NCBI GenBank assembly: GCA_008375315.1
Contig: CP032507.1
Location: 1-64,000 of the forward strand
Origin: Ectothiorhodospiraceae bacterium BW-2
GTDB taxonomy: Bacteria; Pseudomonadota; Gammaproteobacteria; Thiohalomonadales; Thiohalomonadaceae
Reading direction: 5' to 3'
DNA: 64,000 nt
Part shown: piece by piece, positions 1 to 64,000 of the stretch
How positions within the stretch are numbered: the first letter of the stretch is position 1
Layout: the number at the start of each line of letters is the position of its first letter
Program-made: the position numbers and the translations under genes
The notes under the pieces: generated by a model
Databases searched by the model: none
The model's input: only the letters and a program-made list of their open reading frames with translations
Told to the model about the DNA's origin: nothing

Positions 1-198
1 TTTTTGGCAGAGCTAAGTCGATCGTAGATGTAATCGAACAGGTTGACCCCCAGCTTTTTGGCGGTTTGCGCGATCGTCATCATCGTATCCTTGGCCTCGG
101 TACCCTTTGCGTTTTGAGTCTGAAAGCTCACATCCCGTTTGCGCGCCTGCGCACGGGCGGCGAGTTCGGCCGAGTTGTTATGCAGCGGTAGCTCCGGA
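1..198 (-). pseudogene. IS66-like transposase C-terminal fragment (left copy)
   Basis: Read on the minus strand this gives the same peptide as the right arm: a proline/leucine-rich entry, then HNNSAELAARAQARKRD and a segment like the end of IS66-type transposases (the NN..E.A.R..RK pattern, then a helix with TAKKLGVNLFDYIYDRL). Nothing upstream of the HNN motif matches a transposase; the frame instead runs into the repeat containing the dispersed motif. The fragment therefore lacks its catalytic core and cannot be functional. The 3' end lies beyond the window start. Family assignment rests on motif resemblance only; a related DDE family is possible. Confidence 0.55.
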
Positions 199-312
199 AG
201 GCCTTGTTCATCGTCTCGTTACCCTTGCGATTTCTATTATGCCCCTCCAACCAAGCGTGATTCAAACCGTGCTTTTTAGACCACCATTTCCACTTCCGGT
301 AATCCACGGCGT

Positions 313-341
313 GTAGGGGCGGGTTTCAAGCCCGCCCCTAC
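313..341. repeat. GC-rich perfect hairpin, left copy
   Basis: GTAGGGGCGGG and CCCGCCCCTAC form an 11-bp or longer stem around a TTTCAAG-type loop. An almost identical hairpin occurs at 2472-2500 in the other arm. There is no T-tract, so it looks like a mobile palindrome rather than a terminator. Confidence 0.8.
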
Positions 342-449
342 GAAACCCAGATATTGTTCATCGTCTCGTCACCCTCATGAGGCATGACTCCCTCGCCTTC
401 TCTCTCCACCTCCCCTAGCGGGGCAGCGGGAGGAGGGTTGGAGGGGGGC

Positions 450-500
450 TGACAAAGGGATGAATAAGGCCATAAATGGCCTTGTTCATCGTTTCGTCAG
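450..500. repeat. Inverted pair of the dispersed element-end motif (left)
   Basis: A decayed copy of the motif (GATGAATAAGGCC) faces an intact copy (GGCCTTGTTCATCGTTTCGT) across a short ATAAAT spacer, giving a large potential hairpin. The inner copy is the left end of the DUF6399 element. Confidence 0.75.
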
Positions 501-2343
501 GGACAGCCACAAACCGGTAGCTTGCCCGATTTTACAAGAGACATGACACCTACACTCATGAGGCGTAAAATCTGTTGACGAAAACCATTTATCGCCACAA
601 AAGAGGAAGTGCCATGTCAGAAGCAAGTGTAACTGAATCTGTCGCAAATCCCAAGCAGAAACCGCGCCGTAGCCGTATAGACATTGCCCAACTGTTAGAG
701 CAATACGAGCAAATGACTCAGGAGCTGAGTGAAGCCGACATTGCACAGCACTTGGACATTCCTCGCACCACACTGCGTCACTGGCGTCAGCGCAAAGAGT
801 CGCTGCCTTGCTCACCGGTGGTGGCTGACTTTTTTGAGCACCCGGATGGAATTGCGTTTCTGCATCGATTGATTATCACACTTCACTTTGTGCTGAGTTA
901 TCAACCGCATGGTCTGCGGGGCGTGATGCAAATTATTCAGCTCAGTGGACTGGATATTTTTGTGGCTAACTCACTGGGGGCTCAGCAAGCCGTTGCCCAG
1001 CCAATTGAACAGAAAATCCTTAGCTATGGAGCCGAGCAACGCGAACAGGCCGTTGCCCACCGCAGCCAAACGCCGGTAAAGCCTATCAGTTTGATCGAAG
1101 ATGAGACCTTTCATCCTGACATTTGCTTAGTGGCGATGGAAGCGGTGAGTGGCTATATTTTTGTGGAACAATATGCAAAGGATCGTAGCGCCGATACCTA
1201 GAATAAGGTGGTAGATGAGTCGATTAACGAGCTGACTATGAAGGTTATTCAATCAACCAGTGATGAAGCGAAAGGCCTCATCAGCCATGCCAAACATTAC
1301 GAGGCCAATCACAGTCCCGATCTTTTTCACCTACTCCACGAAATAGCCAAAACACTTTTTCGGCGTTTTTCACAAAAATATAGCGAATGCCTGGCAGAAC
1401 TCGATAGTGCTCAGATAAGAGTCACCTCTTGGCAAGACCGGATAGAGAGGCAACAGACTGAGCCGAGAGGCCCCGGCAGACCTGCTAACTATCAACCCGG
1501 ACTGGAGCATGCTCAAGCAGTTCTTGATAAAGAACAACGCGCTTTCGAGTAAATCGCCCGCGACTATCAGCAAGCCAAAGATGAGCTTAACGGCATCAGT
1601 TCAGACTACCATTTAGTCGACTTGCAAAAGGGCACAGGGTTACCGCCAGAAGAGCACATTAATTTAATTCGCCAGCGCATGGAGCGGCTAAAATCTTTAG
1701 CCTATCGCTATGGTTTAGGGGATAAAGTGATCGCCTCTATTGAGAAGAGTGAGCGCCTACTCTCGGCGATGGAACAGACGCTTTGTTTTGTGACTGAAAC
1801 GATTAAAACCCAACTGAAGGAACTCGATCTCAACGAGGAGATAACAGGTGCCATTCATGATCAGATTATTCCGGCGCTCTACCTTCAACGGGTAGCTCAG
1901 AGAATGACCACCGCAGAAAAAGCCCAACCGATCGCCGCTACCAGTCATGCGTTGCTCGAATCCTTACGCCAACCCGAACACCCCATTATGTCACTACCTG
2001 AGCAAGAAAGGGCACAAATTGAAGCCGTAGCCAATGAGTGCGCTGACCTGTTCCAGCGCTCCAGCTCTGCCGTGGAAGGGCGCAATGGCCACTTGGCGCT
2101 TTGGCATCATCATTTGCACCGACTTAGCGATGAGAGACTCTCTGCGCTAACTATCGTACACAACTATCATAACGCAGCAGCAAATGACACTCCGGCACAA
2201 CGCTTGTTTCAGCGGCCGCATGACAGTCTATTTGCTTACCTGCTCAATCAGGTTAATCTACCTCGGCGCCCCGCGCAAAAACGAGTAAAGCCTGACTCTA
2301 AGCCTGTGTTAGCGATGGCGGCCTGACGAAACGATGAACAAGG
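479..2343 (+). mobile_element. DUF6399-type insertion element with ~22-bp terminal inverted repeats
   Basis: The left end reads GCCTTGTTCATCGTTTCGTC and the right end is its exact complement GACGAAACGATGAACAAGGC, about 1865 bp apart. One long frame broken by two stops (575-2326) fills the interior. The leading ~128 bp (to about 612) recur at 8302-8429, showing that this stretch moves or is copied as a unit. No target duplication is seen because both ends abut further copies of the end motif. The end repeat also exists as solitary copies elsewhere in the window. Confidence 0.7.
575..2326 (+). pseudogene. DUF6399-type transposase-like protein with two in-frame stops
   Basis: Three open stretches (575-1201, 1208-1552, 1622-2326) share one frame and read as one ~580-residue protein interrupted by TAG at 1199-1201 and TAA at 1550-1552. 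The N-terminus has a helix-turn-helix-like segment (DIAQHLDIPRTTLRHWRQ); the C-terminus has the DUF6399-type motif SSAVEGRNGHLALWHHH followed by LFAYLL. An acidic residue pattern (EDETFHPD) sits near residue 175. A likely translation start is ATG 614 (MSEASVTES), after AAAGAGGAAG. TAG replaces a probable tryptophan codon and TAA a probable glutamine or glutamate codon, so this is ordinary decay. Its role as a transposase is inferred from its place between inverted ends. Confidence 0.75.
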
Positions 2344-2373
2344 CTGATTGAGGCCTTGTTCATCTCTTCGTCA
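2324..2373. repeat. Inverted pair of the dispersed element-end motif (right)
   Basis: GACGAAACGATGAACAAGGC faces GCCTTGTTCATCTCTTCGTC across an 8-nt spacer, making a stem of about 20 bp with few mismatches. It mirrors the pair at 450-500 and marks the right end of the DUF6399 element. Confidence 0.8.
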
Positions 2374-2815
2374 GCTCCCCTCCACCCCTCCCCGCTGGGG
2401 GAGGCGAAAAGGGAAGGCGAGGGAGTTATGCCTCATGAGGGTGACGAGACGATGAACAATACCCGGGTTTCGTAGGGGCGGGTTTGAAACCCGCCCCTAC
2501 ACGCCGTGGATTACTGGAAAAAAGGGTCGTCTAAAAAGCACGGTTTGAATCACACTTGGTTGGATGGGCATAATAGAAATCGCAAGGGTGACGAAACGAT
2601 GAACAAGGCCTCCGGAGCTACCGCTGCATAACAACTCGGCCGAACTCGCCGCCCGTGCGCAGGCGCGCAAACGGGATGTGAGCTTTCAGACTCAAAACGC
2701 AAAGGGTACCGAGGCCAAGGATACGATGATGACGATCGCGCAAACCGCCAAAAAGCTGGGGGTCAACCTGTTCGATTACATCTACGATCGACTTAGCTCT
2801 GCCAAAAACCTGCCA
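2344..2815. repeat. Right arm of the ~470-bp inverted repeat
   Basis: Reverse complement of 1-475, with the same order of parts: polypurine stretch, motif copy (2442-2460), hairpin, motif copy (2589-2610), IS66-like tail. The 2374-2630 part carries no gene. Confidence 0.85.
2472..2500. repeat. GC-rich perfect hairpin, right copy
   Basis: GTAGGGGCGGGTTT pairs with AAACCCGCCCCTAC, a complete palindrome around one central base. It differs from the left-arm copy at a single loop position. Confidence 0.8.
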
Positions 2816-2869
2816 TCACTGGCCGAAATCATCAGGCTCAAAGCCAGCTCGGTACTAGACAGTACCTGA
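2611..2869 (+). pseudogene. IS66-like transposase C-terminal fragment (right copy)
   Basis: The frame reads PELPLHNNSAELAARAQARK and then to the natural end SLAEIIRLKASSVLDST. The first in-frame ATG is at 2678 but similarity starts earlier, right next to the motif copy at 2589-2610. Only the last ~85 residues of the family are present, without the catalytic DDE core. It ends where the cas1 remnant begins on the other strand, which suggests that insertion of this arm truncated cas1. Confidence 0.6.
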
Positions 2870-3052
2870 GCTCTCGGTCATGGGGGCGGGGGCTACCCTG
2901 ACTTTTGGAGAGGATACATCCCCCACCAATAAGAGACGATCTAACCGCCGTAACGGTATCGTCGAGTGGCGTCCGCCGCTAAGATAGATCGCTATCGCCT
3001 CGCCATCTCGGGTAAGCTTGGCCCCCTTTTGATCAATGGTCACTGTTGCCAT
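2855..3052 (-). pseudogene. cas1: Cas1 N-terminal fragment
   Basis: The first ~46 residues (MATVTIDQKGAKLT, then STIPLRRLDRLLLVGD) match the start of Cas1, the CRISPR spacer integrase: the beta-strand opening and the I-PL-R-+R-+LVG element. Cas1 proteins are about 300-340 residues, and this frame stops at 65 in sequence shared with the inverted-repeat arm, so the catalytic Glu-His-Glu/Asp domain is gone. It lies 16 bp after cas2 in the same direction, consistent with an adaptation operon. It cannot catalyse integration. The identification rests on the N-terminal motif plus the adjacent cas2. Confidence 0.65.
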
Positions 3053-3068
3053 ACCAATCCCTCCTCAC

Positions 3069-3353
3069 CTAACCGATATAGTAGTAGTCTAAATCCTGAG
3101 CAATCACGCCAATACCCAACGCTAGGTTTGTATGGTTCGGCTGTAGCTGCAATATAATAAAACGGTCATTATCAGCCAGCTCTATCGCCTCCTCCACCTC
3201 AGCGATGAGACACGCCTTTTCATAGGGACTTAAAAAGCACTCAAATACCGACTTCTGTCGCCCGCTAGCATACCCTTTCAAAATTTTCAGTAGCTGTACT
3301 AACCGCTTAGTGTGGGTAATATCGTAAGCTGCAAGATAGAGTTGACGCCGCAT
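3069..3353 (-). CDS. cas2: CRISPR-associated endonuclease Cas2
   Basis: At 94 residues it has the size of Cas2, the structural partner of Cas1 in spacer acquisition. Visible family features are the first strand ending in an aspartate (YLAAYDIT), the GRQKSVFECFLS segment, a helix rich in Glu, and the closing strand with DxDYYYIG. Its ATG overlaps the TAA of the upstream 56-codon ORF (TAATG), so the two are translationally linked. With cas1 destroyed the protein is probably an orphan. No CRISPR array and no effector genes are visible in the window. Confidence 0.85.
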   Translation of the reverse strand: MRRQLYLAAYDITHTKRLVQLLKILKGYASGRQKSVFECFLSPYEKACLIAEVEEAIELADNDRFIILQLQPNHTNLALGIGVIAQDLDYYYIG

Positions 3354-3523
3354 TAGCCCCCCTCCCCGCTATCATCACAATTCACTCCCGGAGCCGCCTC
3401 AATCAGATACTCTTTAGCAATCCGCTCTAGTCGCAGCTTTACATCGTTATCGTACCGATCTAACTGTCGTAATAGAACGAGATAATCGACTTCGGTAGCA
3501 GTGATTTGATCGCTATTCATCAT
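3353..3523 (-). CDS. Small ORF upstream of cas2, unknown
   Basis: A 56-codon frame starts at tandem ATG codons (MMNSDQITATEVDYLVLLRQ) and ends in a TAA that overlaps the cas2 start. It has charged amphipathic helices (DRYDNDVKLRLERIAKEYL) and an acidic, glycine-rich tail. I do not recognise the family. The overlap with cas2 suggests co-translation, so it may be a small accessory of the adaptation module or the trimmed end of a larger gene. A purine-rich stretch (GGAAGAGG) lies just upstream. Confidence 0.55.
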   Translation of the reverse strand: MMNSDQITATEVDYLVLLRQLDRYDNDVKLRLERIAKEYLIEAAPGVNCDDSGEGG

Positions 3524-3680
3524 CCTCTTCCACCCTTAGATTAACTTTATTAGAGGGGCTATTAGAACGCCGCTTAGCGCTAAAAGGAAGAGATCACAAG
3601 GTTGTGACCCGCCTCCCCCCCTATGGCAAGAGGCAAGAGGCAAGCTGTTGATTGCTCCTCTAAGCGAAGAGGGTGAGAGA

Positions 3681-5786
3681 CTACAGCGCCGCTGCAAACC
3701 CAATCGATTGTAGTTTTGGCCCCGGTTTCAACTCACACTCTCGCCTTAGTGCCCGATAGAGCCCTTCAGCACTCATCGGCTCAGGCAGAAAACGGTGCTG
3801 TCGCACCACGGTGGCAAAATCTCCCGGGGTAAGTGTCGGTAGAGCACTCAGTTTAGCTTGCCACACTAGAGCCGCCTCTTTTTTGACTCCGTGGCTCTGT
3901 AGCACTTCGTTAAATAGGAGGAAGCTCTGCGATGGATTGAGAAAGTCGAACTTAATTTTGAGATCAAAGCGGCGCAATGAGGCAGCATCGAGCTCCTCCA
4001 TTAGGTTGGTAGAGCAGATAAAGAGCCCATTAAACTGCTCCATTTGGGTCAGCAGCTCATTGACTTGGGTCACCTCCCAGCTCTTATCGGCCCCTTGACG
4101 ATCACGCAAAAAGGAGTCGGCTTCATCGAGTAGTAGTAGCGCGTTCTCCTTGTCCGCTTGGGCAAACATCGCTGCAATCGACTTTTCGGTCTGGCCGACA
4201 TACATCCCTAATAGATCAGAGGCTCGTTTGATCAGGAGCGGCCGCTGTAGCTGTTCGGCAACATAGTGACCAAAAGCGGTTTTACCGGTACCCGGGGGGC
4301 CGTAGAGGCAGAGACGCGCTTGGCTCTCTTCAGTTAAACCGACGATGAGTTGGGCTAAATCGGTATCGGCATTGAGGCTATCGAGCCGGTAGGGTAGCCG
4401 TTCAGTGGCTGCGGCTCTCTCTAAAGGGGGGAGCCCCATCGCCTTTAAGGTACCGTTGAGCACCATCTCCAGCTCTTTTTCGATAGGATCCGCCTCGGGA
4501 TCACCACTGCGTTTCACCACTCGACAGGCCGCCTGCATCACCGCTGGCGAGAGTTGGGTATGGCGAGCGATGCGGGCTAGCCAGCGCTCACTCACCGATA
4601 ACTTTTCTGCTATCAGCGCCTGCTCTAAGATAGTAACGCGCACCGCTTGTGGCGGCACGGGTACCTCAAAACTGATATCGAAACGGCGAATATAGGCCGA
4701 ATCGAGCCCCTCCATCTCATTACATAGCCAGAGTACCGGCACCGGATTGTTCTCTAGTTGGTGGTTCATCCACCCTTTATGACGATCATGGCTGCGAACG
4801 CCAAAAAAGGAGAATGGGGCGGGAAAGGCATCCTCAATCTCATCAAATAGGATCACGGCACTCCCTTGATGGGTTAGGAGCGTTTGACTCAGCCGCAGTG
4901 CCCGCAGGCGATCTTCGCCAGAGATGGGATCGCCATCGCTATCGCTAACGGGAATCTCATAGAGCTGGCAGTTGACCCCTTGACTTAGCACACTCGCTAG
5001 CTCGGTCTTACCGACCCCCGGCGGGCCGTAGAGGAGGTAGTTAACGCCAATATCGCCATCCGCTAATACCCGCTTAAGATAGCGCTCTGCCACTCGTATC
5101 TCATCGGCCAGATGGGGAAAGTTGCAATGGCTAAGGAGAGAGGGAGAGACGGGGCGAAAATAGCGCTGTAGTAGGCTCTCAATTTCGCTCTCGCCGCTAA
5201 TTAGGCTATCGGCTAGGCCATCGAGTAGATCGAGTTTGCTTTTAAGATCGTAACTATCTCGTTTATCGATACGAATAAGCCCCGACTGTATCAACTTACC
5301 GCTACCGGAGAGTGCCTGCTGTACCTCCGCCTCTGCTAGTTGCAATATCGCGGCGATCACCTTACGGCTCTTAGCGAGACTGAGGCGGCCAAAGACCTCC
5401 GAGACCAGATCCTCCAGCGGCTCATAGCTGTGGAGCATAACGGCCAGCCCCAAGACTCGCTGCTCGGCGACCGTTAACTCAATCTGCTCACTGAGCTGAA
5501 TTAGCCCCTGCTCTAGCGGTTTATCAAAGCGACCATCGAAGGAGCCGATTCGTCGCTGCTCAGCTTTAAGTAGGGACACAAATTCGGAGGCTGAGACATC
5601 ATCATCTTCGTGCTGCTCTAAGCCGACAGCGGTAAGTACAGAGCCGTTATAGGTTAGCGAGCGAGTCGAGCGGTTTAGCTGTTTCCAACCTCTTAATTGC
5701 AGCAGGATATAGAGTCCTATGCGCTGCACGACGGGGGAGACTTTAGTGTTATGGGTGCTGTGATATTTAAATGGATCGATCGACAC
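3681..5786 (-). CDS. Tandem AAA+ ATPase (two ATPase modules)
   Basis: This 701-residue protein has two AAA+ modules. The first has Walker A GPPGVGKTELAS near residue 255 and Walker B ILFDEIEDAF. The second has Walker A GPPGTGKTAFG near residue 495, Walker B LLLLDEADSF, sensor-1 CSTN and an arginine-rich LRRFDLKIKF. Such double-ring ATPases unfold or remodel proteins, but the roughly 200-residue N-terminal region, mostly helical, gives no clue to the substrate. It lies between the cas2 remnant and a tyrosine recombinase, an accessory-island context. No FtsH- or Lon-like protease domain is fused. The start at ATG 5786 is preceded by GAGAAGGAGAG, a good ribosome site. Confidence 0.8.
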   Translation of the reverse strand: MSIDPFKYHSTHNTKVSPVVQRIGLYILLQLRGWKQLNRSTRSLTYNGSVLTAVGLEQHEDDDVSASEFVSLLKAEQRRIGSFDGRFDKPLEQGLIQLSEQIELTVAEQRVLGLAVMLHSYEPLEDLVSEVFGRLSLAKSRKVIAAILQLAEAEVQQALSGSGKLIQSGLIRIDKRDSYDLKSKLDLLDGLADSLISGESEIESLLQRYFRPVSPSLLSHCNFPHLADEIRVAERYLKRVLADGDIGVNYLLYGPPGVGKTELASVLSQGVNCQLYEIPVSDSDGDPISGEDRLRALRLSQTLLTHQGSAVILFDEIEDAFPAPFSFFGVRSHDRHKGWMNHQLENNPVPVLWLCNEMEGLDSAYIRRFDISFEVPVPPQAVRVTILEQALIAEKLSVSERWLARIARHTQLSPAVMQAACRVVKRSGDPEADPIEKELEMVLNGTLKAMGLPPLERAAATERLPYRLDSLNADTDLAQLIVGLTEESQARLCLYGPPGTGKTAFGHYVAEQLQRPLLIKRASDLLGMYVGQTEKSIAAMFAQADKENALLLLDEADSFLRDRQGADKSWEVTQVNELLTQMEQFNGLFICSTNLMEELDAASLRRFDLKIKFDFLNPSQSFLLFNEVLQSHGVKKEAALVWQAKLSALPTLTPGDFATVVRQHRFLPEPMSAEGLYRALRRECELKPGPKLQSIGFAAAL

Positions 5787-5896
5787 AGGGCTCTCCTTCT
5801 CTAAGGGTTACTATCGGTGAGGCAGTATAGTCAGATTTCATACCGATGGGTAGGGCAATCCTGCTGCTCTCGTTGCCCCCCCAAACCGACTCGCCG

Positions 5897-6940
5897 CTAA
5901 AGAGTCCGATTCAGCTCATGTAGTCGCGCCATTAGCGCATGCGTTGCATTATCGGCAAACAGCCGTCCGGCCTCGATATACTCTCGCACCACGGCATCGT
6001 CTCTCCAGCCACCTTGCTTTTTAATTAACTCAAAATCGACACTCTCTCTAGCCGCTGAGGTCGAGAGCCCCCGTCTTAAACTGTGGCTGCTTAGCTCTAG
6101 GATAAAATCGAAACCGCACTGTGTGCCAATTTTTTTCAGAATATCGTTCACCGATCCCGGATAGAGCGGCTTATCGCCTAACTGATCCCACCGATTGACC
6201 GCCCGAAATAGCGGGCCAGAGGAGAGTCCCGCTAGCTTAAGCCACTGCTCTATCGCGACCACCGCAGAGGCGCTCTCCATACCGGAGGGTAACGCACGCA
6301 CACTCCCCTCACCATATTGATCGGTTTTAGAGCGCGGTAGCGTAATAAGGATCCCTTCAGACTGCCACGATAGATCTTCCACCCTAATCGCGACTAGCTC
6401 ACTGCGCCGAAAAGCGCCCATAAAACCGGTCAGTAGCAGGGCAATATCTCGCGTCGATTTTAGAGTTGTCGGTTGCGAGCGCAGATAACTCAGCATAGCC
6501 GCTAAATGCTCTAACTGTAGCGCTTTGGCCTTTTTTTTCGGTCTGCCATGCTCGCGCCTTATCCCCTCTAAGCACTTTTGCACCACCGGTTCGCGGACTG
6601 GATCGGTGATACCTTGGTAGCGGTGCCATTGACTGATCGCCGTTAAGTGGAGCTCTAGGGTACGAACATTGAGTGTGTCGCACCGACTTAATAGATAACT
6701 TACGACTATTTGCGTTGTAGTAGGTAGTCGCCCTCCCCATTTCTCAAACTGTCGGATGGCAGATTGATACGCTTGGCGCGTTCTATCTGAGGTGGAGGCG
6801 TGAATATAGTGCTGCGTTTTAAGCTGTTGCTGTATCAGATCGGCCTGATGACTATCGGTCGGCGTGACAGCCGTAGTGTCGGAGGGCTGTTTTGAGGCTA
6901 ACGCGCCCTGTTGTGAATCAATGTCGATGATAAGTTGCAT
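5897..6940 (-). CDS. Tyrosine recombinase / integrase
   Basis: The 347-residue protein has the phage-integrase layout: an N-terminal SAM-like core-binding domain (about 45-140) and a catalytic domain. Catalytic residues visible are Arg in GAFRRSELVAIRVEDL, the H-x-x-R box in SSHSLRRG, GGW in place of the second histidine, and the Tyr nucleophile in VREYIEAG near residue 325. It would carry out site-specific strand exchange, probably for mobilising or resolving the surrounding region. It is divergent from the kfrA-like gene, with a 254-bp shared control region. No tRNA-borne attachment site was found beside it. Confidence 0.9.
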   Translation of the reverse strand: MQLIIDIDSQQGALASKQPSDTTAVTPTDSHQADLIQQQLKTQHYIHASTSDRTRQAYQSAIRQFEKWGGRLPTTTQIVVSYLLSRCDTLNVRTLELHLTAISQWHRYQGITDPVREPVVQKCLEGIRREHGRPKKKAKALQLEHLAAMLSYLRSQPTTLKSTRDIALLLTGFMGAFRRSELVAIRVEDLSWQSEGILITLPRSKTDQYGEGSVRALPSGMESASAVVAIEQWLKLAGLSSGPLFRAVNRWDQLGDKPLYPGSVNDILKKIGTQCGFDFILELSSHSLRRGLSTSAARESVDFELIKKQGGWRDDAVVREYIEAGRLFADNATHALMARLHELNRTL

Positions 6941-7152
6941 ACTACTTAAGCCTATAAAAGTGAATGTTTATCAAAGCGGGGTTAAAGAGATCCCTCTGTA
7001 AACCGGCCCTAAACCCCGATTTTCAGGTTCACCACACCCCCCAAATCACACACACCCTTATAACCCACGCTAGTGCCGCTTGTCATGAGTTATGGTCAAA
7101 AAATATTTTTTAAAAATTTTCCGTTTAATAAACTATTTTATGTATTTCGTAA

Positions 7153-7165
7153 TATAGTACACTAT
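7153..7165 (+). promoter_or_regulatory. Possible -10 box and operator upstream of the KfrA-like gene
   Basis: TATAGT overlaps a perfect 5+5 inverted repeat (ATAGT-AC-ACTAT) about 30 bp before the kfrA-like start, in an AT-rich divergent spacer. KfrA proteins are autoregulators binding such palindromes, so an operator is plausible. No convincing -35 box is seen. Confidence 0.35.
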
Positions 7166-7194
7166 TCGCCCCCCACCCTACAGGAGAGATCAAT

Positions 7195-8265
7195 ATGGCT
7201 AGACCCGGTGTGACCTACTACGCCGTTGCCACCGCAGCAGAAGCGTTAAGAGGCATGGGACAAGAGCCGACTATCGAGCGAATTCGGCAGCAGCTAGGTA
7301 GCGGTAGTAACAGTACCATCGCCCCCATGCTAAAAGAGTGGAAGCTGAAAAATAGTGTCGCGGCCGATGTAAGCGGACTACCAGCCGATCTAGTTCAGGC
7401 CGTTAAAGGGCTGCATGAGCGATCAAGCCACCAAGCCCAAGAGCAGATAGAGAGAGCAAAGCAGGAGTTTACCCAACAACTAAGTCAGCAACAGCAGAAA
7501 CATGAGGCCTGCCAACAGGCGCGAGAGGCGCTCCAGCAGTCGTTAACAGAGCTAACCCAAACAGATGAGGCACGGCAGCGGGAGCTACAAGCCAGAGAGG
7601 CGGAGTTAACGACAGCTCAAGCTAAACTGCGCCAGTTAGAGCCGGCCCTAGAGACGGCCAAACAGCGGATTATTGAGCAAAAATCGGCTATCGACGAATT
7701 TCGACAAGAGAGTCGCGATACTCGGGCACACTTTGAGCACTACCAGCAGCAGATTGCGATAGATAGATTGAACGAACGAGAGCAGTCAGCCCAACTACAG
7801 CAGCGATTGCAAGACGATATTACAACGCTACAGCAGCAAAATGGCCAATTAAAAGAGCAGTTAGAGCAAGCTATTCAACAGAACCACTCCCAACAAGCGA
7901 CGATTGAACAGTGGCAGATCCAATCCCATACCCATGAGAAGGCTCTCATTAGACTAACCACAACACTCGCTACGGTGGAGGCCACCCTAGCGGCCACCCA
8001 AGCTGACAATGAGCGATTGGCAAAAGAGAGCGAGGAGCTACATAAAAATATTGAACAACTGAGCGAGCAGCGTGATCGATATCGACAAGAGCTGTCGCAA
8101 GTGACCCACTCCGAAGCAGCGCTGCAAGCTGACCTGCTCAAAGTGAAGGGGCAGCTTGAGGAGCTCACCGATAAGGTGATCTTTTTGCAGTCCGAGAGGG
8201 AGCGAGCGGTTAACGATCTGATTTCCTGTCTTAAACAGCGCTCTGAATCGTTCGATTCAAAGTGA
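7195..8265 (+). CDS. KfrA-like DNA-binding coiled-coil protein
   Basis: The first ~55 residues (GVTYYAVATAAEALRGMGQE, then IRQQLGSGSNSTIAPML) match the KfrA N-terminal DNA-binding domain. The remaining ~300 residues form a long Glu/Gln-rich coiled coil with heptads. KfrA-type proteins are plasmid-encoded autoregulators linked to segregation, and chromosomal copies are common on integrated elements. The ATG follows AGGAGAG with good spacing. The divergent integrase and nearby IS copies support an integrated plasmid or island. The coding region ends only ~37 bp before the remnant of the DUF6399 element end. Confidence 0.85.
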   Translation: MARPGVTYYAVATAAEALRGMGQEPTIERIRQQLGSGSNSTIAPMLKEWKLKNSVAADVSGLPADLVQAVKGLHERSSHQAQEQIERAKQEFTQQLSQQQQKHEACQQAREALQQSLTELTQTDEARQRELQAREAELTTAQAKLRQLEPALETAKQRIIEQKSAIDEFRQESRDTRAHFEHYQQQIAIDRLNEREQSAQLQQRLQDDITTLQQQNGQLKEQLEQAIQQNHSQQATIEQWQIQSHTHEKALIRLTTTLATVEATLAATQADNERLAKESEELHKNIEQLSEQRDRYRQELSQVTHSEAALQADLLKVKGQLEELTDKVIFLQSERERAVNDLISCLKQRSESFDSK

Positions 8266-8301
8266 TCCTTCGATGGCCAAAAAATGAGCAACACCCGGGT
8301 T

Positions 8302-8429
8302 GGCCTTGTTCATCGTTTCGTCAAGGACAGCCACAAACCGGCAGCTTGCCCGATTTTACAAGTGACATGACACCCACACTTCTGAGGCGTAAAACCTGTT
8401 GACCAAAACCATTTATCGCCACAAAAGAG
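8302..8429 (+). mobile_element. Truncated left end of a second DUF6399 element
   Basis: About 128 bp repeat the sequence at 478-608: the end motif GGCCTTGTTCATCGTTTCGT, then GGACAGCCACAAACCGG and onwards to CCATTTATCGCCACAAAAGAG. Similarity stops at 8429, just before the transposase start in the full copy. The IS607-type element begins there, so insertion or recombination with it removed the rest. Confidence 0.8.
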
Positions 8430-8479
8430 CAATTAACAGTTGCTTGATTTATACTCGAATATGTCTATAATTACGTGTT

Positions 8480-9109
8480 ATGAGCAGTAGATACAGCATA
8501 GGTGAGTTTGCTAAGCGCATTGGGCGGTCAGTGCAAACCGTGCGGCGTTGGGAAAGAGAGGGGAAGTTGCAGTCCAAGCGCCTGCCATCGGGGCATCGGT
8601 ATTTCGATGAGTCCGATGTTCGCCTGATGCTGGGCGGGGCGCCTAAGAGGCGAGATGTGGTGGTGTATTGCCGAGTCTCCAGTGCGGGACAAAAAGACGA
8701 TCTTGCCTCCCAGGTCAAAGCGATGGAAACCTACTGTCTGGGCGCAGGGATTGCGGTCGATGAGTGGGTGCAAGAAATCGGCGGCGGGATGAACTTCAAG
8801 CGCAAGCGCTTTCTCGCTCTGGTCGATCGGATTCATCGTGGGGAAGTGCGCCTACTGCTGATTGCCCACAAGGATCGGTTGATGCGCTTTGGCTTCGATT
8901 TGTTGGCGCATATCGCAGCAGAAAATGGCTGTGAGATAGTCGTTGTGAACCAGGAGTCTCTCTCCCCTGAGCAAGAGATGGTTGAGGATTTACTGGCGAT
9001 TGTGCATACCTTCAGTTGCCGACTGTATGGGATGCGCAAGTACAAGCAGCAGATCAAGGAGGATTTTCCCGATAGTCCCATTCAGTTACCAAAGGATGTG
9101 TGCGAATGA
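8480..9109 (+). CDS. tnpA: IS607-type serine recombinase TnpA
   Basis: The 209-residue protein begins with a MerR-like helix-turn-helix (YSIGEFAKRIGRSVQTVRRW, then SGHRYFDESDV), followed by a resolvase catalytic domain with the serine in VVYCRVSSAGQKDDL and the arginine motif AHKDRLMRFG. This domain order, DNA binding before catalysis, is the reverse of most serine resolvases and is diagnostic of IS607 transposases. It should excise and integrate the element with low target specificity. Length is typical and all key residues look intact. It overlaps tnpB by ATGA, so translation is coupled. Confidence 0.92.
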   Translation: MSSRYSIGEFAKRIGRSVQTVRRWEREGKLQSKRLPSGHRYFDESDVRLMLGGAPKRRDVVVYCRVSSAGQKDDLASQVKAMETYCLGAGIAVDEWVQEIGGGMNFKRKRFLALVDRIHRGEVRLLLIAHKDRLMRFGFDLLAHIAAENGCEIVVVNQESLSPEQEMVEDLLAIVHTFSCRLYGMRKYKQQIKEDFPDSPIQLPKDVCE

Positions 9110-10506
9110 AGGTCACGCGAGTTTTGAACGCAAAACGCCCGAACAAGGGCAAAGTCGCCGCATTGCGCGAGCAGGCGCGTCGGCTTGGCCAAGTGCGTAC
9201 CGAGGTCTGGCAGAGGTTTGGGTCGGTCGGTGGCGTGGGTCTCTCGGATCGCAAGATTCGCGATGGCTGGCTGAAGGAAGGTCGCGCCTTTCCGGTTTCC
9301 GCCAACGCTTGGAAAGAGACCCTACGCGATGCGAAGGGCAACATCACCGCCTGCATGGAAGCGGCCAAGGTTAAGGTTCGCCAATCTGTCTTTCGTCACA
9401 CCCGGGACGAAGCCGAGCAAAAACGCCTGTTCACTGCCCTCAAGCGCAACGAATGGACGGGCGATTCTTATCTGCGCCGGCTCATGCGTAAGCACTGGCA
9501 TCATGGCCATAACCATACCCATAACCAGATTATTGTCCGTTCAGATAATTACACTACCTTCCTCCTGGGTGGGTGCGTCTGGATCAAGATCCCCGGCCTT
9601 GTTAAAGGTCAGCGTATCGCCATTTTGCTCAATACCACGATCACGCCAACTGGCACTCTGCGCGTCATTATCAAAGACGATGACCGTATTGAGGTTCACA
9701 CCACCGTTAATGTCGAAACCAAACAGGATTGCGGCAAGCGCACCATCGGCATTGATAAAGGCTACTCCGAAGTGCTTGTGGATTCAGACGGCGATCACCA
9801 CGGCCAGGAGCTCGGTCAAGTACTGACCGAACAATCCGATAAGCTAAAAGCCAAATATCAGCGCCGATCAAAACTGCGAGCGCTCGCCAACACGACCCGT
9901 AACCCGCATAAACGCGAGCACATTCGTCGCTTTAACCTTGGGCGCAAAAAGCTAAACCGGCAGATGGACAAAACCCATGCAAGCATCCGTGATGTGGTGT
10001 TTCAGTCGGTTCATAAGGTTGTTGATAAAGCCGCCGTGATTGCGGCGGAAGACCTCACCGCCCCGATGTCGGGCAAGTCCTTCGGCAAGAACGTCAATCG
10101 TCGGCTGGCAAGCTGGACGAAAGGCGTCATTGCCGAAGCACTTGATAGTGTTTCAAGCCGCAGAGGTTCTGCGGTCGTTCTGGTCAATCCTGCCTACACA
10201 TCGCAAATTGATTCCCGCAACGGATGCCTACTCGGCAAACGCCAGGGGGATCGGTTTTACTGTTTCGACGGGGTTGTGTTGCAGGCAGACCAGAACGCTG
10301 CGCGAAACGTGCTGGCACGGTTGTCCGATCTTGACATCGATCGGTTCATGCCGTACCGACAGGTGAAGACGATCTTGCAAGCGCGGACTGAGCGCCTCCG
10401 GTTGGGACTGCTCAACCAGGACTCCAGTTGCTCGCCCGTACGGGTGTTATCAACGGAGAGCGAATTACCGAAAAACTGCCATGAGCAACTTTGCTTAGGT
10501 TTTTAG
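9106..10506 (+). CDS. tnpB: TnpB-family RNA-guided nuclease of the IS607 element
   Basis: At about 466 residues it has the RuvC-like triad of TnpB: Asp in IGIDKGYSEVLVDSDG, Glu in VIAAEDLTAP and Asp in LQADQNAARNVLAR. TnpB proteins are omega-RNA-guided DNA endonucleases and ancestors of Cas12. The zinc-ribbon region usually reads as two CxxC pairs, but here only two cysteines are obvious (NGC and YCF), so the metal site is altered or lost, as in some IS607-associated TnpBs. ATG 9106 overlaps the tnpA stop; an in-frame GTG lies six bases earlier. The C-terminal ~40 residues are Ser/Cys-rich and may overlap the guide-RNA locus. Confidence 0.88.
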   Translation: MKVTRVLNAKRPNKGKVAALREQARRLGQVRTEVWQRFGSVGGVGLSDRKIRDGWLKEGRAFPVSANAWKETLRDAKGNITACMEAAKVKVRQSVFRHTRDEAEQKRLFTALKRNEWTGDSYLRRLMRKHWHHGHNHTHNQIIVRSDNYTTFLLGGCVWIKIPGLVKGQRIAILLNTTITPTGTLRVIIKDDDRIEVHTTVNVETKQDCGKRTIGIDKGYSEVLVDSDGDHHGQELGQVLTEQSDKLKAKYQRRSKLRALANTTRNPHKREHIRRFNLGRKKLNRQMDKTHASIRDVVFQSVHKVVDKAAVIAAEDLTAPMSGKSFGKNVNRRLASWTKGVIAEALDSVSSRRGSAVVLVNPAYTSQIDSRNGCLLGKRQGDRFYCFDGVVLQADQNAARNVLARLSDLDIDRFMPYRQVKTILQARTERLRLGLLNQDSSCSPVRVLSTESELPKNCHEQLCLGF

Positions 10507-10529
10507 GAACAGGAAGTGTAGCGTTACGC

Positions 10530-13500
10530 TCAAAACAGCTCCACACTCCCCCGCTCACTCAAGGCATCCAACAACTGCTGCGTATCGCGACAGAGCTGCC
10601 GCTCACTCTGCTGCAGTAGTGCGACCCCTAGGGCGGTAAAGGGGGAGAGCCCATGGTTCTCTTGTAACTGCGCTATCTTAGCGCGAAGCTGACTATCGTC
10701 AGCTTTATCCTGCTTCGGCTCGGCTAAGGCCTCAATCTGCTGCTGTAGTAGCGCTACCCGCTCGGCTGAGTTGAGACTTTGTAGCTGTGCCGGTCTAATC
10801 ACCCGCCCTAAGTTGTAGTTCTGCCCTCGGAGATGGTGCGGCAGTTCAAATTTATGCCCTTGATCGACTAACGGTAATCCCTGCGTAAAGCAGATCGGCA
10901 CAATCGATCGGTTAAACTTAACCGCTCTATCGAGAATAAACGAACTCATCTGCGCGATCCCCTCTCCCTCGTACTGCTCTCGGGTACCGCCAACATGGAT
11001 AAAGAGCGACTGCTGCCGCTGCGTCATTGAGGAGAGACACTGATCGATAAGCACAGGTAGCTCGGCCGGGTTATCACGCTGAAAGTAGAGAATGTCGAGC
11101 GGATGCGACTCACCATAGAGAGTTTTCGCCCACTGACTCAACTTCCCTAACCAGTGGTCACGATTCTCCGCTTTCGAGAGCGTCGCTATCGGATAGCCAA
11201 AGAGGGCGTAGCTCACCACGACAAATAGGATCGACTCCACCGCGACCTGATGGTTAGCCAGATAGATGACCGGCCCTAGCTCGCTCAACTCGTTAAAGTC
11301 GGCCAGTTTCACTTGGGCGATAAAGCGATCACTCAGAACCAGCAGAAGATCGCTTAACAGCGTCTGTGCTACCCCCCGTTGCCGCAGTAGCGTCGGCAGA
11401 TCAAACGGATATCGCCGCAACGGTGTCAACGGGTAGAGGCGATACTCCCCCCGATGCTCTACCAGTGACAGGGCAAACTGCTGCTCTAAATAGCGCCCAT
11501 TTTCGATCAGTGAACTCTCTATCTCCACCTCTGCCGGATGGCACTGCCGCTCTGCTGCCACATACTCTTTAAAGAGAATGTGCGCCGTCTTTTGTGCCAC
11601 CGTGAGCCCCGCTTTTAGCCGATAGATAGACTCTAGCGTCCCAGGTAGCCAGCTACTCTGCTCAACCGTTGCCATCGGAAGTCGGTAGTACTGCTGCTCT
11701 GCGCTCAACTCGATCACTTTATGGGGCGGTAGCGGCTGCTGTTGCTTGATAAAGCGGTAGCGCTCCTCACCGCTCATCTGCTGGGTAATCCCTTTTGAGA
11801 CCAACACCTCAACTAGGCGAAAATAGCCGACAATCTGCTGTTGCTGTCGCAGCCAGATATCGATCTCAAGCAATCTCTCCCCTAGCTGGCCGACAAAACG
11901 CGACTCCACCGTGAGCTCACCGCTCTGCGGTAGCGCTAACAGTGTCAGATGACGCATCTGATAGGGGTAGGCGATTAGATCGGCGGCAATAGCGCCACAC
12001 CAGTGCTGAATATTGTAGTGCGGCACCGACTGTATCGCCCCATCTAGTAGCGCAAAACCGGTGCGACCGTGCGCTACCCCCCGCGACTGGGCGGTTATCG
12101 TCGCGGTAGCGCCATTACTACCTAAACAGTAGCGGGTTAAGAGCTGTAGCGCTGGCCCATGAAATAGCTCGCCCCTCTCATAGGGGAGTTCAGTCTCAAG
12201 ACCGTGCTGTAGCGCCGCGATAGTAGGCCACTTAGGGGGCTGGGTTAAACGCCCTATATCGCCACTAGCCGCTAAGGTTAGCGGCGGCTCTAGGAGTGGG
12301 TGGGCTTGGGCCTCATCGAAGCGAAACAGCTCAAACTCAACCCTATCGGTGCCCCTATCGTTCACGCTCACCTTCACCTCTCCCTCTATCTGTCTTGGCG
12401 GCTTCGCTCGCCTCGTTCGGGCAGGGGGGGTTAAAGCTAACCAGGCGTTGAGGAGAATTTGCTCACTATGGAGCCCCGTTTGACCTAAATCGATACCAGT
12501 TGCTGTCGCGGCTAGCTCGATGAGCCAGGTAAACGGCAGCGTCGGCAGGGTATAGGTGGGGCAGTGATCCCACACCCAAGGCGAACTCTCGGCATCGACA
12601 CGCCACGGATAGTAGTAGTGATATGTCGGCGGCGGCACTTTATTGAGCCGCATCCCGACTCGTGGCATCTCATAAATTTTTAGCCCATCGATCCAGACCT
12701 TCGCTTTGGCCCATAACTGATAGGTTAGCGCACTCTCTTGCGCCTCAAGTTGCTCCATATCGACCACAATTTTCCGATGATGGGGGGTAATTTGGCCACG
12801 GTAGTGCCACTCAACCGCCTCGGCGATGATTACCGGCTCAAAACGACCCCCACTCGCCACCCATTCAGGGTGGCTCAGTAGGATATAGAGCTGCATAAGC
12901 TGTAAAATCGCCTCAACTCCCAGCGACCCCGGTTGAACCGGATCTTGAAAAAAGTGCGCCTTAAAGAACCAGTCATCACTGTTAACACGCTTCTCACCAC
13001 GCAGGTAGCCTCTCCCCTGCTCACCAGCGGCCGCACTATAGTGGACTAGCCGATCTAACATCAGCAGCCTAGAGGCCGGTAGTGAGGGGCCTATGGAGTT
13101 AAAATAGTCGGCAGGATGTGTGGTCAGATCGATATCTAGGTTCGGTTCTAACGCCATCAAGTGCCGATCATTGGCGCTAATTATCAACCCCTTCTGCGCC
13201 AACATCGCCTCAGGGGGGAAGAAGCCAAAGGTGGTCTGGTAGCTATAGACCAGCTCGCCATTGGCGTAGGTTTTAACCTCAAACTGGTTAATGACCAAAC
13301 GGCCAGTGCGCGAATGGGAGGTTAAGATCACTTCGGTTCGCAGGGTATAGCGCCCCTGTTTGAGCTCAAAGTGCTGCACCGCCTCCAAGCCATCGAGATT
13401 GCGAAACAGCAGCTCCTCGTTTGCTAAGGCGCTATCACGACAGAAGAAGGCGATCCAGCCACACGGCTGTAGCGCAATCTCCATTAAGACGCAGTAGGGC

Positions 13501-14381
13501 ATGGTCGCGGTGCCGTTTTGACGAAAGAACCAGCTATCGGCGGCCACATCGTACTCTACCACGACCGAGGGGCGGTGATTAGGCTGACCAAACTCCGCCT
13601 CTAACGCCACAATACGGCTCATAAAGTGGTACGGCGGCCCCGGCAGTCGCGACGAACGCACCCCACGATTAAAGTGGGCAAATCGCGCACCAAAAGCATC
13701 GGTCGGCTTACCCCAAGCGCAACTGATGACCGACTTAAAATTAAAGGCAAACCCCTGCTCGTCATAACAAAATGGCGCGTTAGGGTTAGGATCGGCTATC
13801 GGGTGCTCTAACAGCGGCCAGTCAGGTACCAGCTCCACCCCTAACCGCTCACACAAAAAGGCTTTGCGGCCATCGACCGTACAGAGCAGGTGCGCGTAGA
13901 GGGTTAGGGTCGGCTCCAGCACGATCTCATCGACAAACAGCTCATAAACAAGCTGTTTCGATGCAGGCGTCACCTGCCCTCGACAGTGGAACCGGTAACG
14001 GTTACCAACCGCCGGTTGAAAACGCCAGCTATCGCGCTGCAGGGTATAGCCTAGCGCCACTAGATAGAACGACATCATCTGCAAACACCCCTCGGCCATC
14101 AGCGTGCCGGGCATACAGGGATCGTGATGGAAGTGGCCATTAAAGAACCACTCCTCCCCCGTGAGGTTAGAGACTGAACGCAGATAGCCGCGCCCAGCTG
14201 GGCCACCGTCGGTGGTGATCGCGCTAATGTCACCAATAAAGTTCATCGAGCCGGCAGCACTGCGGGGGGTGCGGGTATGGGTTTGGCTTAAATAGAACGC
14301 TTCACCAAAGCAGCCGACTAGATCGCCGGCGAGATAGCACTCAATCTCCTCGGACGAAAAGCTGTGTTGTTTGAGTGCCAC
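10530..14381 (-). CDS. pfaC: PfaC segment 3: hotdogs 2-4, PKS-type DH, acyltransferase
   Basis: This is the longest open segment, 1283 residues. FabA-like active-site blocks occur at GHFHHDPCMPGTLMAEG near residue 80 and at AHFFQDPVQPGSLGVEA near residue 470, with a degenerate hotdog (ATMPYCVLMEIALQ) between them. A PKS-type dehydratase follows (VWDHCPTYTLPTLPFTW, then ELFHGPALQ and LLDGAIQSV). The last ~250 residues are PlsC-like, with NHQVAVE in place of the usual NHxxxxD and the downstream block HVGGTREQYEGEG. The apparent ATG at 14381 is inside the gene; true continuity is with 14318-16792 through the G7 run at 14383-14389. Confidence 0.82.
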   Translation of the reverse strand: MALKQHSFSSEEIECYLAGDLVGCFGEAFYLSQTHTRTPRSAAGSMNFIGDISAITTDGGPAGRGYLRSVSNLTGEEWFFNGHFHHDPCMPGTLMAEGCLQMMSFYLVALGYTLQRDSWRFQPAVGNRYRFHCRGQVTPASKQLVYELFVDEIVLEPTLTLYAHLLCTVDGRKAFLCERLGVELVPDWPLLEHPIADPNPNAPFCYDEQGFAFNFKSVISCAWGKPTDAFGARFAHFNRGVRSSRLPGPPYHFMSRIVALEAEFGQPNHRPSVVVEYDVAADSWFFRQNGTATMPYCVLMEIALQPCGWIAFFCRDSALANEELLFRNLDGLEAVQHFELKQGRYTLRTEVILTSHSRTGRLVINQFEVKTYANGELVYSYQTTFGFFPPEAMLAQKGLIISANDRHLMALEPNLDIDLTTHPADYFNSIGPSLPASRLLMLDRLVHYSAAAGEQGRGYLRGEKRVNSDDWFFKAHFFQDPVQPGSLGVEAILQLMQLYILLSHPEWVASGGRFEPVIIAEAVEWHYRGQITPHHRKIVVDMEQLEAQESALTYQLWAKAKVWIDGLKIYEMPRVGMRLNKVPPPTYHYYYPWRVDAESSPWVWDHCPTYTLPTLPFTWLIELAATATGIDLGQTGLHSEQILLNAWLALTPPARTRRAKPPRQIEGEVKVSVNDRGTDRVEFELFRFDEAQAHPLLEPPLTLAASGDIGRLTQPPKWPTIAALQHGLETELPYERGELFHGPALQLLTRYCLGSNGATATITAQSRGVAHGRTGFALLDGAIQSVPHYNIQHWCGAIAADLIAYPYQMRHLTLLALPQSGELTVESRFVGQLGERLLEIDIWLRQQQQIVGYFRLVEVLVSKGITQQMSGEERYRFIKQQQPLPPHKVIELSAEQQYYRLPMATVEQSSWLPGTLESIYRLKAGLTVAQKTAHILFKEYVAAERQCHPAEVEIESSLIENGRYLEQQFALSLVEHRGEYRLYPLTPLRRYPFDLPTLLRQRGVAQTLLSDLLLVLSDRFIAQVKLADFNELSELGPVIYLANHQVAVESILFVVVSYALFGYPIATLSKAENRDHWLGKLSQWAKTLYGESHPLDILYFQRDNPAELPVLIDQCLSSMTQRQQSLFIHVGGTREQYEGEGIAQMSSFILDRAVKFNRSIVPICFTQGLPLVDQGHKFELPHHLRGQNYNLGRVIRPAQLQSLNSAERVALLQQQIEALAEPKQDKADDSQLRAKIAQLQENHGLSPFTALGVALLQQSERQLCRDTQQLLDALSERGSVELF

Positions 14382-17300
14382 CGGGGGGGAGGCAGCGGGG
14401 AGTCGGCATAGGTCGCCTCCTCAGCCCGCCACAATACCCCACTCGCCTCCTCTAGCTCTTGGCGGGTAAAGAAACCGGCTTGACCATGGCGCACCGAGAG
14501 CCGCTTTTGGCCATTGATATAGCAGTCGTAGTGGAAGAAGAAGAGTCGTATATCGCCACTTTGGGCGTGGCCATCGACACAGATTTGATAGTGTAGCCTC
14601 TCCCCTGCTCTGGGTAGATCGCCCAAAAATTGTAGCTCACACCCTAACAGACGGTAGGCGCGTTGTCCTTGATTGAGGCTATCGATACCGAGCCAAGAGA
14701 TGAGCAGTAGATCGGCCTGCCCCGATTCGATAAAGATACCGCCGGGCATCACGCCCTGGTGTAGATACCAGCTATCGTGCTTGACATCGGTTTCAGTCCA
14801 AATCGTCCCTAACCCCATCGACTGCGGTTCGGCATCGATACCGGTCACCCGATCACAGAGCAGTAGCGGCGGTTGCGGCATTCGCACCTGCACTAAATGG
14901 CGATCTTGGTCACTAAAGGCAGCACCAAAGAGGGTCGATATCTTCCCTGAGGCCAAAATCTCTAGATCTTGACGCGAAAAGGTGGGGCCTAGCGGTCGAT
15001 AGTCGTGTCGCTCTGCGGCTGTAGCTGGTAGTGGTAGTGGTAGTGGGGGTAGCCCCCTTAGCGGCAACAGCGTGCGCCGATAGAGCTCAAACTGCTGCTG
15101 CTGTAGCGCCAAAAAGTGCTGGTGGAGCTGACTCTGCTGCTGAAACAGCGTCGCTATCAGCACAGCTAGCGAGCCTGCCCCCGGCCGTCGCGATGGCAAC
15201 GGCGCTAAGGGGGGCAGTTTTAGCGCTGGAGCGGTTGGCATGGTCACCGTAGCTAGCGCCATCGCGGGATTAGGCGCTCTACAGTAGGCGGCGAGAGTCT
15301 CTGCCCAAGCCTCTGTGAGCAGCGGGGGGACGGGCGTTAGCGTCAGCGTTCGTTCTAATGCCGGCTGGTAGAGAGAGAACTGGTTAAGTTGCAGCGGCTG
15401 GCCGGCGCACCAGAGCTCCACAGTGTTGCGATAGAGCTGCGCGACACTATCACTTCCCACCTCATCCATCGCGATCGTTAACGAGTGGCGCAACTGCTGT
15501 GGCGACAAAATGTGCGCTATCGCCCGAGTTAATGAGTTGCGTGGCCCATGCTCAATAAAAATTCTCACCCCATCGGCAAAGGCCTGTCGGACACTCTTGC
15601 TAAAGTCGATAGTCACGCCGGCTTGACCGGTGAGCGCCTCGGCGACGCTAGCGCTCGTCGGCCGATAGGGGCCATTAAGATAGTTAGAGTAGAAGCGAAC
15701 GCGGCTCTGGGGCTGCACCGGACGGGTATGGAGCTGACGCCACAGCGGCTCAAAATCGCCCAACACCGGCGCATGGCAGGCCAACTCATGGCGCAAAGCG
15801 GTATGGCGCACCTTTGGCAGTCGGGCTAACAGCGCCTGACACGCACTCGCCTCCCCCGCCACCACACACTCGCTGTCGGAGAGGATAATCGTTAAGTAGA
15901 GCCGCTCATAGTCGGCCAATAGCGGTCTGACTTGGGCGGCATCGGTGTAGAGGATCCAGCTCTGCCACACCATAGGGCTCTCGGGGGCGATCCCCCAGTA
16001 GCGTTTAACGGCGCGATACTCCCCGGCTAACTCAGTTTGGTAGAGATTGGCTTGCCAAATCGCATCCAATAGCTGGCCGATATCGTCCCACACATCAAAC
16101 GCTAACAGGGCATTCGTCTCCCCCGATGAGAGTCCAAACGCCGCCTCCGGCGCCAAACCCCAAATTTGACGACTAATTAGCGCATGTAGCTGGGCCACAA
16201 AACTGCTGCCGATTAACTCGTTAAAGGGGCGACTCTCGCTCGACTCGCCACTCCAGCGCGGATAGAGCCAGCCGCCGTAGCGCTCTAGCTCGCCCCCAAA
16301 TCGTGCCGCTAGGGCGCGAACCAGTAGCGGATAGTCGGCCACCAACGACTCTGCCGCACCGCAATAGGCGGCGGCGGCACCGGTAAAGATGGCCGCCACC
16401 TCTCCGCTGAGGGGCGCAGGATAGAAACAGATCTGGTCAATCCAGCCACGGTCAGGTTGCCGCTGGGCTAGGTTGGCCAGAGCGCGCTGCTTGAGCCGCT
16501 GATAGTCGCTAAGATCGCGACAATAGAAGCCGCAGCGACACCCTCCCCCCCCCTCTTCACCCGGTTGTAGCGGTCGATCAGCCTCAAGTCGCTCTCTTAA
16601 CTGCTCAATAGTATCGGCGGCAAATAGCGCCAGTTGTGGCTGTGGTTTTAGGCTAAAAAGTAGCGGCAGGGCGCAGGTAGGTAGCGGTTGCGAGGCGCTT
16701 TGCAGTGGATTCTGCCCTCGAATCTGCGCTAATAGCGCTAAACTGGGGTGTAGCAGTGGCTCAACGAGCCGATTGCGACCTAGCAGCCCCACAGGGGGGG
16801 AGGCGGTGGCGAGCTTAGACTAAAGTCGGACGGTAGCAGGGTGAGATAGGGGAGCTGTCGTTGCTGCGCCACACTCGCCCGACACAATATCCACACCACC
16901 GCGCCATCGGTATCGGTATCATGGCTCGATAACACCTCATCGGCTATATCGATCACCCCGACAATGGCGCTCTCTAGCGCCCCACTACCTATCTGTTGCA
17001 GAGCGTAGTTTAGACTTACTGCCGCACTCTCTGCCGCTGCCGACAAGGTAAATCCTTCAGCGGTAAAGTGGTAGCGGTTATTGAGCCGATTGGCGGGAAT
17101 ATTGGGCATACACCCCACCACTCGCGCGGCTGTTAGCGCAGGATAGATCTGATCTTTTAGCGCCTTTAACGGCGCCTCGGCCAGAGTGATACCCGCCTGT
17201 TGCAGATAGTCGTTAAGGCGTAGTCGGAGTCCGACGCGATTAATCTCGGGGGCGACCTCCATGGCGATAAAGAGGCCAGTTTTCGCGCCATCTAACTGGG

Positions 17301-18909
17301 CTAGCAGCCGATGTTGGCTATCTAATAGCTCAAGTAGCAGCGTCTGCTGGGTTAAACACTGCGCTAGATCGTGCGGCGGAAAGCCGAGCGAGTGGCTACG
17401 CAGTCTAATCGAACTCATCTTCGGCTCAAACGGCTCAAGCGGCTGCTCGCGCTGGTGGAGCTCTTGTGCGAGCTCTGTTAGCGAACTGCGATTGCCATAG
17501 TTAGCCGCCATCGCCACTAGCGCCACCTCAATCGGCTGCCGTGGCGCTACTTTAGTCCCAACATACTCTAGCTGCTGAGGAAACTGCGCCGGATTCCACT
17601 CCTCTAAAATCAGATGGGCATTATTGCCACCAAAGCCGAAGTTATTGACCGCCGCCCGTCGCGGACTCTCTTCGGCAGGCCAGCTCAGCCGCTGGCTAGG
17701 CAGATAGAAGCGGGTCGCCGCTAGCTCGGGAGTCAGTTCGCTCGGTGGCGGCATATAGGGGAGCTGCTGCTGCCCAAACCCCTGTAGCACTTTAATGAGG
17801 CTAGCACCGCCCGAGGCGGTAATTAGGTGGCCGATATTGGCCTTCAGTGAGCCTATCGCCAAAGCTCTATGACGACCGAAAATCTCCGCTAGGCTGGCGA
17901 TCTCCACCGCATCACCGGTCGCGGTACCGGTCGCATGGCACTCAACGAAGCCAATCGAGGCCGGATCGATACCGCAGCTCGCATACGCCTGCTGCATCGA
18001 TACCACCTGGCCACGCTTAGCAGGCGAGAGAAACCCACCGCTTCGTCCATCATTAGAGAGACCGATGCCACGAATGAGGCCGATAATAGTATCGCCATGG
18101 TTAAGGGCATCCTCAAGCCGCTTAAGCGCCACCATCGCCACCCCTTCGGCGGGAAGCAGACCATCGGCATCCCGATGAAAGGGGCGCGACTGCCCAGAGG
18201 GCGAGAGCGCTTTTAACGCACTAAAACCGACATGGAGAAAGAGTGAATCGACATGGTTCACCCCACCGACTAGGAGTAGATCGGCCCGACCCTGATGGAG
18301 CTGATCGCAGGCGAGTTTCACCGCATAGAGGGTTGAGGCGCAGGCTGCATCGATAGAGAACGCCTCACCGCCGAGCCGTAACTGCTGTTTAATCAGCTGT
18401 GACGGTAGGCTCGAACCGTAGCGATTCGGAAAGAGGCCCGCTTCCGGCGGGGGGAACTTATCGGGCAGAAGCTGGTGTAGCGCCTGCTGCTCATAGAGCT
18501 GAGAGTGGCTAGGGGTCGGGTAGGAGAGATTGCCCAAAATCGTCGCGGTTTTATCCCGTAGCCTCTCGCTCACCCCCGCGACCTGATCCAAAAGCTGCTG
18601 TGCGGCGGTTAAACTCCATTGACAGAGCGGATCGAGATGGTTTAGCGCCGCCCTATCGCCCGTCAATCGCTCAGGGTGCCATGCAAACGATGTTACGTAC
18701 CCCCCTTGAGCGCAGTAGGCGTGATCGCCGCTCATCGCCGCAGCAGGGCGAACCACCTGGTCAGGTTCGAGACGCCAATACCCCGCCGGTACCTCCCCGA
18801 TCGCACTCTCCCCTTGAGCCACTAGCTGCCATAACTCTGCGCTAGTGTGGCAGCGCGGCAGGATTAGACTCTCGCCAACAATCGCAATCGCAGGCCAAGA
18901 GTCGCTCAT
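10530..18909 (-). CDS. pfaC: Pfa3/PfaC-type lipid synthase (composite of three segments)
   Basis: Reconstructed length is about 2790 residues. Domain order: ketosynthase; chain-length factor; acyltransferase-like; four FabA-type hotdogs, i.e. two double-hotdog dehydratases; a PKS-type dehydratase; a C-terminal PlsC-like acylglycerol-phosphate acyltransferase. This extends canonical marine PfaC (KS-CLF-DH-DH) and resembles myxobacterial Pfa3, where the fused acyltransferase is thought to place the finished chain on lysophosphatidate. The two internal breaks lie in 7-bp C runs (minus strand) where one extra base restores the frame, so the gene is probably intact in the organism. Its ATG overlaps the TGA of the upstream synthase. 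I see no fused phosphopantetheinyl transferase. Confidence 0.82.
14318..16792 (-). CDS. pfaC: PfaC segment 2: acyltransferase-like domain and first hotdog
   Basis: The first ~440 residues look like an acyltransferase domain with the nucleophile elbow changed to GLSSGE, and the C-terminal FIEHGPRNSLTRAI of malonyl/acyl transferases. A proline-rich linker then leads to the first FabA-like hotdog (GVMPGGIFIESGQADLL). The frame runs on to a false stop after RWHSNNTAFRPRR. In the correct frame the chain passes straight into segment 3. Confidence 0.78.
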   Translation of the reverse strand: MGLLGRNRLVEPLLHPSLALLAQIRGQNPLQSASQPLPTCALPLLFSLKPQPQLALFAADTIEQLRERLEADRPLQPGEEGGGGCRCGFYCRDLSDYQRLKQRALANLAQRQPDRGWIDQICFYPAPLSGEVAAIFTGAAAAYCGAAESLVADYPLLVRALAARFGGELERYGGWLYPRWSGESSESRPFNELIGSSFVAQLHALISRQIWGLAPEAAFGLSSGETNALLAFDVWDDIGQLLDAIWQANLYQTELAGEYRAVKRYWGIAPESPMVWQSWILYTDAAQVRPLLADYERLYLTIILSDSECVVAGEASACQALLARLPKVRHTALRHELACHAPVLGDFEPLWRQLHTRPVQPQSRVRFYSNYLNGPYRPTSASVAEALTGQAGVTIDFSKSVRQAFADGVRIFIEHGPRNSLTRAIAHILSPQQLRHSLTIAMDEVGSDSVAQLYRNTVELWCAGQPLQLNQFSLYQPALERTLTLTPVPPLLTEAWAETLAAYCRAPNPAMALATVTMPTAPALKLPPLAPLPSRRPGAGSLAVLIATLFQQQSQLHQHFLALQQQQFELYRRTLLPLRGLPPLPLPLPATAAERHDYRPLGPTFSRQDLEILASGKISTLFGAAFSDQDRHLVQVRMPQPPLLLCDRVTGIDAEPQSMGLGTIWTETDVKHDSWYLHQGVMPGGIFIESGQADLLLISWLGIDSLNQGQRAYRLLGCELQFLGDLPRAGERLHYQICVDGHAQSGDIRLFFFHYDCYINGQKRLSVRHGQAGFFTRQELEEASGVLWRAEEATYADSPLPPPRWHSNNTAFRPRRLSAISPAI
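16780..18909 (-). CDS. pfaC: PfaC segment 1: ketosynthase and chain-length factor
   Basis: The ketosynthase has cysteine in DAACASTLYA near residue 190 and the two histidines in HATGTATGD and ANIGHLITASGG. The following ~230 residues have the chain-length-factor signature (VVGCMPNIPANRLNNRYHF, then GFTLSAAAESAAVSLNYAL) without the catalytic cysteine. The start ATG overlaps the preceding TGA (ATGA). The segment ends in a false stop after the C7 run at 16794-16800 (plus-strand G7). Confidence 0.85.
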   Translation of the reverse strand: MSDSWPAIAIVGESLILPRCHTSAELWQLVAQGESAIGEVPAGYWRLEPDQVVRPAAAMSGDHAYCAQGGYVTSFAWHPERLTGDRAALNHLDPLCQWSLTAAQQLLDQVAGVSERLRDKTATILGNLSYPTPSHSQLYEQQALHQLLPDKFPPPEAGLFPNRYGSSLPSQLIKQQLRLGGEAFSIDAACASTLYAVKLACDQLHQGRADLLLVGGVNHVDSLFLHVGFSALKALSPSGQSRPFHRDADGLLPAEGVAMVALKRLEDALNHGDTIIGLIRGIGLSNDGRSGGFLSPAKRGQVVSMQQAYASCGIDPASIGFVECHATGTATGDAVEIASLAEIFGRHRALAIGSLKANIGHLITASGGASLIKVLQGFGQQQLPYMPPPSELTPELAATRFYLPSQRLSWPAEESPRRAAVNNFGFGGNNAHLILEEWNPAQFPQQLEYVGTKVAPRQPIEVALVAMAANYGNRSSLTELAQELHQREQPLEPFEPKMSSIRLRSHSLGFPPHDLAQCLTQQTLLLELLDSQHRLLAQLDGAKTGLFIAMEVAPEINRVGLRLRLNDYLQQAGITLAEAPLKALKDQIYPALTAARVVGCMPNIPANRLNNRYHFTAEGFTLSAAAESAAVSLNYALQQIGSGALESAIVGVIDIADEVLSSHDTDTDGAVVWILCRASVAQQRQLPYLTLLPSDFSLSSPPPPPLWGC

Positions 18910-19529
18910 TGCGCCACCCCACTCGCCGCAAGCGGGCTCGGTTGCCGAAAGATTAGCCGAGAACTCGCGCCACTCACCTCCAGCGCCTCAATGAGTGCGA
19001 TCAGCTCACCACTGGCGCTATAGAGCGCCAAATCGCCACAACAGCGCTGGGGATCGTGCCGCTGCAGGGTAAATTGCAACAGACTCTGCGGCTGAAGCCA
19101 GAGCGAGTCGCTATCGGGCTTGACCCAACAGCGCTGCAAGCGGATCGGAAGTGTATCGCGATCATAGCGCTGAACCATCCACAACAGCGCGAGCTGCAAC
19201 GCCCCATCGAGCAGGGGGAGCGGCGTATGCCACTGCTGCTCAAGGCCCCCAAGCGGCTCTGCCTGACAGAGTAGCGCGGTGGCAAAGGAGTCACTAAACT
19301 GTAGTAGCTGCTGCACCACTTGCAGCGTTGGGCCATGAAATAGCGTGTTAGGATAGAGAGTGTCGATAGACCACGACTCGGGACGGGGGAGAAAATGGCT
19401 CTGATCCATGACGCTGCGACACCCGTTCGCCGCCGCTTTCGCCGTCGCACTGTAGTGTAACATCTCATCCCCTAACAGGAGCGCTAGATCGCACTGCTCC
19501 CCCTCTGTTTGAGCCGAATCTGATACCAC
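18906..19529 (-). CDS. pfaA: PfaA segment 8: C-terminal dehydratase
   Basis: The 207-residue segment has the C-terminal half of a PKS-type double hotdog: TLFHGPTLQVVQQLLQF and LPLLDGALQLALLWM, the second carrying the usual catalytic aspartate. It ends in TGA overlapping the pfaC ATG. The entry at 19499-19503 (C5) needs one extra base. Confidence 0.78.
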   Translation of the reverse strand: MVSDSAQTEGEQCDLALLLGDEMLHYSATAKAAANGCRSVMDQSHFLPRPESWSIDTLYPNTLFHGPTLQVVQQLLQFSDSFATALLCQAEPLGGLEQQWHTPLPLLDGALQLALLWMVQRYDRDTLPIRLQRCWVKPDSDSLWLQPQSLLQFTLQRHDPQRCCGDLALYSASGELIALIEALEVSGASSRLIFRQPSPLAASGVAQ

Positions 19530-22500
19530 TCTCCCCGCCCTGAGTGAAAGTCGGTTAGCGTGATCCCTCGATTAACACAAAACGACTCTAGCTCCACCGC
19601 CCCCCCTAAGCAGAGCTGACCGGCCCGCAAAAACCACTCAACCACCATCGCTGCCGGTACGACGACTCGATCTTTAATTTGGTGATCACTTAGCCAAGGC
19701 AGAACGGCTTGGCTCAGATAGAGCGATAACGCGCTCGGCTGACGGCGCTGCTTGAGTGCCCAGTTATCCATAGCGCCGCCAATCACCACCTCGACACAGC
19801 TCTCGACACTCTCGTGCAGCTCAGCCACAAAGGCCTCGACACCGGCATCGAGCGCCAGTAGCTCCACCCCCTGGGCGGCAAAGTGGGCTTTAAGTTGGGG
19901 CGAGACCATCCCCCCGCCCACGGCCCCCAGTTAATCGACTTCACCAGGCAGGGTTGGGCGGCGGCTAGGCGGCGATCACGCTCAAATTGGCACACTTTAT
20001 TGAGGACTTCGTTGGCCATGGCATAGTCGCTCTGGCCCCGATTACCGGTTCGTGCGGCGACAGATGAGAAGCAGCAGATAAGGGTCAGTGGATCGTCGCA
20101 GGTTAACCTTAATAGAGTGCGAAACCCCTCCACTTTGGTGTTAAAGACCTGATGAAACTGAGCATCGCTCTTAGCCTGAATTAACTTATCGGCCAACACC
20201 CCCGCCCCATGCACGATCCCACGAATCGCGCCCCACTCGGCCCGAATCGTGGTAAGAGCGTGCTCAACCGCCGCTCGATCACTAATATCGCAGCGAAAAT
20301 AGCGTACCGTTGCCCCAGTCTGCTCTAGCCGGTGTCGGTTACGCGCCATCTCGCGATTGGCGTGTATCGCCGCTAACTGTGATCTTAACTGCGTTGGGGT
20401 CAGCGACTCCCCCTTCGCTTTCGCCTGTTGCAACAGCCACTGCTGTAGGGCGGCATCGCTGGTGAGCCCCCTCGTCTCTAGGGCCTCCTCGCTAAAAGCA
20501 GAGCGGCCTAAAAGCGCCAATTTTAGCGGGATGTGTTGCGTGAGGGCGACCAGACAGTCGGCAGTCACCCCCCTTAGGCCGCCACTGACGATCCAAACAT
20601 CCCCGTCCTCTCTCGTCCCCGGCTTAGCGCTTCACTGGGGGAGTGGCATTAACGGGCTCTGGTAGCAGGTTCGCTGTCGTTCGGCATTATAGACCACCTC
20701 TAACTCATCTCCCCCTGCGGTTAACTCCGCAAAAAGGAGCGCCGCCGTCGTCTCGGCATCCAGCGACGCCTCAAAGGCGATACTTTTGAGGCCAACGCCA
20801 GACCACTCTTTATCGGCCGTCTTAATCAGCGCGGCTAATCCGGCCAGGTATGGCTGCTCGCTCTGATAGGCGCAGATCAGTAGCCCTGCCGGTGCGCGAG
20901 TGTGCGACTGAGATAACTGGTACGATTGAATGGTGTGGCGAGCTAAGGCAAAGGCGCGATAGTTGAGCGTGATCGCCTCGGTGTCGCTGTTATCAATAGC
21001 TAGCCCCTCCAGATAGATAACGGCTTTACAGGGGCGTGCCATCGCGGCGGCATAGTCGAGCAGTTCGGCCTCAAGCCCTGCTGCAAGCAGTTTTGCGACT
21101 AAAGCGACCCCCACGCCGCGGCTATCGGCAACCACACTCAACGGCGTCGCCGCGAGTAGATCGGTAAGCGCAAAACCGATTAAAGGGGTTAGTCTCAGGG
21201 TGACAGGATATCTATACGCTTTTTTTTTTGTCACTGCCGCCGGCAAATTCGATAATTTCACCTAAGGTATTCATCGCCGCCAGTTGGGTCGTATCGGCAC
21301 CATGAAGGGCGGGGATCTGCTCTTGAAGTGCCGATAGAATTTCGACCCGCTTAATCGAATCGATGCCCAGCTCCGACTCCATATCGAGCTCTAGGCCGAT
21401 CATCTCCTCTGGATAGCCGGTCTTTTCGGCCACCACGGTTAGGAGTAGCGGTTTAATATCGATCGCAATCTTATCGACCGCAGCCTCCGCTTCGAGTGGC
21501 GCTGGAGCCACTGGCGGGGGGGAGCGGGTGGCGGCGCTAACGGTACGGCATCACCAGCCGGGGGTGGCGGCCGCGCTCGTCCGCCAACAGCGGGTCGGGG
21601 AGGTGGAGGAGCCGGTATGGCCGTTTGCGTCGGGGCAGCGCCCGCCGCGACCCCGACTAACGAGCTCAGTAGCTGTTGGGTCGCCTGTAGATAGCCTTGA
21701 TGGCTCTGAGCTAGCGTCTGCTGGAACGCCTGTTGTGCCTGAAAGGCGCTCTGCTGAATCGCCTCAATCGTAGTTAGCCACTCGGCCGATAGTGCAGCCT
21801 CGGGTACAGCGCGGATCGGCGCTGGCTGAGTTGAGTTGACGGCTTGGGGTTGGGGATGTGGTGGAGTTGAGTTCATAGTCACAGTCTGCTTTAACGGGTT
21901 AATAAAGTGGGTGGGGGTCGATAGGAGTGCGGTTTTAGCGGTCTCATTCGCTTTAGGAAGTGCGGCGCTCCCCCCCTTCGGTGGATAGGGTTTGCCAAAA
22001 TTGGCGCCATTAATCATGACTGTCGCTTGGGAGCCTTCACGCTGCGTTAATGGTCGCTCTTCGGGCGCAAAATCGTTCCAAAGAGAGCTCAGAGAGATCG
22101 GCACCCCGAGGGCGTGTAGCTGTGCCATCGCCCGCCAAAAGGCGGAGACCGAATCGACCTTCGGCCCTAAATCGAGCGAGATGGCGTTGGCCGCCTCACC
22201 TAGGGTATCGCGCACCATCTGGCTTAACGCTCTGCCCGGGCCGGCCTCAATGAAGGTGGTCACACCGCTCTGATGCATCTGCTCTAACTCAGCCATAAAG
22301 TGGACCTGATTGGCCAGTTGTGCGCTCAGTTCGGCCTTAATGTCGCTGCTCTTATCGGGATAGAGCTTGCCGGTTAAGTTAGAGAAGATCGGGACTCGGG
22401 GGCGGTGAAATCGCTTTGGGTGGAGACATTTGGCCAACTCATCTTCGGCGGCGGCAACCCAGTCGGAGTGAAAAGCGGTCGGGACATTGAGACGCCGAAA

Positions 22501-24835
22501 GCGGAGCTGCTGCTGCGTTAACAGCGCCTCAAAGGTAGCTAGGTCACTGACCGCCCCGGTCACGACGCTCTGCTTACGGCTATTGATGTTGGCGATAGAG
22601 AGAGAGCCCTCAAACGACTGTAGTAACGCCTCAAGCTGTGCGGGTGAGCAAAAGATGGCGCTCATGCCCCCCCTCGCTCCGCCCCCCTGCCGTTGACTGA
22701 CTGCCGCCATCAATTCGGCCCGTTTGCAGGAGATGGCCAGCATCTCGTCAGCCGAATCGATAACACCGGCAGCATAGAGTGCCGGTATCTCGCCATAGGA
22801 GTGGCCGGCGTAGCTGTCGGGTTTAAGCCCTAGCTGCTGCAGTAGCGCTAAATGTGAGAGGGAGAGCAGCCCGATGGCGGGTTGAATCACTTCGATTTGC
22901 TCCAATCGCTGCTGCTGCTCGGCTAGCTCACGCTCACTAAAGACGGGGATAGGATAGACAAGATCGTGCAGCCTCTGGCCAGAGAGGCTAAGATCACCAT
23001 AGCTATCCCACGGTTGGCGGGCCGCCTCAAACTGACAGAGAAGATCGCGCCCCATATTGAGATAGTGCCCCCTTGACCGGCAAAGAGTAGCGCTACCCCC
23101 CCCTGCCGCTCCCTCTGATGCAGCCACACCGCATTGGGAATCGTCAACGACTCTCCCTGCTCTATGGCTTTATGCTGGTGCTGTAGCTGCTCGATTCGCT
23201 GCCGCAACTCCTCGCTAGAGCTAGCGACTAGGCTTAACCGTGTTCGGTGGTGCGGTTCAACGCTCTGGTGTGACTCTCTCGCTAGGGTGGTGAGTGAGAT
23301 TGAGGGTGAGTTAAGCCGCCGCTGAAGCTGGGTTAGCTGCTGCTGGAGCGCTGTCGGCGAGGTGGCCGAAAGGGTCACTACTATCTGCTGCTGTTGGCGC
23401 TGGCTATAGAGGCGGGGCGGTTTATGGTGGGGGTCGAGGTACTCCTCAACACTCAAATGAAAGTTACTGCCCCCAAAACCAAACGAGCTGACCGAAGCGC
23501 GTCTCGGCTGGGTCGGCTTGGCGATCCAGGGGCGAGTTTCGCTATTGAGGTAGAGCGGGCTCTGCTCAATCTCCATCCTCTCATTGGGCTGCTCCACTTT
23601 AATCGTGCGCGGTAGCACCTTATGGTGGAGTGCTAAGACTATTTTTAGCAGACTGACCGCGCCGGCAGTCGATTTGGTATGGCCAATTTGGGACTTAATC
23701 GAGCCGAGGGCACAATACTGTTTACCGCGCGACTTGGTGGTCTCATCATTGGCAAAGGCGAGCTTGAGCCCCTCAAACTCAGCCGCATCTCCCGCTTTCG
23801 TTCCGGTGCCATGCGCCTCAATGAGCTCGACACTACCTAAACCGTAGTCGAGTGGTTGGTAGGTGCGACTGATCGCTTTCGACTGGCCAGCGGCGTCAGG
23901 GGCGTAGATCGATCTGCTTTTGCCATCTGACGATGAGCCGCAGCTATTAAGAACCGCGAAGATGTTATCGCCATCGCGCTTGGCATCCGCTAGACGACGC
24001 AGGGCAAACAGAACAACCCCTTCACCCAAAATAGTGCCATCGGCGCTGTTCGCGAAGGGGCGAATATCTCCGCTCGGGGAGAGGGCTGGGGTCTTGGTAA
24101 AGCACATATACATGAAGATATTGTTTAAGGCATCGACCCCCCTGAAATCACCAGATCGGTATGGCCGTTCTGTAGCTCATGCATCGCCATATTGATCGCA
24201 GCGAGGCTACTGGCGCAAGCGGCATCGGTCACAAAGTTACACCCCCCTAAATTGAGCTTATTGGCGACCCGTCCTGCGACCACATTCGAGAGCAGCCCGG
24301 GGAAGGTGTTTTCTGTCCAGTCGGGATACTCCCGCTCGATATGACGGCAGATATGATCAATCTCACTCTCTGCTAGGCCATACTCCCGTAGCACCTTCCT
24401 CCAGACCGGTTTTTGAATTTTGGCCGCCATCAGCTCCTGCATCTCACTACCGGCGGCGACACCTAGAATAATGCCGATATTGTTTAGTTTCACCTTCTGC
24501 TGCTGTACGCTCCGTGTCGTCCTTAGTAGCTCTTTGGCGGCAATGAGGGCGAGTAGCTGGTTGGTATCGGTCGCGGTTAGTGAGTTAGGCGGCATGCTAA
24601 ATTCGATCGGATCGAATGGAATATCAGTAAGAAACCCGCCGCTTTTGGTGTAGAGTTTGGCAAACTCTTTTGAGTCCGGCTCGTAGTAGTCATCGATTAA
24701 CCAGTGGCTCGGTGGTACTTCGGTAATCAGATCGGTGCCATCGAGAATGTGGCGCCACGCCTCTTCGGGGGTGGTCGAGCCGGGTAAGAGTGACGATAGC
24801 GCCACGACCGCAATCGGCGTCTGCTGTTTTGGCAT
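18906..24835 (-). CDS. pfaA: Pfa2/PfaA-type lipid synthase (composite of eight segments)
   Basis: Reconstructed length is about 1975 residues with domain order KS-MAT-ACP-KR-DH, the PfaA/Pfa2 arrangement. It would carry out condensation, malonyl loading, keto reduction and dehydration for a Pfa-type polyunsaturated or related long-chain lipid, with chains held on the ACP and reduced by PfaD. Only one ACP is visible; characterised PfaA proteins usually have four to nine. Six junctions need one extra base in a C/G run, one lies in an A10 run, and one is an in-frame TGA at 20632-20634. The start is 13 bp after pfaD, so the three genes form an operon. PfaB and PfaE homologues are absent here. Confidence 0.82.
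19484..19921 (-). CDS. pfaA: PfaA segment 7: end of KR and first hotdog of DH
   Basis: The segment continues the ketoreductase (GGGMVSPQLKAHFAAQGVEL) and enters the dehydratase at SLYLSQAVLPWLSDHQIKDR, where the histidine of the hotdog fold is seen, and VVPAAMVVEWFLRAG. The junction with the previous segment is the six-base C run at 19910-19915. Confidence 0.75.
   Translation of the reverse strand: MGGGMVSPQLKAHFAAQGVELLALDAGVEAFVAELHESVESCVEVVIGGAMDNWALKQRRQPSALSLYLSQAVLPWLSDHQIKDRVVVPAAMVVEWFLRAGQLCLGGAVELESFCVNRGITLTDFHSGRGEWYQIRLKQRGSSAI
19783..20568 (-). CDS. pfaA: PfaA segment 6: catalytic ketoreductase
   Basis: This is the Rossmann-fold catalytic half of the KR. Upstream of the ATG in the same frame lies the nucleotide-binding motif VSGGLRGVTADC. 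Within it are GIVHGAGVLADKLIQ, the serine in CFSSVAARTGNRGQ and the tyrosine in SDYAMANEVLNK. The frame opens after the TGA at 20632-20634, so coding actually starts before 20568. Confidence 0.8.
   Translation of the reverse strand: MTADCLVALTQHIPLKLALLGRSAFSEEALETRGLTSDAALQQWLLQQAKAKGESLTPTQLRSQLAAIHANREMARNRHRLEQTGATVRYFRCDISDRAAVEHALTTIRAEWGAIRGIVHGAGVLADKLIQAKSDAQFHQVFNTKVEGFRTLLRLTCDDPLTLICCFSSVAARTGNRGQSDYAMANEVLNKVCQFERDRRLAAAQPCLVKSINWGPWAGGWSRPNLKPTLPPRGWSYWRSMPVSRPLWLSCTRVSRAVSRW
20632..21261 (-). CDS. pfaA: PfaA segment 5: structural part of the ketoreductase
   Basis: This is the non-catalytic half of the KR: TPLSVVADSRGVGVALVAKL, then a short Rossmann-like region and AGLAALIKTADKEWSG. 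It ends at an in-frame TGA after LMPLPQ, while the same frame continues into the catalytic half. The entry from the ACP crosses a T10 run (21220-21229 on the plus strand). Confidence 0.72.
   Translation of the reverse strand: MKLSNLPAAVTKKKAYRYPVTLRLTPLIGFALTDLLAATPLSVVADSRGVGVALVAKLLAAGLEAELLDYAAAMARPCKAVIYLEGLAIDNSDTEAITLNYRAFALARHTIQSYQLSQSHTRAPAGLLICAYQSEQPYLAGLAALIKTADKEWSGVGLKSIAFEASLDAETTAALLFAELTAGGDELEVVYNAERQRTCYQSPLMPLPQ
21212..21511 (-). CDS. pfaA: PfaA segment 4: single acyl carrier protein domain
   Basis: The ~80-residue ACP has the phosphopantetheine attachment site as LGIDSIKRVEILSAL, the DSI form typical of Pfa ACPs. A Pro/Ala-rich linker precedes it and a lysine run follows. 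No second ACP is present on either side in any frame. Confidence 0.82.
   Translation of the reverse strand: MAPAPLEAEAAVDKIAIDIKPLLLTVVAEKTGYPEEMIGLELDMESELGIDSIKRVEILSALQEQIPALHGADTTQLAAMNTLGEIIEFAGGSDKKKSV
21439..23127 (-). CDS. pfaA: PfaA segment 3: malonyl-CoA acyltransferase and linker
   Basis: The MAT domain has its serine elbow in SYAGHSYGEIPALYAAG, then VTGAVSDLATFEALL and the histidine in VPTAFHSDWVAAAE. A ~150-residue Gln/Ala/Pro-rich linker ends the segment. The first ~20 residues from the apparent ATG are out of frame; the true coding joins at the C5 run 23068-23072. Confidence 0.8.
   Translation of the reverse strand: MAASEGAAGGGSATLCRSRGHYLNMGRDLLCQFEAARQPWDSYGDLSLSGQRLHDLVYPIPVFSERELAEQQQRLEQIEVIQPAIGLLSLSHLALLQQLGLKPDSYAGHSYGEIPALYAAGVIDSADEMLAISCKRAELMAAVSQRQGGGARGGMSAIFCSPAQLEALLQSFEGSLSIANINSRKQSVVTGAVSDLATFEALLTQQQLRFRRLNVPTAFHSDWVAAAEDELAKCLHPKRFHRPRVPIFSNLTGKLYPDKSSDIKAELSAQLANQVHFMAELEQMHQSGVTTFIEAGPGRALSQMVRDTLGEAANAISLDLGPKVDSVSAFWRAMAQLHALGVPISLSSLWNDFAPEERPLTQREGSQATVMINGANFGKPYPPKGGSAALPKANETAKTALLSTPTHFINPLKQTVTMNSTPPHPQPQAVNSTQPAPIRAVPEAALSAEWLTTIEAIQQSAFQAQQAFQQTLAQSHQGYLQATQQLLSSLVGVAAGAAPTQTAIPAPPPPRPAVGGRARPPPPAGDAVPLAPPPAPPRQWLQRHSKRRLRSIRLRSILNRYS
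22923..24113 (-). CDS. pfaA: PfaA segment 2: C-terminal ketosynthase and KS-AT linker
   Basis: This carries the second half of the KS, with both histidines (EAHGTGTKAGD and SQIGHTKSTAGA) and the closing SSFGFGGSNFHLSVEE. The linker runs to the start of the acyltransferase (VALLFAGQGG), where the frame is lost. The last ~45 residues before the stop are therefore spurious. Confidence 0.82.
   Translation of the reverse strand: MYMCFTKTPALSPSGDIRPFANSADGTILGEGVVLFALRRLADAKRDGDNIFAVLNSCGSSSDGKSRSIYAPDAAGQSKAISRTYQPLDYGLGSVELIEAHGTGTKAGDAAEFEGLKLAFANDETTKSRGKQYCALGSIKSQIGHTKSTAGAVSLLKIVLALHHKVLPRTIKVEQPNERMEIEQSPLYLNSETRPWIAKPTQPRRASVSSFGFGGSNFHLSVEEYLDPHHKPPRLYSQRQQQQIVVTLSATSPTALQQQLTQLQRRLNSPSISLTTLARESHQSVEPHHRTRLSLVASSSEELRQRIEQLQHQHKAIEQGESLTIPNAVWLHQRERQGGVALLFAGQGGTISIWGAIFSVSLRRPANRGIAMVILASLARGCTILSILSPSLVSVS
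24125..24835 (-). CDS. pfaA: PfaA segment 1: N-terminal ketosynthase
   Basis: The start matches PfaA (TPIAVVALSSLLPGSTTPEE) and the segment includes the KS nucleophile in TDAACASSLAAINMA near residue 210. It stops after LVISGGSMP because the C6 run at 24137-24142 lacks one base; adding it gives GGVDALNNIFMYMCF, the expected continuation. Confidence 0.85.
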   Translation of the reverse strand: MPKQQTPIAVVALSSLLPGSTTPEEAWRHILDGTDLITEVPPSHWLIDDYYEPDSKEFAKLYTKSGGFLTDIPFDPIEFSMPPNSLTATDTNQLLALIAAKELLRTTRSVQQQKVKLNNIGIILGVAAGSEMQELMAAKIQKPVWRKVLREYGLAESEIDHICRHIEREYPDWTENTFPGLLSNVVAGRVANKLNLGGCNFVTDAACASSLAAINMAMHELQNGHTDLVISGGSMP

Positions 24836-24848
24836 CTTGTTGTCGTTC

Positions 24849-26468
24849 CTAAACCGTCATCGGTTGCGGTTGATAGTGGAGCTGGTGCATAGCCACCGGA
24901 ACCCCATAAGTTCGGCACTGCTGTGCCCGAGTATAGAGTGCCGCCCCTTCGAGTAGATTCAGGGCGACTTGAGCAATATGGCGGTTGGCTAGCGGCTCTA
25001 AAAAGGAGCCGGCAACCCAGCGGTTAAAGGCACCGAGCGCAGGCCCGCACCAAATTTGATAATCGAGTGTCCGTGCGCTATCGCCCTGTAGCGCCCACTG
25101 GCTGCTCTTGCCTAGATACCAGCGAAACAGTAGCGCCATCTTATATTTGGGGCTCTCGTTAGCCCGCTGTAGCTCTCTTGGATCTAGCTGTTGAAAGTAG
25201 TCGCAGGTGGCGCTCCAGATCTGGGGTAGGCTTTGGCGAAATATCTTCTGCTCTAGCTCGGTACGAATCTCAGCCGGTAGCTGTTCAATCGAGCTATAGC
25301 GGTGGTAGATCTCCTGTAGGCGGTTACCACGCATCCCCATCATCGTCCCCTTTTTCAGCACCTGAACCTTGCCGCCAAGCTCAAACATATCGGCAGAGGG
25401 GGTGGTGATAGTGTCGGCGATGTCGGCGCTAGCTAGCAGGGTTTTGGCCTCATTCGATAGCGCCGACTCAACTGTCGCTTGGTGGACTGAACCGAGCAGC
25501 ACATAGGAGGCGCCAAGGGTAAAGGCAGCGGCAATCGCCTGTGGCGTCCCCAGACTACCGGCCGCACCTAATCGCACCGGAGTCGCGAAGTTGTATTGGC
25601 GCTGAAGCTGATCTCTAACCATGGCAGTGGCCCCGAACAGACTGTTGAGGGGACGCGAATCGGTGTGGCCACCGGAGTCTGACTCGACAGTTAAATCTTC
25701 TGCTAACGGCACCTGTGCGGCTAGCTCGGCCTGCTGCGGAGTAATCGCCCCCGAGGCGACCAGCTCCTGTAGCATCTTCGTCGGCGCAGGCTGCATGAAG
25801 TGGGCTGCAACCTCAGGGCGGGAGACTTTGGGAAAGAGGTAGTTTTGGCGCCGAATCACGCCCGACTCATCACGATAGAGACCAAGGCAGACATAGCGGG
25901 TTAGGGCGCGATTGCTCCCCATAAATGCCGCCGCCGAGACTCGACGCACCCCTAATGCCAGATAGAGATCGACTAGCCGCTCCTCCTGTTCAGGGGTCGC
26001 AGGGGTGTGAATTAGGTTAACGCCCCAGCTCGCGCCCAAGGGGGTAAGCGCTGTGGCAATCTCGATAAGCGCCGCCCGAATCGTCTCAGTCGCTAATCCT
26101 GCCGAACCGAAAAAGCCTAAGGCACCGATTTTGCCCAGTTCAATGACCATCGCCGCAGAGGCGATCCCCCGCGCCATCGCGCCGCCTACATAGGCGAAAC
26201 GGCAGTGGTGCGCGGCTAAAAAGTGTCGATCCCCTAACCATTCGGGATAGAGTGGTGGTAAAGTACCGATCAACTCCCCCTCGGTTGGCGTTAGGTGAGC
26301 CTGTTGCGACAGCCCCATTAGCTGTTCATCACGATGGTAGAGAATATCAGTCCTCTCCCTAAATCGATAAACACACTGTTCAATCATGGGTAATGAGTAT
26401 GCACAACTCGCTAAACTTGCCGCCATCAATGCTGCCTTGTGTGGGTAAAGCGGTGGAGCATACAGCAA
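24849..26468 (-). CDS. pfaD: PfaD-type trans-acting enoyl reductase
   Basis: The 539-residue protein matches PfaD, an FMN enoyl reductase of the nitronate-monooxygenase TIM-barrel family that acts in trans on Pfa megasynthases. Visible motifs are YVGGAMARGIASA near residue 95, GFFGSAGLATETIRAAL, VESDSGGHTDSRPL near 265, and RLGAAGSLGTPQAIAAAF, with the long C-terminal helical part (MGMRGNRLQEIYHRYSS). It is the first gene of the operon, as in myxobacterial pfa1, whereas marine clusters place pfaD last. The frame offers only TTG at 26468; a GAGGAGG ~30 bp upstream suits a start in a neighbouring frame, so the first residues are uncertain. Confidence 0.9.
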   Translation of the reverse strand: MLYAPPLYPHKAALMAASLASCAYSLPMIEQCVYRFRERTDILYHRDEQLMGLSQQAHLTPTEGELIGTLPPLYPEWLGDRHFLAAHHCRFAYVGGAMARGIASAAMVIELGKIGALGFFGSAGLATETIRAALIEIATALTPLGASWGVNLIHTPATPEQEERLVDLYLALGVRRVSAAAFMGSNRALTRYVCLGLYRDESGVIRRQNYLFPKVSRPEVAAHFMQPAPTKMLQELVASGAITPQQAELAAQVPLAEDLTVESDSGGHTDSRPLNSLFGATAMVRDQLQRQYNFATPVRLGAAGSLGTPQAIAAAFTLGASYVLLGSVHQATVESALSNEAKTLLASADIADTITTPSADMFELGGKVQVLKKGTMMGMRGNRLQEIYHRYSSIEQLPAEIRTELEQKIFRQSLPQIWSATCDYFQQLDPRELQRANESPKYKMALLFRWYLGKSSQWALQGDSARTLDYQIWCGPALGAFNRWVAGSFLEPLANRHIAQVALNLLEGAALYTRAQQCRTYGVPVAMHQLHYQPQPMTV

Positions 26469-26547
26469 ATGGGCTTTGGCTCAAAATGGCAATTACCTCC
26501 TCAAAGTGGGTAAAATCTTAATAATCAATAATTTGTAGGTATTTTTG
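26469..26547. promoter_or_regulatory. Divergent spacer between pfaD and the DUF5692-like gene
   Basis: This 79-bp spacer must hold both promoters. It has an AT-rich core (TCTTAATAATCAATAATTTG) and, on the minus strand, a strong GAGGAGG ribosome site for pfaD. No clear -35/-10 pair or palindrome stands out. Confidence 0.4.
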
Positions 26548-27387
26548 ATGGAAATTATCTGGATATTAACCGCTATGACAGCCCTTTTTTTCGCGACGCT
26601 CCTCATTAGTCGCCTCCCCTTTGTCGGCCACCTGTTGCTGTTTCTGCTGCTGCCGATAGGCTTAGGGATCTATTGGTTTCTCTCTCCAGATGCCCTGTTT
26701 AATCTATTTGGCTATATTAAGTTTATTCTGCTCTGTTGTATCGCGCTCATTATCGCCGGCTTAAGATTTAAGGGGTGGCATACTCAGCCTTGGGCACGCA
26801 ACCTACTCTATATCTTTCTCTTTCTTAATATCGGTGAGGCGATTTCGTTTGAGGTACTCGATCTCATTACCGGAGGGCCTGAGCGCGAGTATGGCGGTAA
26901 CTGGATGAATGTGATAGCCGGCCTAACTATTCTGCTCTGCCAAGCCTACCCCCGATTTATAACGATCGATAGCGACAGTGGGCGACGCAATATGCACTAT
27001 GATGTGGGGATGAAGTGGGTCATCGCCTATACCCTTTGGGATTTTACATTCATCTATAGCGCCCATGCCCCTAGTGAGATCTCTGGCTTGTGGATAGGGT
27101 TGGCCGTTATCCACCTGCTAACACCGCTATTAATGACCCTAAAGGATGCGTCGCTCTATCTGCAGCTGCGCGTCTATTCGCTCACGGTTGTGGTCGGTTA
27201 TACCATCACCCTCCCCTACGAGCCGTGGATAGTCAAGACCCCCCACTGGTACTCTGCCGATATCGATCAGGGGTTGGCGCTACTCTCGCTCTCCATGGCG
27301 CTCTACCTCGCCTATAGCCATCTGCTGCCTTGGCTCAAATCGCCACACCCCCCGCCAATCTGTTACACTCAATGGCAGGCTCTCTAG
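26548..27387 (+). CDS. DUF5692-like multi-pass membrane protein
   Basis: About 279 residues with eight or so hydrophobic segments. Features shared with DUF5692 proteins are the NIGEA motif near residue 95, a W-N-IAGLTIL block, an RxNMHYD segment and VIAYTLWDFTFIYS. Function is unknown. It lies divergent to pfaD and is followed by a second, paralogous gene (27431, interrupted), so the pair probably serves the Pfa lipid, e.g. in membrane handling of the product, but this is inference from position. The ATG at 26548 follows an in-frame TTG; there is no strong ribosome site. Confidence 0.65.
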   Translation: MEIIWILTAMTALFFATLLISRLPFVGHLLLFLLLPIGLGIYWFLSPDALFNLFGYIKFILLCCIALIIAGLRFKGWHTQPWARNLLYIFLFLNIGEAISFEVLDLITGGPEREYGGNWMNVIAGLTILLCQAYPRFITIDSDSGRRNMHYDVGMKWVIAYTLWDFTFIYSAHAPSEISGLWIGLAVIHLLTPLLMTLKDASLYLQLRVYSLTVVVGYTITLPYEPWIVKTPHWYSADIDQGLALLSLSMALYLAYSHLLPWLKSPHPPPICYTQWQAL

Positions 27388-27726
27388 TGCGCACTAGGTC
27401 ACGCGCCACGAAAGTTTAAGGGGGATTTGTGTGATGGAAGCTCTACTCTGGATTGTCGTCTCTACCCTGATAGTCTCGCTGTTAACACTGCTTTTGATGC
27501 GTTTAAAGATGGGCGGCCTGCTGCTGGTCTATCTGCTCTTTCCGCTACTGCTGTTTGGCTATTTGGCGTGGTTTGAGATCGTCGCTGCCGGCTACTTTCT
27601 CTACATTAAGCTGATCTCGGTCTGTCTGGGGGTGCTGTTAATTGGGGCGCTGCGGTTTCGCCACTGGATCGACTACCACTGGGCTCGGGTACTGGGCTAT
27701 CTGATGCTGTTTATTAATATTCTTGA

Positions 27727-29810
27727 CCCATCTTTCGATTTGCTAGATCGAATAGTGCAAAAAATCAAATAGTTGAGACGAATTCAATGGGTAGTATGGC
27801 ACTACATCTATGATTTTTCACGATGCAGAATGCAGAACGCGTGTTGACTGAGCCGAATTTAGATCAGCGTCATCTTTGTCGGATGGACCGAATAGTCGAG
27901 TCCCAGCGCATCCAGAACTGGACGTTGATGGGGTTCGATGCGGGTGGTTTTGCGCAGATGAATGGTGCGATTATCTTCACGCTTGACGGTGACACTCACC
28001 CGCTGACGATTGGCAAACAGCTGTCGCAGGGATGTCCAGCTCGCATGAATGTCGTGTGCTTTGAGTTGATGTCGCAGCGTATGCACGAGATGGTAACCGA
28101 GCAGGGTGATGAAGAGGTGGCCCTCGAGGCGATCGGCTGTATGGTGATAGACGGGGCGCATCCCCAGTTCGCTTTTCAGGCTGCGAAAGACCGCTTCGAG
28201 GTCGGTGAGCAGGATATAGGTCTGCCACAGCTTGGCAGCATCCCAATCGAGTAAATCGGTGCGCAGACAGTAGACGCCGGGATGGCTGGCCGCTGAGTCG
28301 GCGGCATCGTTGAGAGACCAGGTGATGGCCGTGGCTTTGCCCTCTTGTTCGCTGACGCTAATGGTATAGCGGGCGGCTGCACGGGAATACTTCTGTTTGA
28401 GCCGACCAATCCGCTCATGGATTTTCTCGCTGCTTTTGGTGCAACGGGGTTTAGATAGTCCCTCATTAAGGGCGGTTAACCCCGCTTCAAAGCGTTGCGC
28501 AATGCTATCCAGAATCGCCTGCTCTTTCAGTTCTCGCGCTTCGGAGTGGCAGTAGAGTTTGACTTCCCCCCGCTCGCCATCCTCAACCCGCTGCGCGCGT
28601 ACGCAATTGCCGGGGCTCTCTTTGATCAGCGTGGCCTGGGTCTCATCAAACTCTCGATGGGGTTGACGGCTCACGACAATATAGTGGTAACCGGCACCTT
28701 TCAGCCACTGTAGATTCTTCTCACTGGCAATGCCGGCATCCATAATAACAGTACTGTGTGGCGAGGCTTCCAGCTCAGTGAGCAGACCCTCCAGGGTGGA
28801 GGGTTCGCTGACATTACCGGCAAAGTGGCGTGAACAGCGCGGAAAGCCACTGCTATCGAGTACCAGACCGAGGGTAACGAGCGGGCAGTCACTGCGCCGC
28901 TCCTTGGAGCGCCCACGCTGTGCCAGTTCGGAGTCGGGCGCTCCTTCAAAGAAGGTATTGGTCAAGTCATAGAGGGCGATAGTCTCCTTCAGATCGAAAA
29001 GCGTCTGCTCCCGCTGCCAGAGATGGGCCTCCAGTGCCGCTTTGTGTTTCCAGAGCAGGTCGCTGGCTTGATAGAGGCGATCATGCCCCATGGCGTCAAA
29101 GTCATAACCGATGAGCTCGCCCAGTCCACTCTGCTGCTGGAGCCAGTGATAGGTGGCCCACTCGCTGGCAGGAGAAGCCATGCGCCCAACGATATTGCCA
29201 ATGGCTGCGGCCAGTTCATGACGGTTAAAGCCAAGCTCTTGCAGTTTATCAATCAGTTTCAGCTGTTGCAGCGCATGCAGAGCCAACTGTTCAATGCCAA
29301 CCTGACGAGGCCGGCTTAGCTCCAGAGAGTCCATATCGACCGATTGCCAGGTGTGCGGCGGTAACGGTTCGCCGTAACCGGTTTGCTGTAGTTTGTTGCT
29401 CAACTGCTGGGCGGTCTGCTCCAGGGCGGTTGGCAGTGCCAGGGTGAGAAAATCGCCCTGTGCGTTCAACAGTTGCTCAATGCGGGCGGTCAGAAGCGGC
29501 CATTGCGCCGACTCTACACTAAAGTGGCGACCCAAATTGAGCAGGGTCTGTTGCTTGACCTTGCCGGCCACACGGGTGGATTCCACCAGTCGATAGGTGA
29601 AGTAGGGCTCACCGGAGCCGTGGCTTTTAATCGTAGTGCGACGAATATACATACTGACAGTGTAGCTGCAAAATGGGGGATTGCAAGCCTATCCGTCACA
29701 TTATGGCACTACGATTTATTTTCAAAACTCAAGTAATTGATTTAATTAAAATCGCATATCGGGTTCCCGATATATTTTGGGGATTTTGGTCGGATTTGAC
29801 GAAAGATGGG
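27727..29810 (-). mobile_element. IS1634-like insertion sequence, complete
   Basis: The element is 2084 bp. Terminal inverted repeats are CCCATCTTTCG (27727-27737) and CGAAAGATGGG (29800-29810), and the target duplication TTGA is at 27723-27726 and 29811-29814. Precise removal repairs the host gene, which fixes the ends. It carries one transposase gene on the minus strand. Confidence 0.85.
27859..29652 (-). CDS. IS1634-like DDE transposase
   Basis: The 597-residue protein has the IS1634/IS4-type DDE catalytic core: Asp in LYDLTNTFFEG near residue 227, Asp in VIMDAGIASEKN near residue 300, and Glu in LEAVFRSLKSELGMRPVYHH near residue 485, with the closing GYHLVHTLRHQL. It starts with a conserved MYIRRTTIKSHGSGEPYFTYRL. 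The frame is intact and the element ends are complete, so it may be active. Two copies of TATGGCACTAC occur as direct repeats inside the element flanks (near 27794 and 29703); they are internal and not the target duplication. Confidence 0.88.
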   Translation of the reverse strand: MYIRRTTIKSHGSGEPYFTYRLVESTRVAGKVKQQTLLNLGRHFSVESAQWPLLTARIEQLLNAQGDFLTLALPTALEQTAQQLSNKLQQTGYGEPLPPHTWQSVDMDSLELSRPRQVGIEQLALHALQQLKLIDKLQELGFNRHELAAAIGNIVGRMASPASEWATYHWLQQQSGLGELIGYDFDAMGHDRLYQASDLLWKHKAALEAHLWQREQTLFDLKETIALYDLTNTFFEGAPDSELAQRGRSKERRSDCPLVTLGLVLDSSGFPRCSRHFAGNVSEPSTLEGLLTELEASPHSTVIMDAGIASEKNLQWLKGAGYHYIVVSRQPHREFDETQATLIKESPGNCVRAQRVEDGERGEVKLYCHSEARELKEQAILDSIAQRFEAGLTALNEGLSKPRCTKSSEKIHERIGRLKQKYSRAAARYTISVSEQEGKATAITWSLNDAADSAASHPGVYCLRTDLLDWDAAKLWQTYILLTDLEAVFRSLKSELGMRPVYHHTADRLEGHLFITLLGYHLVHTLRHQLKAHDIHASWTSLRQLFANRQRVSVTVKREDNRTIHLRKTTRIEPHQRPVLDALGLDYSVHPTKMTLI

Positions 29811-30407
29811 TTGAGGCGGTGCTATTTGAGTTTTTCGACTACTTTGCCGGCGGGCCGGAGCGGCTCTATGGTGGTAGTCTGCTCAACGGTTGCGCCGGTC
29901 TGCTACTGCTGTTGACTCAGGCCTACCCGCGCTTTTTTACTATTGAGCAAAAGAGTGGTCAAAATAACCTCCATTACGATCTGGGCACGATTTGGGTGAT
30001 AGGCTATGTGGTGTGGAACTTCACCTTCGTCTATGGCACCAATCCCCCTAACGAGCCGACCGGACAGTGGGCGGCCGCCGCGCTAGTCCATCTGTTAGCT
30101 CCGCTGCTGTTAATGGGGGGCAACGCTATGCGCTTTATTCAGGCTCGAAGTTACTCGTTAGCGCTGGTGGTCGGCTGGATGTTGGTCGCCCCGGGTGAGC
30201 CCTATGTTTACACCGTCCCCGAGTGGTATCACCAGACGGTAGCTGAGCTGCTAGCGGCGCTCTCACTCGCGATTGTGGCGCTGTTTCTTGGGCAGAGTGT
30301 TCGCCACCACTATCGAAGTGATACGCCCCCCTCCAATCTGTTGATAACGCTGCTCAATAGACTATTTGAGCGCCGATAGGTTTAGCACCTTGCCGCAGAA
30401 CTCTAAC

Positions 30408-33218
30408 ATGAACTTTGCCGATAAAGAGCTCTTTCTACGCCACCACCCGCTACTGCATCATATTCCTGTTGCGATTGCCGATTCGGTGATTGAGCAGTTT
30501 GAGTGGGCCTTTTTGGCCGCAGGAGAGACGCTAGTTCGTGAGGGGGATGAGAACCCTGTTTTGGCGATTTTGCATACCGGACGGCTTACTATCTATCGTG
30601 AGGGTCGGCCGATAGGGGCGCTGGAGGAGACCGCGATTATTGGCGAGATCTCCCTCATCGGGCAGCAGCGCGCCGCTGCGACCTTAATCGCTGAACGAGA
30701 CTCGCTCATGCTTTGCATCGGTAAGCAGCCTATTGAGGCGTTAATGCTTAAACATAGCGCGCTAGCGCTACAGTTAGCCCAACTGTCGGTTAACCGTCTG
30801 ACCGGAGCTAACGAATCGAGCGTAAGCGCTCAACCGTTATCGACCAATATCGCGCTGTTACCGCTAGAGGGGCCGCTTGAGTGGCAGAGCCGCTTTTGTG
30901 ACAATCTACTGACCCACTTCCCTAACGCGCAGCTTATCTCTAAAGCGAAAGCTGAAGAGCATCTTGGCTTCGAGATAGGTACCTCGTTGTCGCCACGACA
31001 GCAGCAGCAGCTCACTCTTTGGATCGGGGAGTTGCAGCGCACCCACTCGCACCTGCTCTGGCTGACGACAACCGCACGCGATCTCTGGGGGGAGATGGGG
31101 GTGCGTCAGGCCACGCAGATCCTCTATCTCGCCGACCCCCTCTCTAAGCCACGGCTCACTCCGCTTGAGCAGGCGATTTGGGATAACCCCGCTCGTGCAG
31201 CGACGCAGAGTATGCATCTCATTCTCTATAACAGCACTGCCGATGAGTTACGCCGTTCAGCTATCGATTGGCTCGCTCCCCGCCGACTCTCGACCCTCCT
31301 CTCGCTCCAGAGCTATCATGCAAAGGCGCTACAGCCGGTGGCCGCCCTCACCGCTCAAAAACCGCTCATGATTCAGCGCCTCTCCCGATATCCGCTGCTA
31401 GCCACTCTGCAACCGCAGCAGCTACAGAGTGTGGCGAGCTATTTTACCGAAAAGAGTCTCCCCGCAGGGAGCACCCTCTGCTGTGAGGGTGAGCAGACCG
31501 ACTCGCTCTATCTGGTCGAGTCGGGTCGCTTCTCGGCTCTTAAAGAGGGGCGGAGCGTGGCCGAATTCTACCCCGGTGAGGTGATTGGCGAAATTGGGTT
31601 ACTCACCCAAACCCCTCGTAGCGCCACGCTTCGCGCCGAACGCTGCTCGACTGTCCTCGAAATGACTCGCGCCGATTTTGAGCGGTTAACCGCCCAAATT
31701 CCGCAGCTATCGCAGCGAATGTCACAACTGCTCTGCTGGCGGCTGCTACAAAAGAAGAGTCGTGCCCCCCTTGAGTTCACGATGACGATTGCCCTCATTC
31801 CCGTGGTCGCAGAGGATCCGCGCCAACAGCAGCAGTTTCAGTACCTCTCTAACGACTTTACCCGCTCACTACAGCAGCTACACGACACACTCGCCATCCG
31901 CCCTGAGAGTGTTAATCAGCTCTTTGGCCACAACACAGCACAACTCCCGCTTCAGGCAGCTGGCTCGACGCTGCTATCTGGCTATATCACCCAACAGGAG
32001 GCGCTCTATCCGTTGGTGCTACTGATTGGTGATTTTGGGGCGACCCATTGGAATGAGCGCATTATACGCCAAGCCGATCGGGTGGTACTGGTCTCTCACC
32101 ACGACGCCGGCCCCCGACTAAGCGCGGTCGAGCGGGAGCTACAGCCGATCCTCGATACGCTCGACCCTCCTCCGGAACTGGCCATTTTACAGCCCCAACA
32201 GGCAACGGAGGGGCGCGGCACCGCCAACTGGCTTACCCTTCGTAAACTCAATAACCACCACCATATCCGCATCGGCTCAAGCGCCGATAGTGATCGCGCC
32301 GCGCGAATGGTCACCGGTCACGCTATCGGCCTGGTGCTGTCAGGGGTCTCCTCGCGCGCCATTGCCCATGTCGGGGTGGTGCGGGCGCTGGAGGATAGCC
32401 AGATCCCCATCGACTGTATTAGCGGCTCCAGCTCAGGGAGTGGGATTGCGGGGGCGGTGATCCTCGATAGCTCATGGCGCCGTGCACGGGAGATTGCGCT
32501 GTTCATGATACGCCACGCCGCTCCCAGTCTGCGTAAATTTACCCTCCCCTACACCTCGCTTCTAAGCGGCCAAGATGCCGATACTCTGCTACGCCAGAAC
32601 TACGGTGACGGCCTATTAGAAGATCAGTTCATTCGCTGCATTCCGGTCGCTGCTGATATTAAACATGGTCAGCTCGTTGAGATTAGAAAAGGGCCTATCT
32701 GGAAGGCGATTCGAACCAGCACCTCGCTACCGGTGATCTGGCCACCGGTCATCGATCGCGACAATGATCAGGTTCTGGTCGATGGCGGCCTCATCGATAA
32801 TGTACCGGCGGCAACACTCTATAGCTACTGTCAGCACGGCTGGACGCTCATCTCCGACTCCAACCCAGCCTCGCTCCCCTTTGAGGGGGTCAAGCCCTAT
32901 GGTACTGTCGTCTCCGGCTGGAGGGTGTTATGGGATAAGCTACGCGGCAGAGTCGATCCTGAGGGCCACTATCCGGCTCTAATGGAGGTGGTCGGCCATG
33001 CGATGTGTATGGAGAGCTACCGCAATGCTCGCAATTTGCAACAGGGAGCTAACCCCCGCATCCTTTCGTTCAATATCGTTGTCCCCTTCGCCGGTCTGTT
33101 TGGGATAAAAGATATCAATAAATCGCTACAGATGGAGGAGTTTACCTACCAAAAGTCGTTAGAGATTATCGCTAACAATCCACAAATTTACGATATTTTG
33201 CCTAAAGAGAGCCCATGA
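30408..33218 (+). CDS. Patatin-like phospholipase with two cyclic-nucleotide-binding-like domains
   Basis: About 936 residues. CRP-like beta-barrel domains lie near residues 5-125 (VREGDENPVLAILHTGRLTI) and 345-450 (EGEQTDSLYLVESGRFSALK, then GEIGLL). The patatin domain follows near 640-830, with the GxSxG nucleophile as GSSSGSG and the Asp of the dyad in DGGLIDNVP. The usual Gly-rich oxyanion loop GGGxxRG is changed to SGVSSRA. The layout is that of NTE-like lysophospholipases, which deacylate membrane lipids, without an obvious N-terminal membrane anchor. The stop overlaps the ATG of the ABC exporter. With the Pfa genes next door, acyl-chain remodelling is plausible. Confidence 0.85.
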   Translation: MNFADKELFLRHHPLLHHIPVAIADSVIEQFEWAFLAAGETLVREGDENPVLAILHTGRLTIYREGRPIGALEETAIIGEISLIGQQRAAATLIAERDSLMLCIGKQPIEALMLKHSALALQLAQLSVNRLTGANESSVSAQPLSTNIALLPLEGPLEWQSRFCDNLLTHFPNAQLISKAKAEEHLGFEIGTSLSPRQQQQLTLWIGELQRTHSHLLWLTTTARDLWGEMGVRQATQILYLADPLSKPRLTPLEQAIWDNPARAATQSMHLILYNSTADELRRSAIDWLAPRRLSTLLSLQSYHAKALQPVAALTAQKPLMIQRLSRYPLLATLQPQQLQSVASYFTEKSLPAGSTLCCEGEQTDSLYLVESGRFSALKEGRSVAEFYPGEVIGEIGLLTQTPRSATLRAERCSTVLEMTRADFERLTAQIPQLSQRMSQLLCWRLLQKKSRAPLEFTMTIALIPVVAEDPRQQQQFQYLSNDFTRSLQQLHDTLAIRPESVNQLFGHNTAQLPLQAAGSTLLSGYITQQEALYPLVLLIGDFGATHWNERIIRQADRVVLVSHHDAGPRLSAVERELQPILDTLDPPPELAILQPQQATEGRGTANWLTLRKLNNHHHIRIGSSADSDRAARMVTGHAIGLVLSGVSSRAIAHVGVVRALEDSQIPIDCISGSSSGSGIAGAVILDSSWRRAREIALFMIRHAAPSLRKFTLPYTSLLSGQDADTLLRQNYGDGLLEDQFIRCIPVAADIKHGQLVEIRKGPIWKAIRTSTSLPVIWPPVIDRDNDQVLVDGGLIDNVPAATLYSYCQHGWTLISDSNPASLPFEGVKPYGTVVSGWRVLWDKLRGRVDPEGHYPALMEVVGHAMCMESYRNARNLQQGANPRILSFNIVVPFAGLFGIKDINKSLQMEEFTYQKSLEIIANNPQIYDILPKESP

Positions 33219-34975
33219 AGAGAATCGATCCCCCCGCCACGATGAGCCCCCTCTTTGCGACTATCTGGCAGGCGTTGGCCAGTGAGCGCAAGAGTCTTGC
33301 TATCGGTCTGTTGCTGGTCACGATAACGGTCACTTTTATGGTGGGGCTACCGCTCTACTACCGCTATCTGCTGGATGAGGCAGTGATTAAGTCAGATATG
33401 GCACTCCTTAGTACCATGTTAATCGGCTTAGCGATTGCCTATCTGGTGAATAGCGGTGCGGCGCTACTGCAAGCGAAGGTGTTTGCTAACCTGTCAGCCA
33501 AAATCAGTCGTCAGCTACGGCGACAGATGTTTATCACGCTACAAAGCCGCTGCGATACGGAGTGCGACAGTGCCGCTATGGCGAACCACTTTAGCGCTGA
33601 TCTGGCCGCTGTCGAGAAGTATTTGGCGCAACCGATACGGGTCATGCTGATTCACGCCTCGGTGCTACTGATGAGTGCTCTGCTGCTGTTTGTGATCGAG
33701 TGGCGTCTGGCGCTCTTTACCTACACGATTATTCCGATCATTATGGTAGCGATGAAGCTGCTCTCAAAACCGACCAATCGTTACGCCGATAAGAAGAAGG
33801 GCTGCGATGCTAAGATAGCCGCCTTCGTCTCCGAAGAGGTAAGAACGGCAACGATGCTGCACCTATTTGGCTTAAAACGGCAGCGACAGCAGCAGTTTCA
33901 GCAGCAGAGCGATAGCATGCATCAGTATGAGCAGCTAAGCGCCTTCTGGAGTGCTACTACCGGCGAGATCTCGATTATTTTGGTCAATTTAATTCAAATC
34001 GGTATCTTCGGTCTCGGCGCTTGGTTTGCTATCTCCGGCTATATTACCATCGGTATTTTGATCGCCTACGCCGGTTTAATGATTAATATCTCTAACGCCG
34101 GCATCACCCTCAGCCAGCTCGCCCCTCAGCTCTTTGACGCCGCCTCGGCTCACCAGCGCATTCGGCAGCTACTGCAAGCGCAGCTACCCCAATCGACTCA
34201 CAGCGGCGGCGGCAAGCGGCTAGATCAGATTGAGACGATAACGCTAACGCAGGTCGGGTTTGGCTACTTGCCACAACAGACGATCTTAAAACAGATTAAT
34301 CTCACCCTCCGGCAGGGGGAGCATGTCGCTATTGTCGGCTCAAGCGGCTCGGGCAAAAGTACACTGCTAAAGCTGATGATGGGACTAGAGTCGTGTCGTG
34401 AGGGTCAGATCTGCTACAATCAGATCCCGATAGAGCAGCTCGATCTGGCCACGCTGCACCAACGAATGGCGACGGTATTTCAACAGCCGCTGCTGCTAAA
34501 TACCACCCTTAGTGACAATATCCGTTGCGGTAAACTCGATGCCACCGAGCAACAGATAGAGCAGGCGGCAAGGGAGGCCGGTATAGCGGCCACTATTGAA
34601 CAGATGGCGCAGGGGTATCAGAGCGTGGTCGGTGAGAGCGGCGGTAGTCTCTCCGGCGGTCAGCAGCAGCGTATCGCTATCGCCCGAGCGTTAATTCGGC
34701 AGCCGCAAGTGCTCATTCTCGATGAGGCGACCTCGGCACTCGATGCCACGACCGAACAGGCTTTTATTGAGATGTTGCAGCAACATAGCCACAACCGAAC
34801 CGTGATTGCGGTCACCCATCGCCTCTCACTCGCCACAGCGATGGATCGTATTGTGGTGCTAGATCAGGGTGAGATCGTTGAAGATGGCTCACACAGCGAG
34901 CTTTTGCAACACAACGGTCTCTATGCCCTACTATGGCAGAAGCAGGCGGTTGCTCATAGTAGCGCCGACACTTAG
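33215..34975 (+). CDS. ABC exporter, fused permease-ATPase (MsbA-like)
   Basis: At 586 residues it is a typical half-transporter: six transmembrane helices over residues ~20-310 (LAIGLLLVTITVTFMVGLPL is TM1), then a nucleotide-binding domain with Walker A VGSSGSGKSTLLK near 380, signature LSGGQQQRIAIARAL, Walker B VLILDEATSALD and the H-loop VTHRLS. Such dimers flip lipids or export peptides and drugs. It overlaps the patatin gene by ATGA, so the two are translationally coupled. Given the Pfa cluster, a lipid flippase is my inference; no substrate signature is visible. No peptidase C39 domain is present. Confidence 0.88.
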   Translation: MKRIDPPATMSPLFATIWQALASERKSLAIGLLLVTITVTFMVGLPLYYRYLLDEAVIKSDMALLSTMLIGLAIAYLVNSGAALLQAKVFANLSAKISRQLRRQMFITLQSRCDTECDSAAMANHFSADLAAVEKYLAQPIRVMLIHASVLLMSALLLFVIEWRLALFTYTIIPIIMVAMKLLSKPTNRYADKKKGCDAKIAAFVSEEVRTATMLHLFGLKRQRQQQFQQQSDSMHQYEQLSAFWSATTGEISIILVNLIQIGIFGLGAWFAISGYITIGILIAYAGLMINISNAGITLSQLAPQLFDAASAHQRIRQLLQAQLPQSTHSGGGKRLDQIETITLTQVGFGYLPQQTILKQINLTLRQGEHVAIVGSSGSGKSTLLKLMMGLESCREGQICYNQIPIEQLDLATLHQRMATVFQQPLLLNTTLSDNIRCGKLDATEQQIEQAAREAGIAATIEQMAQGYQSVVGESGGSLSGGQQQRIAIARALIRQPQVLILDEATSALDATTEQAFIEMLQQHSHNRTVIAVTHRLSLATAMDRIVVLDQGEIVEDGSHSELLQHNGLYALLWQKQAVAHSSADT

Positions 34976-35004
34976 GCACTTTGCGTTTTACCCTAAAATA
35001 GCCG

Positions 35005-35811
35005 ATGGCCTCCCCCTCACTCAACCGGTTTAAGCACCATACCGTTATTATCACCGGCTCGGCTCACGGCATCGGTCGCGCCTGTATGCAGCGCTTTCGC
35101 CAAGAGGGGGCGACGGTAATCGGTATCGATAGCGATCACAACGCTAATCAGCAGTTAGTCGCACAACTTAACGGCTGCTATGACCATGAGCTCAAGATGG
35201 CGTTCGCTTTTGAGTGTGACCTCAGCGATGAGTCGGCGGTGGAGCATACCTTTGCCACTCTACTCTCCCGCTGGCCGACTATTAATACTCTTATCTGCTC
35301 CGCTGGGATCTACAGTGGTCAGCCACTACCGCAGGTCACTACGGCCGCTTGGCAACAGGTTCTCAATACCAATTTAAGTGCTCTTTTCTACTGCAATCGA
35401 GCCATTAGCCATACTCTACAGCAGCAGCGCTGCGGCTCCATTATTAATATCTCCTCCATGGCCGGGAAGAGTAGTTTTCCCGCTTCGGCGCAATACTCCG
35501 CCTCCAAAAGTGGCGTCATCGGCTTAACTCGCTCTGTGGCGCTCGATTTAGCCCCCTTTCACTGTACCGCGAATGCGATCTGCCCCGGTAATACCGATAC
35601 CCGTATGTTACGACAGGTGGCCGAAGTGGTCTCAGCAAGGCAGGGGATCACCCCCACCGCTTGGTTAGCACAGCGCCAACAAGAGTGCCCGATGGGACGC
35701 TTTGCCGACCCCGCCGAGATCGCCGGCGCTGCCGCTTTTCTCGCCTCGGAAGATGCCCGTTATCTTACCGGTCAGGCGATTGAGATCGATGGCGGAATGG
35801 TGTTGTGTTAG
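35005..35811 (+). CDS. SDR-family oxidoreductase
   Basis: The 268-residue protein has the classical SDR marks: cofactor motif TGSAHGIGRA near residue 18, the NAG-type loop replaced by CSAGIYSG, Ser in NISSMAGKS, and YSASKSG with catalytic Tyr/Lys near 170, ending in ARYLTGQAIEIDGGM. It resembles FabG-like 3-oxoacyl reductases or sugar/alcohol dehydrogenases; the substrate cannot be decided. It follows the ABC exporter by 29 bp in the same direction and may belong to the same lipid unit. No strong ribosome site is seen before the ATG. Confidence 0.85.
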   Translation: MASPSLNRFKHHTVIITGSAHGIGRACMQRFRQEGATVIGIDSDHNANQQLVAQLNGCYDHELKMAFAFECDLSDESAVEHTFATLLSRWPTINTLICSAGIYSGQPLPQVTTAAWQQVLNTNLSALFYCNRAISHTLQQQRCGSIINISSMAGKSSFPASAQYSASKSGVIGLTRSVALDLAPFHCTANAICPGNTDTRMLRQVAEVVSARQGITPTAWLAQRQQECPMGRFADPAEIAGAAAFLASEDARYLTGQAIEIDGGMVLC

Positions 35812-35955
35812 GGGTTAGTCGGAGAGAAACACTCACAATTATTGTGGATAAAGCTGGGGGGAACTTGCATTAAACATAAAATAAACATATAGTTAGCTGG
35901 AAAAATTTTTATTGGTCAAAAAATAACCAACAAAGTTAGATTGGCGTTAGAGCCC

Positions 35956-38394
35956 ATGGCTGAAATCATTGAATCGATAACCGGTATTGTCCATCGCGTG
36001 ACCTTCCATAGTCCAGACACCGGCTGGTCAGTACTCAAGGTACACCCCTTTCACGCCCCCGAAACTCAAGAGACGGTGACGGTACACCAGATGCAGGTCT
36101 TCGCCGGCGCTACCATGCAGTTTGAGGGTCACTGGATAACCCACCCGCAATATGGTCGCCAGTTTAAAGCCATTAAAGCAACCGAGAAGAAGCCCGCTTC
36201 GGCAGCCGCTTTAGAAAAATATCTTGGCTCGGGGTTAATTAAAGGCGTCGGCCCTATCACGGCAAAACGCATTGTGACACACTTTAAAGAGGAGACACTA
36301 CGGGTCTTTGATGAGCAGATAGAGCGCCTCACTGAAGTGCCCGGTATTGCACAGTTAAAGCTACAGTCGATTCGAAGTGCTTGGCTTGAACACTGCGCCA
36401 TTCGGAATGTGATGATGTTTCTGCAAGAGCATGGTATCAGTACTCTGTTTGCCGTGCGGATCTATCAATCTTATGGGGATGAGGCGATTGAACGAGTCTC
36501 TACAGATCCCTATGCTCTGGCCAGAGATTTTTATGGGATCGGCTTTTTTTCTGCCGATAAGGTCGCCTTAAGTCTCGGTTTAGCTAAAGATAGCGCTCAA
36601 AGGATTCAGGCGGCGATTCGTCACCTACTCTCCGCCTCAAGGGAGGAGGGCCACTGCTATCTCACCGAGCAGCAGCTCACGACCCAGCTCACCGAGCTGC
36701 TACGGCTCCCGTTTGCAGAGGGCGTTGGCCATTTTCTCTCCGAGATGGCAGACAATGATCAACTGCGTATGCGTCAGCTCTCTTTGGATAACCAGCAACA
36801 GAGCTGTTACTACAGTAAATCGCTCTATTACGATGAGCTGGCGGTTGCTAACCGTTTTCGCCAGCACAGAGAGCCTCTCTTGCTAGATGAGGCGAGAGTG
36901 GTACGCTGGATTGAGCGCTACTGCCAAACAAAGTCGATAGTGTTGAGTCGTGAACAGGCCGATGCGGTCAAAGGCATCGCCTGTCAACCTATCTCCATAC
37001 TAACCGGTGGCCCCGGGTGTGGCAAAACCACGACCACGCTGGTCATTGTCAGGCTGTTTGAGGCGATGCGGAAGCGAGTTCTCCTCGCTGCGCCGACCGG
37101 ACGGGCGGCACAACGGATGAGTGAGGTCATCGGACGGGAGGCAAAAACGATTCATCGGCTGTTAGGGTGGCAAAATGGGGCCTTTCAAAAGAGGGGCGAT
37201 ACCCCCCTTGAGTGTGATGTACTGATTGTGGATGAGTGCTCTATGCTCGATATCACTTTAACGGCGGCACTACTCCAAGCAACGCCTACCGAGAGTCAGC
37301 TCCTGCTTATTGGGGATGCCGATCAACTCCCTTCCGTCGGTGCGGGGAATGTGCTGCACGATCTAATTGAGTCGGCTACACTCCCCTGCTACCGCCTAAC
37401 CCAGATCTTTCGTCAGGCGGCGCAATCTCAGATTATTCAGGCCGCCCACCAGATCAATCAGGGCATCCTCCCTTCCATCGACTCCCCCTTTGCCAAGCCG
37501 CAGTTGTGGCAAAAGCAGTCAGACTGTCTCTTTATCGATAGCGAAGAGGCGACCCAAGAGCAGTTGCGGTTTATCCATCGAGTCCGTACCCAACTGCCAC
37601 AGCTACTTGAGAGTGACTCGCGCTTAGCGGCAGAGCAGCCGCCGATCCCCCTTGACGAAGAGCCGCCATTCACTATCCCAGACAAGTATGCCCATGTCGA
37701 TTTAGCGCAGTTAGCCAACAGTGAGCAGGAGATTGAGCAGTTAAAGCTGTTAATGAAACGGCTGCCTCCATACTCCTCCCTGCACTACAACCTATCAGCG
37801 ATCGATGTGGTGTTACGGTTATGGCTACAGTGGATCCCGAAATATTACCCGAATGAGGAGATTCAAATCCTCTCCCCGATGACACGCGGTTCGCTAGGGA
37901 CGGTAAATCTAAATCGATTGATGCAGCAACAGGCCAATCCACCCCAGGCAGGAAAGGCGCAATTAACCGTCGGTGATCGCATCTACCGCACAGGTGATCG
38001 GGTGATTCACCGCCGTAATAACTACGATCTGAATGTCTTTAATGGCGATATCGGCCATATTGTGGCGATTGATACCGCTCGCCTAACCTGTAGTGTCCGC
38101 TTTTTACCCGATAATCGTCTAGTCAACTATCAAAAAGAGCAGCTAGTCGAACTCGATTTAGCCTATGCCATTACGATCCACAAATCACAGGGCTCTGAGT
38201 TTGCGGTGGTGGTTATGCCGCTGTTAACACAGCACTTTAAGATGCTCTACCGCAACTTGATCTATACCGGTCTGACCCGCGCGAAGAGATTAGCGGTCAT
38301 TGTCGGCAGTCGTCGAGCGATGGCAATGGCGGTAAAACAGCAAGATAGTCGGCAGCGACAGACAGCCCTACAGCCACTACTACGACAAAAGTAG
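35956..38394 (+). CDS. recD2: RecD2-type ATP-dependent DNA helicase
   Basis: About 812 residues. The N-terminal OB-like region and helix-hairpin-helix (YLGSGLIKGVGPITAKRIV) typify RecD2, the RecBC-independent RecD form. Helicase motifs: I GGPGCGKTTTTL near 360, Ia LLAAPTGRAAQRM, II LIVDECSMLD, III LLIGDADQLPSVGAGN, IV LTQIFRQA, V AITIHKSQGSEF and VI YTGLTRAKRL. It is a 5'-3' SF1 helicase for repair and recombination. Between motifs IV and V is an insertion of ~100 residues rich in Gln/Glu. The ATG at 35956 (MAEIIESI) is preferred over the upstream in-frame TTG. It is unlinked in function to the lipid genes. Confidence 0.9.
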   Translation: MAEIIESITGIVHRVTFHSPDTGWSVLKVHPFHAPETQETVTVHQMQVFAGATMQFEGHWITHPQYGRQFKAIKATEKKPASAAALEKYLGSGLIKGVGPITAKRIVTHFKEETLRVFDEQIERLTEVPGIAQLKLQSIRSAWLEHCAIRNVMMFLQEHGISTLFAVRIYQSYGDEAIERVSTDPYALARDFYGIGFFSADKVALSLGLAKDSAQRIQAAIRHLLSASREEGHCYLTEQQLTTQLTELLRLPFAEGVGHFLSEMADNDQLRMRQLSLDNQQQSCYYSKSLYYDELAVANRFRQHREPLLLDEARVVRWIERYCQTKSIVLSREQADAVKGIACQPISILTGGPGCGKTTTTLVIVRLFEAMRKRVLLAAPTGRAAQRMSEVIGREAKTIHRLLGWQNGAFQKRGDTPLECDVLIVDECSMLDITLTAALLQATPTESQLLLIGDADQLPSVGAGNVLHDLIESATLPCYRLTQIFRQAAQSQIIQAAHQINQGILPSIDSPFAKPQLWQKQSDCLFIDSEEATQEQLRFIHRVRTQLPQLLESDSRLAAEQPPIPLDEEPPFTIPDKYAHVDLAQLANSEQEIEQLKLLMKRLPPYSSLHYNLSAIDVVLRLWLQWIPKYYPNEEIQILSPMTRGSLGTVNLNRLMQQQANPPQAGKAQLTVGDRIYRTGDRVIHRRNNYDLNVFNGDIGHIVAIDTARLTCSVRFLPDNRLVNYQKEQLVELDLAYAITIHKSQGSEFAVVVMPLLTQHFKMLYRNLIYTGLTRAKRLAVIVGSRRAMAMAVKQQDSRQRQTALQPLLRQK

Positions 38395-38535
38395 GTCTTA
38401 TGTGGCAGATAACTTAGCCCTAAGCCCTTCTTGAACAACTCGACCACTCGGGCAAATGGCGGTACAATAGCGATATCGCGCCACATTCGCTCGATACCCC
38501 CTCCCCCCTCACTTTAACGAGATACTGTTTCTAAA

Positions 38536-39861
38536 ATGCCATTTACTTCCTTAGGTCTTTGCAAACCGCTACTGCGTGCCATTGAAGAGAAGGGATATCA
38601 CACCCCTTCACCCATTCAGGCACAGGGGATCCCTGCTGTGCTTCAGGGCCACGATATTATGGCTGCGGCGCAAACCGGCACCGGTAAGACAGCTAGTTTT
38701 ACCTTGCCACTACTGCAACAACTAGCAGCAGGCCAAAACGCGGCCCCCTATCAAGTTCGTGCCTTAATACTCACCCCAACCCGCGAGCTCGCTGCCCAAG
38801 TCGCGGCGAGTGTTCAGGAGTACGGTAAATATCTGTCACTCAGCTCCAGTGTTGTCTTTGGCGGCGTAAAGATCAATCCCCAAATGGCACAACTGCGGCA
38901 GGGGGTGGATATTTTAATCGCCACACCAGGACGCCTACTCGATCTCTTTCAACAAAAGGCGGTCAAGTTTGAGTCGTTAGAGGTGCTGATTCTCGATGAA
39001 GCTGATCGAATGCTCGACATGGGGTTTATTCACGATATTAAAAAAATATTGGCGCTACTACCTAAAAAGCGACAAAACCTGCTCTTTTCGGCCACCTTCT
39101 CCGGCGAGATCCGCACCCTAGCTAAAGGGCTACTCAACCATCCTGTCGAAATCTCAGTCTCGCCTAATAACAGCGCGGCCAACACTGTTAAACAGCGGGT
39201 GTTCGAAGTGGATAAGAGCCATAAAACCGCCCTGCTAAGCCATCTGATAAGGGACAATCTGTGGCAACAGGTACTGGTCTTTACCCGAACTAAGCATGGG
39301 GCTAACCGGTTGGCTCAGCGGCTAGAGCGAGATAGTATCGGCGCGGTGGCGATCCACGGTAACAAAAGCCAAGGGGCGAGAACCCGAGCGCTAGCAGAGT
39401 TTAAGTCGGGCAAAGTTAGAGTGTTGGTGGCTACCGATATTGCGGCGCGAGGCATCGATATCATCGAACTGCCCCATGTGATCAATTTTGAACTACCCAA
39501 TGTTCCAGAGGATTATGTGCATCGTATCGGTAGGACAGGGCGTGCGGGCAGTGAGGGAGAGGCAATATCGTTAGTTAGCGCAGATGAGGTCAAACTGCTA
39601 TCTGCCATCGAAAAAGTGATTAAACAGACGCTAGTCCGCGAACAGGAACCGGGATTTGTGCCGATACACTCAGTGCCGCTGACAAAATTTGCCCCACCGA
39701 TTCCAAAACCAAAACCGGCACAGACAAAGTCGGTTCCTAAAAGCAGAGTGAGCACCATGGGAGGCAACCTTAAACAGCCGCCCGCTAAGCCCTCGCTAAG
39801 AAGAGGTAGAGATAGCAGTGCGCCGCCACAGCGACAACGCAATAAACCGATTCGACCATAA
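38536..39861 (+). CDS. rhlE: DEAD-box RNA helicase, RhlE-like
   Basis: The 441-residue protein has all SF2 DEAD motifs: Q motif [27 protein letters not shown], Ia [44 protein letters not shown] and [12 protein letters not shown]. The ~80-residue tail is basic and proline-rich ([14 protein letters not shown], then RQRNKPIRP), as in RhlE proteins involved in RNA remodelling and ribosome maturation. The ATG lies 141 bp after recD2 in an AT-rich spacer, probably with its own promoter. The downstream gene starts 4 bp after its stop. Confidence 0.92.
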
Positions 39862-39865
39862 TTGA

Positions 39866-40410
39866 ATGACCACCTTGGTCACCGTTTTCCCCCCCGCTGA
39901 TATCGAAAAAATTAAGCGATTGATGAATCGCGCCCAGCTAACAGTTGCGGTGGCAGAGAGCCTTACCTGCGGTCAACTACAGCACCTTTTAGGCTCAGTC
40001 AGTGGGGCATCGAGCTATTTCGAGGGGGGATCACCGCCTACAGTTTACGGCAAAAGATCGCGCTATTAGGCTTAGAGGAGGAGTTAGTGCACCACAGTAG
40101 CGGCGTCTCAGCTAAGATTGCTATTGAGATGGCCAGCGCGGTGCTGCGCCAGTTTGATACCCATTTAGCTATCGCAACGACCGGTTATGCGGAGGCCGAT
40201 CCTGCCTCGGGGATCGCTGCACCTTTTGCCCACTTTGCAATCGTCTCTCGCGACCATAGAGAGGCTCCCCCCGCTCTCATTTGTCAAAAGAGGGTGATCG
40301 GTACAGCGTTAACCCGTACTCAGATGCACTCTTATGTCTGTTGCGCCGCACTCACCCAGTTAAGCCTCTATCTTAAGCTGCGCGTATTAAAGGAGCCGGT
40401 ACTCCATTGA
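39866..40410 (+). pseudogene. pncC: CinA C-terminal family amidohydrolase (PncC), frameshifted
   Basis: Segment 1 (39866-40069) has the family opening VAVAESLTCGQLQHLLG and SSYFEGG; segment 2 (40087-40410) continues with EELVHHSSGVSAKIAIEMA and the ATTGYAEADP block. One extra G in the G6 run at 40024-40029 gives EGGITAYSLRQKIALLG and a single ~180-residue protein. PncC hydrolyses nicotinamide mononucleotide to the acid form in NAD recycling. The break has the same form as those in the Pfa genes, so it may be a sequencing error and the gene functional. It follows rhlE by 4 bp. Confidence 0.8.
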
Positions 40411-40818
40411 GCGATGCTCAATACCAGCCTCCATAAAGCGCTCGCCATAGATCTGAAAGCCTAAGCGCTGGTAAAACGGCACAGCCTGCTGTTGCGCCCC
40501 TAAATAGACGCGCGGCAGGCCTCGTCGCCTAGCCTCCCCCATCAATAGCCACATCACCTCAGTACCCAATCCTAGCCGACGATAGTCAGCCAATACCGCC
40601 ACCCGACCAATATGGCCATCGGGCTGCACTCTACCCGTAGCAACATAGTGACCACTGTCGGTCTGAATTAGCGCATGTTTCGACATATCGTCCCTCCCAT
40701 CCAGCTCTAGCGCTAAGGGGACACCCTGCTCTTGGCAAAATACACTCTGCCGAATGGAGATAATATCGGCCCGATACGGCGCTGCAAACGAAATGAGCTC
40801 TCTTTTCATAATCGCCAT
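40387..40818 (-). CDS. GNAT-family N-acetyltransferase
   Basis: About 144 residues from MAIMKREL; an in-frame ATG at 40920 is too far upstream of the conserved fold. GNAT features: SVFCQEQGVPLALELDGRD near the N-terminus, ATGRVQPDGHIGRVAVL, and the acetyl-CoA loop YRRLGLGTEVM, followed by QQQAVPFYQRLGFQIYGERF. It resembles ElaA/YjcF-like acyltransferases of unknown substrate. It is convergent with pncC, overlapping its end by 24 bp. Confidence 0.88.
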   Translation of the reverse strand: MAIMKRELISFAAPYRADIISIRQSVFCQEQGVPLALELDGRDDMSKHALIQTDSGHYVATGRVQPDGHIGRVAVLADYRRLGLGTEVMWLLMGEARRRGLPRVYLGAQQQAVPFYQRLGFQIYGERFMEAGIEHRSMEYRLL

Positions 40819-40959
40819 GGTAGCACAGCCATGGCGTATCCTCCTATCGGGATCAACGGTAACCGAATTTTTGAGATGGACAGCTCCGAAAATCGCGTTA
40901 CAATGGGTGCTGTTTACCACTTTAATCTTTTAATCTCGTTATTAACTCCCTCGGAACCT

Positions 40960-41097
40960 AACTATCTAGTGAATTGTCTCCTCCTAACCGCTGCCATCTC
41001 TGTTGCTATCGGTGCATTGGGTGCTCATGGATTAAAAAAATATCCTCCCTATCACTATCGCTCAAGCTCGTATTCTATTTTTTTAATATTTATATGA
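40960..41097 (+). pseudogene. DUF423-like membrane protein fragment
   Basis: The translated piece LLLTAAISVAIGALGAHGLK matches the start of DUF423 (YgdD-like) membrane proteins, normally ~125 residues with four helices. Here the frame degrades right after the HGLKK motif (YPPYHYRSSSYSIFLIFI) and stops. It is probably a decayed remnant of the first helix. Confidence 0.5.
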
Positions 41098-41111
41098 ATT
41101 AGAGAAAAAAG

Positions 41112-41522
41112 ATGACTATTGACAAGCAAACCCAAAACATCCTTAGTGAGTTACAAAAACATCCAAAATCGACTAGAAACCAAGATGAGCGGCGCTATCA
41201 GCGTAATAGGTGGCGAACTAGCTGCTCGGCTAAACTTCAAATGATTGATGAAGCAAGCACAAAGGAACAAAATGTAGAGATTGTTACCTATGACATTTCT
41301 CAAGGCGGGTTTTCATTTATCTCTAAAGAAAACATTAAAATAGGAACCATTGTAACGGTTATCTTTGATATGTTAGAGACCAAGCCCGTCATTCGTTCAG
41401 AAGTAAGAAGTTCTGTTTTTATTCGTGACACACAGTATCGAATAGGCGTCTGTTTTATTGATATAGTGCGAAAACTACCAGAGGATAGTTATGATTTTAA
41501 TAGTACCATCTCTGTTCGTTAA
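41112..41522 (+). CDS. PilZ-domain protein
   Basis: At 136 residues it has the c-di-GMP-binding PilZ signature: the Arg-rich RRYQRNRWR near residue 33 (RxxxR) and YDISQGGFSFIS near residue 68 (DxSxxG), followed by beta-strands ending in YRIGVCFIDI. PilZ domains relay c-di-GMP levels to motility or surface polysaccharide systems. It stands alone, with AGAGAAAAAAG before the ATG, and has lower GC than its neighbours. Confidence 0.85.
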   Translation: MTIDKQTQNILSELQKHPKSTRNQDERRYQRNRWRTSCSAKLQMIDEASTKEQNVEIVTYDISQGGFSFISKENIKIGTIVTVIFDMLETKPVIRSEVRSSVFIRDTQYRIGVCFIDIVRKLPEDSYDFNSTISVR

Positions 41523-41531
41523 AAATACCTT

Positions 41532-41907
41532 ATGAATCGGTTCGATACCCTGTTTCTCTCCCACGGTGGCGGGCCGCTGCCCCTACTAGGCGATGCGGCC
41601 CATCAACCACTGGTTACTCGGCTCTCACAAATCGCTAGCGACTTAGCGCCACCCGATGCCATTCTACTCATGAGTGCCCACTAGGAGCAGAAGGTAGCGA
41701 CGGTGACCACCTCCACAGCACCACAACTCATCTACGACTATAGGGGATTCCCCCCCCCGAAACCTATCAGATCACCTACCCTTGCCCCGGCTCACCGCCG
41801 TTAGCGGCAGCGGTTGTCGAAACCCTCAAACGGAGCGCAATTGAAGCGAATCTCGATACCGACGGGGCCTCGATCATGGTGCTTTTGTACCGTTAAAGAT
41901 GCGGCAG
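41532..41907 (+). pseudogene. Class III extradiol dioxygenase (LigB/DODA-like) remnant
   Basis: Conserved pieces in order: TLFLSHGGGPLPLLGD, PPDAILLMSAH then an in-frame TAG (41681-41683, where the family has Trp before Glu), YDYRGFPPP, ETYQITYPCPGSPPLAAAV and DHGAFVPLKMR. Frame changes occur at the C9 run 41750-41758 and near 41870. Sequence similarity ends soon after the DHGAFVPLK motif, about half the usual ~260 residues. The stop, the two frameshifts and the truncation mark a dead gene. Confidence 0.75.
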
Positions 41908-41997
41908 TCGTAAAATCAGCCACGGTAGATACCCGCCCTAAATTCACATAAACTTCATCAAAACGATATTAAAATGACATCAAATAGAGTATAACCT

Positions 41998-42027
41998 CCT
42001 AAAGGTAATCGTCCTAAAGGTAATCGT
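41998..42027 (+). repeat. 15-bp perfect tandem duplication
   Basis: CCTAAAGGTAATCGT occurs twice back to back in the AT-rich spacer before the chemoreceptor gene. It may be replication slippage or a double binding site. Confidence 0.8.
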
Positions 42028-42095
42028 TAGTAGCAGAGCTTAGGATAGCGGCTCAATTAGTGACCATGAAAACAGCACTAGGGGGTAATTTTCTG

Positions 42096-43781
42096 ATGAA
42101 GTTTAGGTGGTTTAAATCTCTAAAACTAATTTTTATCGTAGTTGTTTTTTTACCATTTGTCGTTATTTCAATCTCCGGATTGGTTTTACAAAGATATGCC
42201 ATACAATCGTCTGGTGATGCACTAACAGCTATCACTGAAGAGGCGATTATAGAGATCGAAAAAAACAGACTAAAAACAGTGGTTGATTCCTCTTTAGCGC
42301 TAATAAAACCCTATCTTGAAAAGCCTAATCAACAGGGAAAACAGCAGGCGATGGAGCTGTTGGCTAATTATACTTTTGATGGAGGAAATGGATATCTATT
42401 TGGCTACCAAAACGACGGTACTCGCATCTTATTAGGGCCATCTCGTAAAGAGTTAGGGCAAAACTTTATCGGCCTACGCGATAAAAATGGTCAAATGATT
42501 ATTCAGGATATGATTCGTATCACTAAGCAGGGAGGCGGATACTACACCTACTACTTCCCCAAACCTGGAGAGACAGATCCAAGCCCAAAGTACTCCTATC
42601 TTATCGATATACCAAAATGGGATATGTTTATTGGAACCGGATTATATATTGATAGTCTTAACACTATATTAACTAATATTAATGAAAAAAAATCTGTCAC
42701 TAAAACAGAGGCTTTTCAACGCTCACTTTTTATTATTAGCGCTATTGCTATCTTGGTTATTATAGCAACACTTTATGCGGTTGAACTGCTCACAAAAACA
42801 CTTAATCATCTCTCCGATTCAGTCCAAAACCTTACCCACGGCAATGGTGATTTAACTCAACACATTCCCTCATCAGGTATCGATATATTGGATAATATTG
42901 CTCTCAATTTTAATCAATTTATCGACTACCTAGCCAACGACATAAAAATACTAAAAAGGAGTAGTACCGATCTATTAACAGCCACAACGAACGCATCAAA
43001 AAACCAGACAACGCTTGCGCACGAGATCGAGACTCAAAAAAATAATACACTACAAGTCGTATCGGCTATCGATGAGCTAAATACCACCGCAACTGACATT
43101 GCCGCTAATATGGAGATTACCAGCGATTTCTCTGACAAATCGAATGAGTCGATGCGACAGATCGTGGAGGAAATTGACAGATCTATCAGTAGCCTTAATC
43201 AGTTAAATCAAATCCTTAACGAAATTGAGGAGTCGGTAGGTGAGCTGACAGACAATGTTACCCATATTAACCGAGCGTTAGGAGTTATTCGGGGAATCTC
43301 AGAGCAGACAAATCTGCTCGCGCTCAATGCGGCTATTGAGGCTGCACGCGCCGGAGAGCAGGGACGGGGCTTTGCGGTTGTTGCGGATGAGGTGCGCACA
43401 TTAGCGCAAAAATCCCAAGCGAGTACGGTTGAAATTGCAGATATTTTAGAAAAACTGACGCAAAGTTCAGAAAATAGCCGCAACGATGTGCAACGAAGCA
43501 CCAAGGGTCGCCAAGGGGTTGAGCAGGCGTTGGCCTATATGAAGACCTTAGTTGCCCAAACAACGGAACTTATCTCACAACTTACCGAGCGAAATAGTCA
43601 GGTTGCTACAGCCGCTAACGAGCAGTCAGCGGTCGTTGCCGAGATTGCACACTCATCTAATCGGATATCTAGCTCATCGGAACAGATCCAAGAGTATAGC
43701 GAACAGACCTCTCAACAGTTCGTAAGGGTGACAGCCATCTCGAAAGAGATCGCCACGATAGCCGATAAGTTTCGCGTGTAG
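42096..43781 (+). CDS. Methyl-accepting chemotaxis protein with a single Cache domain
   Basis: About 561 residues: TM1 near 10-30, a periplasmic sCache_2-like sensor ([20 protein letters not shown], then [17 protein letters not shown]), TM2 near 210-235, HAMP, and a cytoplasmic signalling domain with the hairpin tip [20 protein letters not shown]. It would sense a small carboxylate-like ligand and steer CheA. No C-terminal CheR pentapeptide is present. The ATG at 42096 follows AGGGGG at good spacing; upstream in-frame ATGs at 42063 and 42066 are less likely. GC is lower than its surroundings. Confidence 0.9.
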
Positions 43782-43894
43782 CCCAAGCAGCATAGCTAGA
43801 GTCAGACCGAGGTGAGTTAACCGCCAGTTTAAACTTGCTGAAAAAACGGCAAACCGTTATTATCTCAACCCAATACTACTGAAGGAGATTACCC

Positions 43895-44272
43895 ATGGGA
43901 CTGATGTCTGCACTGACAGGAAATGCTAGCGAAATCGATAGCGCTACCGTTATGAAGGAGCTTGGCCCAATGTTGGCCGAGGAAGAAGAGGTCACCAAAG
44001 CGTATAAGATGGTGCGCGACTACTTTGTCTTTACCACCTACCGCCTGTTAATGGTTGATAAGCAGGGGCTGACCGGTAAAAAGACCGAATACCGCTCTAT
44101 CCCCTACCGCACCATTATCACCTTTAAGGTCGAGACGGCCGGACACGGTTTCGATGATGCGGAACTAACCATCCAACTCTCGACTGGCGAGGAGATTAAG
44201 CGCGAATTTAATAAAGGGATTAATGTTGCCGAACTACAACAGGCGATAGCGACCCATATTGCACGGCACTAA
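43895..44272 (+). CDS. Bacterial PH-domain protein
   Basis: The 125-residue protein has a single pleckstrin-homology-like fold of the bacterial PH type: EEEEVTKAYKMVRDYFVFTT, YRLLMVDKQGLTGKKTEYRS, IPYRTIITFKVETAG and a closing helix VAELQQAIATHI. Function is unknown; homologues occur singly in many proteobacteria. A strong GAAGGAG ribosome site precedes the ATG, and a short AACGG/CCGTT hairpin lies upstream at about 43845-43858. It is convergent with the next gene. Confidence 0.85.
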   Translation: MGLMSALTGNASEIDSATVMKELGPMLAEEEEVTKAYKMVRDYFVFTTYRLLMVDKQGLTGKKTEYRSIPYRTIITFKVETAGHGFDDAELTIQLSTGEEIKREFNKGINVAELQQAIATHIARH

Positions 44273-44293
44273 ATTCCCAGCGGACGGCTATAA

Positions 44294-45535
44294 CTACATC
44301 GCCCTAATTTGGCCGCTTAGTAGCTCAAACTCCTCCTTCATCTTAAGATTCTCAAACGGTTTGAGGGCAGGAGTTTGCATCGACATCACCTCTTGAAATA
44401 GCTGTTTATTCTCTGCCATCATCGAGGCAAGCACTGCGGAGACAGTCACAGTACGATAGGTATTGAGGGCAACATTATAGGTGCGCTTGACCGTACTCAT
44501 CGCCGCCTCTGTCGTGCGTTTATCTCCTCTAAGTATCCCCTTGTAGTGATCAATGACCTTAAGGTTATACTCTTGGCTAGCTAAATTTTTACGGTAGATT
44601 GCGGCGTGCTCACCCTTTTCCCGCTTGAGTAGCGCTTTGGTTTCGTTGATTAGCTCACTGTTTTTAATTCTAATTTTGTCAATAGCCGCCATGTAACTCT
44701 CAAGCTGAGCGATATATTGTCGTTGAATATGTAGTTGTAGCTCGATCAGGACTAGATACATCGCATAATATTTTTTGGCCGCCTCAAGATTCTCACCGGT
44801 CGAGGCGGTAATCTCCGCAAGCTGTTGCGTTAACTCGTCAATGACCGCAAACACAGTCACCATCGCCACAATATCGCGACTATCGACCCGCGCTAACAGT
44901 ACCTCGACTTGAGCTAGCTCTAATTCGACGCCATAGCCGGCTAAGCGCTGCTGTACCTTAGCGGTTAGCACATCAATCGCTTGCTCATATTCAATAATGG
45001 CTCTGTCGTACTCCTCAGCCTTATCGAGTAGTTTCTGCTTATCACTACCTATCGAAATAACCGCAGAGGCGCGTAGATCAGCCGCCTCCTGCTTCTGTTT
45101 AACAATCTTTGCCTTAATCTTCTCAATCGCGACTCGATCACCAAGTAGCTGATCATCGTCCATTAGGGTGTATATTTTGGCAATAATCTCATCAATCTTC
45201 TCACCATAATCGGCCTTGGTGGTGCGATAGAAGCTCGACTCTGGCGCATCCGCCTGCTTGGTGCGTAGATCATCAATGTCGTTAAAATAGCCGTTAAAGT
45301 CATCCCATGCGATCATCGCCTGCTGTTTAGCGAGCGGAATATCGCCTTGATCTTCAGCTTGAAAGAGATCGCGAGCAGCACTCACAGTCCCTTGCCAAGC
45401 ATCGTCTGTGAGCTGTTTAGTCTTATCCCACCCCTCTTTAATCGTCTCTGACCAGTCAGCAGCAGCGCTAGAGTGGTAGATCGCTAACGCAGTCAATACT
45501 GCCATCAATCGATGAAAATCTACTTTCTGTCCCAT
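44294..45535 (-). CDS. Secreted coiled-coil protein, unknown
   Basis: A 413-residue protein beginning with a signal-peptide-like segment (LMAVLTALAIYHSSAAA). The mature part is almost entirely helical, with charged heptads over residues ~120-330 (EKIKAKIVKQKQEAADLRAS, then DKAEEYDRAIIEYEQAIDVL). A Trp/Lys-rich section follows the signal peptide (WSETIKEGWDKTKQLTDDAW). I recognise no family; it has no cysteine pair and no lipobox. It stands between the PH-domain gene (convergent) and modC, 73 bp after the modC stop in the opposite sense of shared transcription, so it may share the mod orientation but probably has its own promoter. Confidence 0.7.
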   Translation of the reverse strand: MGQKVDFHRLMAVLTALAIYHSSAAADWSETIKEGWDKTKQLTDDAWQGTVSAARDLFQAEDQGDIPLAKQQAMIAWDDFNGYFNDIDDLRTKQADAPESSFYRTTKADYGEKIDEIIAKIYTLMDDDQLLGDRVAIEKIKAKIVKQKQEAADLRASAVISIGSDKQKLLDKAEEYDRAIIEYEQAIDVLTAKVQQRLAGYGVELELAQVEVLLARVDSRDIVAMVTVFAVIDELTQQLAEITASTGENLEAAKKYYAMYLVLIELQLHIQRQYIAQLESYMAAIDKIRIKNSELINETKALLKREKGEHAAIYRKNLASQEYNLKVIDHYKGILRGDKRTTEAAMSTVKRTYNVALNTYRTVTVSAVLASMMAENKQLFQEVMSMQTPALKPFENLKMKEEFELLSGQIRAM

Positions 45536-45607
45536 ATCGAGTCACCTTACAGTTAAATTAGCTATCGCCCCGATTGTACGCTAATTGATCATGGGGTTAA
45601 ACTCAGT

Positions 45608-46681
45608 TTAGTCCAATAGCGCCACACTCTTGACTTGAGCGTAGATTAACATCCCCTCTCGCAACCCTAGTGCTAACCCAGAGCGACGGGTAATGCGGGC
45701 GAGTAAAATCTGGCCATCTAATAGCCGCAGCCGTACCAGTAGTTGGGTCTGATCGGCATCGCGAGTCTCAACAATCTGCGCGGGGAAGATATTCAAAATA
45801 GAGGTATCGTGACGGCTATGTAACGCGAGGCTAACATCTCGGGCGTGGATCTGAATCCGTGCCCTAGAGCCAAAGGGAAGCGCCTCACGCGGCACCAGAA
45901 ACCGGTTGCCTCCACAGGTGATGGCGGTAAGATGAAAGCTCTCATCGTGACCACTAACAACCCCCTCCAGAATTGAGGTGGCCTCATCCGCTCCGGCAAG
46001 GGTGAGATCGAGCGAAGTCATCAGGTCACTCACTAGCCCATTCGCGCGCACCCGACCCGCCTCTAGTAGCACCATCCGATCGGCGAGGCGGGCCACTTCG
46101 CGAATATCGTGGGAGACATAGAGCACCGGTAGCTGCAACTCACGATGGAGTCGCTCCAGATAGGGCAAAATTGCCGTTTTAGCCATCTGATCAAGGGCGG
46201 CCAGCGGCTCATCCATCAGTAGCAGACGGGGACGGGATAGGAGGGCACGGGCGATGGCCACTCGCTGCCTCTCGCCACCCGATAAGCGCTCGGGACGGCG
46301 GTTAAGTAGATCGCCAATGCCTAGCAGCTCGACAATATCCTCTTGCCGCACGCTACCGACTCTCTGCCTGTTACCGTGGTGACGCGAGTAGTCGAGATTG
46401 CCCTGTACACTCAGGTGGGGAAAGAGGCTCGCCTCCTGAAATACATAGCCGATAGGGCGCTGATGAGGCGGTAACCATTGCCGCCCCTGCTGCCATATCT
46501 CGCCCTCTATTAGGCAGTGGCCACTCGCCCTGTGTAGGCCGGCGACGCAGCGTAACACGGTCGTTTTGCCACAACCGGAGCGACCGAACAGCGCCGTCAC
46601 ACCCGCGCTAGGGACTTCGAACTGAACATCCAGCGCAAACCCGCTAGGCCAGTGGTGACGAAAATCGACCTTAATGCTCAT
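45608..46681 (-). CDS. modC: Molybdate ABC transporter ATPase ModC
   Basis: The 357-residue protein has the ATPase core with Walker [14 protein letters not shown] near 32, signature [17 protein letters not shown] near 130, Walker [13 protein letters not shown] and the H-loop [16 protein letters not shown]-terminal Mop/TOBE domain (residues ~295-355) binds oxyanions, as in ModC. It energises high-affinity molybdate import. Its start overlaps the end of modB by 11 bp, so the genes are co-translated. Length is standard and all motifs are intact. Confidence 0.93.
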
Positions 46682-47351
46682 CTCGCGCCCCTTTTAAGTG
46701 CCGTTCCAGATGAAACATACTCACCACGACTAAGAACGAAAAGAGTAACATGCCGCCAGAGAGCCAGTGGGCCTGAGTCCACTCCAGCGACTCGACATGG
46801 TCATAGATAGCGACCGATAGCACCTTAGTCTCGCCCGGAATATTGCCGCCAATCATCAATATCACCCCGAACTCACCGACCGTATGGGCAAAACCCAGTA
46901 CCGCACCGGTTAAAAAGCCGGGACGAGCTAGCGGCACGGCAACGGTGAAAAAGGCACGCCAAGGGCCAGCCCGTAGAGTCGCTGCGACCTCCATCGGGCG
47001 CGACCCCATCGCCTCAAAGGCGTTTCTCACCGGCTGGATGACAAACGGCATCGAGTACAACACCGAACCGACGACCAGACCACTAAAGGTAAACGGCAGA
47101 GTACCTATCCCTAACCAAGTCGTAAACTGCCCCACCGGACCGTTAGGGCCGAGTATCAGTAGGAGATAAAAGCCAAGTACCGTCGGGGGAAGGACTAACG
47201 GTAGGGCGACAATAGCCCCAACCCAGTCGCGACACCAGCAGCGGGTTCGCGCCAACCACCAAGCGATGGGGGTACCGATAATTAGCAACAGCAGCGTAGT
47301 TACCGTCGCTAGTTTTAGAGTCAACCAGACCGGTTGCCAATCGAAAGGCAT
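46671..47351 (-). CDS. modB: Molybdate ABC transporter permease ModB
   Basis: At 226 residues it has the ModB length, five or so hydrophobic segments ([20 protein letters not shown] at the start), [14 protein letters not shown], and the EAA loop [20 protein letters not shown], followed by [17 protein letters not shown], typical of ModB. It forms the membrane channel with ModC. It starts 9 bp after modA and overlaps modC. Confidence 0.93.
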
Positions 47352-47360
47352 AGGAGCTCC

Positions 47361-48110
47361 TTATGGGGTGTTTTCAGTCGCGTAACCGTATTTACGGATA
47401 ATGGTGCGTGCTGTATCGCTCTGCAGGTAGTCGATTAGCGCTCTGGCGGCTCGATTATCGTTACCCCTAGTCAGTAGTACCGCATCTTGGCGAATAGGGG
47501 TATAGAGTCCATCGGGTACTAGCCAGCGACTGCCGCTACTATCGAGCACAATCTGAGCTAGAGCGATGAATCCCAATTGAGCATTACCGGTAGAGACAAA
47601 CTGGTGTGTTTGGGCAATACTATCGCCGGTAACCAATTTGCGCTGAAGCTGAGGGTAAATACCAAGATTTTGCATCACCTCCATGGCGGCAACGCCGTAA
47701 GGGGCCGTCTTGGGGTTGGCAAGGGCTAGATGAGAGAAATCAGCCTTTTTTAAAGCCTCAGCATCGATCTGGCGCTTAGCGTCGCTGCTCCATAGCACTA
47801 GTTTGCCTATCGCGTAGGTAAAGCGCCCACTGGCCTGTTGGTTACCCTCTAATTTCTCTGGACGCACCTGATCTGCGGCCAGAAAGAGATCAAACGGTGC
47901 CCCATGAATAATCTGAGCATAAAGTTTGCCGGTGGAGCCGTAGCTAATCACCGTCTGATGGCCACTACTCTGCTCGAAGGCGCTAGCGATCTCTCTCATC
48001 GCAGCGGTAAAGTTAGCGGCGACCGCGACTCGAACCTCATCGGCTTGAGCTAACGCGGTAACAATAAGTAGTGCCAGCGCACTGAGGCTTCGTAAGCAAC
48101 CCATTGTCAT
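47361..48110 (-). CDS. modA: Periplasmic molybdate-binding protein ModA
   Basis: About 249 residues, with a signal peptide (LRSLSALALLIVTALAQA) and the mature start DEVRVAVAANFTAAMREIA. Binding-protein blocks seen are VISYGSTGKLYAQI, APFDLFLAADQ and the VSTGNAQLGFIALAQ motif. It captures molybdate for ModBC. ATG 48110 is chosen because CAGGAG lies seven to eight bases before it, inside the longer frame that opens at 48128. No ModE-type operator was recognised upstream. Confidence 0.93.
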   Translation of the reverse strand: MTMGCLRSLSALALLIVTALAQADEVRVAVAANFTAAMREIASAFEQSSGHQTVISYGSTGKLYAQIIHGAPFDLFLAADQVRPEKLEGNQQASGRFTYAIGKLVLWSSDAKRQIDAEALKKADFSHLALANPKTAPYGVAAMEVMQNLGIYPQLQRKLVTGDSIAQTHQFVSTGNAQLGFIALAQIVLDSSGSRWLVPDGLYTPIRQDAVLLTRGNDNRAARALIDYLQSDTARTIIRKYGYATENTP

Positions 48111-48648
48111 AGTTAACTGCTCCTGCATAGTTTATAAAGAGTTAGGTTTTACCATTTGGCGGTTTAGATTATACAGCAAAATACGAGCCAAATAGGGTCG
48201 CCAGAGAGCTATTCGAACATATCGTTTGCAGGGTAAGATAGGAAGCGGATGATTTTCATCCAATGAAGTCGTTGATTTGTAACAAAAACCACCATCGAAC
48301 GAACCAAACCGCACTGCGGCGACACACATGCAACGATGAACAGGGCCTCTAAAAATGTTTGGCCCTTCACCCTGTCTTACCTATGACAGCAAGTGTTTGG
48401 CCACTCTGGCCTCTACTGACTTTAATTACACGAGAAAAATTGGGATTGTTGCGCACCAATAAGTTACCGCCGTATAGGTAGTTAAAAATGGCGAAGGCAT
48501 TGCCTAGGTCTCTTGTGTCTATTAACACAGAGGGAAGGCCCATGACACTATGGCAGGCGTTGGTTGAAATTTAATCGATGGCACAGGGCATAGATATATG
48601 CTAAAATCGACCATGTTTTTTATCCTAACTTAATTTTTAAAGTGTTGT
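48111..48648. other. Intergenic region upstream of modA
   Basis: There is no supported gene over more than 500 bp. It contains a decayed copy of the dispersed motif at 48331-48347 (CAACGATGAACAGGGCC). The 48130-48330 part should hold the modA promoter; I see no clear box or a molybdenum-riboswitch structure. Confidence 0.5.
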
Positions 48649-49500
48649 ATGTGCCGTACCCCCAGTCGCTGTATTGTTATGCTGTCACTTTTTGGCGTGT
48701 TAGAGCTCGCTACCGTTATCTTGTGGTTGATTTTAAATAGTGAGCGCCTACAAGCAGATCCCTTTGTGCTTACAGGCATCGATATCGGGTTTATTGTGTT
48801 TGGGGTAGCCATGTTTGTTGGCACCGCTCTTGCCGCAGTCCGTTTAGCAAATTTGCAAAAACAGCTCTTGAGTGAACATGATGGTGCTTGGCCTGCAGGG
48901 ATGGTGCGCGATAGGTTTACCTTGGCAACGCTGCGGCAATATCTGGCTCATACTCCTCCACGACAAAATTCAGCATTAAGTCGAATACTGTTTGACGCCT
49001 TGCTGCCGCCACTACAGCGTCGGTTTTTAGTGGCGATCTCTGTGGCTGTGTTACTGACGAGCGGCTTGACACTCTATATGATGCTTAGATTAGTAGATGA
49101 GGTAGTTCCGATGGACGAGAGTGTGCCAGACTTTACTCTGTTATGGGGCGCGTTAGGTGGCATCACGCTTTTGGTTCCTGTTACCTTAGCGGTCATTTTT
49201 TTCTGGAAGCGGCACCAAGCTAACCAGTTGATGGCCTATGGTCAGGTGGTTGAAGGGCAACTGGCATCGATACGCCGAGGTGGCAAAGGGGCTGTATGGG
49301 CGAAGGTCACCTACCCCTATCGAGGTGAGGTTCATACTGCACCACTACTGTTACCCTTGCACAGCGGCCTCTATCCGGCGCTACTTTGTCGGGAGCAGCG
49401 GCAACAGGCTATTTGGATTTTAGCGGCCCCCATGCAGATGCGTGCCACCTATCTCATCGATCCACACATAGAGGAGTCGGAAACGATTGTAAGCGAGTAG
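48649..49500 (+). CDS. Four-helix membrane protein, unknown
   Basis: The 283-residue protein has two hydrophobic pairs: residues ~10-30 and 42-62 (LFGVLELATVILWLILN and GIDIGFIVFGVAMFVGTALA), and ~125-145 and 165-185 (LLWGALGGITLLVPVTLAVI). The C-terminal ~90 residues are beta-rich (YGQVVEGQLASIRRGGKGAV, then WAKVTYPYRGEVHTAPLLL), like the external domain of DUF3592 proteins; that resemblance is weak. No neighbour suggests a role. The start is an ATG in an AT-rich context without a clear ribosome site. Confidence 0.65.
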   Translation: MCRTPSRCIVMLSLFGVLELATVILWLILNSERLQADPFVLTGIDIGFIVFGVAMFVGTALAAVRLANLQKQLLSEHDGAWPAGMVRDRFTLATLRQYLAHTPPRQNSALSRILFDALLPPLQRRFLVAISVAVLLTSGLTLYMMLRLVDEVVPMDESVPDFTLLWGALGGITLLVPVTLAVIFFWKRHQANQLMAYGQVVEGQLASIRRGGKGAVWAKVTYPYRGEVHTAPLLLPLHSGLYPALLCREQRQQAIWILAAPMQMRATYLIDPHIEESETIVSE

Positions 49501-49572
49501 CTTTGCAGAAGTTACCGAATCGATACCTAATTTCATTTTTTGGGGCGTGTAGCAAGCTGTCACCATAACTTA

Positions 49573-50025
49573 TTAAATAGGCCAGAACCGCAATACCGCC
49601 ACAACCAAGCTACCTACCGCGACAGTCGTTGCAAAAAACCAGCGCATCTGTTGCTTAATCTCTAGATGAATCGCCATAATCTCATTATGTTGCAGATCGA
49701 GCCGTTTATCGATCTGCTCTAAACGCTTATCAATTTGCTCAAATCGTTTATCGACTTGTTCAAATCGTTTATCGACCTGTGCCCACATCTCTTCAAAGCG
49801 TTTATCTACCTGCTCAAACCGCTTATCAATTTGGAGCATGAGATCACGAATGAGCTCGCGCTGAGATTTAAGCTCCTCTCCCTGATTTTTTAGGGCCTCC
49901 TCAACCCGCACCATCCGTTCCCGTAGCTCAATCTCATAGACAACCGGCGGCCTTCCTAGTGACTGCTCGGCTAACCATCTACCTAGGTGGTTCTTAATAA
50001 AGGAGATATCCTCTTCAGCTAACAT
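49573..50025 (-). CDS. Membrane-anchored coiled-coil protein, array copy 1
   Basis: This 150-residue copy has a conserved N-terminus (MLAEEDISFIKNHLGRWLAE, GRPPVVYEIELRERMVRVEE), a coiled coil built of 7-residue repeats of the type VDKRFEQ, and a C-terminal transmembrane segment (FFATTVAVGSLVVAVLRFWP). It lacks the 11-residue MAEENRRRFEQ insert present in the other copies. The layout recalls repeat-containing, tail-anchored proteins such as Borrelia Bdr, but no homology is claimed. It is the last gene of a four-gene array, and its function is unknown. Confidence 0.8.
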   Translation of the reverse strand: MLAEEDISFIKNHLGRWLAEQSLGRPPVVYEIELRERMVRVEEALKNQGEELKSQRELIRDLMLQIDKRFEQVDKRFEEMWAQVDKRFEQVDKRFEQIDKRLEQIDKRLDLQHNEIMAIHLEIKQQMRWFFATTVAVGSLVVAVLRFWPI

Positions 50026-50227
50026 TTCACACCCTTTTATTTAATTGAGACCCTTGCACGACCGCATAGATTATTTATTTGTCATAAAGTTGGTTAGAGG
50101 CTATACGATCATGTCGATAACGGCTGTTGGCAAACTCAACTTTCAAGGGCATAGTTTGCGTTTGTGAAGCTATCGAACCCATACCCTTAGTGCATTGAGT
50201 AACCTGTCACTGCCATTCCAGCGTAAC

Positions 50228-50713
50228 TCAAACAGGCCAGAACCGCAATACCGCCACAACCAAGCTCCCTACCGCAACAGTCGTTGCAAAAAACCAACGC
50301 ATCTGCTGCTTAATCTCTAGATGAATGGCCATAATCTCATTATGTTGCAGATCGAGCCGTTTATCGATCTGCTCAAAACGCCGCCTATTCTCTTCGGCCA
50401 TCTGCTCTAAACGCTTATCAATTTGCTCAAATCGCTTATCGACTTGTTCAAATCGTTTATCGACCTGTGCCCACATCTCTTCAAAGCGTTTATCTACCTG
50501 CTCAAACCGCTTATCAATTTGGAGCATGAGATCACGAATGAGCTCGCGCTGAGATTTAAGCTCCTCTCCCTGATTTTTTAGGGCCTCCTCAACCCGCACC
50601 ATCCGTTCCCGTAGCTCAATCTCATAGACAACCGGCGGCCTTCCTAGTGACTGCTCGGCTAACCATCTACCTAGGTGGTTCTTAATAAAGGAGATATCCT
50701 CTTCAGCTAACAT
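50228..50713 (-). CDS. Membrane-anchored coiled-coil protein, array copy 2
   Basis: The 161-residue copy is identical in its N-terminal ~80 residues and C-terminal tail to its neighbours except at the last residue shared with copies 3 and 4 (RFWPV, versus RFWPI in copy 1). It contains the fewest VDKRFEQ-type repeats of the copies that carry the MAEENRRRFEQ segment. Its 202-bp upstream spacer is repeated before copies 1 and 3. Confidence 0.8.
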   Translation of the reverse strand: MLAEEDISFIKNHLGRWLAEQSLGRPPVVYEIELRERMVRVEEALKNQGEELKSQRELIRDLMLQIDKRFEQVDKRFEEMWAQVDKRFEQVDKRFEQIDKRLEQMAEENRRRFEQIDKRLDLQHNEIMAIHLEIKQQMRWFFATTVAVGSLVVAVLRFWPV

Positions 50714-50915
50714 TTCACACCCTTTTATTTAATTGAGACCCTTGCACGACCGCATAGATTATTTATTTGTCATAAAGTTGGTTAGAGGCTATACGATCAT
50801 GTCGATAACGGCTGTTGGCAAACTCAACTTTCAAGGGCATAGTTTGCGTTTGTGAAGCTATCGAACCCATACCCTTAGTGCATTGAGTAACCTGTCACTG
50901 CCATTCCAGCGTAAC

Positions 50916-51443
50916 TCAAACAGGCCAGAACCGCAATACCGCCACAACCAAGCTCCCTACCGCAACAGTCGTTGCAAAAAACCAACGCATCTGCTGCTTA
51001 ATCTCTAGATGAATGGCCATAATCTCATTATGTTGCAGATCGAGCCGTTTATCGATCTGCTCAAAACGCCGCCTATTCTCTTCGGCCATCTGCTCTAAAC
51101 GCTTATCAATTTGCTCAAATCGTTTATCGACTTGTTCAAAATGTTTATCGACTTGCTCAAATCGCTTATCGACTTGTTCAAATCGTTTATCGACCTGTGC
51201 CCACATCTCTTCAAAGCGTTTATCTACCTGCTCAAACCGCTTATCAATTTGGAGCATGAGATCACGAATGAGCTCGCGCTGAGATTTAAGCTCCTCTCCC
51301 TGATTTTTTAGGGCCTCCTCGACCCGCACCATCCGTTCCCGTAGCTCAATCTCATAGACAACCGGCGGCCTTCCTAGTGACTGCTCGGCTAACCATCTGC
51401 CTAGGTGGTTCTTAATAAAGGAGATATCCTCTTCAGCTAACAT
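50916..51443 (-). CDS. Membrane-anchored coiled-coil protein, array copy 3
   Basis: The longest copy, 175 residues, has two more 7-residue units than copy 2, including a variant VDKHFEQ. The heptad register is kept because each unit is seven residues. All else is as in the other copies: identical N-terminus, MAEENRRRFEQ segment and C-terminal membrane helix. Confidence 0.8.
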   Translation of the reverse strand: MLAEEDISFIKNHLGRWLAEQSLGRPPVVYEIELRERMVRVEEALKNQGEELKSQRELIRDLMLQIDKRFEQVDKRFEEMWAQVDKRFEQVDKRFEQVDKHFEQVDKRFEQIDKRLEQMAEENRRRFEQIDKRLDLQHNEIMAIHLEIKQQMRWFFATTVAVGSLVVAVLRFWPV

Positions 51444-51645
51444 TTCACACCCTTTTATTTAATTGAGGCCCTTGCACGACTGTATAGATTATTTATTTGT
51501 CATAAAGTTGGTTAGAGGCTATACGATCATGTCGATAACGGCTGTTGGCAAACTCAACTTTCAAGGGCATAGTTTGCGTTTGTGAAGCTATCGAACCCAT
51601 ACCCTTAGTGCATTGAGTAACCTGTCACTGCCATTCCAGCGTAAC

Positions 51646-52152
51646 TCAAACAGGCCAGAACCGCAATACCGCCACAACCAAGCTCCCTACCGCAACAGTC
51701 GTTGCAAAAAACCAACGCATCTGCTGCTTAATCTCTAGATGAATGGCCATAATCTCATTATGTTGCAGATCGAGCCGTTTATCGATCTGCTCAAAACGCC
51801 GCCTATTCTCTTCGGCCATCTGCTCTAAACGCTTATCAATTTGCTCAAATCGTTTATCGACTTGCTCAAATCGCTTATCGACTTGTTCAAATCGTTTATC
51901 GACCTGTGCCCACATCTCTTCAAAGCGTTTATCTACCTGCTCAAACCGCTTATCAATTTGGAGCATGAGATCACGAATGAGCTCGCGCTGAGATTTAAGC
52001 TCCTCTCCCTGATTTTTTAGGGCCTCCTCGACCCGCACCATCCGTTCCCGTAGCTCAATCTCATAGACAACCGGCGGCCTTCCTAGTGACTGCTCGGCTA
52101 ACCATCTGCCTAGGTGGTTCTTAATAAAGGAGATATCCTCTTCAGCTAACAT
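51646..52152 (-). CDS. Membrane-anchored coiled-coil protein, array copy 4
   Basis: At 168 residues it has one 7-residue unit more than copy 2 and one fewer than copy 3. It is the first gene of the array in transcription order. Its upstream region resembles the shared spacer but is more diverged and is cut 80 bp upstream by the IS4-like element, so its promoter may be altered. AAAGGGTG precedes the ATG in all four copies. Confidence 0.8.
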   Translation of the reverse strand: MLAEEDISFIKNHLGRWLAEQSLGRPPVVYEIELRERMVRVEEALKNQGEELKSQRELIRDLMLQIDKRFEQVDKRFEEMWAQVDKRFEQVDKRFEQVDKRFEQIDKRLEQMAEENRRRFEQIDKRLDLQHNEIMAIHLEIKQQMRWFFATTVAVGSLVVAVLRFWPV

Positions 52153-52239
52153 TTCACACCCTTTTATTTAATTGAGGCCCTTGCACGACTGTATAGCTTA
52201 TCCATTTTTCATACAGTTGGCTAGAGCCTATACGGTCAT

Positions 52240-53935
52240 CAGCAATTCAGAGTCACCGCCAAACCAGCATCACTACATAGCCTTGCTTTCTTGGCGACAA
52301 TACCCCCCCTCTTCTCAACATTTCCTTGTTGAAAAGTCAACTATTTCAAATTGTACAGCGGTGTTGAGTGAGCTTGTCTCCAGTGTGTAATGAGGGTTAT
52401 CCCGAATTTCGGAGCGGGGATCTCCATCGTCTTTTAATTGATGAGTCGAATCTGGCAGGGGCGCCCGGTGAGTTGGGCTAATTTCGTTACCGACAGTTTT
52501 CGTTCAGTCATAACGGCAATCATCTTTCCCCAGATGCGCTTTAAGGTCATCTTCCCCTGCATAACACTTTGAAATGTCTTGCTAAATACCAGTAACTGAT
52601 TGATGATGTGAGCTATTTGCAAGCACTGGTAGTAATTCTTGGTCGCCAGATAACTCACCCGTGAAAATTTGTGCTCTAATGCATATCCATGATTTTTTTG
52701 GGTATTAAAGCCTTCGTTCTCTATTTTCCAGCGTAAGCGTCCGGTACGGCTCAATTCCGGTGCCGTATTCCAGTTGATGGGATAGGAGCTAATGTGAACG
52801 AACCGATTTTCAATTATCTGCCCCTCTTTGTCGGTGGTTGTCTCTATGCATTCCAGCCAGTGTAGTTTCACGCCATGATAGTCAATATCGTTAATCCATG
52901 TATAGTTTTGCTCAATGACATTATCCTGTTGCCGTAGAATGATTTTTCGTTGATTGCCGGATGTTAACTGGCACAAGGATTTAACCTCTTCCCAAACAGA
53001 TGGCAGATTGCCATCCTTGAAGGTGACTATCCAGCCCCAACCATACTCTGAGCAAATTTCGAAGAATCCCTGATAAGGATAGAGTCCATCGGCAACCAGA
53101 CAGATGGGTAGACGCGGAAACGCCGATTTCAACTTTTTTGCTAGGCGTTTGAATGCCTTACGCTCACAATCCTGTTTGTCATAGTTGCCCTCTTCGGGGT
53201 TTTCCAGCCACTCTGTGGCAATGGAGATGGCGAAGCCGTTAGCGGTAATCAGTTTGGCCTCTAAAACCATGTTATGCCAGCTACTTTTACCGCTGCTGTA
53301 GTCTTTGTGCAGCGCCTGTTCATGGGGACACTCTGTAAAACTATGAATCCCGCTCGCATCCACCGCAATGACAAACCATTCACCAAACAGCCGTTGATTG
53401 TGGAATATCTTCTTTTTCAACAGCGCCCTAACCATGGATTGAGTCAGTTTTTGCAGTTGATCCTCCGTGAGTTGTCGCATGACATTATCGACGGTATCCA
53501 TATGAGGTAGCGGCATTTTGAACAACCGCTGGTAGTTTTTGCGAAAGCGTTTCTCTTCGCGCAGATTATTCATTTCATTACGAGAACCGGCTTTAAAGAG
53601 AAACATGGCAATGCAGGCCGTAATAAGAGCCGCCAAATCATAATTAGTAGATGTCCGGCACTCATCCAGCTCTCTCATCTGCTCAAAGAGAGCAGGAAAG
53701 AAGTGTGTGATGGTCAGGTGGAGTTGATAGACGACATCTTTGCGCTGTAATTTACGTTTATTCCGATTCTTTTTTTAGACCGGACGGATTGGTTCGAAGC
53801 TGATTTTCGTGCAGTTGACATGCGGTTACCTCTCAAAATTGGAGATATATGGGCTATTTTTGCTGGAAAAAATAATTTTTTTGCCAATGTAAGTTTATGA
53901 AGTTAGTCGGTTATGGAGCTGCCCCTGAATTGCTG
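52240..53935 (-). mobile_element. IS4-like insertion sequence with 8-bp target duplication
   Basis: The element is 1696 bp with terminal inverted repeats CAGCAATTCAG (52240-52250) and CTGAATTGCTG (53925-53935). The target duplication ACGGTCAT lies at 52232-52239 and 53936-53943. Joining the flanks recreates the TATAC-GGTCAT-GTCGATAACGGC sequence of the array spacers, which confirms the ends. The region 52251-52433 inside it is non-coding. Confidence 0.88.
52434..53821 (-). pseudogene. IS4-like DDE transposase, frameshifted near the start
   Basis: The main frame (52434-53678, 414 residues) has DDE-type blocks: Asp in VIAVDASGIHSF, Asp in CLVADGLYPYQGFF, and Glu in RWKIENEGFNTQKNHGYALE, with a terminal KNYYQCLQIAHIINQL. 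The frame extends upstream through KKNRNKRKLQRKDVVYQLHL to ATG 53821 only if the T7/A7 run at 53771-53777 changes by one base. That could be sequencing error, mutation or programmed slippage. Family is IS4-superfamily; I do not assign a subgroup. Confidence 0.78.
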
Positions 53936-53943
53936 ACGGTCAT

Positions 53944-54182
53944 GTCGATAACGGCGGCTAGCAAGCTCGGCCTTGAAGGGCAGATCAACACCTAGACTAG
54001 GCATGCAACACACAGCCCCAACTTTGCCACCACTTTGGTAGGTGATGGCGACTTAGCCTGCTTCTATCCGCACAGATATCATGTATTGGGTATGGCCCCT
54101 TTGTCTTAGGCAAAACCCGCCGTGAATCCTAGATCATAGCGGGTTATGCGTTTATGGAGCTTAGTTAGCCGTATGTGGCTGT
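53944..54182. other. Intergenic remainder of the array flank
   Basis: The first ~50 bp (GTCGATAACGGCGGCTAGCA and on) match the array spacers. The rest has no supported gene; a short palindromic CACCTAGACTAGGCATG lies near 53990. Confidence 0.5.
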
Positions 54183-54686
54183 TTATGGTGATAATGCTTT
54201 TATTTTTTGTAAAATGTCAGCATCATCCCACTCCCGACCACCAATCGCTCGATAGACAATCCGCCCTTGTGGGTCGAGCACAAAGGTAGTGGGCAGCCCC
54301 ATCACCGGCCAAGCTTTAAGGACTGCCGAATCGGTATCGAATAGTATCGGAAAATCGACTGGATAAGAGCCTAGAAATGGAAATACCTTATCCTCGGTTT
54401 CACCAACATTAATTGCTAGCATGGCAACACTACCTTGAATCTGTTGCCATGCCCGTTGCATGGATGGCATCTCCTCTCGACATGGCGGACACCAAGTAGC
54501 CCAGAAATTAACAATTACCGGCTTGCCTGCATAATCGCTCAATTGGTGAGTATCGCCATTGATATCTTGCAGACTAAAAGCGGGAGCTTGCGGTTTATCG
54601 GCCAATACGCTCAGGCTCTGTGGTGGCTGTTGGGCATGACTGACGAGAGTGAATAGACAAAAAATAAAGGGTAAAATCAGTTTCAT
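54183..54686 (-). CDS. TlpA/ResA-like periplasmic thioredoxin
   Basis: The 167-residue protein has a signal peptide (MKLILPFIFCLFTLVSHAQ) and a thioredoxin fold with the redox site FWATWCPPCREEMPS near residue 70 and cis-Pro in GLPTTFVLD. It would act as a periplasmic thiol-disulfide oxidoreductase, as TlpA/ResA proteins do in cytochrome maturation or sulfur metabolism. It is the last of three secreted genes in one direction, following an unknown protein and a rhodanese, so a sulfur or redox role for the set is likely. Confidence 0.9.
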   Translation of the reverse strand: MKLILPFIFCLFTLVSHAQQPPQSLSVLADKPQAPAFSLQDINGDTHQLSDYAGKPVIVNFWATWCPPCREEMPSMQRAWQQIQGSVAMLAINVGETEDKVFPFLGSYPVDFPILFDTDSAVLKAWPVMGLPTTFVLDPQGRIVYRAIGGREWDDADILQKIKALSP

Positions 54687-54704
54687 AGTTTCTCTCCTTG
54701 TCGT

Positions 54705-55259
54705 TTAAGGTGCATCGGTGGCACAGGTTAGGCCCGGTAACACAGCGGTATGCTCTACCCCTCCCACTTGCCAGTTAAAATGTAGATCAAAGGATGCACC
54801 TAGTGGTACAGGGTAGGTAATCATTCCCATATTCCAGTCGCCTGGTGCAAAAGTTTGTTGATTTGGAAATAGCGCCCATTGAAAGGCTATTCGCGCCGCT
54901 TGCGGGCTATTTCTCGCTGCCCAGTTTTGTTGCCAATCGGCGGTCAGTTTGAGTGGTATCTCTCTATTATCAACGACGGCACGCCACTGCGTTAAATCGA
55001 TTGTCAGCGACTGTTCGCTCTGATTATAAAAAACCGTTTGGAACAGGCAACTTTCAGCAAGATAATCGGCGTCTTCACGAGTAAATCCTCTACCCATAAA
55101 AAATGCCCGCGTCTGATCTGGGAGTCGTTGAATTTGTTGTAGTCTTATGCCACGACTCTGCCACTCCCAGCCCTCCACACCCGCTTCGCGATATTGGCGT
55201 ATCGGCTCTGCTGCTAGAAGCAGCGGTAATATCAGTAATAACCAGAGGGGTAGTTTCAT
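54705..55259 (-). CDS. Secreted protein of the TlpA/rhodanese operon, unknown
   Basis: The 184 residues begin with a signal peptide (MKLPLWLLLILPLLLAAE). The mature part is beta-rich (QTVFYNQSEQSLTIDLTQW, then PVPLGASFDLHFNW) with two cysteines (ESCLF and GLTCATD), possibly a disulfide. I do not recognise the family. Its ATG overlaps the rhodanese stop (ATGA), and tlpA follows 18 bp later, so the three genes are one operon. Confidence 0.75.
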   Translation of the reverse strand: MKLPLWLLLILPLLLAAEPIRQYREAGVEGWEWQSRGIRLQQIQRLPDQTRAFFMGRGFTREDADYLAESCLFQTVFYNQSEQSLTIDLTQWRAVVDNREIPLKLTADWQQNWAARNSPQAARIAFQWALFPNQQTFAPGDWNMGMITYPVPLGASFDLHFNWQVGGVEHTAVLPGLTCATDAP

Positions 55260-55600
55260 TGGTTCACCTCCATGCTGCTAGAGACTTTCCAGCGTTCAAA
55301 ACCGCCATAGAGAATTTTGATATTGTCGAAACCATCCGGCCTTAGCGCTAAGGCGACTTGGGAAGCGAACGAGCCGCTGTTGCAATAAGCTAGAGTAGCT
55401 TTGTCACGAGGTAGCTCACCGCATCGACTGTACACTTGCTGCCATTCGATATTGACCGTCCTAGAAATGTGTGCTTTGACAAACTGTTCGGCATCACGCG
55501 CATCCGGTCTATGGCATTTGGCGTAGTCTGCGGCAGCGGAAGCGACACTGTTACAGAGCACGAGTGTGAATAGACCAAATTTAATGTGTTTTATCATCAA
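55256..55600 (-). CDS. Secreted single-domain rhodanese
   Basis: The 114-residue protein has an N-terminal signal peptide (GLFTLVLCNSVASAA) and a rhodanese-like domain with the active-site loop AYCNSGSFASQVALAL carrying the catalytic cysteine, then NIKILYGGFERW. Periplasmic rhodaneses transfer or bind sulfane sulfur. It is the first gene of the three-gene operon with the unknown secreted protein and the TlpA-like protein. Length suits a single-domain rhodanese plus signal. Confidence 0.85.
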   Translation of the reverse strand: MMIKHIKFGLFTLVLCNSVASAAADYAKCHRPDARDAEQFVKAHISRTVNIEWQQVYSRCGELPRDKATLAYCNSGSFASQVALALRPDGFDNIKILYGGFERWKVSSSMEVNQ

Positions 55601-56161
55601 TACCTTCGCTAAAAAATTGAGGAGGGCAAGAGGCTATGGTGGCAAGCTTAGGTAAAATCAACACACAGGGGCCTATGCCCGACATTATGCAACTTTTGAG
55701 CTGTTCGATCCATAGATTAGACCCAACTAATCAACACCGCCTAGCTCGGATAGTTGAGGCGATGCCGTCAATGGCAGGCCTAAGATACAATATGGTAAAT
55801 CGAATTGCCAGAAAAACCGTCCACAAGAATACATTCATCTTTCAATTCTGCTGGACTGCTTCGGACAGCGCTCCTTTGCGCTCTTGACAGTCAGCCTGCA
55901 AAATAGGCGCTATCAACCTGTGCCGCCCTAAAAGCTGCTTAATAATCGCTTTGGGCTTGCCTATGTCGTTTGGTAAGTCCGTCACGGCCTTAGTTTAGCT
56001 TATTTGGCATGATAGGGGGAGGTGGTTAAGAACACAGCAACTATTCGCTAAGATTTCCCTTAACTGTTGTAGATCGTTACAATCAGCAGCTAATCGAGTC
56101 TCATTTAGGTCAAATTCATGTTCACAGCACAACGGAGTAGCAGCTCACAACAGGCGATGTT
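55601..56161. other. Intergenic region with a possible transposase remnant
   Basis: No intact gene is supported. At 55678-55830 the plus strand reads MPDIMQLLSCSIHRLDPTNQ and RLARIVEAMPSMAG, similar in pattern to the N-terminus of some IS4/IS701-type transposases, and then loses similarity. The similarity is weak and may be chance. The last ~120 bp should hold the antiporter promoter; none was pinpointed. Confidence 0.35.
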
Positions 56162-57895
56162 ATGGCGATAGAGCAGATATACCAACAGATATTTGGCGCA
56201 GCTCTACTGGCGCTCCTCTGCGTTGTTGCGAGCGTTCTGACTCGGCGCATTGGCGCTCCGATTCTATTGGTATTTCTGCTTTTAGGAATGGTTGCTGGCG
56301 AAGAGGGGTTGGGGGGTATCCGTTTTGATGATGCTGTTTTGGCTTTTCTATTTGGCAATGTCGCCCTAGCTATCATCATTTTTGATGGTGGCTTAGGCAC
56401 TCGAAAAGATACCTTTCGAGTTAGTTTAAAACCCGCCCTCTCGTTAGCAACATTGGGGGTTATCGTCACCGCTGCTATCACTGGATTTGCAGCCCATATT
56501 ATTCTGAATTTATCTTGGCAGGAGGGGTTGCTAGTCGGTGCCATAGTAGGCTCTACCGATGCCGCTGCCGTGTTCGGATTATTAAGAAACGCGGGGCTGG
56601 AGCTAAAAGAGCGCACTAGTGCTACGCTCGAAATCGAATCGGGTTCGAACGATCCTATGGCGATTTTTCTTACCATCACCCTAGTACATATCCTCCAAAT
56701 CAGCAGTGATATTAATCAAGGTTGGACTATCGTTAGCGAACTGCTTCGCCAGATGGGACTCGGGTTAGGTATCGGTTTCGCAGGCGGTCATCTACTGGCA
56801 CACATGCTAAGACATTTAGCTCTTCCCTCAGCACTCTACCCTCTGCTCGCTCTGGCAGGCGGTATCACGCTGTTTGGGTTAGCCACGATTTGGGAAGGGA
56901 GTGGTTTTCTGGCAATATTCATCGCCGGTGTCATCGTTGGCAATACCCCACACCCCTATAGCAATGATCTCCACCGATTTCATGATGGTATAGCTTGGCT
57001 GAGCCAAATTGGTATGTTTTTGATGCTAGGCCTGCTAGTTACACCCAGCCATCTGATCCCGATCACTGTTCCGGCCGTCGCTATCGCCTTTGTGCTAATT
57101 TTTATCGCCAGACCGGTGGCAGTTATGATCTCGTTGCTTCCGTTCCATTTTCCATGGCGAGAACAGATCTTCATCGGCTGGTGTGGGCTGCGTGGTGCTG
57201 TCCCTATTATTCTGGCGCTATTCCCCTCCCTCGCTGGAGTAGCGAACACCCAAACCTATTTTGAGTTAGTCTTCTTTGTGGTACTTATCTCGCTGGTGCT
57301 ACAAGGGTGGACAATAGCCCCCATGGCAAGATGGCTCCAAATAGAGCTACCGCCGACGGTGAAAGAGCCTGAATACCTTCATCTCACTATTAAACATGAA
57401 CAAGATAAAGAGTTGTTAATCTACCCTGTACTTGCCGATAGTCGGGTCGTCGGCTCAACGGTTGATCGCATACCCGTTGCAGAGGGTAGCGAAGTTGTCG
57501 CGGTTATACGCCGTGGCGTTCTACTCAATAAGATGCATCAGGCGCAACTTATATGCGATGATCAGGTGATGATTTTAGCTACCAGCAACGCCAGATCCGC
57601 ATTAGGTCGCCTGTTTGCTCCGGCCGCACACACGCCGCTGCTTGAATCGGATCAATTTTTCGGTGAATTTGTATTACGCCCAGAGGCTAATGTGGTCGAT
57701 GTCGCTGAAGCCTATGGCTTCATAGTCAGCTCATCCCTTGCCGACATCACCATAGAACAGTATCTTACGCATCATTTCCATGGTAAACCCGTGGTTGGAG
57801 ATCAAGTCAAATTGGGATTAGTGACACTCATAGTGAGAGAGTTCGAAGGGGGAAGAATCGTCTCTGTCGGCTTGAAATTGAGGTCACCCGAATAG
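56162..57895 (+). CDS. nhaP2: CPA1-type cation/proton antiporter, NhaP2/CvrA-like
   Basis: At 577 residues it has NhaP2 length, with about twelve transmembrane helices (residues 5-385) including IIIFDGGLGTRKDTF, IVGSTDAAAVFGLLRNAGLE and ESGSNDPMAIFLTI, the CPA1 transport core with its Asp residues. A cytoplasmic TrkA_C domain (VLADSRVVGSTVDRIPV) and a ~100-residue tail follow, as in E. coli NhaP2, a K+(Na+)/H+ antiporter. It likely controls cytoplasmic potassium or pH. It is single, and a stem-loop terminator follows. Confidence 0.92.
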   Translation: MAIEQIYQQIFGAALLALLCVVASVLTRRIGAPILLVFLLLGMVAGEEGLGGIRFDDAVLAFLFGNVALAIIIFDGGLGTRKDTFRVSLKPALSLATLGVIVTAAITGFAAHIILNLSWQEGLLVGAIVGSTDAAAVFGLLRNAGLELKERTSATLEIESGSNDPMAIFLTITLVHILQISSDINQGWTIVSELLRQMGLGLGIGFAGGHLLAHMLRHLALPSALYPLLALAGGITLFGLATIWEGSGFLAIFIAGVIVGNTPHPYSNDLHRFHDGIAWLSQIGMFLMLGLLVTPSHLIPITVPAVAIAFVLIFIARPVAVMISLLPFHFPWREQIFIGWCGLRGAVPIILALFPSLAGVANTQTYFELVFFVVLISLVLQGWTIAPMARWLQIELPPTVKEPEYLHLTIKHEQDKELLIYPVLADSRVVGSTVDRIPVAEGSEVVAVIRRGVLLNKMHQAQLICDDQVMILATSNARSALGRLFAPAAHTPLLESDQFFGEFVLRPEANVVDVAEAYGFIVSSSLADITIEQYLTHHFHGKPVVGDQVKLGLVTLIVREFEGGRIVSVGLKLRSPE

Positions 57896-57899
57896 TTGC

Positions 57900-57919
57900 C
57901 CCTCTCCCGCAGGAGAGGG
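57900..57919. terminator. Bidirectional terminator-like stem-loop
   Basis: CCCTCTCC pairs with GGAGAGGG across a CGCA loop, 5 bp after the antiporter stop and before the stop of the convergent coiled-coil gene. The T-tract is weak, so termination is probable rather than certain. Confidence 0.65.
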
Positions 57920-57940
57920 TACTTTGTCAACTATGGCGCT

Positions 57941-58378
57941 CTATTGGCTAATCGTGTAGGTACGATCTCCGTCACTGTAAATGCGGTTTGTCTTCTTTAG
58001 ATAGGCAATTTGCTGATTGAAATTTTTAGTGCTAATGCCAGCACTCTCAAGCATTTTACGCATCTCCCTTGTCGTTGCTGTCCTCTTTTCAGCCATATAT
58101 TTCATAATGGCTTCGGATACCTCTCTAGTGCGTCCGCCGATTGTAGCTTGGTTAGCACCAAGACTCTCTAACTGCTTTTCAAGTGCATTAATCTCTTTTT
58201 CAACCACTCGTTCCGCTTTTTTGTGCTCTTTTTGCATCTCGACTAGCGCTTCTCGCTTCTCCTTAAGCTCTTCTCGCACACCGCCTAGCCGCTCTTCCTC
58301 TTCCATAGCGCGTCTCTTTTTGAGGAATTTCTCCAGTTCTTCCGAGCTAAATTTTTCGATAATTTCCAAATGTTCCAT
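57941..58378 (-). CDS. Coiled-coil protein with C-terminal winged-helix-like domain
   Basis: The 145-residue protein starts with a charged coiled coil (residues ~10-75, including GVREELKEKREALVEMQ) and ends with ~60 residues that look like a winged helix: SEAIMKYMAEKRTATTREMR as helices 1-2, AGISTKNFNQQIAYLKKT as the recognition helix and RIYSDGDRTYTI as the wing. This suggests a dimeric DNA-binding protein, possibly nucleoid-associated or a regulator. The family is not recognised. It is convergent with the antiporter, with GAGAGTGG before the ATG. Confidence 0.65.
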   Translation of the reverse strand: MEHLEIIEKFSSEELEKFLKKRRAMEEEERLGGVREELKEKREALVEMQKEHKKAERVVEKEINALEKQLESLGANQATIGGRTREVSEAIMKYMAEKRTATTREMRKMLESAGISTKNFNQQIAYLKKTNRIYSDGDRTYTISQ

Positions 58379-58567
58379 GTAGAACCACTCTCCTGTTATG
58401 ATTGATGTTCATGTTTACCAAAACCGGTGCCACTATACTACAAACAGATAAAATGTAAACTTTTTTTTGTCGCCAGAATAGCCCCAATAAACAGAATGTT
58501 TGCGCTTTAATTTGGAATGACATAGACTCATCGCTACCGACCTTTCACCACCTAAGTGAGTCAACCG

Positions 58568-59308
58568 ATGTTCTCAAATAGACCCAACTCGTCAACCCTC
58601 TTTACCCGCTTGTCACAATTTAATGCCATTGTTGGTTCGCTGTTTATGTTAATGGTGCTAATGGCTATTCTATTTGCGCTTTGGCAGGCCTATCAGCAGT
58701 GGCGAACTCCGATTATTCGCCCCAATATCGTCAAGATGGGTGAACATAAGAGACTTGAAGAGCAATTTGAGCTAGGGCACAGCGAACCCCTCAGCGACAG
58801 CACGATTTTACTGCCTCTCTACTCCCGACAAAGCTACACCTTAAGCAGCTATGGCAGTAAAGAGACTCAATCGACCCGTAATCTACTCTTTATCGAGGGT
58901 GATGAGGGGACGATGAGGTGGCTCTTTCCCACCAATGAGTGGCTTATCTATCACTACCGTCAACTACTCGCGCCTGATACCACTGTTCAAGAGTCAAATT
59001 CGGATAGGACTGTCGCACTGCTCTATCAGATCATCAAGCAAGATAGCAATGGTGACTCCCAACTTAGCGAGGGTGATAGCTTCACACTAGCAATCAGTCA
59101 GCCAGATGGCCGCAGTTACCGTGAATTAATCTCCGGTGTTCTCTCTCTATTAGGGGTTCACACCACCTCTAAGCAGCTACTACTGTTCTACAACGACCAC
59201 CAACGACAACCCTATCAACTGACGCTATCGCTACCACACTTAACCTCCCTCTTTCAACACGAAATTCCGCTCCCCGCCCCTCCCAATAGAGAGCTAGCAC
59301 AGCCATGA
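58568..59308 (+). CDS. Single-pass membrane protein, unknown
   Basis: About 246 residues from ATG 58568, with an in-frame GTG twelve bases earlier. One transmembrane helix near residues 20-42 (LFMLMVLMAILFALWQ) is followed by a soluble, beta-rich exterior (LLPLYSRQSYTLSSYGSKET, SKQLLLFYNDHQRQPYQL). No family is recognised. It sits between the coiled-coil gene and the methyltransferase, with no sign of co-transcription other than common direction. A role in the envelope is all that can be inferred. Confidence 0.7.
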   Translation: MFSNRPNSSTLFTRLSQFNAIVGSLFMLMVLMAILFALWQAYQQWRTPIIRPNIVKMGEHKRLEEQFELGHSEPLSDSTILLPLYSRQSYTLSSYGSKETQSTRNLLFIEGDEGTMRWLFPTNEWLIYHYRQLLAPDTTVQESNSDRTVALLYQIIKQDSNGDSQLSEGDSFTLAISQPDGRSYRELISGVLSLLGVHTTSKQLLLFYNDHQRQPYQLTLSLPHLTSLFQHEIPLPAPPNRELAQP

Positions 59309-59399
59309 GCTACCATCGCTCTAACGGTTGCGACTGTACCCAAATCATGATTTCAATTATAGTGGTGCGATTTAAAGATGAACTCAGATGAGGTGGCCC

Positions 59400-59990
59400 A
59401 TGTGGGATGAACGATATAGCGGTAAAGAGTATGCCTACGGTACCGAACCCAACGATTTTTTAAGATCGATGGCAGACAGACTCCCCGTCGGTAAGAGCCT
59501 ATGCCTAGCTGACGGAGAGGGGAGAAATGGTGTCTGGCTAGCACAACAGGGCCATGAAGTGACCGCTGTCGATGCCTCTAAAGTTGGTCTGGAGAAGGCG
59601 AAGCAGTTAGCCCTACAGCGAAATGTGACTATTTCGACAATTCGGTGCGATTTAGCCCAGTTTGAGTTAGGTTGCGAGCAGTGGGATCTTATCGTCTCTA
59701 TTTTTTGTCACTTACCGCCGTCACTGCGTTGTCAAGTACATCACCGAGCGATTAGAGCGCTTAAACCAAACGGCATTTTTTTGCTAGAGGCCTATACACC
59801 AGCACAGCTACAATATAAAACGGGCGGCCCGCCGGTGGTCGAGTTAATGATGGATAGCCAATGTCTGCGGCGTGAGCTGCACCCACTCACCCTTTTGCAT
59901 CTGGAGGAGAGAGTAAGAGAGCTCAATGAAGGACGACTCCACCAAGGTCAAGGGGCTGTCGTGCAGCTCTTAGCGCGAAAAGAGCCATAA
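59400..59990 (+). CDS. SAM-dependent methyltransferase, TehB-like
   Basis: About 196 residues with the class I methyltransferase pattern: the opening WDERYSGKEYAYGTEPNDFL, motif I SLCLADGEGRNGVWLA near residue 33, motif II VTAVDASKVGLEKAK, and LIVSIFCHLPPSLR then FLLEAYTPAQLQY. Proteins with this opening are often annotated tellurite-resistance-type or thiopurine-like methyltransferases; the substrate is unknown. Motif I has ADGEGRN in place of the more usual GxGxGRN, a common variant. An upstream in-frame ATG at 59388 is also possible. It is followed closely by the kinase-like gene. Confidence 0.85.
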   Translation: MWDERYSGKEYAYGTEPNDFLRSMADRLPVGKSLCLADGEGRNGVWLAQQGHEVTAVDASKVGLEKAKQLALQRNVTISTIRCDLAQFELGCEQWDLIVSIFCHLPPSLRCQVHHRAIRALKPNGIFLLEAYTPAQLQYKTGGPPVVELMMDSQCLRRELHPLTLLHLEERVRELNEGRLHQGQGAVVQLLARKEP

Positions 59991-60003
59991 TAATCCCGTT
60001 GAA

Positions 60004-60549
60004 ACACCCCCCCCTCCTCAACAAACCCAACCCGACCTGCGCCACCCGCTGACGATTGTTTGCGGTGCACCGGGGGTAGGCAAAACGACCTATGGTAAAC
60101 GGTTAGCCCGTGAACAGTCGGCCCTATTGCTCGATATTGATCGGGCAACTGAGCGCCTTGTGCGTCTCTCCTTAACTCTCTGTGGCCATGATGGCGATGA
60201 TCGCGACAGCCCCTACTTCAAACAACACTACCGTGAACCGATCTATCAACAACTGTTCGATATCGCCGATGATAACCTCGATCACACAGCAGTGGTGATG
60301 ACCGGCCCCTTTACTCGTGAAATTGCCGAAGTTAACTGGCCAGAGCGCCTCTCAACCGCACTTAACGCTCCGGTGGCGATACACTATCTCTACTCTCCTC
60401 CAGATATCCTTCACCAACGACTGATAGCGAGGGGAGAACGGCGCGATAACGCCAAACTAAGCCGCTGGGAGGAGTATTTGCGTTACTATCAGGCGCAGAA
60501 CGCCCCTCGATGTCGACACCTCTTTATCGATACCGGCCAATCTAAATAG
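60004..60549 (+). CDS. Small P-loop kinase-like protein (AAA_33 type)
   Basis: The ~180-residue protein has Walker A CGAPGVGKTTYGKRLA, an LDIDRATERL segment and an Arg-rich lid (RLIARGERRDNAKLSRW), like small AAA_33 kinases of zeta-toxin or phosphotransferase type. There is no in-frame ATG or GTG upstream of the P-loop; the frame opens after TAG 59971. An extra base in the C8 run at 60007-60014 would join it to TTG 59999. The start is therefore unresolved. The adjacent Nt-Gln amidohydrolase gene begins 14 bp after its stop, so the two are probably co-transcribed. Confidence 0.7.
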   Translation, partial: TPPPPQQTQPDLRHPLTIVCGAPGVGKTTYGKRLAREQSALLLDIDRATERLVRLSLTLCGHDGDDRDSPYFKQHYREPIYQQLFDIADDNLDHTAVVMTGPFTREIAEVNWPERLSTALNAPVAIHYLYSPPDILHQRLIARGERRDNAKLSRWEEYLRYYQAQNAPRCRHLFIDTGQSK

Positions 60550-60565
60550 CCTATTGTTGACACCG

Positions 60566-61144
60566 ATGGAGCAGAGAGCCATAAATTTTCACCCAATCCT
60601 TAACCAGTTTACACCAACACCCTACTACTGTGAGGAGAATATTTGGCAATTAGTGCGGCAGATAGCTGACAGCGAGATCATGCCTTTAGAGCAGATGTGC
60701 GTCTGGTTTATCACCAATCCAGAGAGAGCCGTCCCGATGAGATATCAGCAAGCAGGTGAAGGGTGGATCGAATGGGACTATCATGTCATTTTGCAGCTAC
60801 CCTTAGCTGGACTCATTATCGATCCTGCCTCACGCCTGATCTCACCACTAAACCAGAAGATCTATCTACAACAGAGCTTCCCCCCGCCTCGACGACTTAA
60901 TGGGAGGCTGACCATTTGGATACGCACAGTTCCAGCCGCAAACTACCTACACCACTTCTGTAGTGATCGCCGCCACATGGTCACCCAGTCAGTCCCAGAG
61001 CCACCTTGGCCCTGCATTGGTAGTGAACACACCGATCCTATTTGGCTACAACACTATTGGGATTGTGATCGAGAGATAGATGGAACCTCTTGGATCGACT
61101 ATCGTGATATATGGCCACACTCAGCATTGACGATAGAGGGCTAG
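60566..61144 (+). CDS. Protein N-terminal glutamine amidohydrolase (NTAQ1-like)
   Basis: About 193 residues. The Cys-His-Asp triad of Nt-Gln amidases is visible as C22 in YYCEENIWQL, H73 in WDYHVILQL and D86 in LIIDPASRL, with spacing close to that of human NTAQ1, and with the family block FCSDRRHMV near residue 135. The enzyme deamidates an N-terminal glutamine to glutamate, a step that in eukaryotes feeds the Arg/N-degron pathway. In bacteria its role is unknown. TTG at 60554 or 60557 is an alternative start. It follows the P-loop kinase closely, and in bacteria this pairing may be functional. Confidence 0.85.
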   Translation: MEQRAINFHPILNQFTPTPYYCEENIWQLVRQIADSEIMPLEQMCVWFITNPERAVPMRYQQAGEGWIEWDYHVILQLPLAGLIIDPASRLISPLNQKIYLQQSFPPPRRLNGRLTIWIRTVPAANYLHHFCSDRRHMVTQSVPEPPWPCIGSEHTDPIWLQHYWDCDREIDGTSWIDYRDIWPHSALTIEG

Positions 61145-61300
61145 CAAAAGTGTTAGCTGTTAGATCTGCGTACTTTTCGCCCATCTCTTCTGCCCCTCAA
61201 TGACTGAGTAAAACTTAAACGACGGCTCAAAAGCTAGGATCGGCTATAGCGATGTGGCAAAGGCAGCAAAAGTCGTTACCCAACAGAGAGAAAATAGCTC

Positions 61301-61306
61301 TATAAT
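61301..61306 (+). promoter_or_regulatory. -10 box upstream of the carbonic anhydrase
   Basis: A perfect TATAAT lies 36 bp before the ATG in an otherwise mixed spacer. A partial -35 (GTTACC, about 20 bp upstream) is weak. AGGA precedes the start codon. Confidence 0.4.
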
Positions 61307-61341
61307 CTCTGCCTCTCAATTTACACAGGAACACTTTCACG

Positions 61342-62088
61342 ATGACAAAACCACACTCACTCTGGTTATCCAGCTTCGCCATACTATTTTCAAGCGCCGT
61401 CATGGCCGCTGATGGCAAAGTTAACTGGGGCTATAGCGGCCACGGAGGCCCAGAGCATTGGGGAGCACTCTCTCCCGATTACGCCCTTTGCAGTAGCGGC
61501 AAAAACCAGTCACCGGTCAATCTTACCGGTATGGTAGAGGGGGAGCTGCCCCCCATCCACTTTAACTACCGCGCCGGTGGTGCCGAGATCATTAATAACG
61601 GCCACACCATTCAGATCAACTATCAGCCAGGTAGCGCCATCACCCTTGCCGAGCACACTTTTGAGCTAAAACAGTTCCACTTCCACACCCCAAGCGAAAA
61701 TAGCGTTGAAGGTTACCACTACCCCATGGAGGCTCACCTTGTTCACGCCGACAAAGAGGGCAATCTAGCAGTCATAGCCATTATGTACAAAGCCGGAGAG
61801 GTAAATCGGGAGCTACAAAAAGCGTGGCAACAGATGCCACTAGAGGCAGGAGGTGCCCAAACACTGGACGAAATGATCGATGCTAACCAACTACTACCCA
61901 AAGATCGCGACTACTACCGCTTTAATGGCTCACTGACCACGCCACCCTGCTCCGAAGGGGTCAACTGGCTGGTGATGAAAAAGTTAGACTCCGCCTCGCA
62001 GGCACAGCTCGATCAGTTCAGCCACACCATGCACCACGATAACAACCGTCCAATACAACCATTAAATGCCCGTCTGATCATTCAGTAA
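61342..62088 (+). CDS. Alpha-class carbonic anhydrase, secreted
   Basis: The 248-residue protein has a signal peptide (LWLSSFAILFSSAVMAADG) and the alpha-CA fold: HWGALSPDYALCSSGKNQSP with the first cysteine, the zinc histidines in FHFHTPSEN and EAHLVH, and the second half of the disulfide in TTPPCSEGVNWLVM. It interconverts CO2 and bicarbonate in the periplasm, useful for inorganic-carbon uptake or pH control. Residues of the proton network (Glu in EAHLVH, Thr in LTTPPCSEG) are kept. It is transcribed alone. Confidence 0.93.
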   Translation: MTKPHSLWLSSFAILFSSAVMAADGKVNWGYSGHGGPEHWGALSPDYALCSSGKNQSPVNLTGMVEGELPPIHFNYRAGGAEIINNGHTIQINYQPGSAITLAEHTFELKQFHFHTPSENSVEGYHYPMEAHLVHADKEGNLAVIAIMYKAGEVNRELQKAWQQMPLEAGGAQTLDEMIDANQLLPKDRDYYRFNGSLTTPPCSEGVNWLVMKKLDSASQAQLDQFSHTMHHDNNRPIQPLNARLIIQ

Positions 62089-62113
62089 CTAGCCGAAAAA
62101 GGATCGATCCCCT

Positions 62114-62130
62114 CCCCCCCCTAGGGGGGG
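62114..62130. terminator. Possible palindromic terminator (C8-TA-G7)
   Basis: CCCCCCCCTAGGGGGGG lies 26 bp after the carbonic anhydrase stop, before the convergent membrane-protein gene. It has no T-tract, and homopolymer counts are doubtful in this assembly, so a role as terminator is only suggested. Confidence 0.35.
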
Positions 62131-62156
62131 CAAGAGGCGCGTCAAAAGCCTAATCA

Positions 62157-62531
62157 TCAATAGTCCATTACCCATACCGATATCAACTTATAGGTTACCC
62201 AAACAGAGGCGATAGTGGAGACAACAAAAAAGAGGAGCAGTAAGCGACCCACCCCTCGGGTTATGCCCCTTTTTAGGCGTCGAAACCAGCCCCATTCGGC
62301 TGGAGCCGCATCGGGTATTGAGTGAAAGTAAGTTGTGAAGGCATACCCAATGAGTGACCAAAAAGCAACCAATATAGTAGGAATCTGAAACTGATATAGT
62401 CGATTGTCACTCGATATCACCATAAAAACAAAACCAAAAAAAGACAAAACGCCGGTTATCAAAAAAATATAATTATACTTTTTTGTTTGATGGCTTAGTT
62501 TTTTTATTACATCAATGTCAAATATCATCAT
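62157..62531 (-). CDS. Small membrane protein, unknown
   Basis: The 124-residue protein has three hydrophobic segments near residues 20-40, 50-68 and 95-115 (IFLITGVLSFFGFVFMVIS, PTILVAFWSLIGYAF and LLLLFFVVSTIASVWVTY) and short charged loops. I recognise no family. GC content is lower than in the genes around it, so it could be acquired. A short spacer separates it from the next gene in the same direction, so they may be co-transcribed. Confidence 0.6.
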   Translation of the reverse strand: MMIFDIDVIKKLSHQTKKYNYIFLITGVLSFFGFVFMVISSDNRLYQFQIPTILVAFWSLIGYAFTTYFHSIPDAAPAEWGWFRRLKRGITRGVGRLLLLFFVVSTIASVWVTYKLISVWVMDY

Positions 62532-62559
62532 GCAATGTATTTTTAACCTAAATCAACGG

Positions 62560-62850
62560 TTATATCCGCTCACCGTCATCGCTAAAATTGATCACCTGTA
62601 CCACTTGGTCTTCATCGGTAATTTCAGCGCTTTTCAAACTGCCATTCGGATAGTATTGATAACAATGACTTATTTCAACCTCACCATAGACCACTTTCTC
62701 GCACAGCACTAACTGCTCATTCGCATTATAGTGGGCACGAAAAAAAGTGTTACGGTGCTCGGTTGATTCGAGTGGGTTAACTAAATTCAATGGCAGCTTA
62801 ACCCCACTGTAAGAGGCAAAAAAACGAGTTTGTGGCGGTGTGTTCATCAC
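62560..62850 (-). CDS. Small soluble protein, DUF6156-like
   Basis: The 96-residue protein contains RFFASYSGVKLPLNLVNPLE, RNTFFRAHYN and KVVYGEVEISHCYQYYPNGS, a pattern I associate with DUF6156; this is from memory and unverified. Function is unknown. It is followed by the small membrane-protein gene on the same strand. Confidence 0.6.
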   Translation of the reverse strand: MMNTPPQTRFFASYSGVKLPLNLVNPLESTEHRNTFFRAHYNANEQLVLCEKVVYGEVEISHCYQYYPNGSLKSAEITDEDQVVQVINFSDDGERI

Positions 62851-62908
62851 TCTCCTCTCTCAATAAATTCTACTTTAGTCGTGCTGTCGATATATCTATT
62901 CAAAGTTA

Positions 62909-63142
62909 TCAATCATCCCGACTCTCCCGTCGCCGATAGGTTATCATCTTATCCAGTTTACGGGCAATGTAATCGCTATAGTCTGAACTATTGTCATACT
63001 CATACTCCAGCGCCAAATCGGCCAGCGTCTGCAAAGCATCACGCAGACGGGTAATTTCATCAAAACTTCTGCCACAAACGAGACAGTGTTCACCATCATC
63101 ACGACAGGCACTTTTGCCCTGACAGGGGATAAATTGACCCAT
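62909..63142 (-). CDS. Small cysteine-motif protein, unknown
   Basis: At 77 residues it has four cysteines, two in PCQGKSAC and two as HCLVCGRSF, plausibly a zinc site, followed by an acidic helical region (LADLALEYEYDNSSDYSDYI). Short N-terminal-Cys proteins of this kind are found beside metabolic genes in many proteobacteria, with no known role. It reads in the same direction as the two preceding small genes and could form a loose operon with them. Confidence 0.55.
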   Translation of the reverse strand: MGQFIPCQGKSACRDDGEHCLVCGRSFDEITRLRDALQTLADLALEYEYDNSSDYSDYIARKLDKMITYRRRESRDD

Positions 63143-63292
63143 ACTAACCCTTTTAATGACTCCCTAATTATAAACCGCCCCACTCTGCAAGTAGGGGTAT
63201 CAAAAATCAAACCAACATACGGCAATAACCAACTGCCCTACTCTAGCATACATTTCACCATTTTTGCGATTTTTGTAACAGCTCAAGAGGGG

Positions 63293-63313
63293 GACGAGAC
63301 GATGAACAAGGCC
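63293..63313. repeat. Solitary copy of the dispersed motif
   Basis: GACGAGACGATGAACAAGGC follows the stop of the YhaN-like gene by a few bases. No transposase-like gene is nearby, so it is a solo end or a tiny non-autonomous copy. Confidence 0.75.
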
Positions 63314-63318
63314 CACTG

Positions 63319-64000
63319 TTAACTGCTCTCTTTGTTGAGCTCATGTATAAAAACTCCCGCTTTCGCGTTAATGGTTCTTGCCAGTTCAATAACTCTGCTG
63401 TGATGGGTAAAAAGGAGAACCTGAGTCGTTGAGGCTAATTCGGCTAGAACCTCCAGACAGACGCGGGTACGGTTGTCATCAAAGCCAATGAGGATATCAT
63501 CAACGATAAACGGCATAGGTTCGCCTTTACTCAGATGCTGCTCAAGTGTGGCTAGGCGCAGGGAGAGATAGAGCTGATCCCGTGAACCATCGCTCATGCC
63601 ATCGATAGTAACCTCCTGGTCATCGGGGCGAATACCCAGCAAGATGGGATTGCTATTATCATCCAACTCGTCCCGCAGTCCCGCATAGGAACCTAAAGTC
63701 AGTCTGGAGAAGAGTTGACCCGCTCTGGCTAGAACCGGAGCCTGATTTGTCCTACGGTAGTTTTCGATTAACTGTTCGAGAATAAGTACGGCGGCCTGTA
63801 AACGAAGATACTGTTCACCATGCGAAGCGATGCTGGCAAGATGCTCCTTAGCCTCTTCCGAGGCATTAGCGGCTAGGGCGTTGCCATCTTTGGCCTCGAT
63901 CTCATTTTGCAGCGTCTGTCGCTGATCTCTTAACTTGTCCCGTCTGTCATGCAGCTCATTTAGCTCACCGGCGATCTGTTCAAGTTCACCCTCTATTGTA
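63319..64000 (-). CDS. YhaN-like SMC/Rad50-type ATPase (3' part)
   Basis: The frame is open from the window edge to 63319, ~226 codons. The end has a coiled-coil stretch (GELNELHDRRDKLRDQRQTL), then the ABC-type signature MSDGSRDQLYLSLRLA and Walker B PFIVDDILIGFDD with the H-loop TQVLLFTHHSRV. This matches the C-terminal half of YhaN/SbcC-like ATPases, large DNA-repair or nuclease-partner proteins. The N-terminal half, with Walker A, lies beyond the window. An in-frame ATG at 63666 is internal. Confidence 0.85.
   Translation of the reverse strand, partial: TIEGELEQIAGELNELHDRRDKLRDQRQTLQNEIEAKDGNALAANASEEAKEHLASIASHGEQYLRLQAAVLILEQLIENYRRTNQAPVLARAGQLFSRLTLGSYAGLRDELDDNSNPILLGIRPDDQEVTIDGMSDGSRDQLYLSLRLATLEQHLSKGEPMPFIVDDILIGFDDNRTRVCLEVLAELASTTQVLLFTHHSRVIELARTINAKAGVFIHELNKESS

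What the first reader, a model, noticed from the sequence alone, without database searches (positions are those of the whole stretch)
10530..26468. Pfa-type polyunsaturated/secondary lipid synthase with myxobacterial-like layout
The operon is pfaD-pfaA-pfaC with a PlsC-like acyltransferase fused to PfaC and a PKS-type dehydratase added, whereas marine gammaproteobacteria use pfaA-B-C-D without that fusion. This points to a distinct synthase type, possibly transferred, making a lipid other than EPA or DHA. Domain recognition is direct; product and origin are inference.
Basis: partly seen in the sequence, partly recalled or inferred. Interest (0 to 1): 0.78.

Follow-up and report, generated by a model that had tools for sequence, protein, structure and literature searches.

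The report
Broken gene cluster for polyunsaturated lipids
This stretch holds genes for a known type of enzyme that builds long unsaturated fatty acids, but the two largest genes are split by many small breaks, so the bacterium most likely can no longer make the lipid.

Summary
The layout is real: on the minus strand lie pfaD (24849-26468), pfaA (18906-24835: KS-MAT-ACP-KR-PKS-type DH) and pfaC (10530-18909: KS-CLF-AT-FabA-like hotdogs-PKS-type DH-PlsC-like AGPAT). This domain string is in print for the Pfa1-Pfa2-Pfa3 synthases of Aetherobacter and Minicystis. pfaD first with a fused PfaBC is 'Type L' of Shulse and Allen 2011, which already lists a gammaproteobacterium.

Two points change the reading. 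First, pfaA and pfaC are broken by eight frame breaks and one in-frame stop; pfaD is open. Seven breaks lie at G or C runs, one at an A run. Of 829 such coding runs in a 10% sample of the genome, 822 are not near a frame break, so a general sequencing artefact is unlikely; a local one is not excluded. Catalytic motifs survive, so the loss looks recent. Second, the tree does not point to myxobacteria: PfaD plus KS group (100/100) with a gammaproteobacterial MAG, Pelagicoccus and Mucilaginibacter.

A side result: 18 of 30 relative loci examined, from seven phyla by record title, carry AGPAT on PfaC, which two papers call special to myxobacteria. Verdict: most likely a recently decayed member of a known synthase type.

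The parts
24849..26468 (-). pfaD (pfa1): enoyl reductase, open, 539 aa
   Evidence: TIGR02814 571 bits over cut-off 449; the only match of this protein in the genome
18906..24835 (-). pfaA (pfa2), broken: KS 23471-24835, MAT about 21954-23049, one ACP 21215-21535, KR about 19726-20600, PKS-type DH about 18947-19700
   Evidence: Pfam and NCBIfam hits on the pieces; profile hits on the joined reading
10530..18909 (-). pfaC (pfa3), broken: KS 17554-18903, CLF 16819-17508, AT2 15419-16618, FabA-like hotdogs 12627-14968, PKS-type DH4 11517-12566, AGPAT 10557-11516; start codon overlaps the pfaA stop (ATGA)
10533..11420 (-). PlsC-like AGPAT domain fused to the PfaC C-terminus; NHQxxxE motif kept, EGTR motif reads GGTR
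   Evidence: PF01553 25.5 bits; motif alignment; AlphaFold2 pLDDT 91; PlsC 5kym_A Z 14.2
24137..24142 (-). pfaA frame break 1, at a G run (inside KS)
23064..23072 (-). pfaA frame break 2, at a G run (start of MAT)
21516..21522 (-). pfaA frame break 3, at a C run before the ACP (assigned by reading; the frame model puts it at 21545)
21217..21229 (-). pfaA frame break 4, at an A10 run after the ACP
20632..20634 (-). pfaA in-frame stop in the linker before KR
19908..19915 (-). pfaA frame break 5, at a G run (end of KR)
19499..19504 (-). pfaA frame break 6, at a G run (inside DH)
16794..16803 (-). pfaC frame break 1, at a C run (after CLF)
14383..14391 (-). pfaC frame break 2, at a C run (after the first FabA-like hotdog)
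   Evidence: beyond the two truncated PfaC queries
8480..10506 (+). IS607-type element (MerR/resolvase gene plus TnpB-like gene); the TnpB-like ORF ends 23 bases before the pfaC stop, tail to tail
   Evidence: Pfam Resolvase/MerR and Cas12f1-like_TNB
27726..29811 (-). IS with 12-base perfect inverted ends and DDE transposase 27859-29652, apparently inserted in a second DUF5692 gene
   Evidence: ten copies with identical protein in the genome, this one included

Best explanation
A recently inactivated Pfa (PUFA / secondary-lipid) synthase of the Type L, Pfa1-Pfa2-Pfa3 layout. When intact, such a synthase would extend malonyl units on the PfaA ACP (KS1/MAT, KS2/CLF, AT2), reduce with KR and PfaD, dehydrate and isomerise with the FabA-like and PKS-type DHs, and pass the finished chain through the fused AGPAT to lysophosphatidic acid. 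Here pfaA and pfaC have lost their frames, mostly by one-base slips at G/C runs, so no full-length PfaA or PfaC and no product is expected. Shown: anatomy, breaks, their closeness to runs, the open control genes, tree position. Inferred: chemistry (from the literature on Pfa1-3), loss of product, recency, past transfer.
For: Domain strings. Breaks and stop seen in the three frames and against four PfaA and two truncated PfaC homologues. A frame model trained on 400 kb of the genome gives ten breaks in the cluster at its lenient setting: the eight, and two at gene junctions; at -14 it gives six of the eight plus one junction, at -18 five. By the lenient model 8 of 56 coding G/C runs of 5 or more in pfaA+pfaC lie within 20 bases of a break (seven breaks; one has two runs near it), against 7 of 829 in the sample (Fisher p 7e-7; runs of 6 or more: 4 of 23 against 5 of 262, p 0.003) and 2 of 300 in five regions around other megasynthase genes. 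The seven other KS matches lie in open frames of 419-2975 aa. Of the 30 best PfaC matches in relatives, 28 lie in frames of 2071-3155 aa, one of them with stops reported. Codon signal of the pieces is in the range of open genes and conserved sites are kept (KS1 4 changed of 123, MAT 2/47, KR 1/38, KS2 1/68, FabA1 0/38), so the loss is recent. A full-length mutS match and a mutL match are present. Mobile elements flank both sides. Inactivation of a pfa cluster by frameshift and nonsense changes has been reported in an industrial Saccharopolyspora strain (PMC3359211, passages).
Against: Nine lesions with well-kept catalytic motifs are also what a local sequence error would give; seven breaks look like one-base losses in runs, a common error of some long-read methods (recalled). 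No reads and no second strain were available. The codon signal of the pieces (0.039-0.084 per base) is mostly below the sample median of 0.080, so it does not exclude some older decay. The frame model was trained on the sample it was compared with, and the choice of run for break 3 is by reading.
Confidence: 0.72

Rival explanations
1. The genes are open in the organism and the breaks are a local assembly or base-calling error; it is then an ordinary working Type L synthase.
For: Seven of eight breaks read as one-base losses at G/C runs; catalytic motifs and conserved sites kept; only one in-frame stop.
Against: 822 of 829 sampled coding runs and 298 of 300 runs in five other megasynthase regions are not near a frame break; one of the few there was looked at and is a gene junction. 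pfaD and the flanking genes are open, and four near-identical tandem genes are resolved nearby. An error confined to these two genes is hard to explain, and the in-frame stop needs a second cause.
Confidence: 0.2
2. Broken on paper but still productive: slippage of polymerase or ribosome at the runs, or run-length switching in the population, restores some full-length protein.
For: Breaks sit at homopolymer runs and the protein sequence between them is conserved.
Against: Eight breaks and a stop in two genes would all have to be bypassed, so the yield would be negligible. No support was sought by experiment.
Confidence: 0.05
3. A cluster recently transferred from myxobacteria.
For: Same domain string as Pfa1-3 of Minicystis (PMC6731297); GC 57.3% against 52.7% in the sample; mobile elements at both sides.
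Against: 0 of 13 Myxococcota rows fall in the window's 100/100 clade; a clade with five of them is rejected (AU p 0.001; the five were named after the tree was seen); sampled stretches span GC 47-58%. Warning: the window row is long (0.93) and of unusual make-up.
Confidence: 0.03

Closest known systems
Myxobacterial PUFA synthase Pfa1-Pfa2-Pfa3 (Aetherobacter fasciculatus, Minicystis rosea; PMC6731297, PMC4882568, PMC8436480, passages read)
   Same: Gene order ER, then KS-AT-ACP-KR-DH1, then KS-CLF-AT2-DH2-DH3-DH4-AGPAT; DH4 as in M. rosea; PPTase encoded elsewhere (one PPTase match at 648 kb here; Sfp-type by my reading).
   Different: pfa2 and pfa3 equivalents broken; gammaproteobacterial host; the PfaD+KS tree places it away from the Myxococcota rows used.
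Type L secondary-lipid synthase of Shulse and Allen 2011 (PMC3098273, section 5 parts 1-2 read)
   Same: pfaD at the 5' end, fused PfaBC ending in an acyltransferase; members in Actinobacteria, Deltaproteobacteria and Gammaproteobacteria (Saccharophagus).
   Different: Broken; AT2 and DH4 are not in the printed Type L string [KS-CLF-DH2-AT].
Type A/B Pfa synthases (Shewanella, Moritella; same paper)
   Same: Same core domains.
   Different: pfaA-B-C-D order and a separate PfaB; no AGPAT in the printed domain lists.
Gammaproteobacteria MAG NP948 cluster (L008/L175)
   Same: Nearest row by path in the tree; first FabA-like hotdog of PfaC 74% identical; AT2 and AGPAT present.
   Different: Open frames, four ACPs, no DH4 found.

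Membership tests
Pfa / secondary-lipid synthase | PfaD-type enoyl reductase | tested here: met
   TIGR02814 571 bits, over cut-off
Pfa / secondary-lipid synthase | PfaA KS groups with Pfa KS domains, not ordinary type I PKS | tested here: met
   Best NCBIfam match of the pieces is TIGR02813; inside the PfaA KS set, with the PKS row of G001 outside (one ordinary PKS row only, on a long branch)
Pfa / secondary-lipid synthase | At least one KS, ACP and KR domain (tandem ACPs usual, not required by Shulse and Allen) | tested here: met
   One ACP here. Of 17 relative loci with a readable PfaA, 4 also show one (L177, L181, L186, L194), three of them with PfaA split near the ACP, so collapse in drafts is possible
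Type L / Pfa1-3 layout | Order pfaD-pfaA-pfaC with the AT inside PfaC | tested here: met
Type L / Pfa1-3 layout | C-terminal AGPAT on PfaC | tested here: met
Type L / Pfa1-3 layout | KS phylogeny within Type L reference sequences | tested here: inconclusive
   No reference sequence of a Type L member named in the paper was in the set; 49 rows, the window included, were used
Working (functional) Pfa synthase | Open reading frames for all three proteins | tested here: not met
   pfaA and pfaC broken
Cluster of myxobacterial origin | Clade with Myxococcota rows | tested here: not met
PlsC-type acyltransferase (AGPAT) | PlsC fold and H-x4-D/E motif | tested here: met
   Z 14.2 to 5kym_A; N-H-Q-x3-E invariant in 16 of 16 rows
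Pfa / secondary-lipid synthase | Long-chain lipid product | not testable with these tools
   needs lipid analysis

The most novel reading that the evidence does not exclude
The cluster is a revertible off state: slips at G/C runs in a type I megasynthase act as a many-site mutational switch, and the protein sequence stays under selection because some cells, or slippage at the runs, still give full-length enzyme. This is a reading for a later test, not a result.
Probability: 0.04. Interest if true: 0.7.

Novelty: new member of a known kind. Interest (0 to 1): 0.3.

Why it matters
It corrects an appealing reading: a striking synthase layout is here most likely a dead or dying cluster, and its layout is a known type. 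The side result has some use: AGPAT on PfaC was seen in 18 of 30 relative loci examined (chosen by similarity, not at random, several cut at contig ends), in seven phyla by record title. Two papers report this fusion as confined to, or a unique feature of, (terrestrial) myxobacteria (PMC4882568, PMC8436480, passages read). Open clusters in isolates, such as those of Paenibacillus curdlanolyticus (L189) and Acanthopleuribacter pedis (L176), are the ones to test for direct transfer of the finished chain to phosphatidic acid.

Tried and rejected
General homopolymer error: made unlikely by the run counts and the open frames around the other KS matches; whether each of those genes is whole from end to end was not tested. 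Over the 400 kb sample the frame model gives 88 breaks at -10 and 36 at -14, of which 5 and 2 have a G/C run of six or more within 25 bases; many of the 36 look like gene overlaps, but they were not sorted one by one. Of 17 model breaks in the five control regions one has a run of five within 20 bases, and it is the junction of an NRPS gene with the next gene. Loss of mismatch repair: not supported; mutS matches over its full length, mutL is a 553 aa frame matched over model positions 1-331. ACP collapse in assembly: not settled. Old decay: no excess of changed conserved sites, though the codon signal is mostly below the sample median. Neighbouring genes as part of the pathway: among 98 loci (open frames of 200+ aa; some loci are duplicates) NTE-patatin had one hit (31%), the ABC transporter two (28-29%), the SDR two (25-27%) and DUF5692 none, so no conserved link. 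16S to name the organism: no match; class inferred as Gammaproteobacteria because a genome marked same class shares its contig (35,989 bases) and match positions with the named Methylococcales MAG L013. Plasmid megablast of window 7000-31000: no match. tblastn: 24 plasmid records hold a PfaD-like protein, all under 60% identical. A search for papers on broken pfa clusters (15 of 46 shown) listed PMC3359211, which reports one in an industrial Saccharopolyspora strain (passages).

Limits: the first KS tree contains some PfaC KS rows where PfaA lay outside the locus; filters by identity. In one search actinobacterial rows were cut to 7 and loci without both domains were left out; the window row is long and of unusual make-up. 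Break positions are good to a few bases. DH4 and AT2 rest on alignment to relatives, not on Pfam cut-offs. That LpxM has a catalytic Glu (E127) is read from the title of 5knk; the role of HX4D in PlsC is recalled. The label IS607 is recalled from domain content.
Full report
What was checked. The window is bases 1-64000 of a single-contig 4.07 Mb genome, 99.7% complete. It is a gammaproteobacterium: a genome that the tool marks as same class shares its 35,989-base contig and match positions with the named Methylococcales MAG L013. The species could not be named.

Anatomy. On the minus strand lie pfaD (24849-26468), pfaA (18906-24835) and pfaC (10530-18909), with an ATGA overlap between pfaA and pfaC. 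PfaD scores 571 bits, over cut-off; PfaA is the best NCBIfam match for the KS, MAT and KR pieces, each below the whole-protein cut-off. PS-DH follows KR. PfaC holds KS, CLF, a PfaB-type AT, FabA-like hotdogs, a PKS-type DH and a C-terminal PlsC-like acyltransferase. The AGPAT is marginal by Pfam (21.7 bits in the whole ORF, 25.5 alone, cut-off 23). Its AlphaFold2 model (pLDDT 91, 16 rows) has one Foldseek match under E 0.001, human GPAT1. The structural aligner ranks T. maritima PlsC first (Z 14.2, 193 residues, 3.7 A), and the first eleven rows are PlsC, GPAT or PatA. N-H-Q-x3-E is invariant in 16 of 16 rows. The window's EGTR motif reads GGTR; of the relatives that cover it most read EGTR, with other letters in L113, L117, L121 and L170.

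The genes are broken. Stop-to-stop mapping puts pfaA in a series of segments over three frames and pfaC in three segments. Four homologous PfaA and two truncated PfaC proteins align across the segments with frame changes; the last pfaC break (near 14389) is beyond those PfaC queries and rests. Reading the junctions puts seven of eight breaks at G or C runs of 5 to 7 bases and one at an A10 run; an in-frame stop lies in the linker before KR.

Is it a sequencing artefact? A coding-frame model was trained on twenty 20-kb stretches (400 kb, about 10% of the genome). In the cluster its lenient setting (-10) gives ten breaks: the eight, and two at the gene junctions. At -14 it gives six of the eight plus one junction, at -18 five. 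With the lenient setting 8 of 56 coding G/C runs of five or more in pfaA+pfaC lie within 20 bases of a break, against 7 of 829 in the sample (Fisher p 7e-7). The eight runs belong to seven breaks, and for break 3 the model's nearest run is not the one chosen by reading. For runs of six or more the counts are 4 of 23 against 5 of 262 (p 0.003). The other KS genes are a second control: seven further KS matches lie in open frames of 419 to 2975 aa. In the five regions around six of them, 2 of 300 coding runs are near a break, and of 17 model breaks one has a run of five within 20 bases; that one is the junction of an NRPS gene with the next gene. Seven open frames of 1000+ aa there carry 195 runs; they were chosen for being open, so the p value of that call (5e-6) is only indicative. 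A general error is therefore unlikely; a local one remains possible.

How old is the loss? At sites conserved in 95% of the other rows the window is not unusual: KS1 4 changed of 123, MAT 2 of 47, KR 1 of 38, KS2 1 of 68, FabA1 0 of 38, FabA2 1 of 17, FabA3 0 of 10; pfaD itself has 8 of 128, rank 3 of 83. KS, MAT, AT and DH motifs are kept. The codon signal of the pieces (0.039-0.084 per base) is like that of pfaD (0.059) and of the nine window genes scored (0.012-0.075), inside the 5-95% range of sampled long ORFs (0.030-0.104) but mostly below their median of 0.080. So either the loss is recent or the sequence is locally wrong. I put 0.72 on recent decay and 0.20 on local error.

Surroundings. 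A TnpB-like gene of an IS607-type element ends 23 bases before the pfaC stop. Behind pfaD lie two DUF5692 genes, the second apparently split by an IS with 12-base perfect ends whose protein has ten identical copies in the genome, this one included. NTE-patatin, ABC transporter and SDR neighbours have only one or two weak matches each near pfaD in 98 relative loci. One PPTase match was found in the genome, Sfp-type by my reading.

Relatives and origin. The order pfaD then a large pfaA then pfaC is seen in many of the 80 named loci. A careful tree of PfaD+KS (49 rows, 970 columns) puts the window in a five-row clade (100/100) with the Gammaproteobacteria MAG NP948, Pelagicoccus and two Mucilaginibacter; 0 of 13 Myxococcota rows are inside. 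A clade of the window with five Myxococcota rows is rejected (p 0.001; chosen after seeing the tree), window plus NP948 alone is not (p 0.18). In the class, 12 of 369 genomes, the window's own included, match the PfaC C-terminal part at 1e-20. In the family 0 of 19 others do at 1e-10, and 1 of 19 has a PfaD match that sits beside PKS-like frames. This patchiness fits transfer followed by loss, or many losses; the data do not separate them.

Domain strings across 30 relative loci (chosen from hits, some cut at contig ends): AGPAT in 18, and AT2, DH4 and AGPAT together in 8 (L170, L177, L184-L189; in L170 over two frames). By record title AGPAT carriers fall in Pseudomonadota, Myxococcota, Acidobacteriota, Bacillota, Planctomycetota, Verrucomicrobiota and Actinomycetota; one (L170) is unnamed. 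Most are MAGs, so single records may be misbinned, but the two Paenibacillus and Acanthopleuribacter are isolates by title.

Comparison with the literature. PMC6731297 (passages) gives Pfa1 ER; Pfa2 KS1-AT1-ACP-KR-DH1; Pfa3 KS2-CLF-AT2-DH2-DH3-(DH4)-AGPAT, with DH4 from Minicystis rosea and product shifts when DH4 is moved. PMC3098273 (section 5, parts 1-2) defines Type L and lists Saccharophagus. PMC4882568 and PMC8436480 (passages) give the AGPAT fusion as confined to, or a unique feature of, (terrestrial) myxobacteria; the table above does not fit that, though the second paper's figure legend also names relatives in Streptomyces, Azospirillum and Tahibacter. PMC13291983 (passages) has no occurrence of AGPAT. 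PMC3359211 (passages) reports a pfa cluster inactivated by frameshift and nonsense changes in an industrial strain. Searches on these points.

Conclusion. The described layout is real and of a known type. The likely state is a recently decayed cluster; the product, if any ever was, cannot be told from sequence.

Noticed in passing
G000:C1 about 214,600-218,200 (L142): Part of a 1959 aa open frame with RpoB C-terminal motifs followed by RpoC N-terminal-like motifs: a second, fused beta-beta' RNA-polymerase-like protein far from the normal rpoB at 1.122 Mb (1201 aa of it seen).
   Followed up: no
window 49573-52152, minus strand: Four tandem genes for near-identical coiled-coil proteins that differ mainly in the number of short heptad-like repeats (VDKRFEQ-like).
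   Followed up: partly
window 27726-29811: IS with DDE transposase apparently inserted in a DUF5692 gene; ten copies with identical protein in the genome, this one included.
   Followed up: partly
window 500-2400, plus strand: HTH/DUF6399 transposase-like reading with in-frame stops, apparently a dead IS.
   Followed up: partly
window 3681-8265: 701 aa protein with two AAA ATPase stretches next to a phage-type integrase and a KfrA-like gene.
   Followed up: no
G000:C1 1.50, 1.71, 2.30, 2.98 (two) and 3.77 Mb: Six other large KS-bearing open frames (1338-2975 aa); the one at 2.30 Mb lies beside an NRPS frame with an aminotransferase domain.
   Followed up: partly
L104 (G000:C1:3350001-3370000), minus strand: Repeat-rich protein region with six model frame breaks not at G/C runs of five or more.
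   Followed up: no
AGPAT domains of PfaC, all 16 rows of alignment A1: The motif is H-x4-E, not H-x4-D, in 16 of 16 rows.
   Followed up: partly
L165 (G023): A gammaproteobacterial pfa cluster with eight FabA-like hotdogs in one frame, i.e. a doubled DH block.
   Followed up: no
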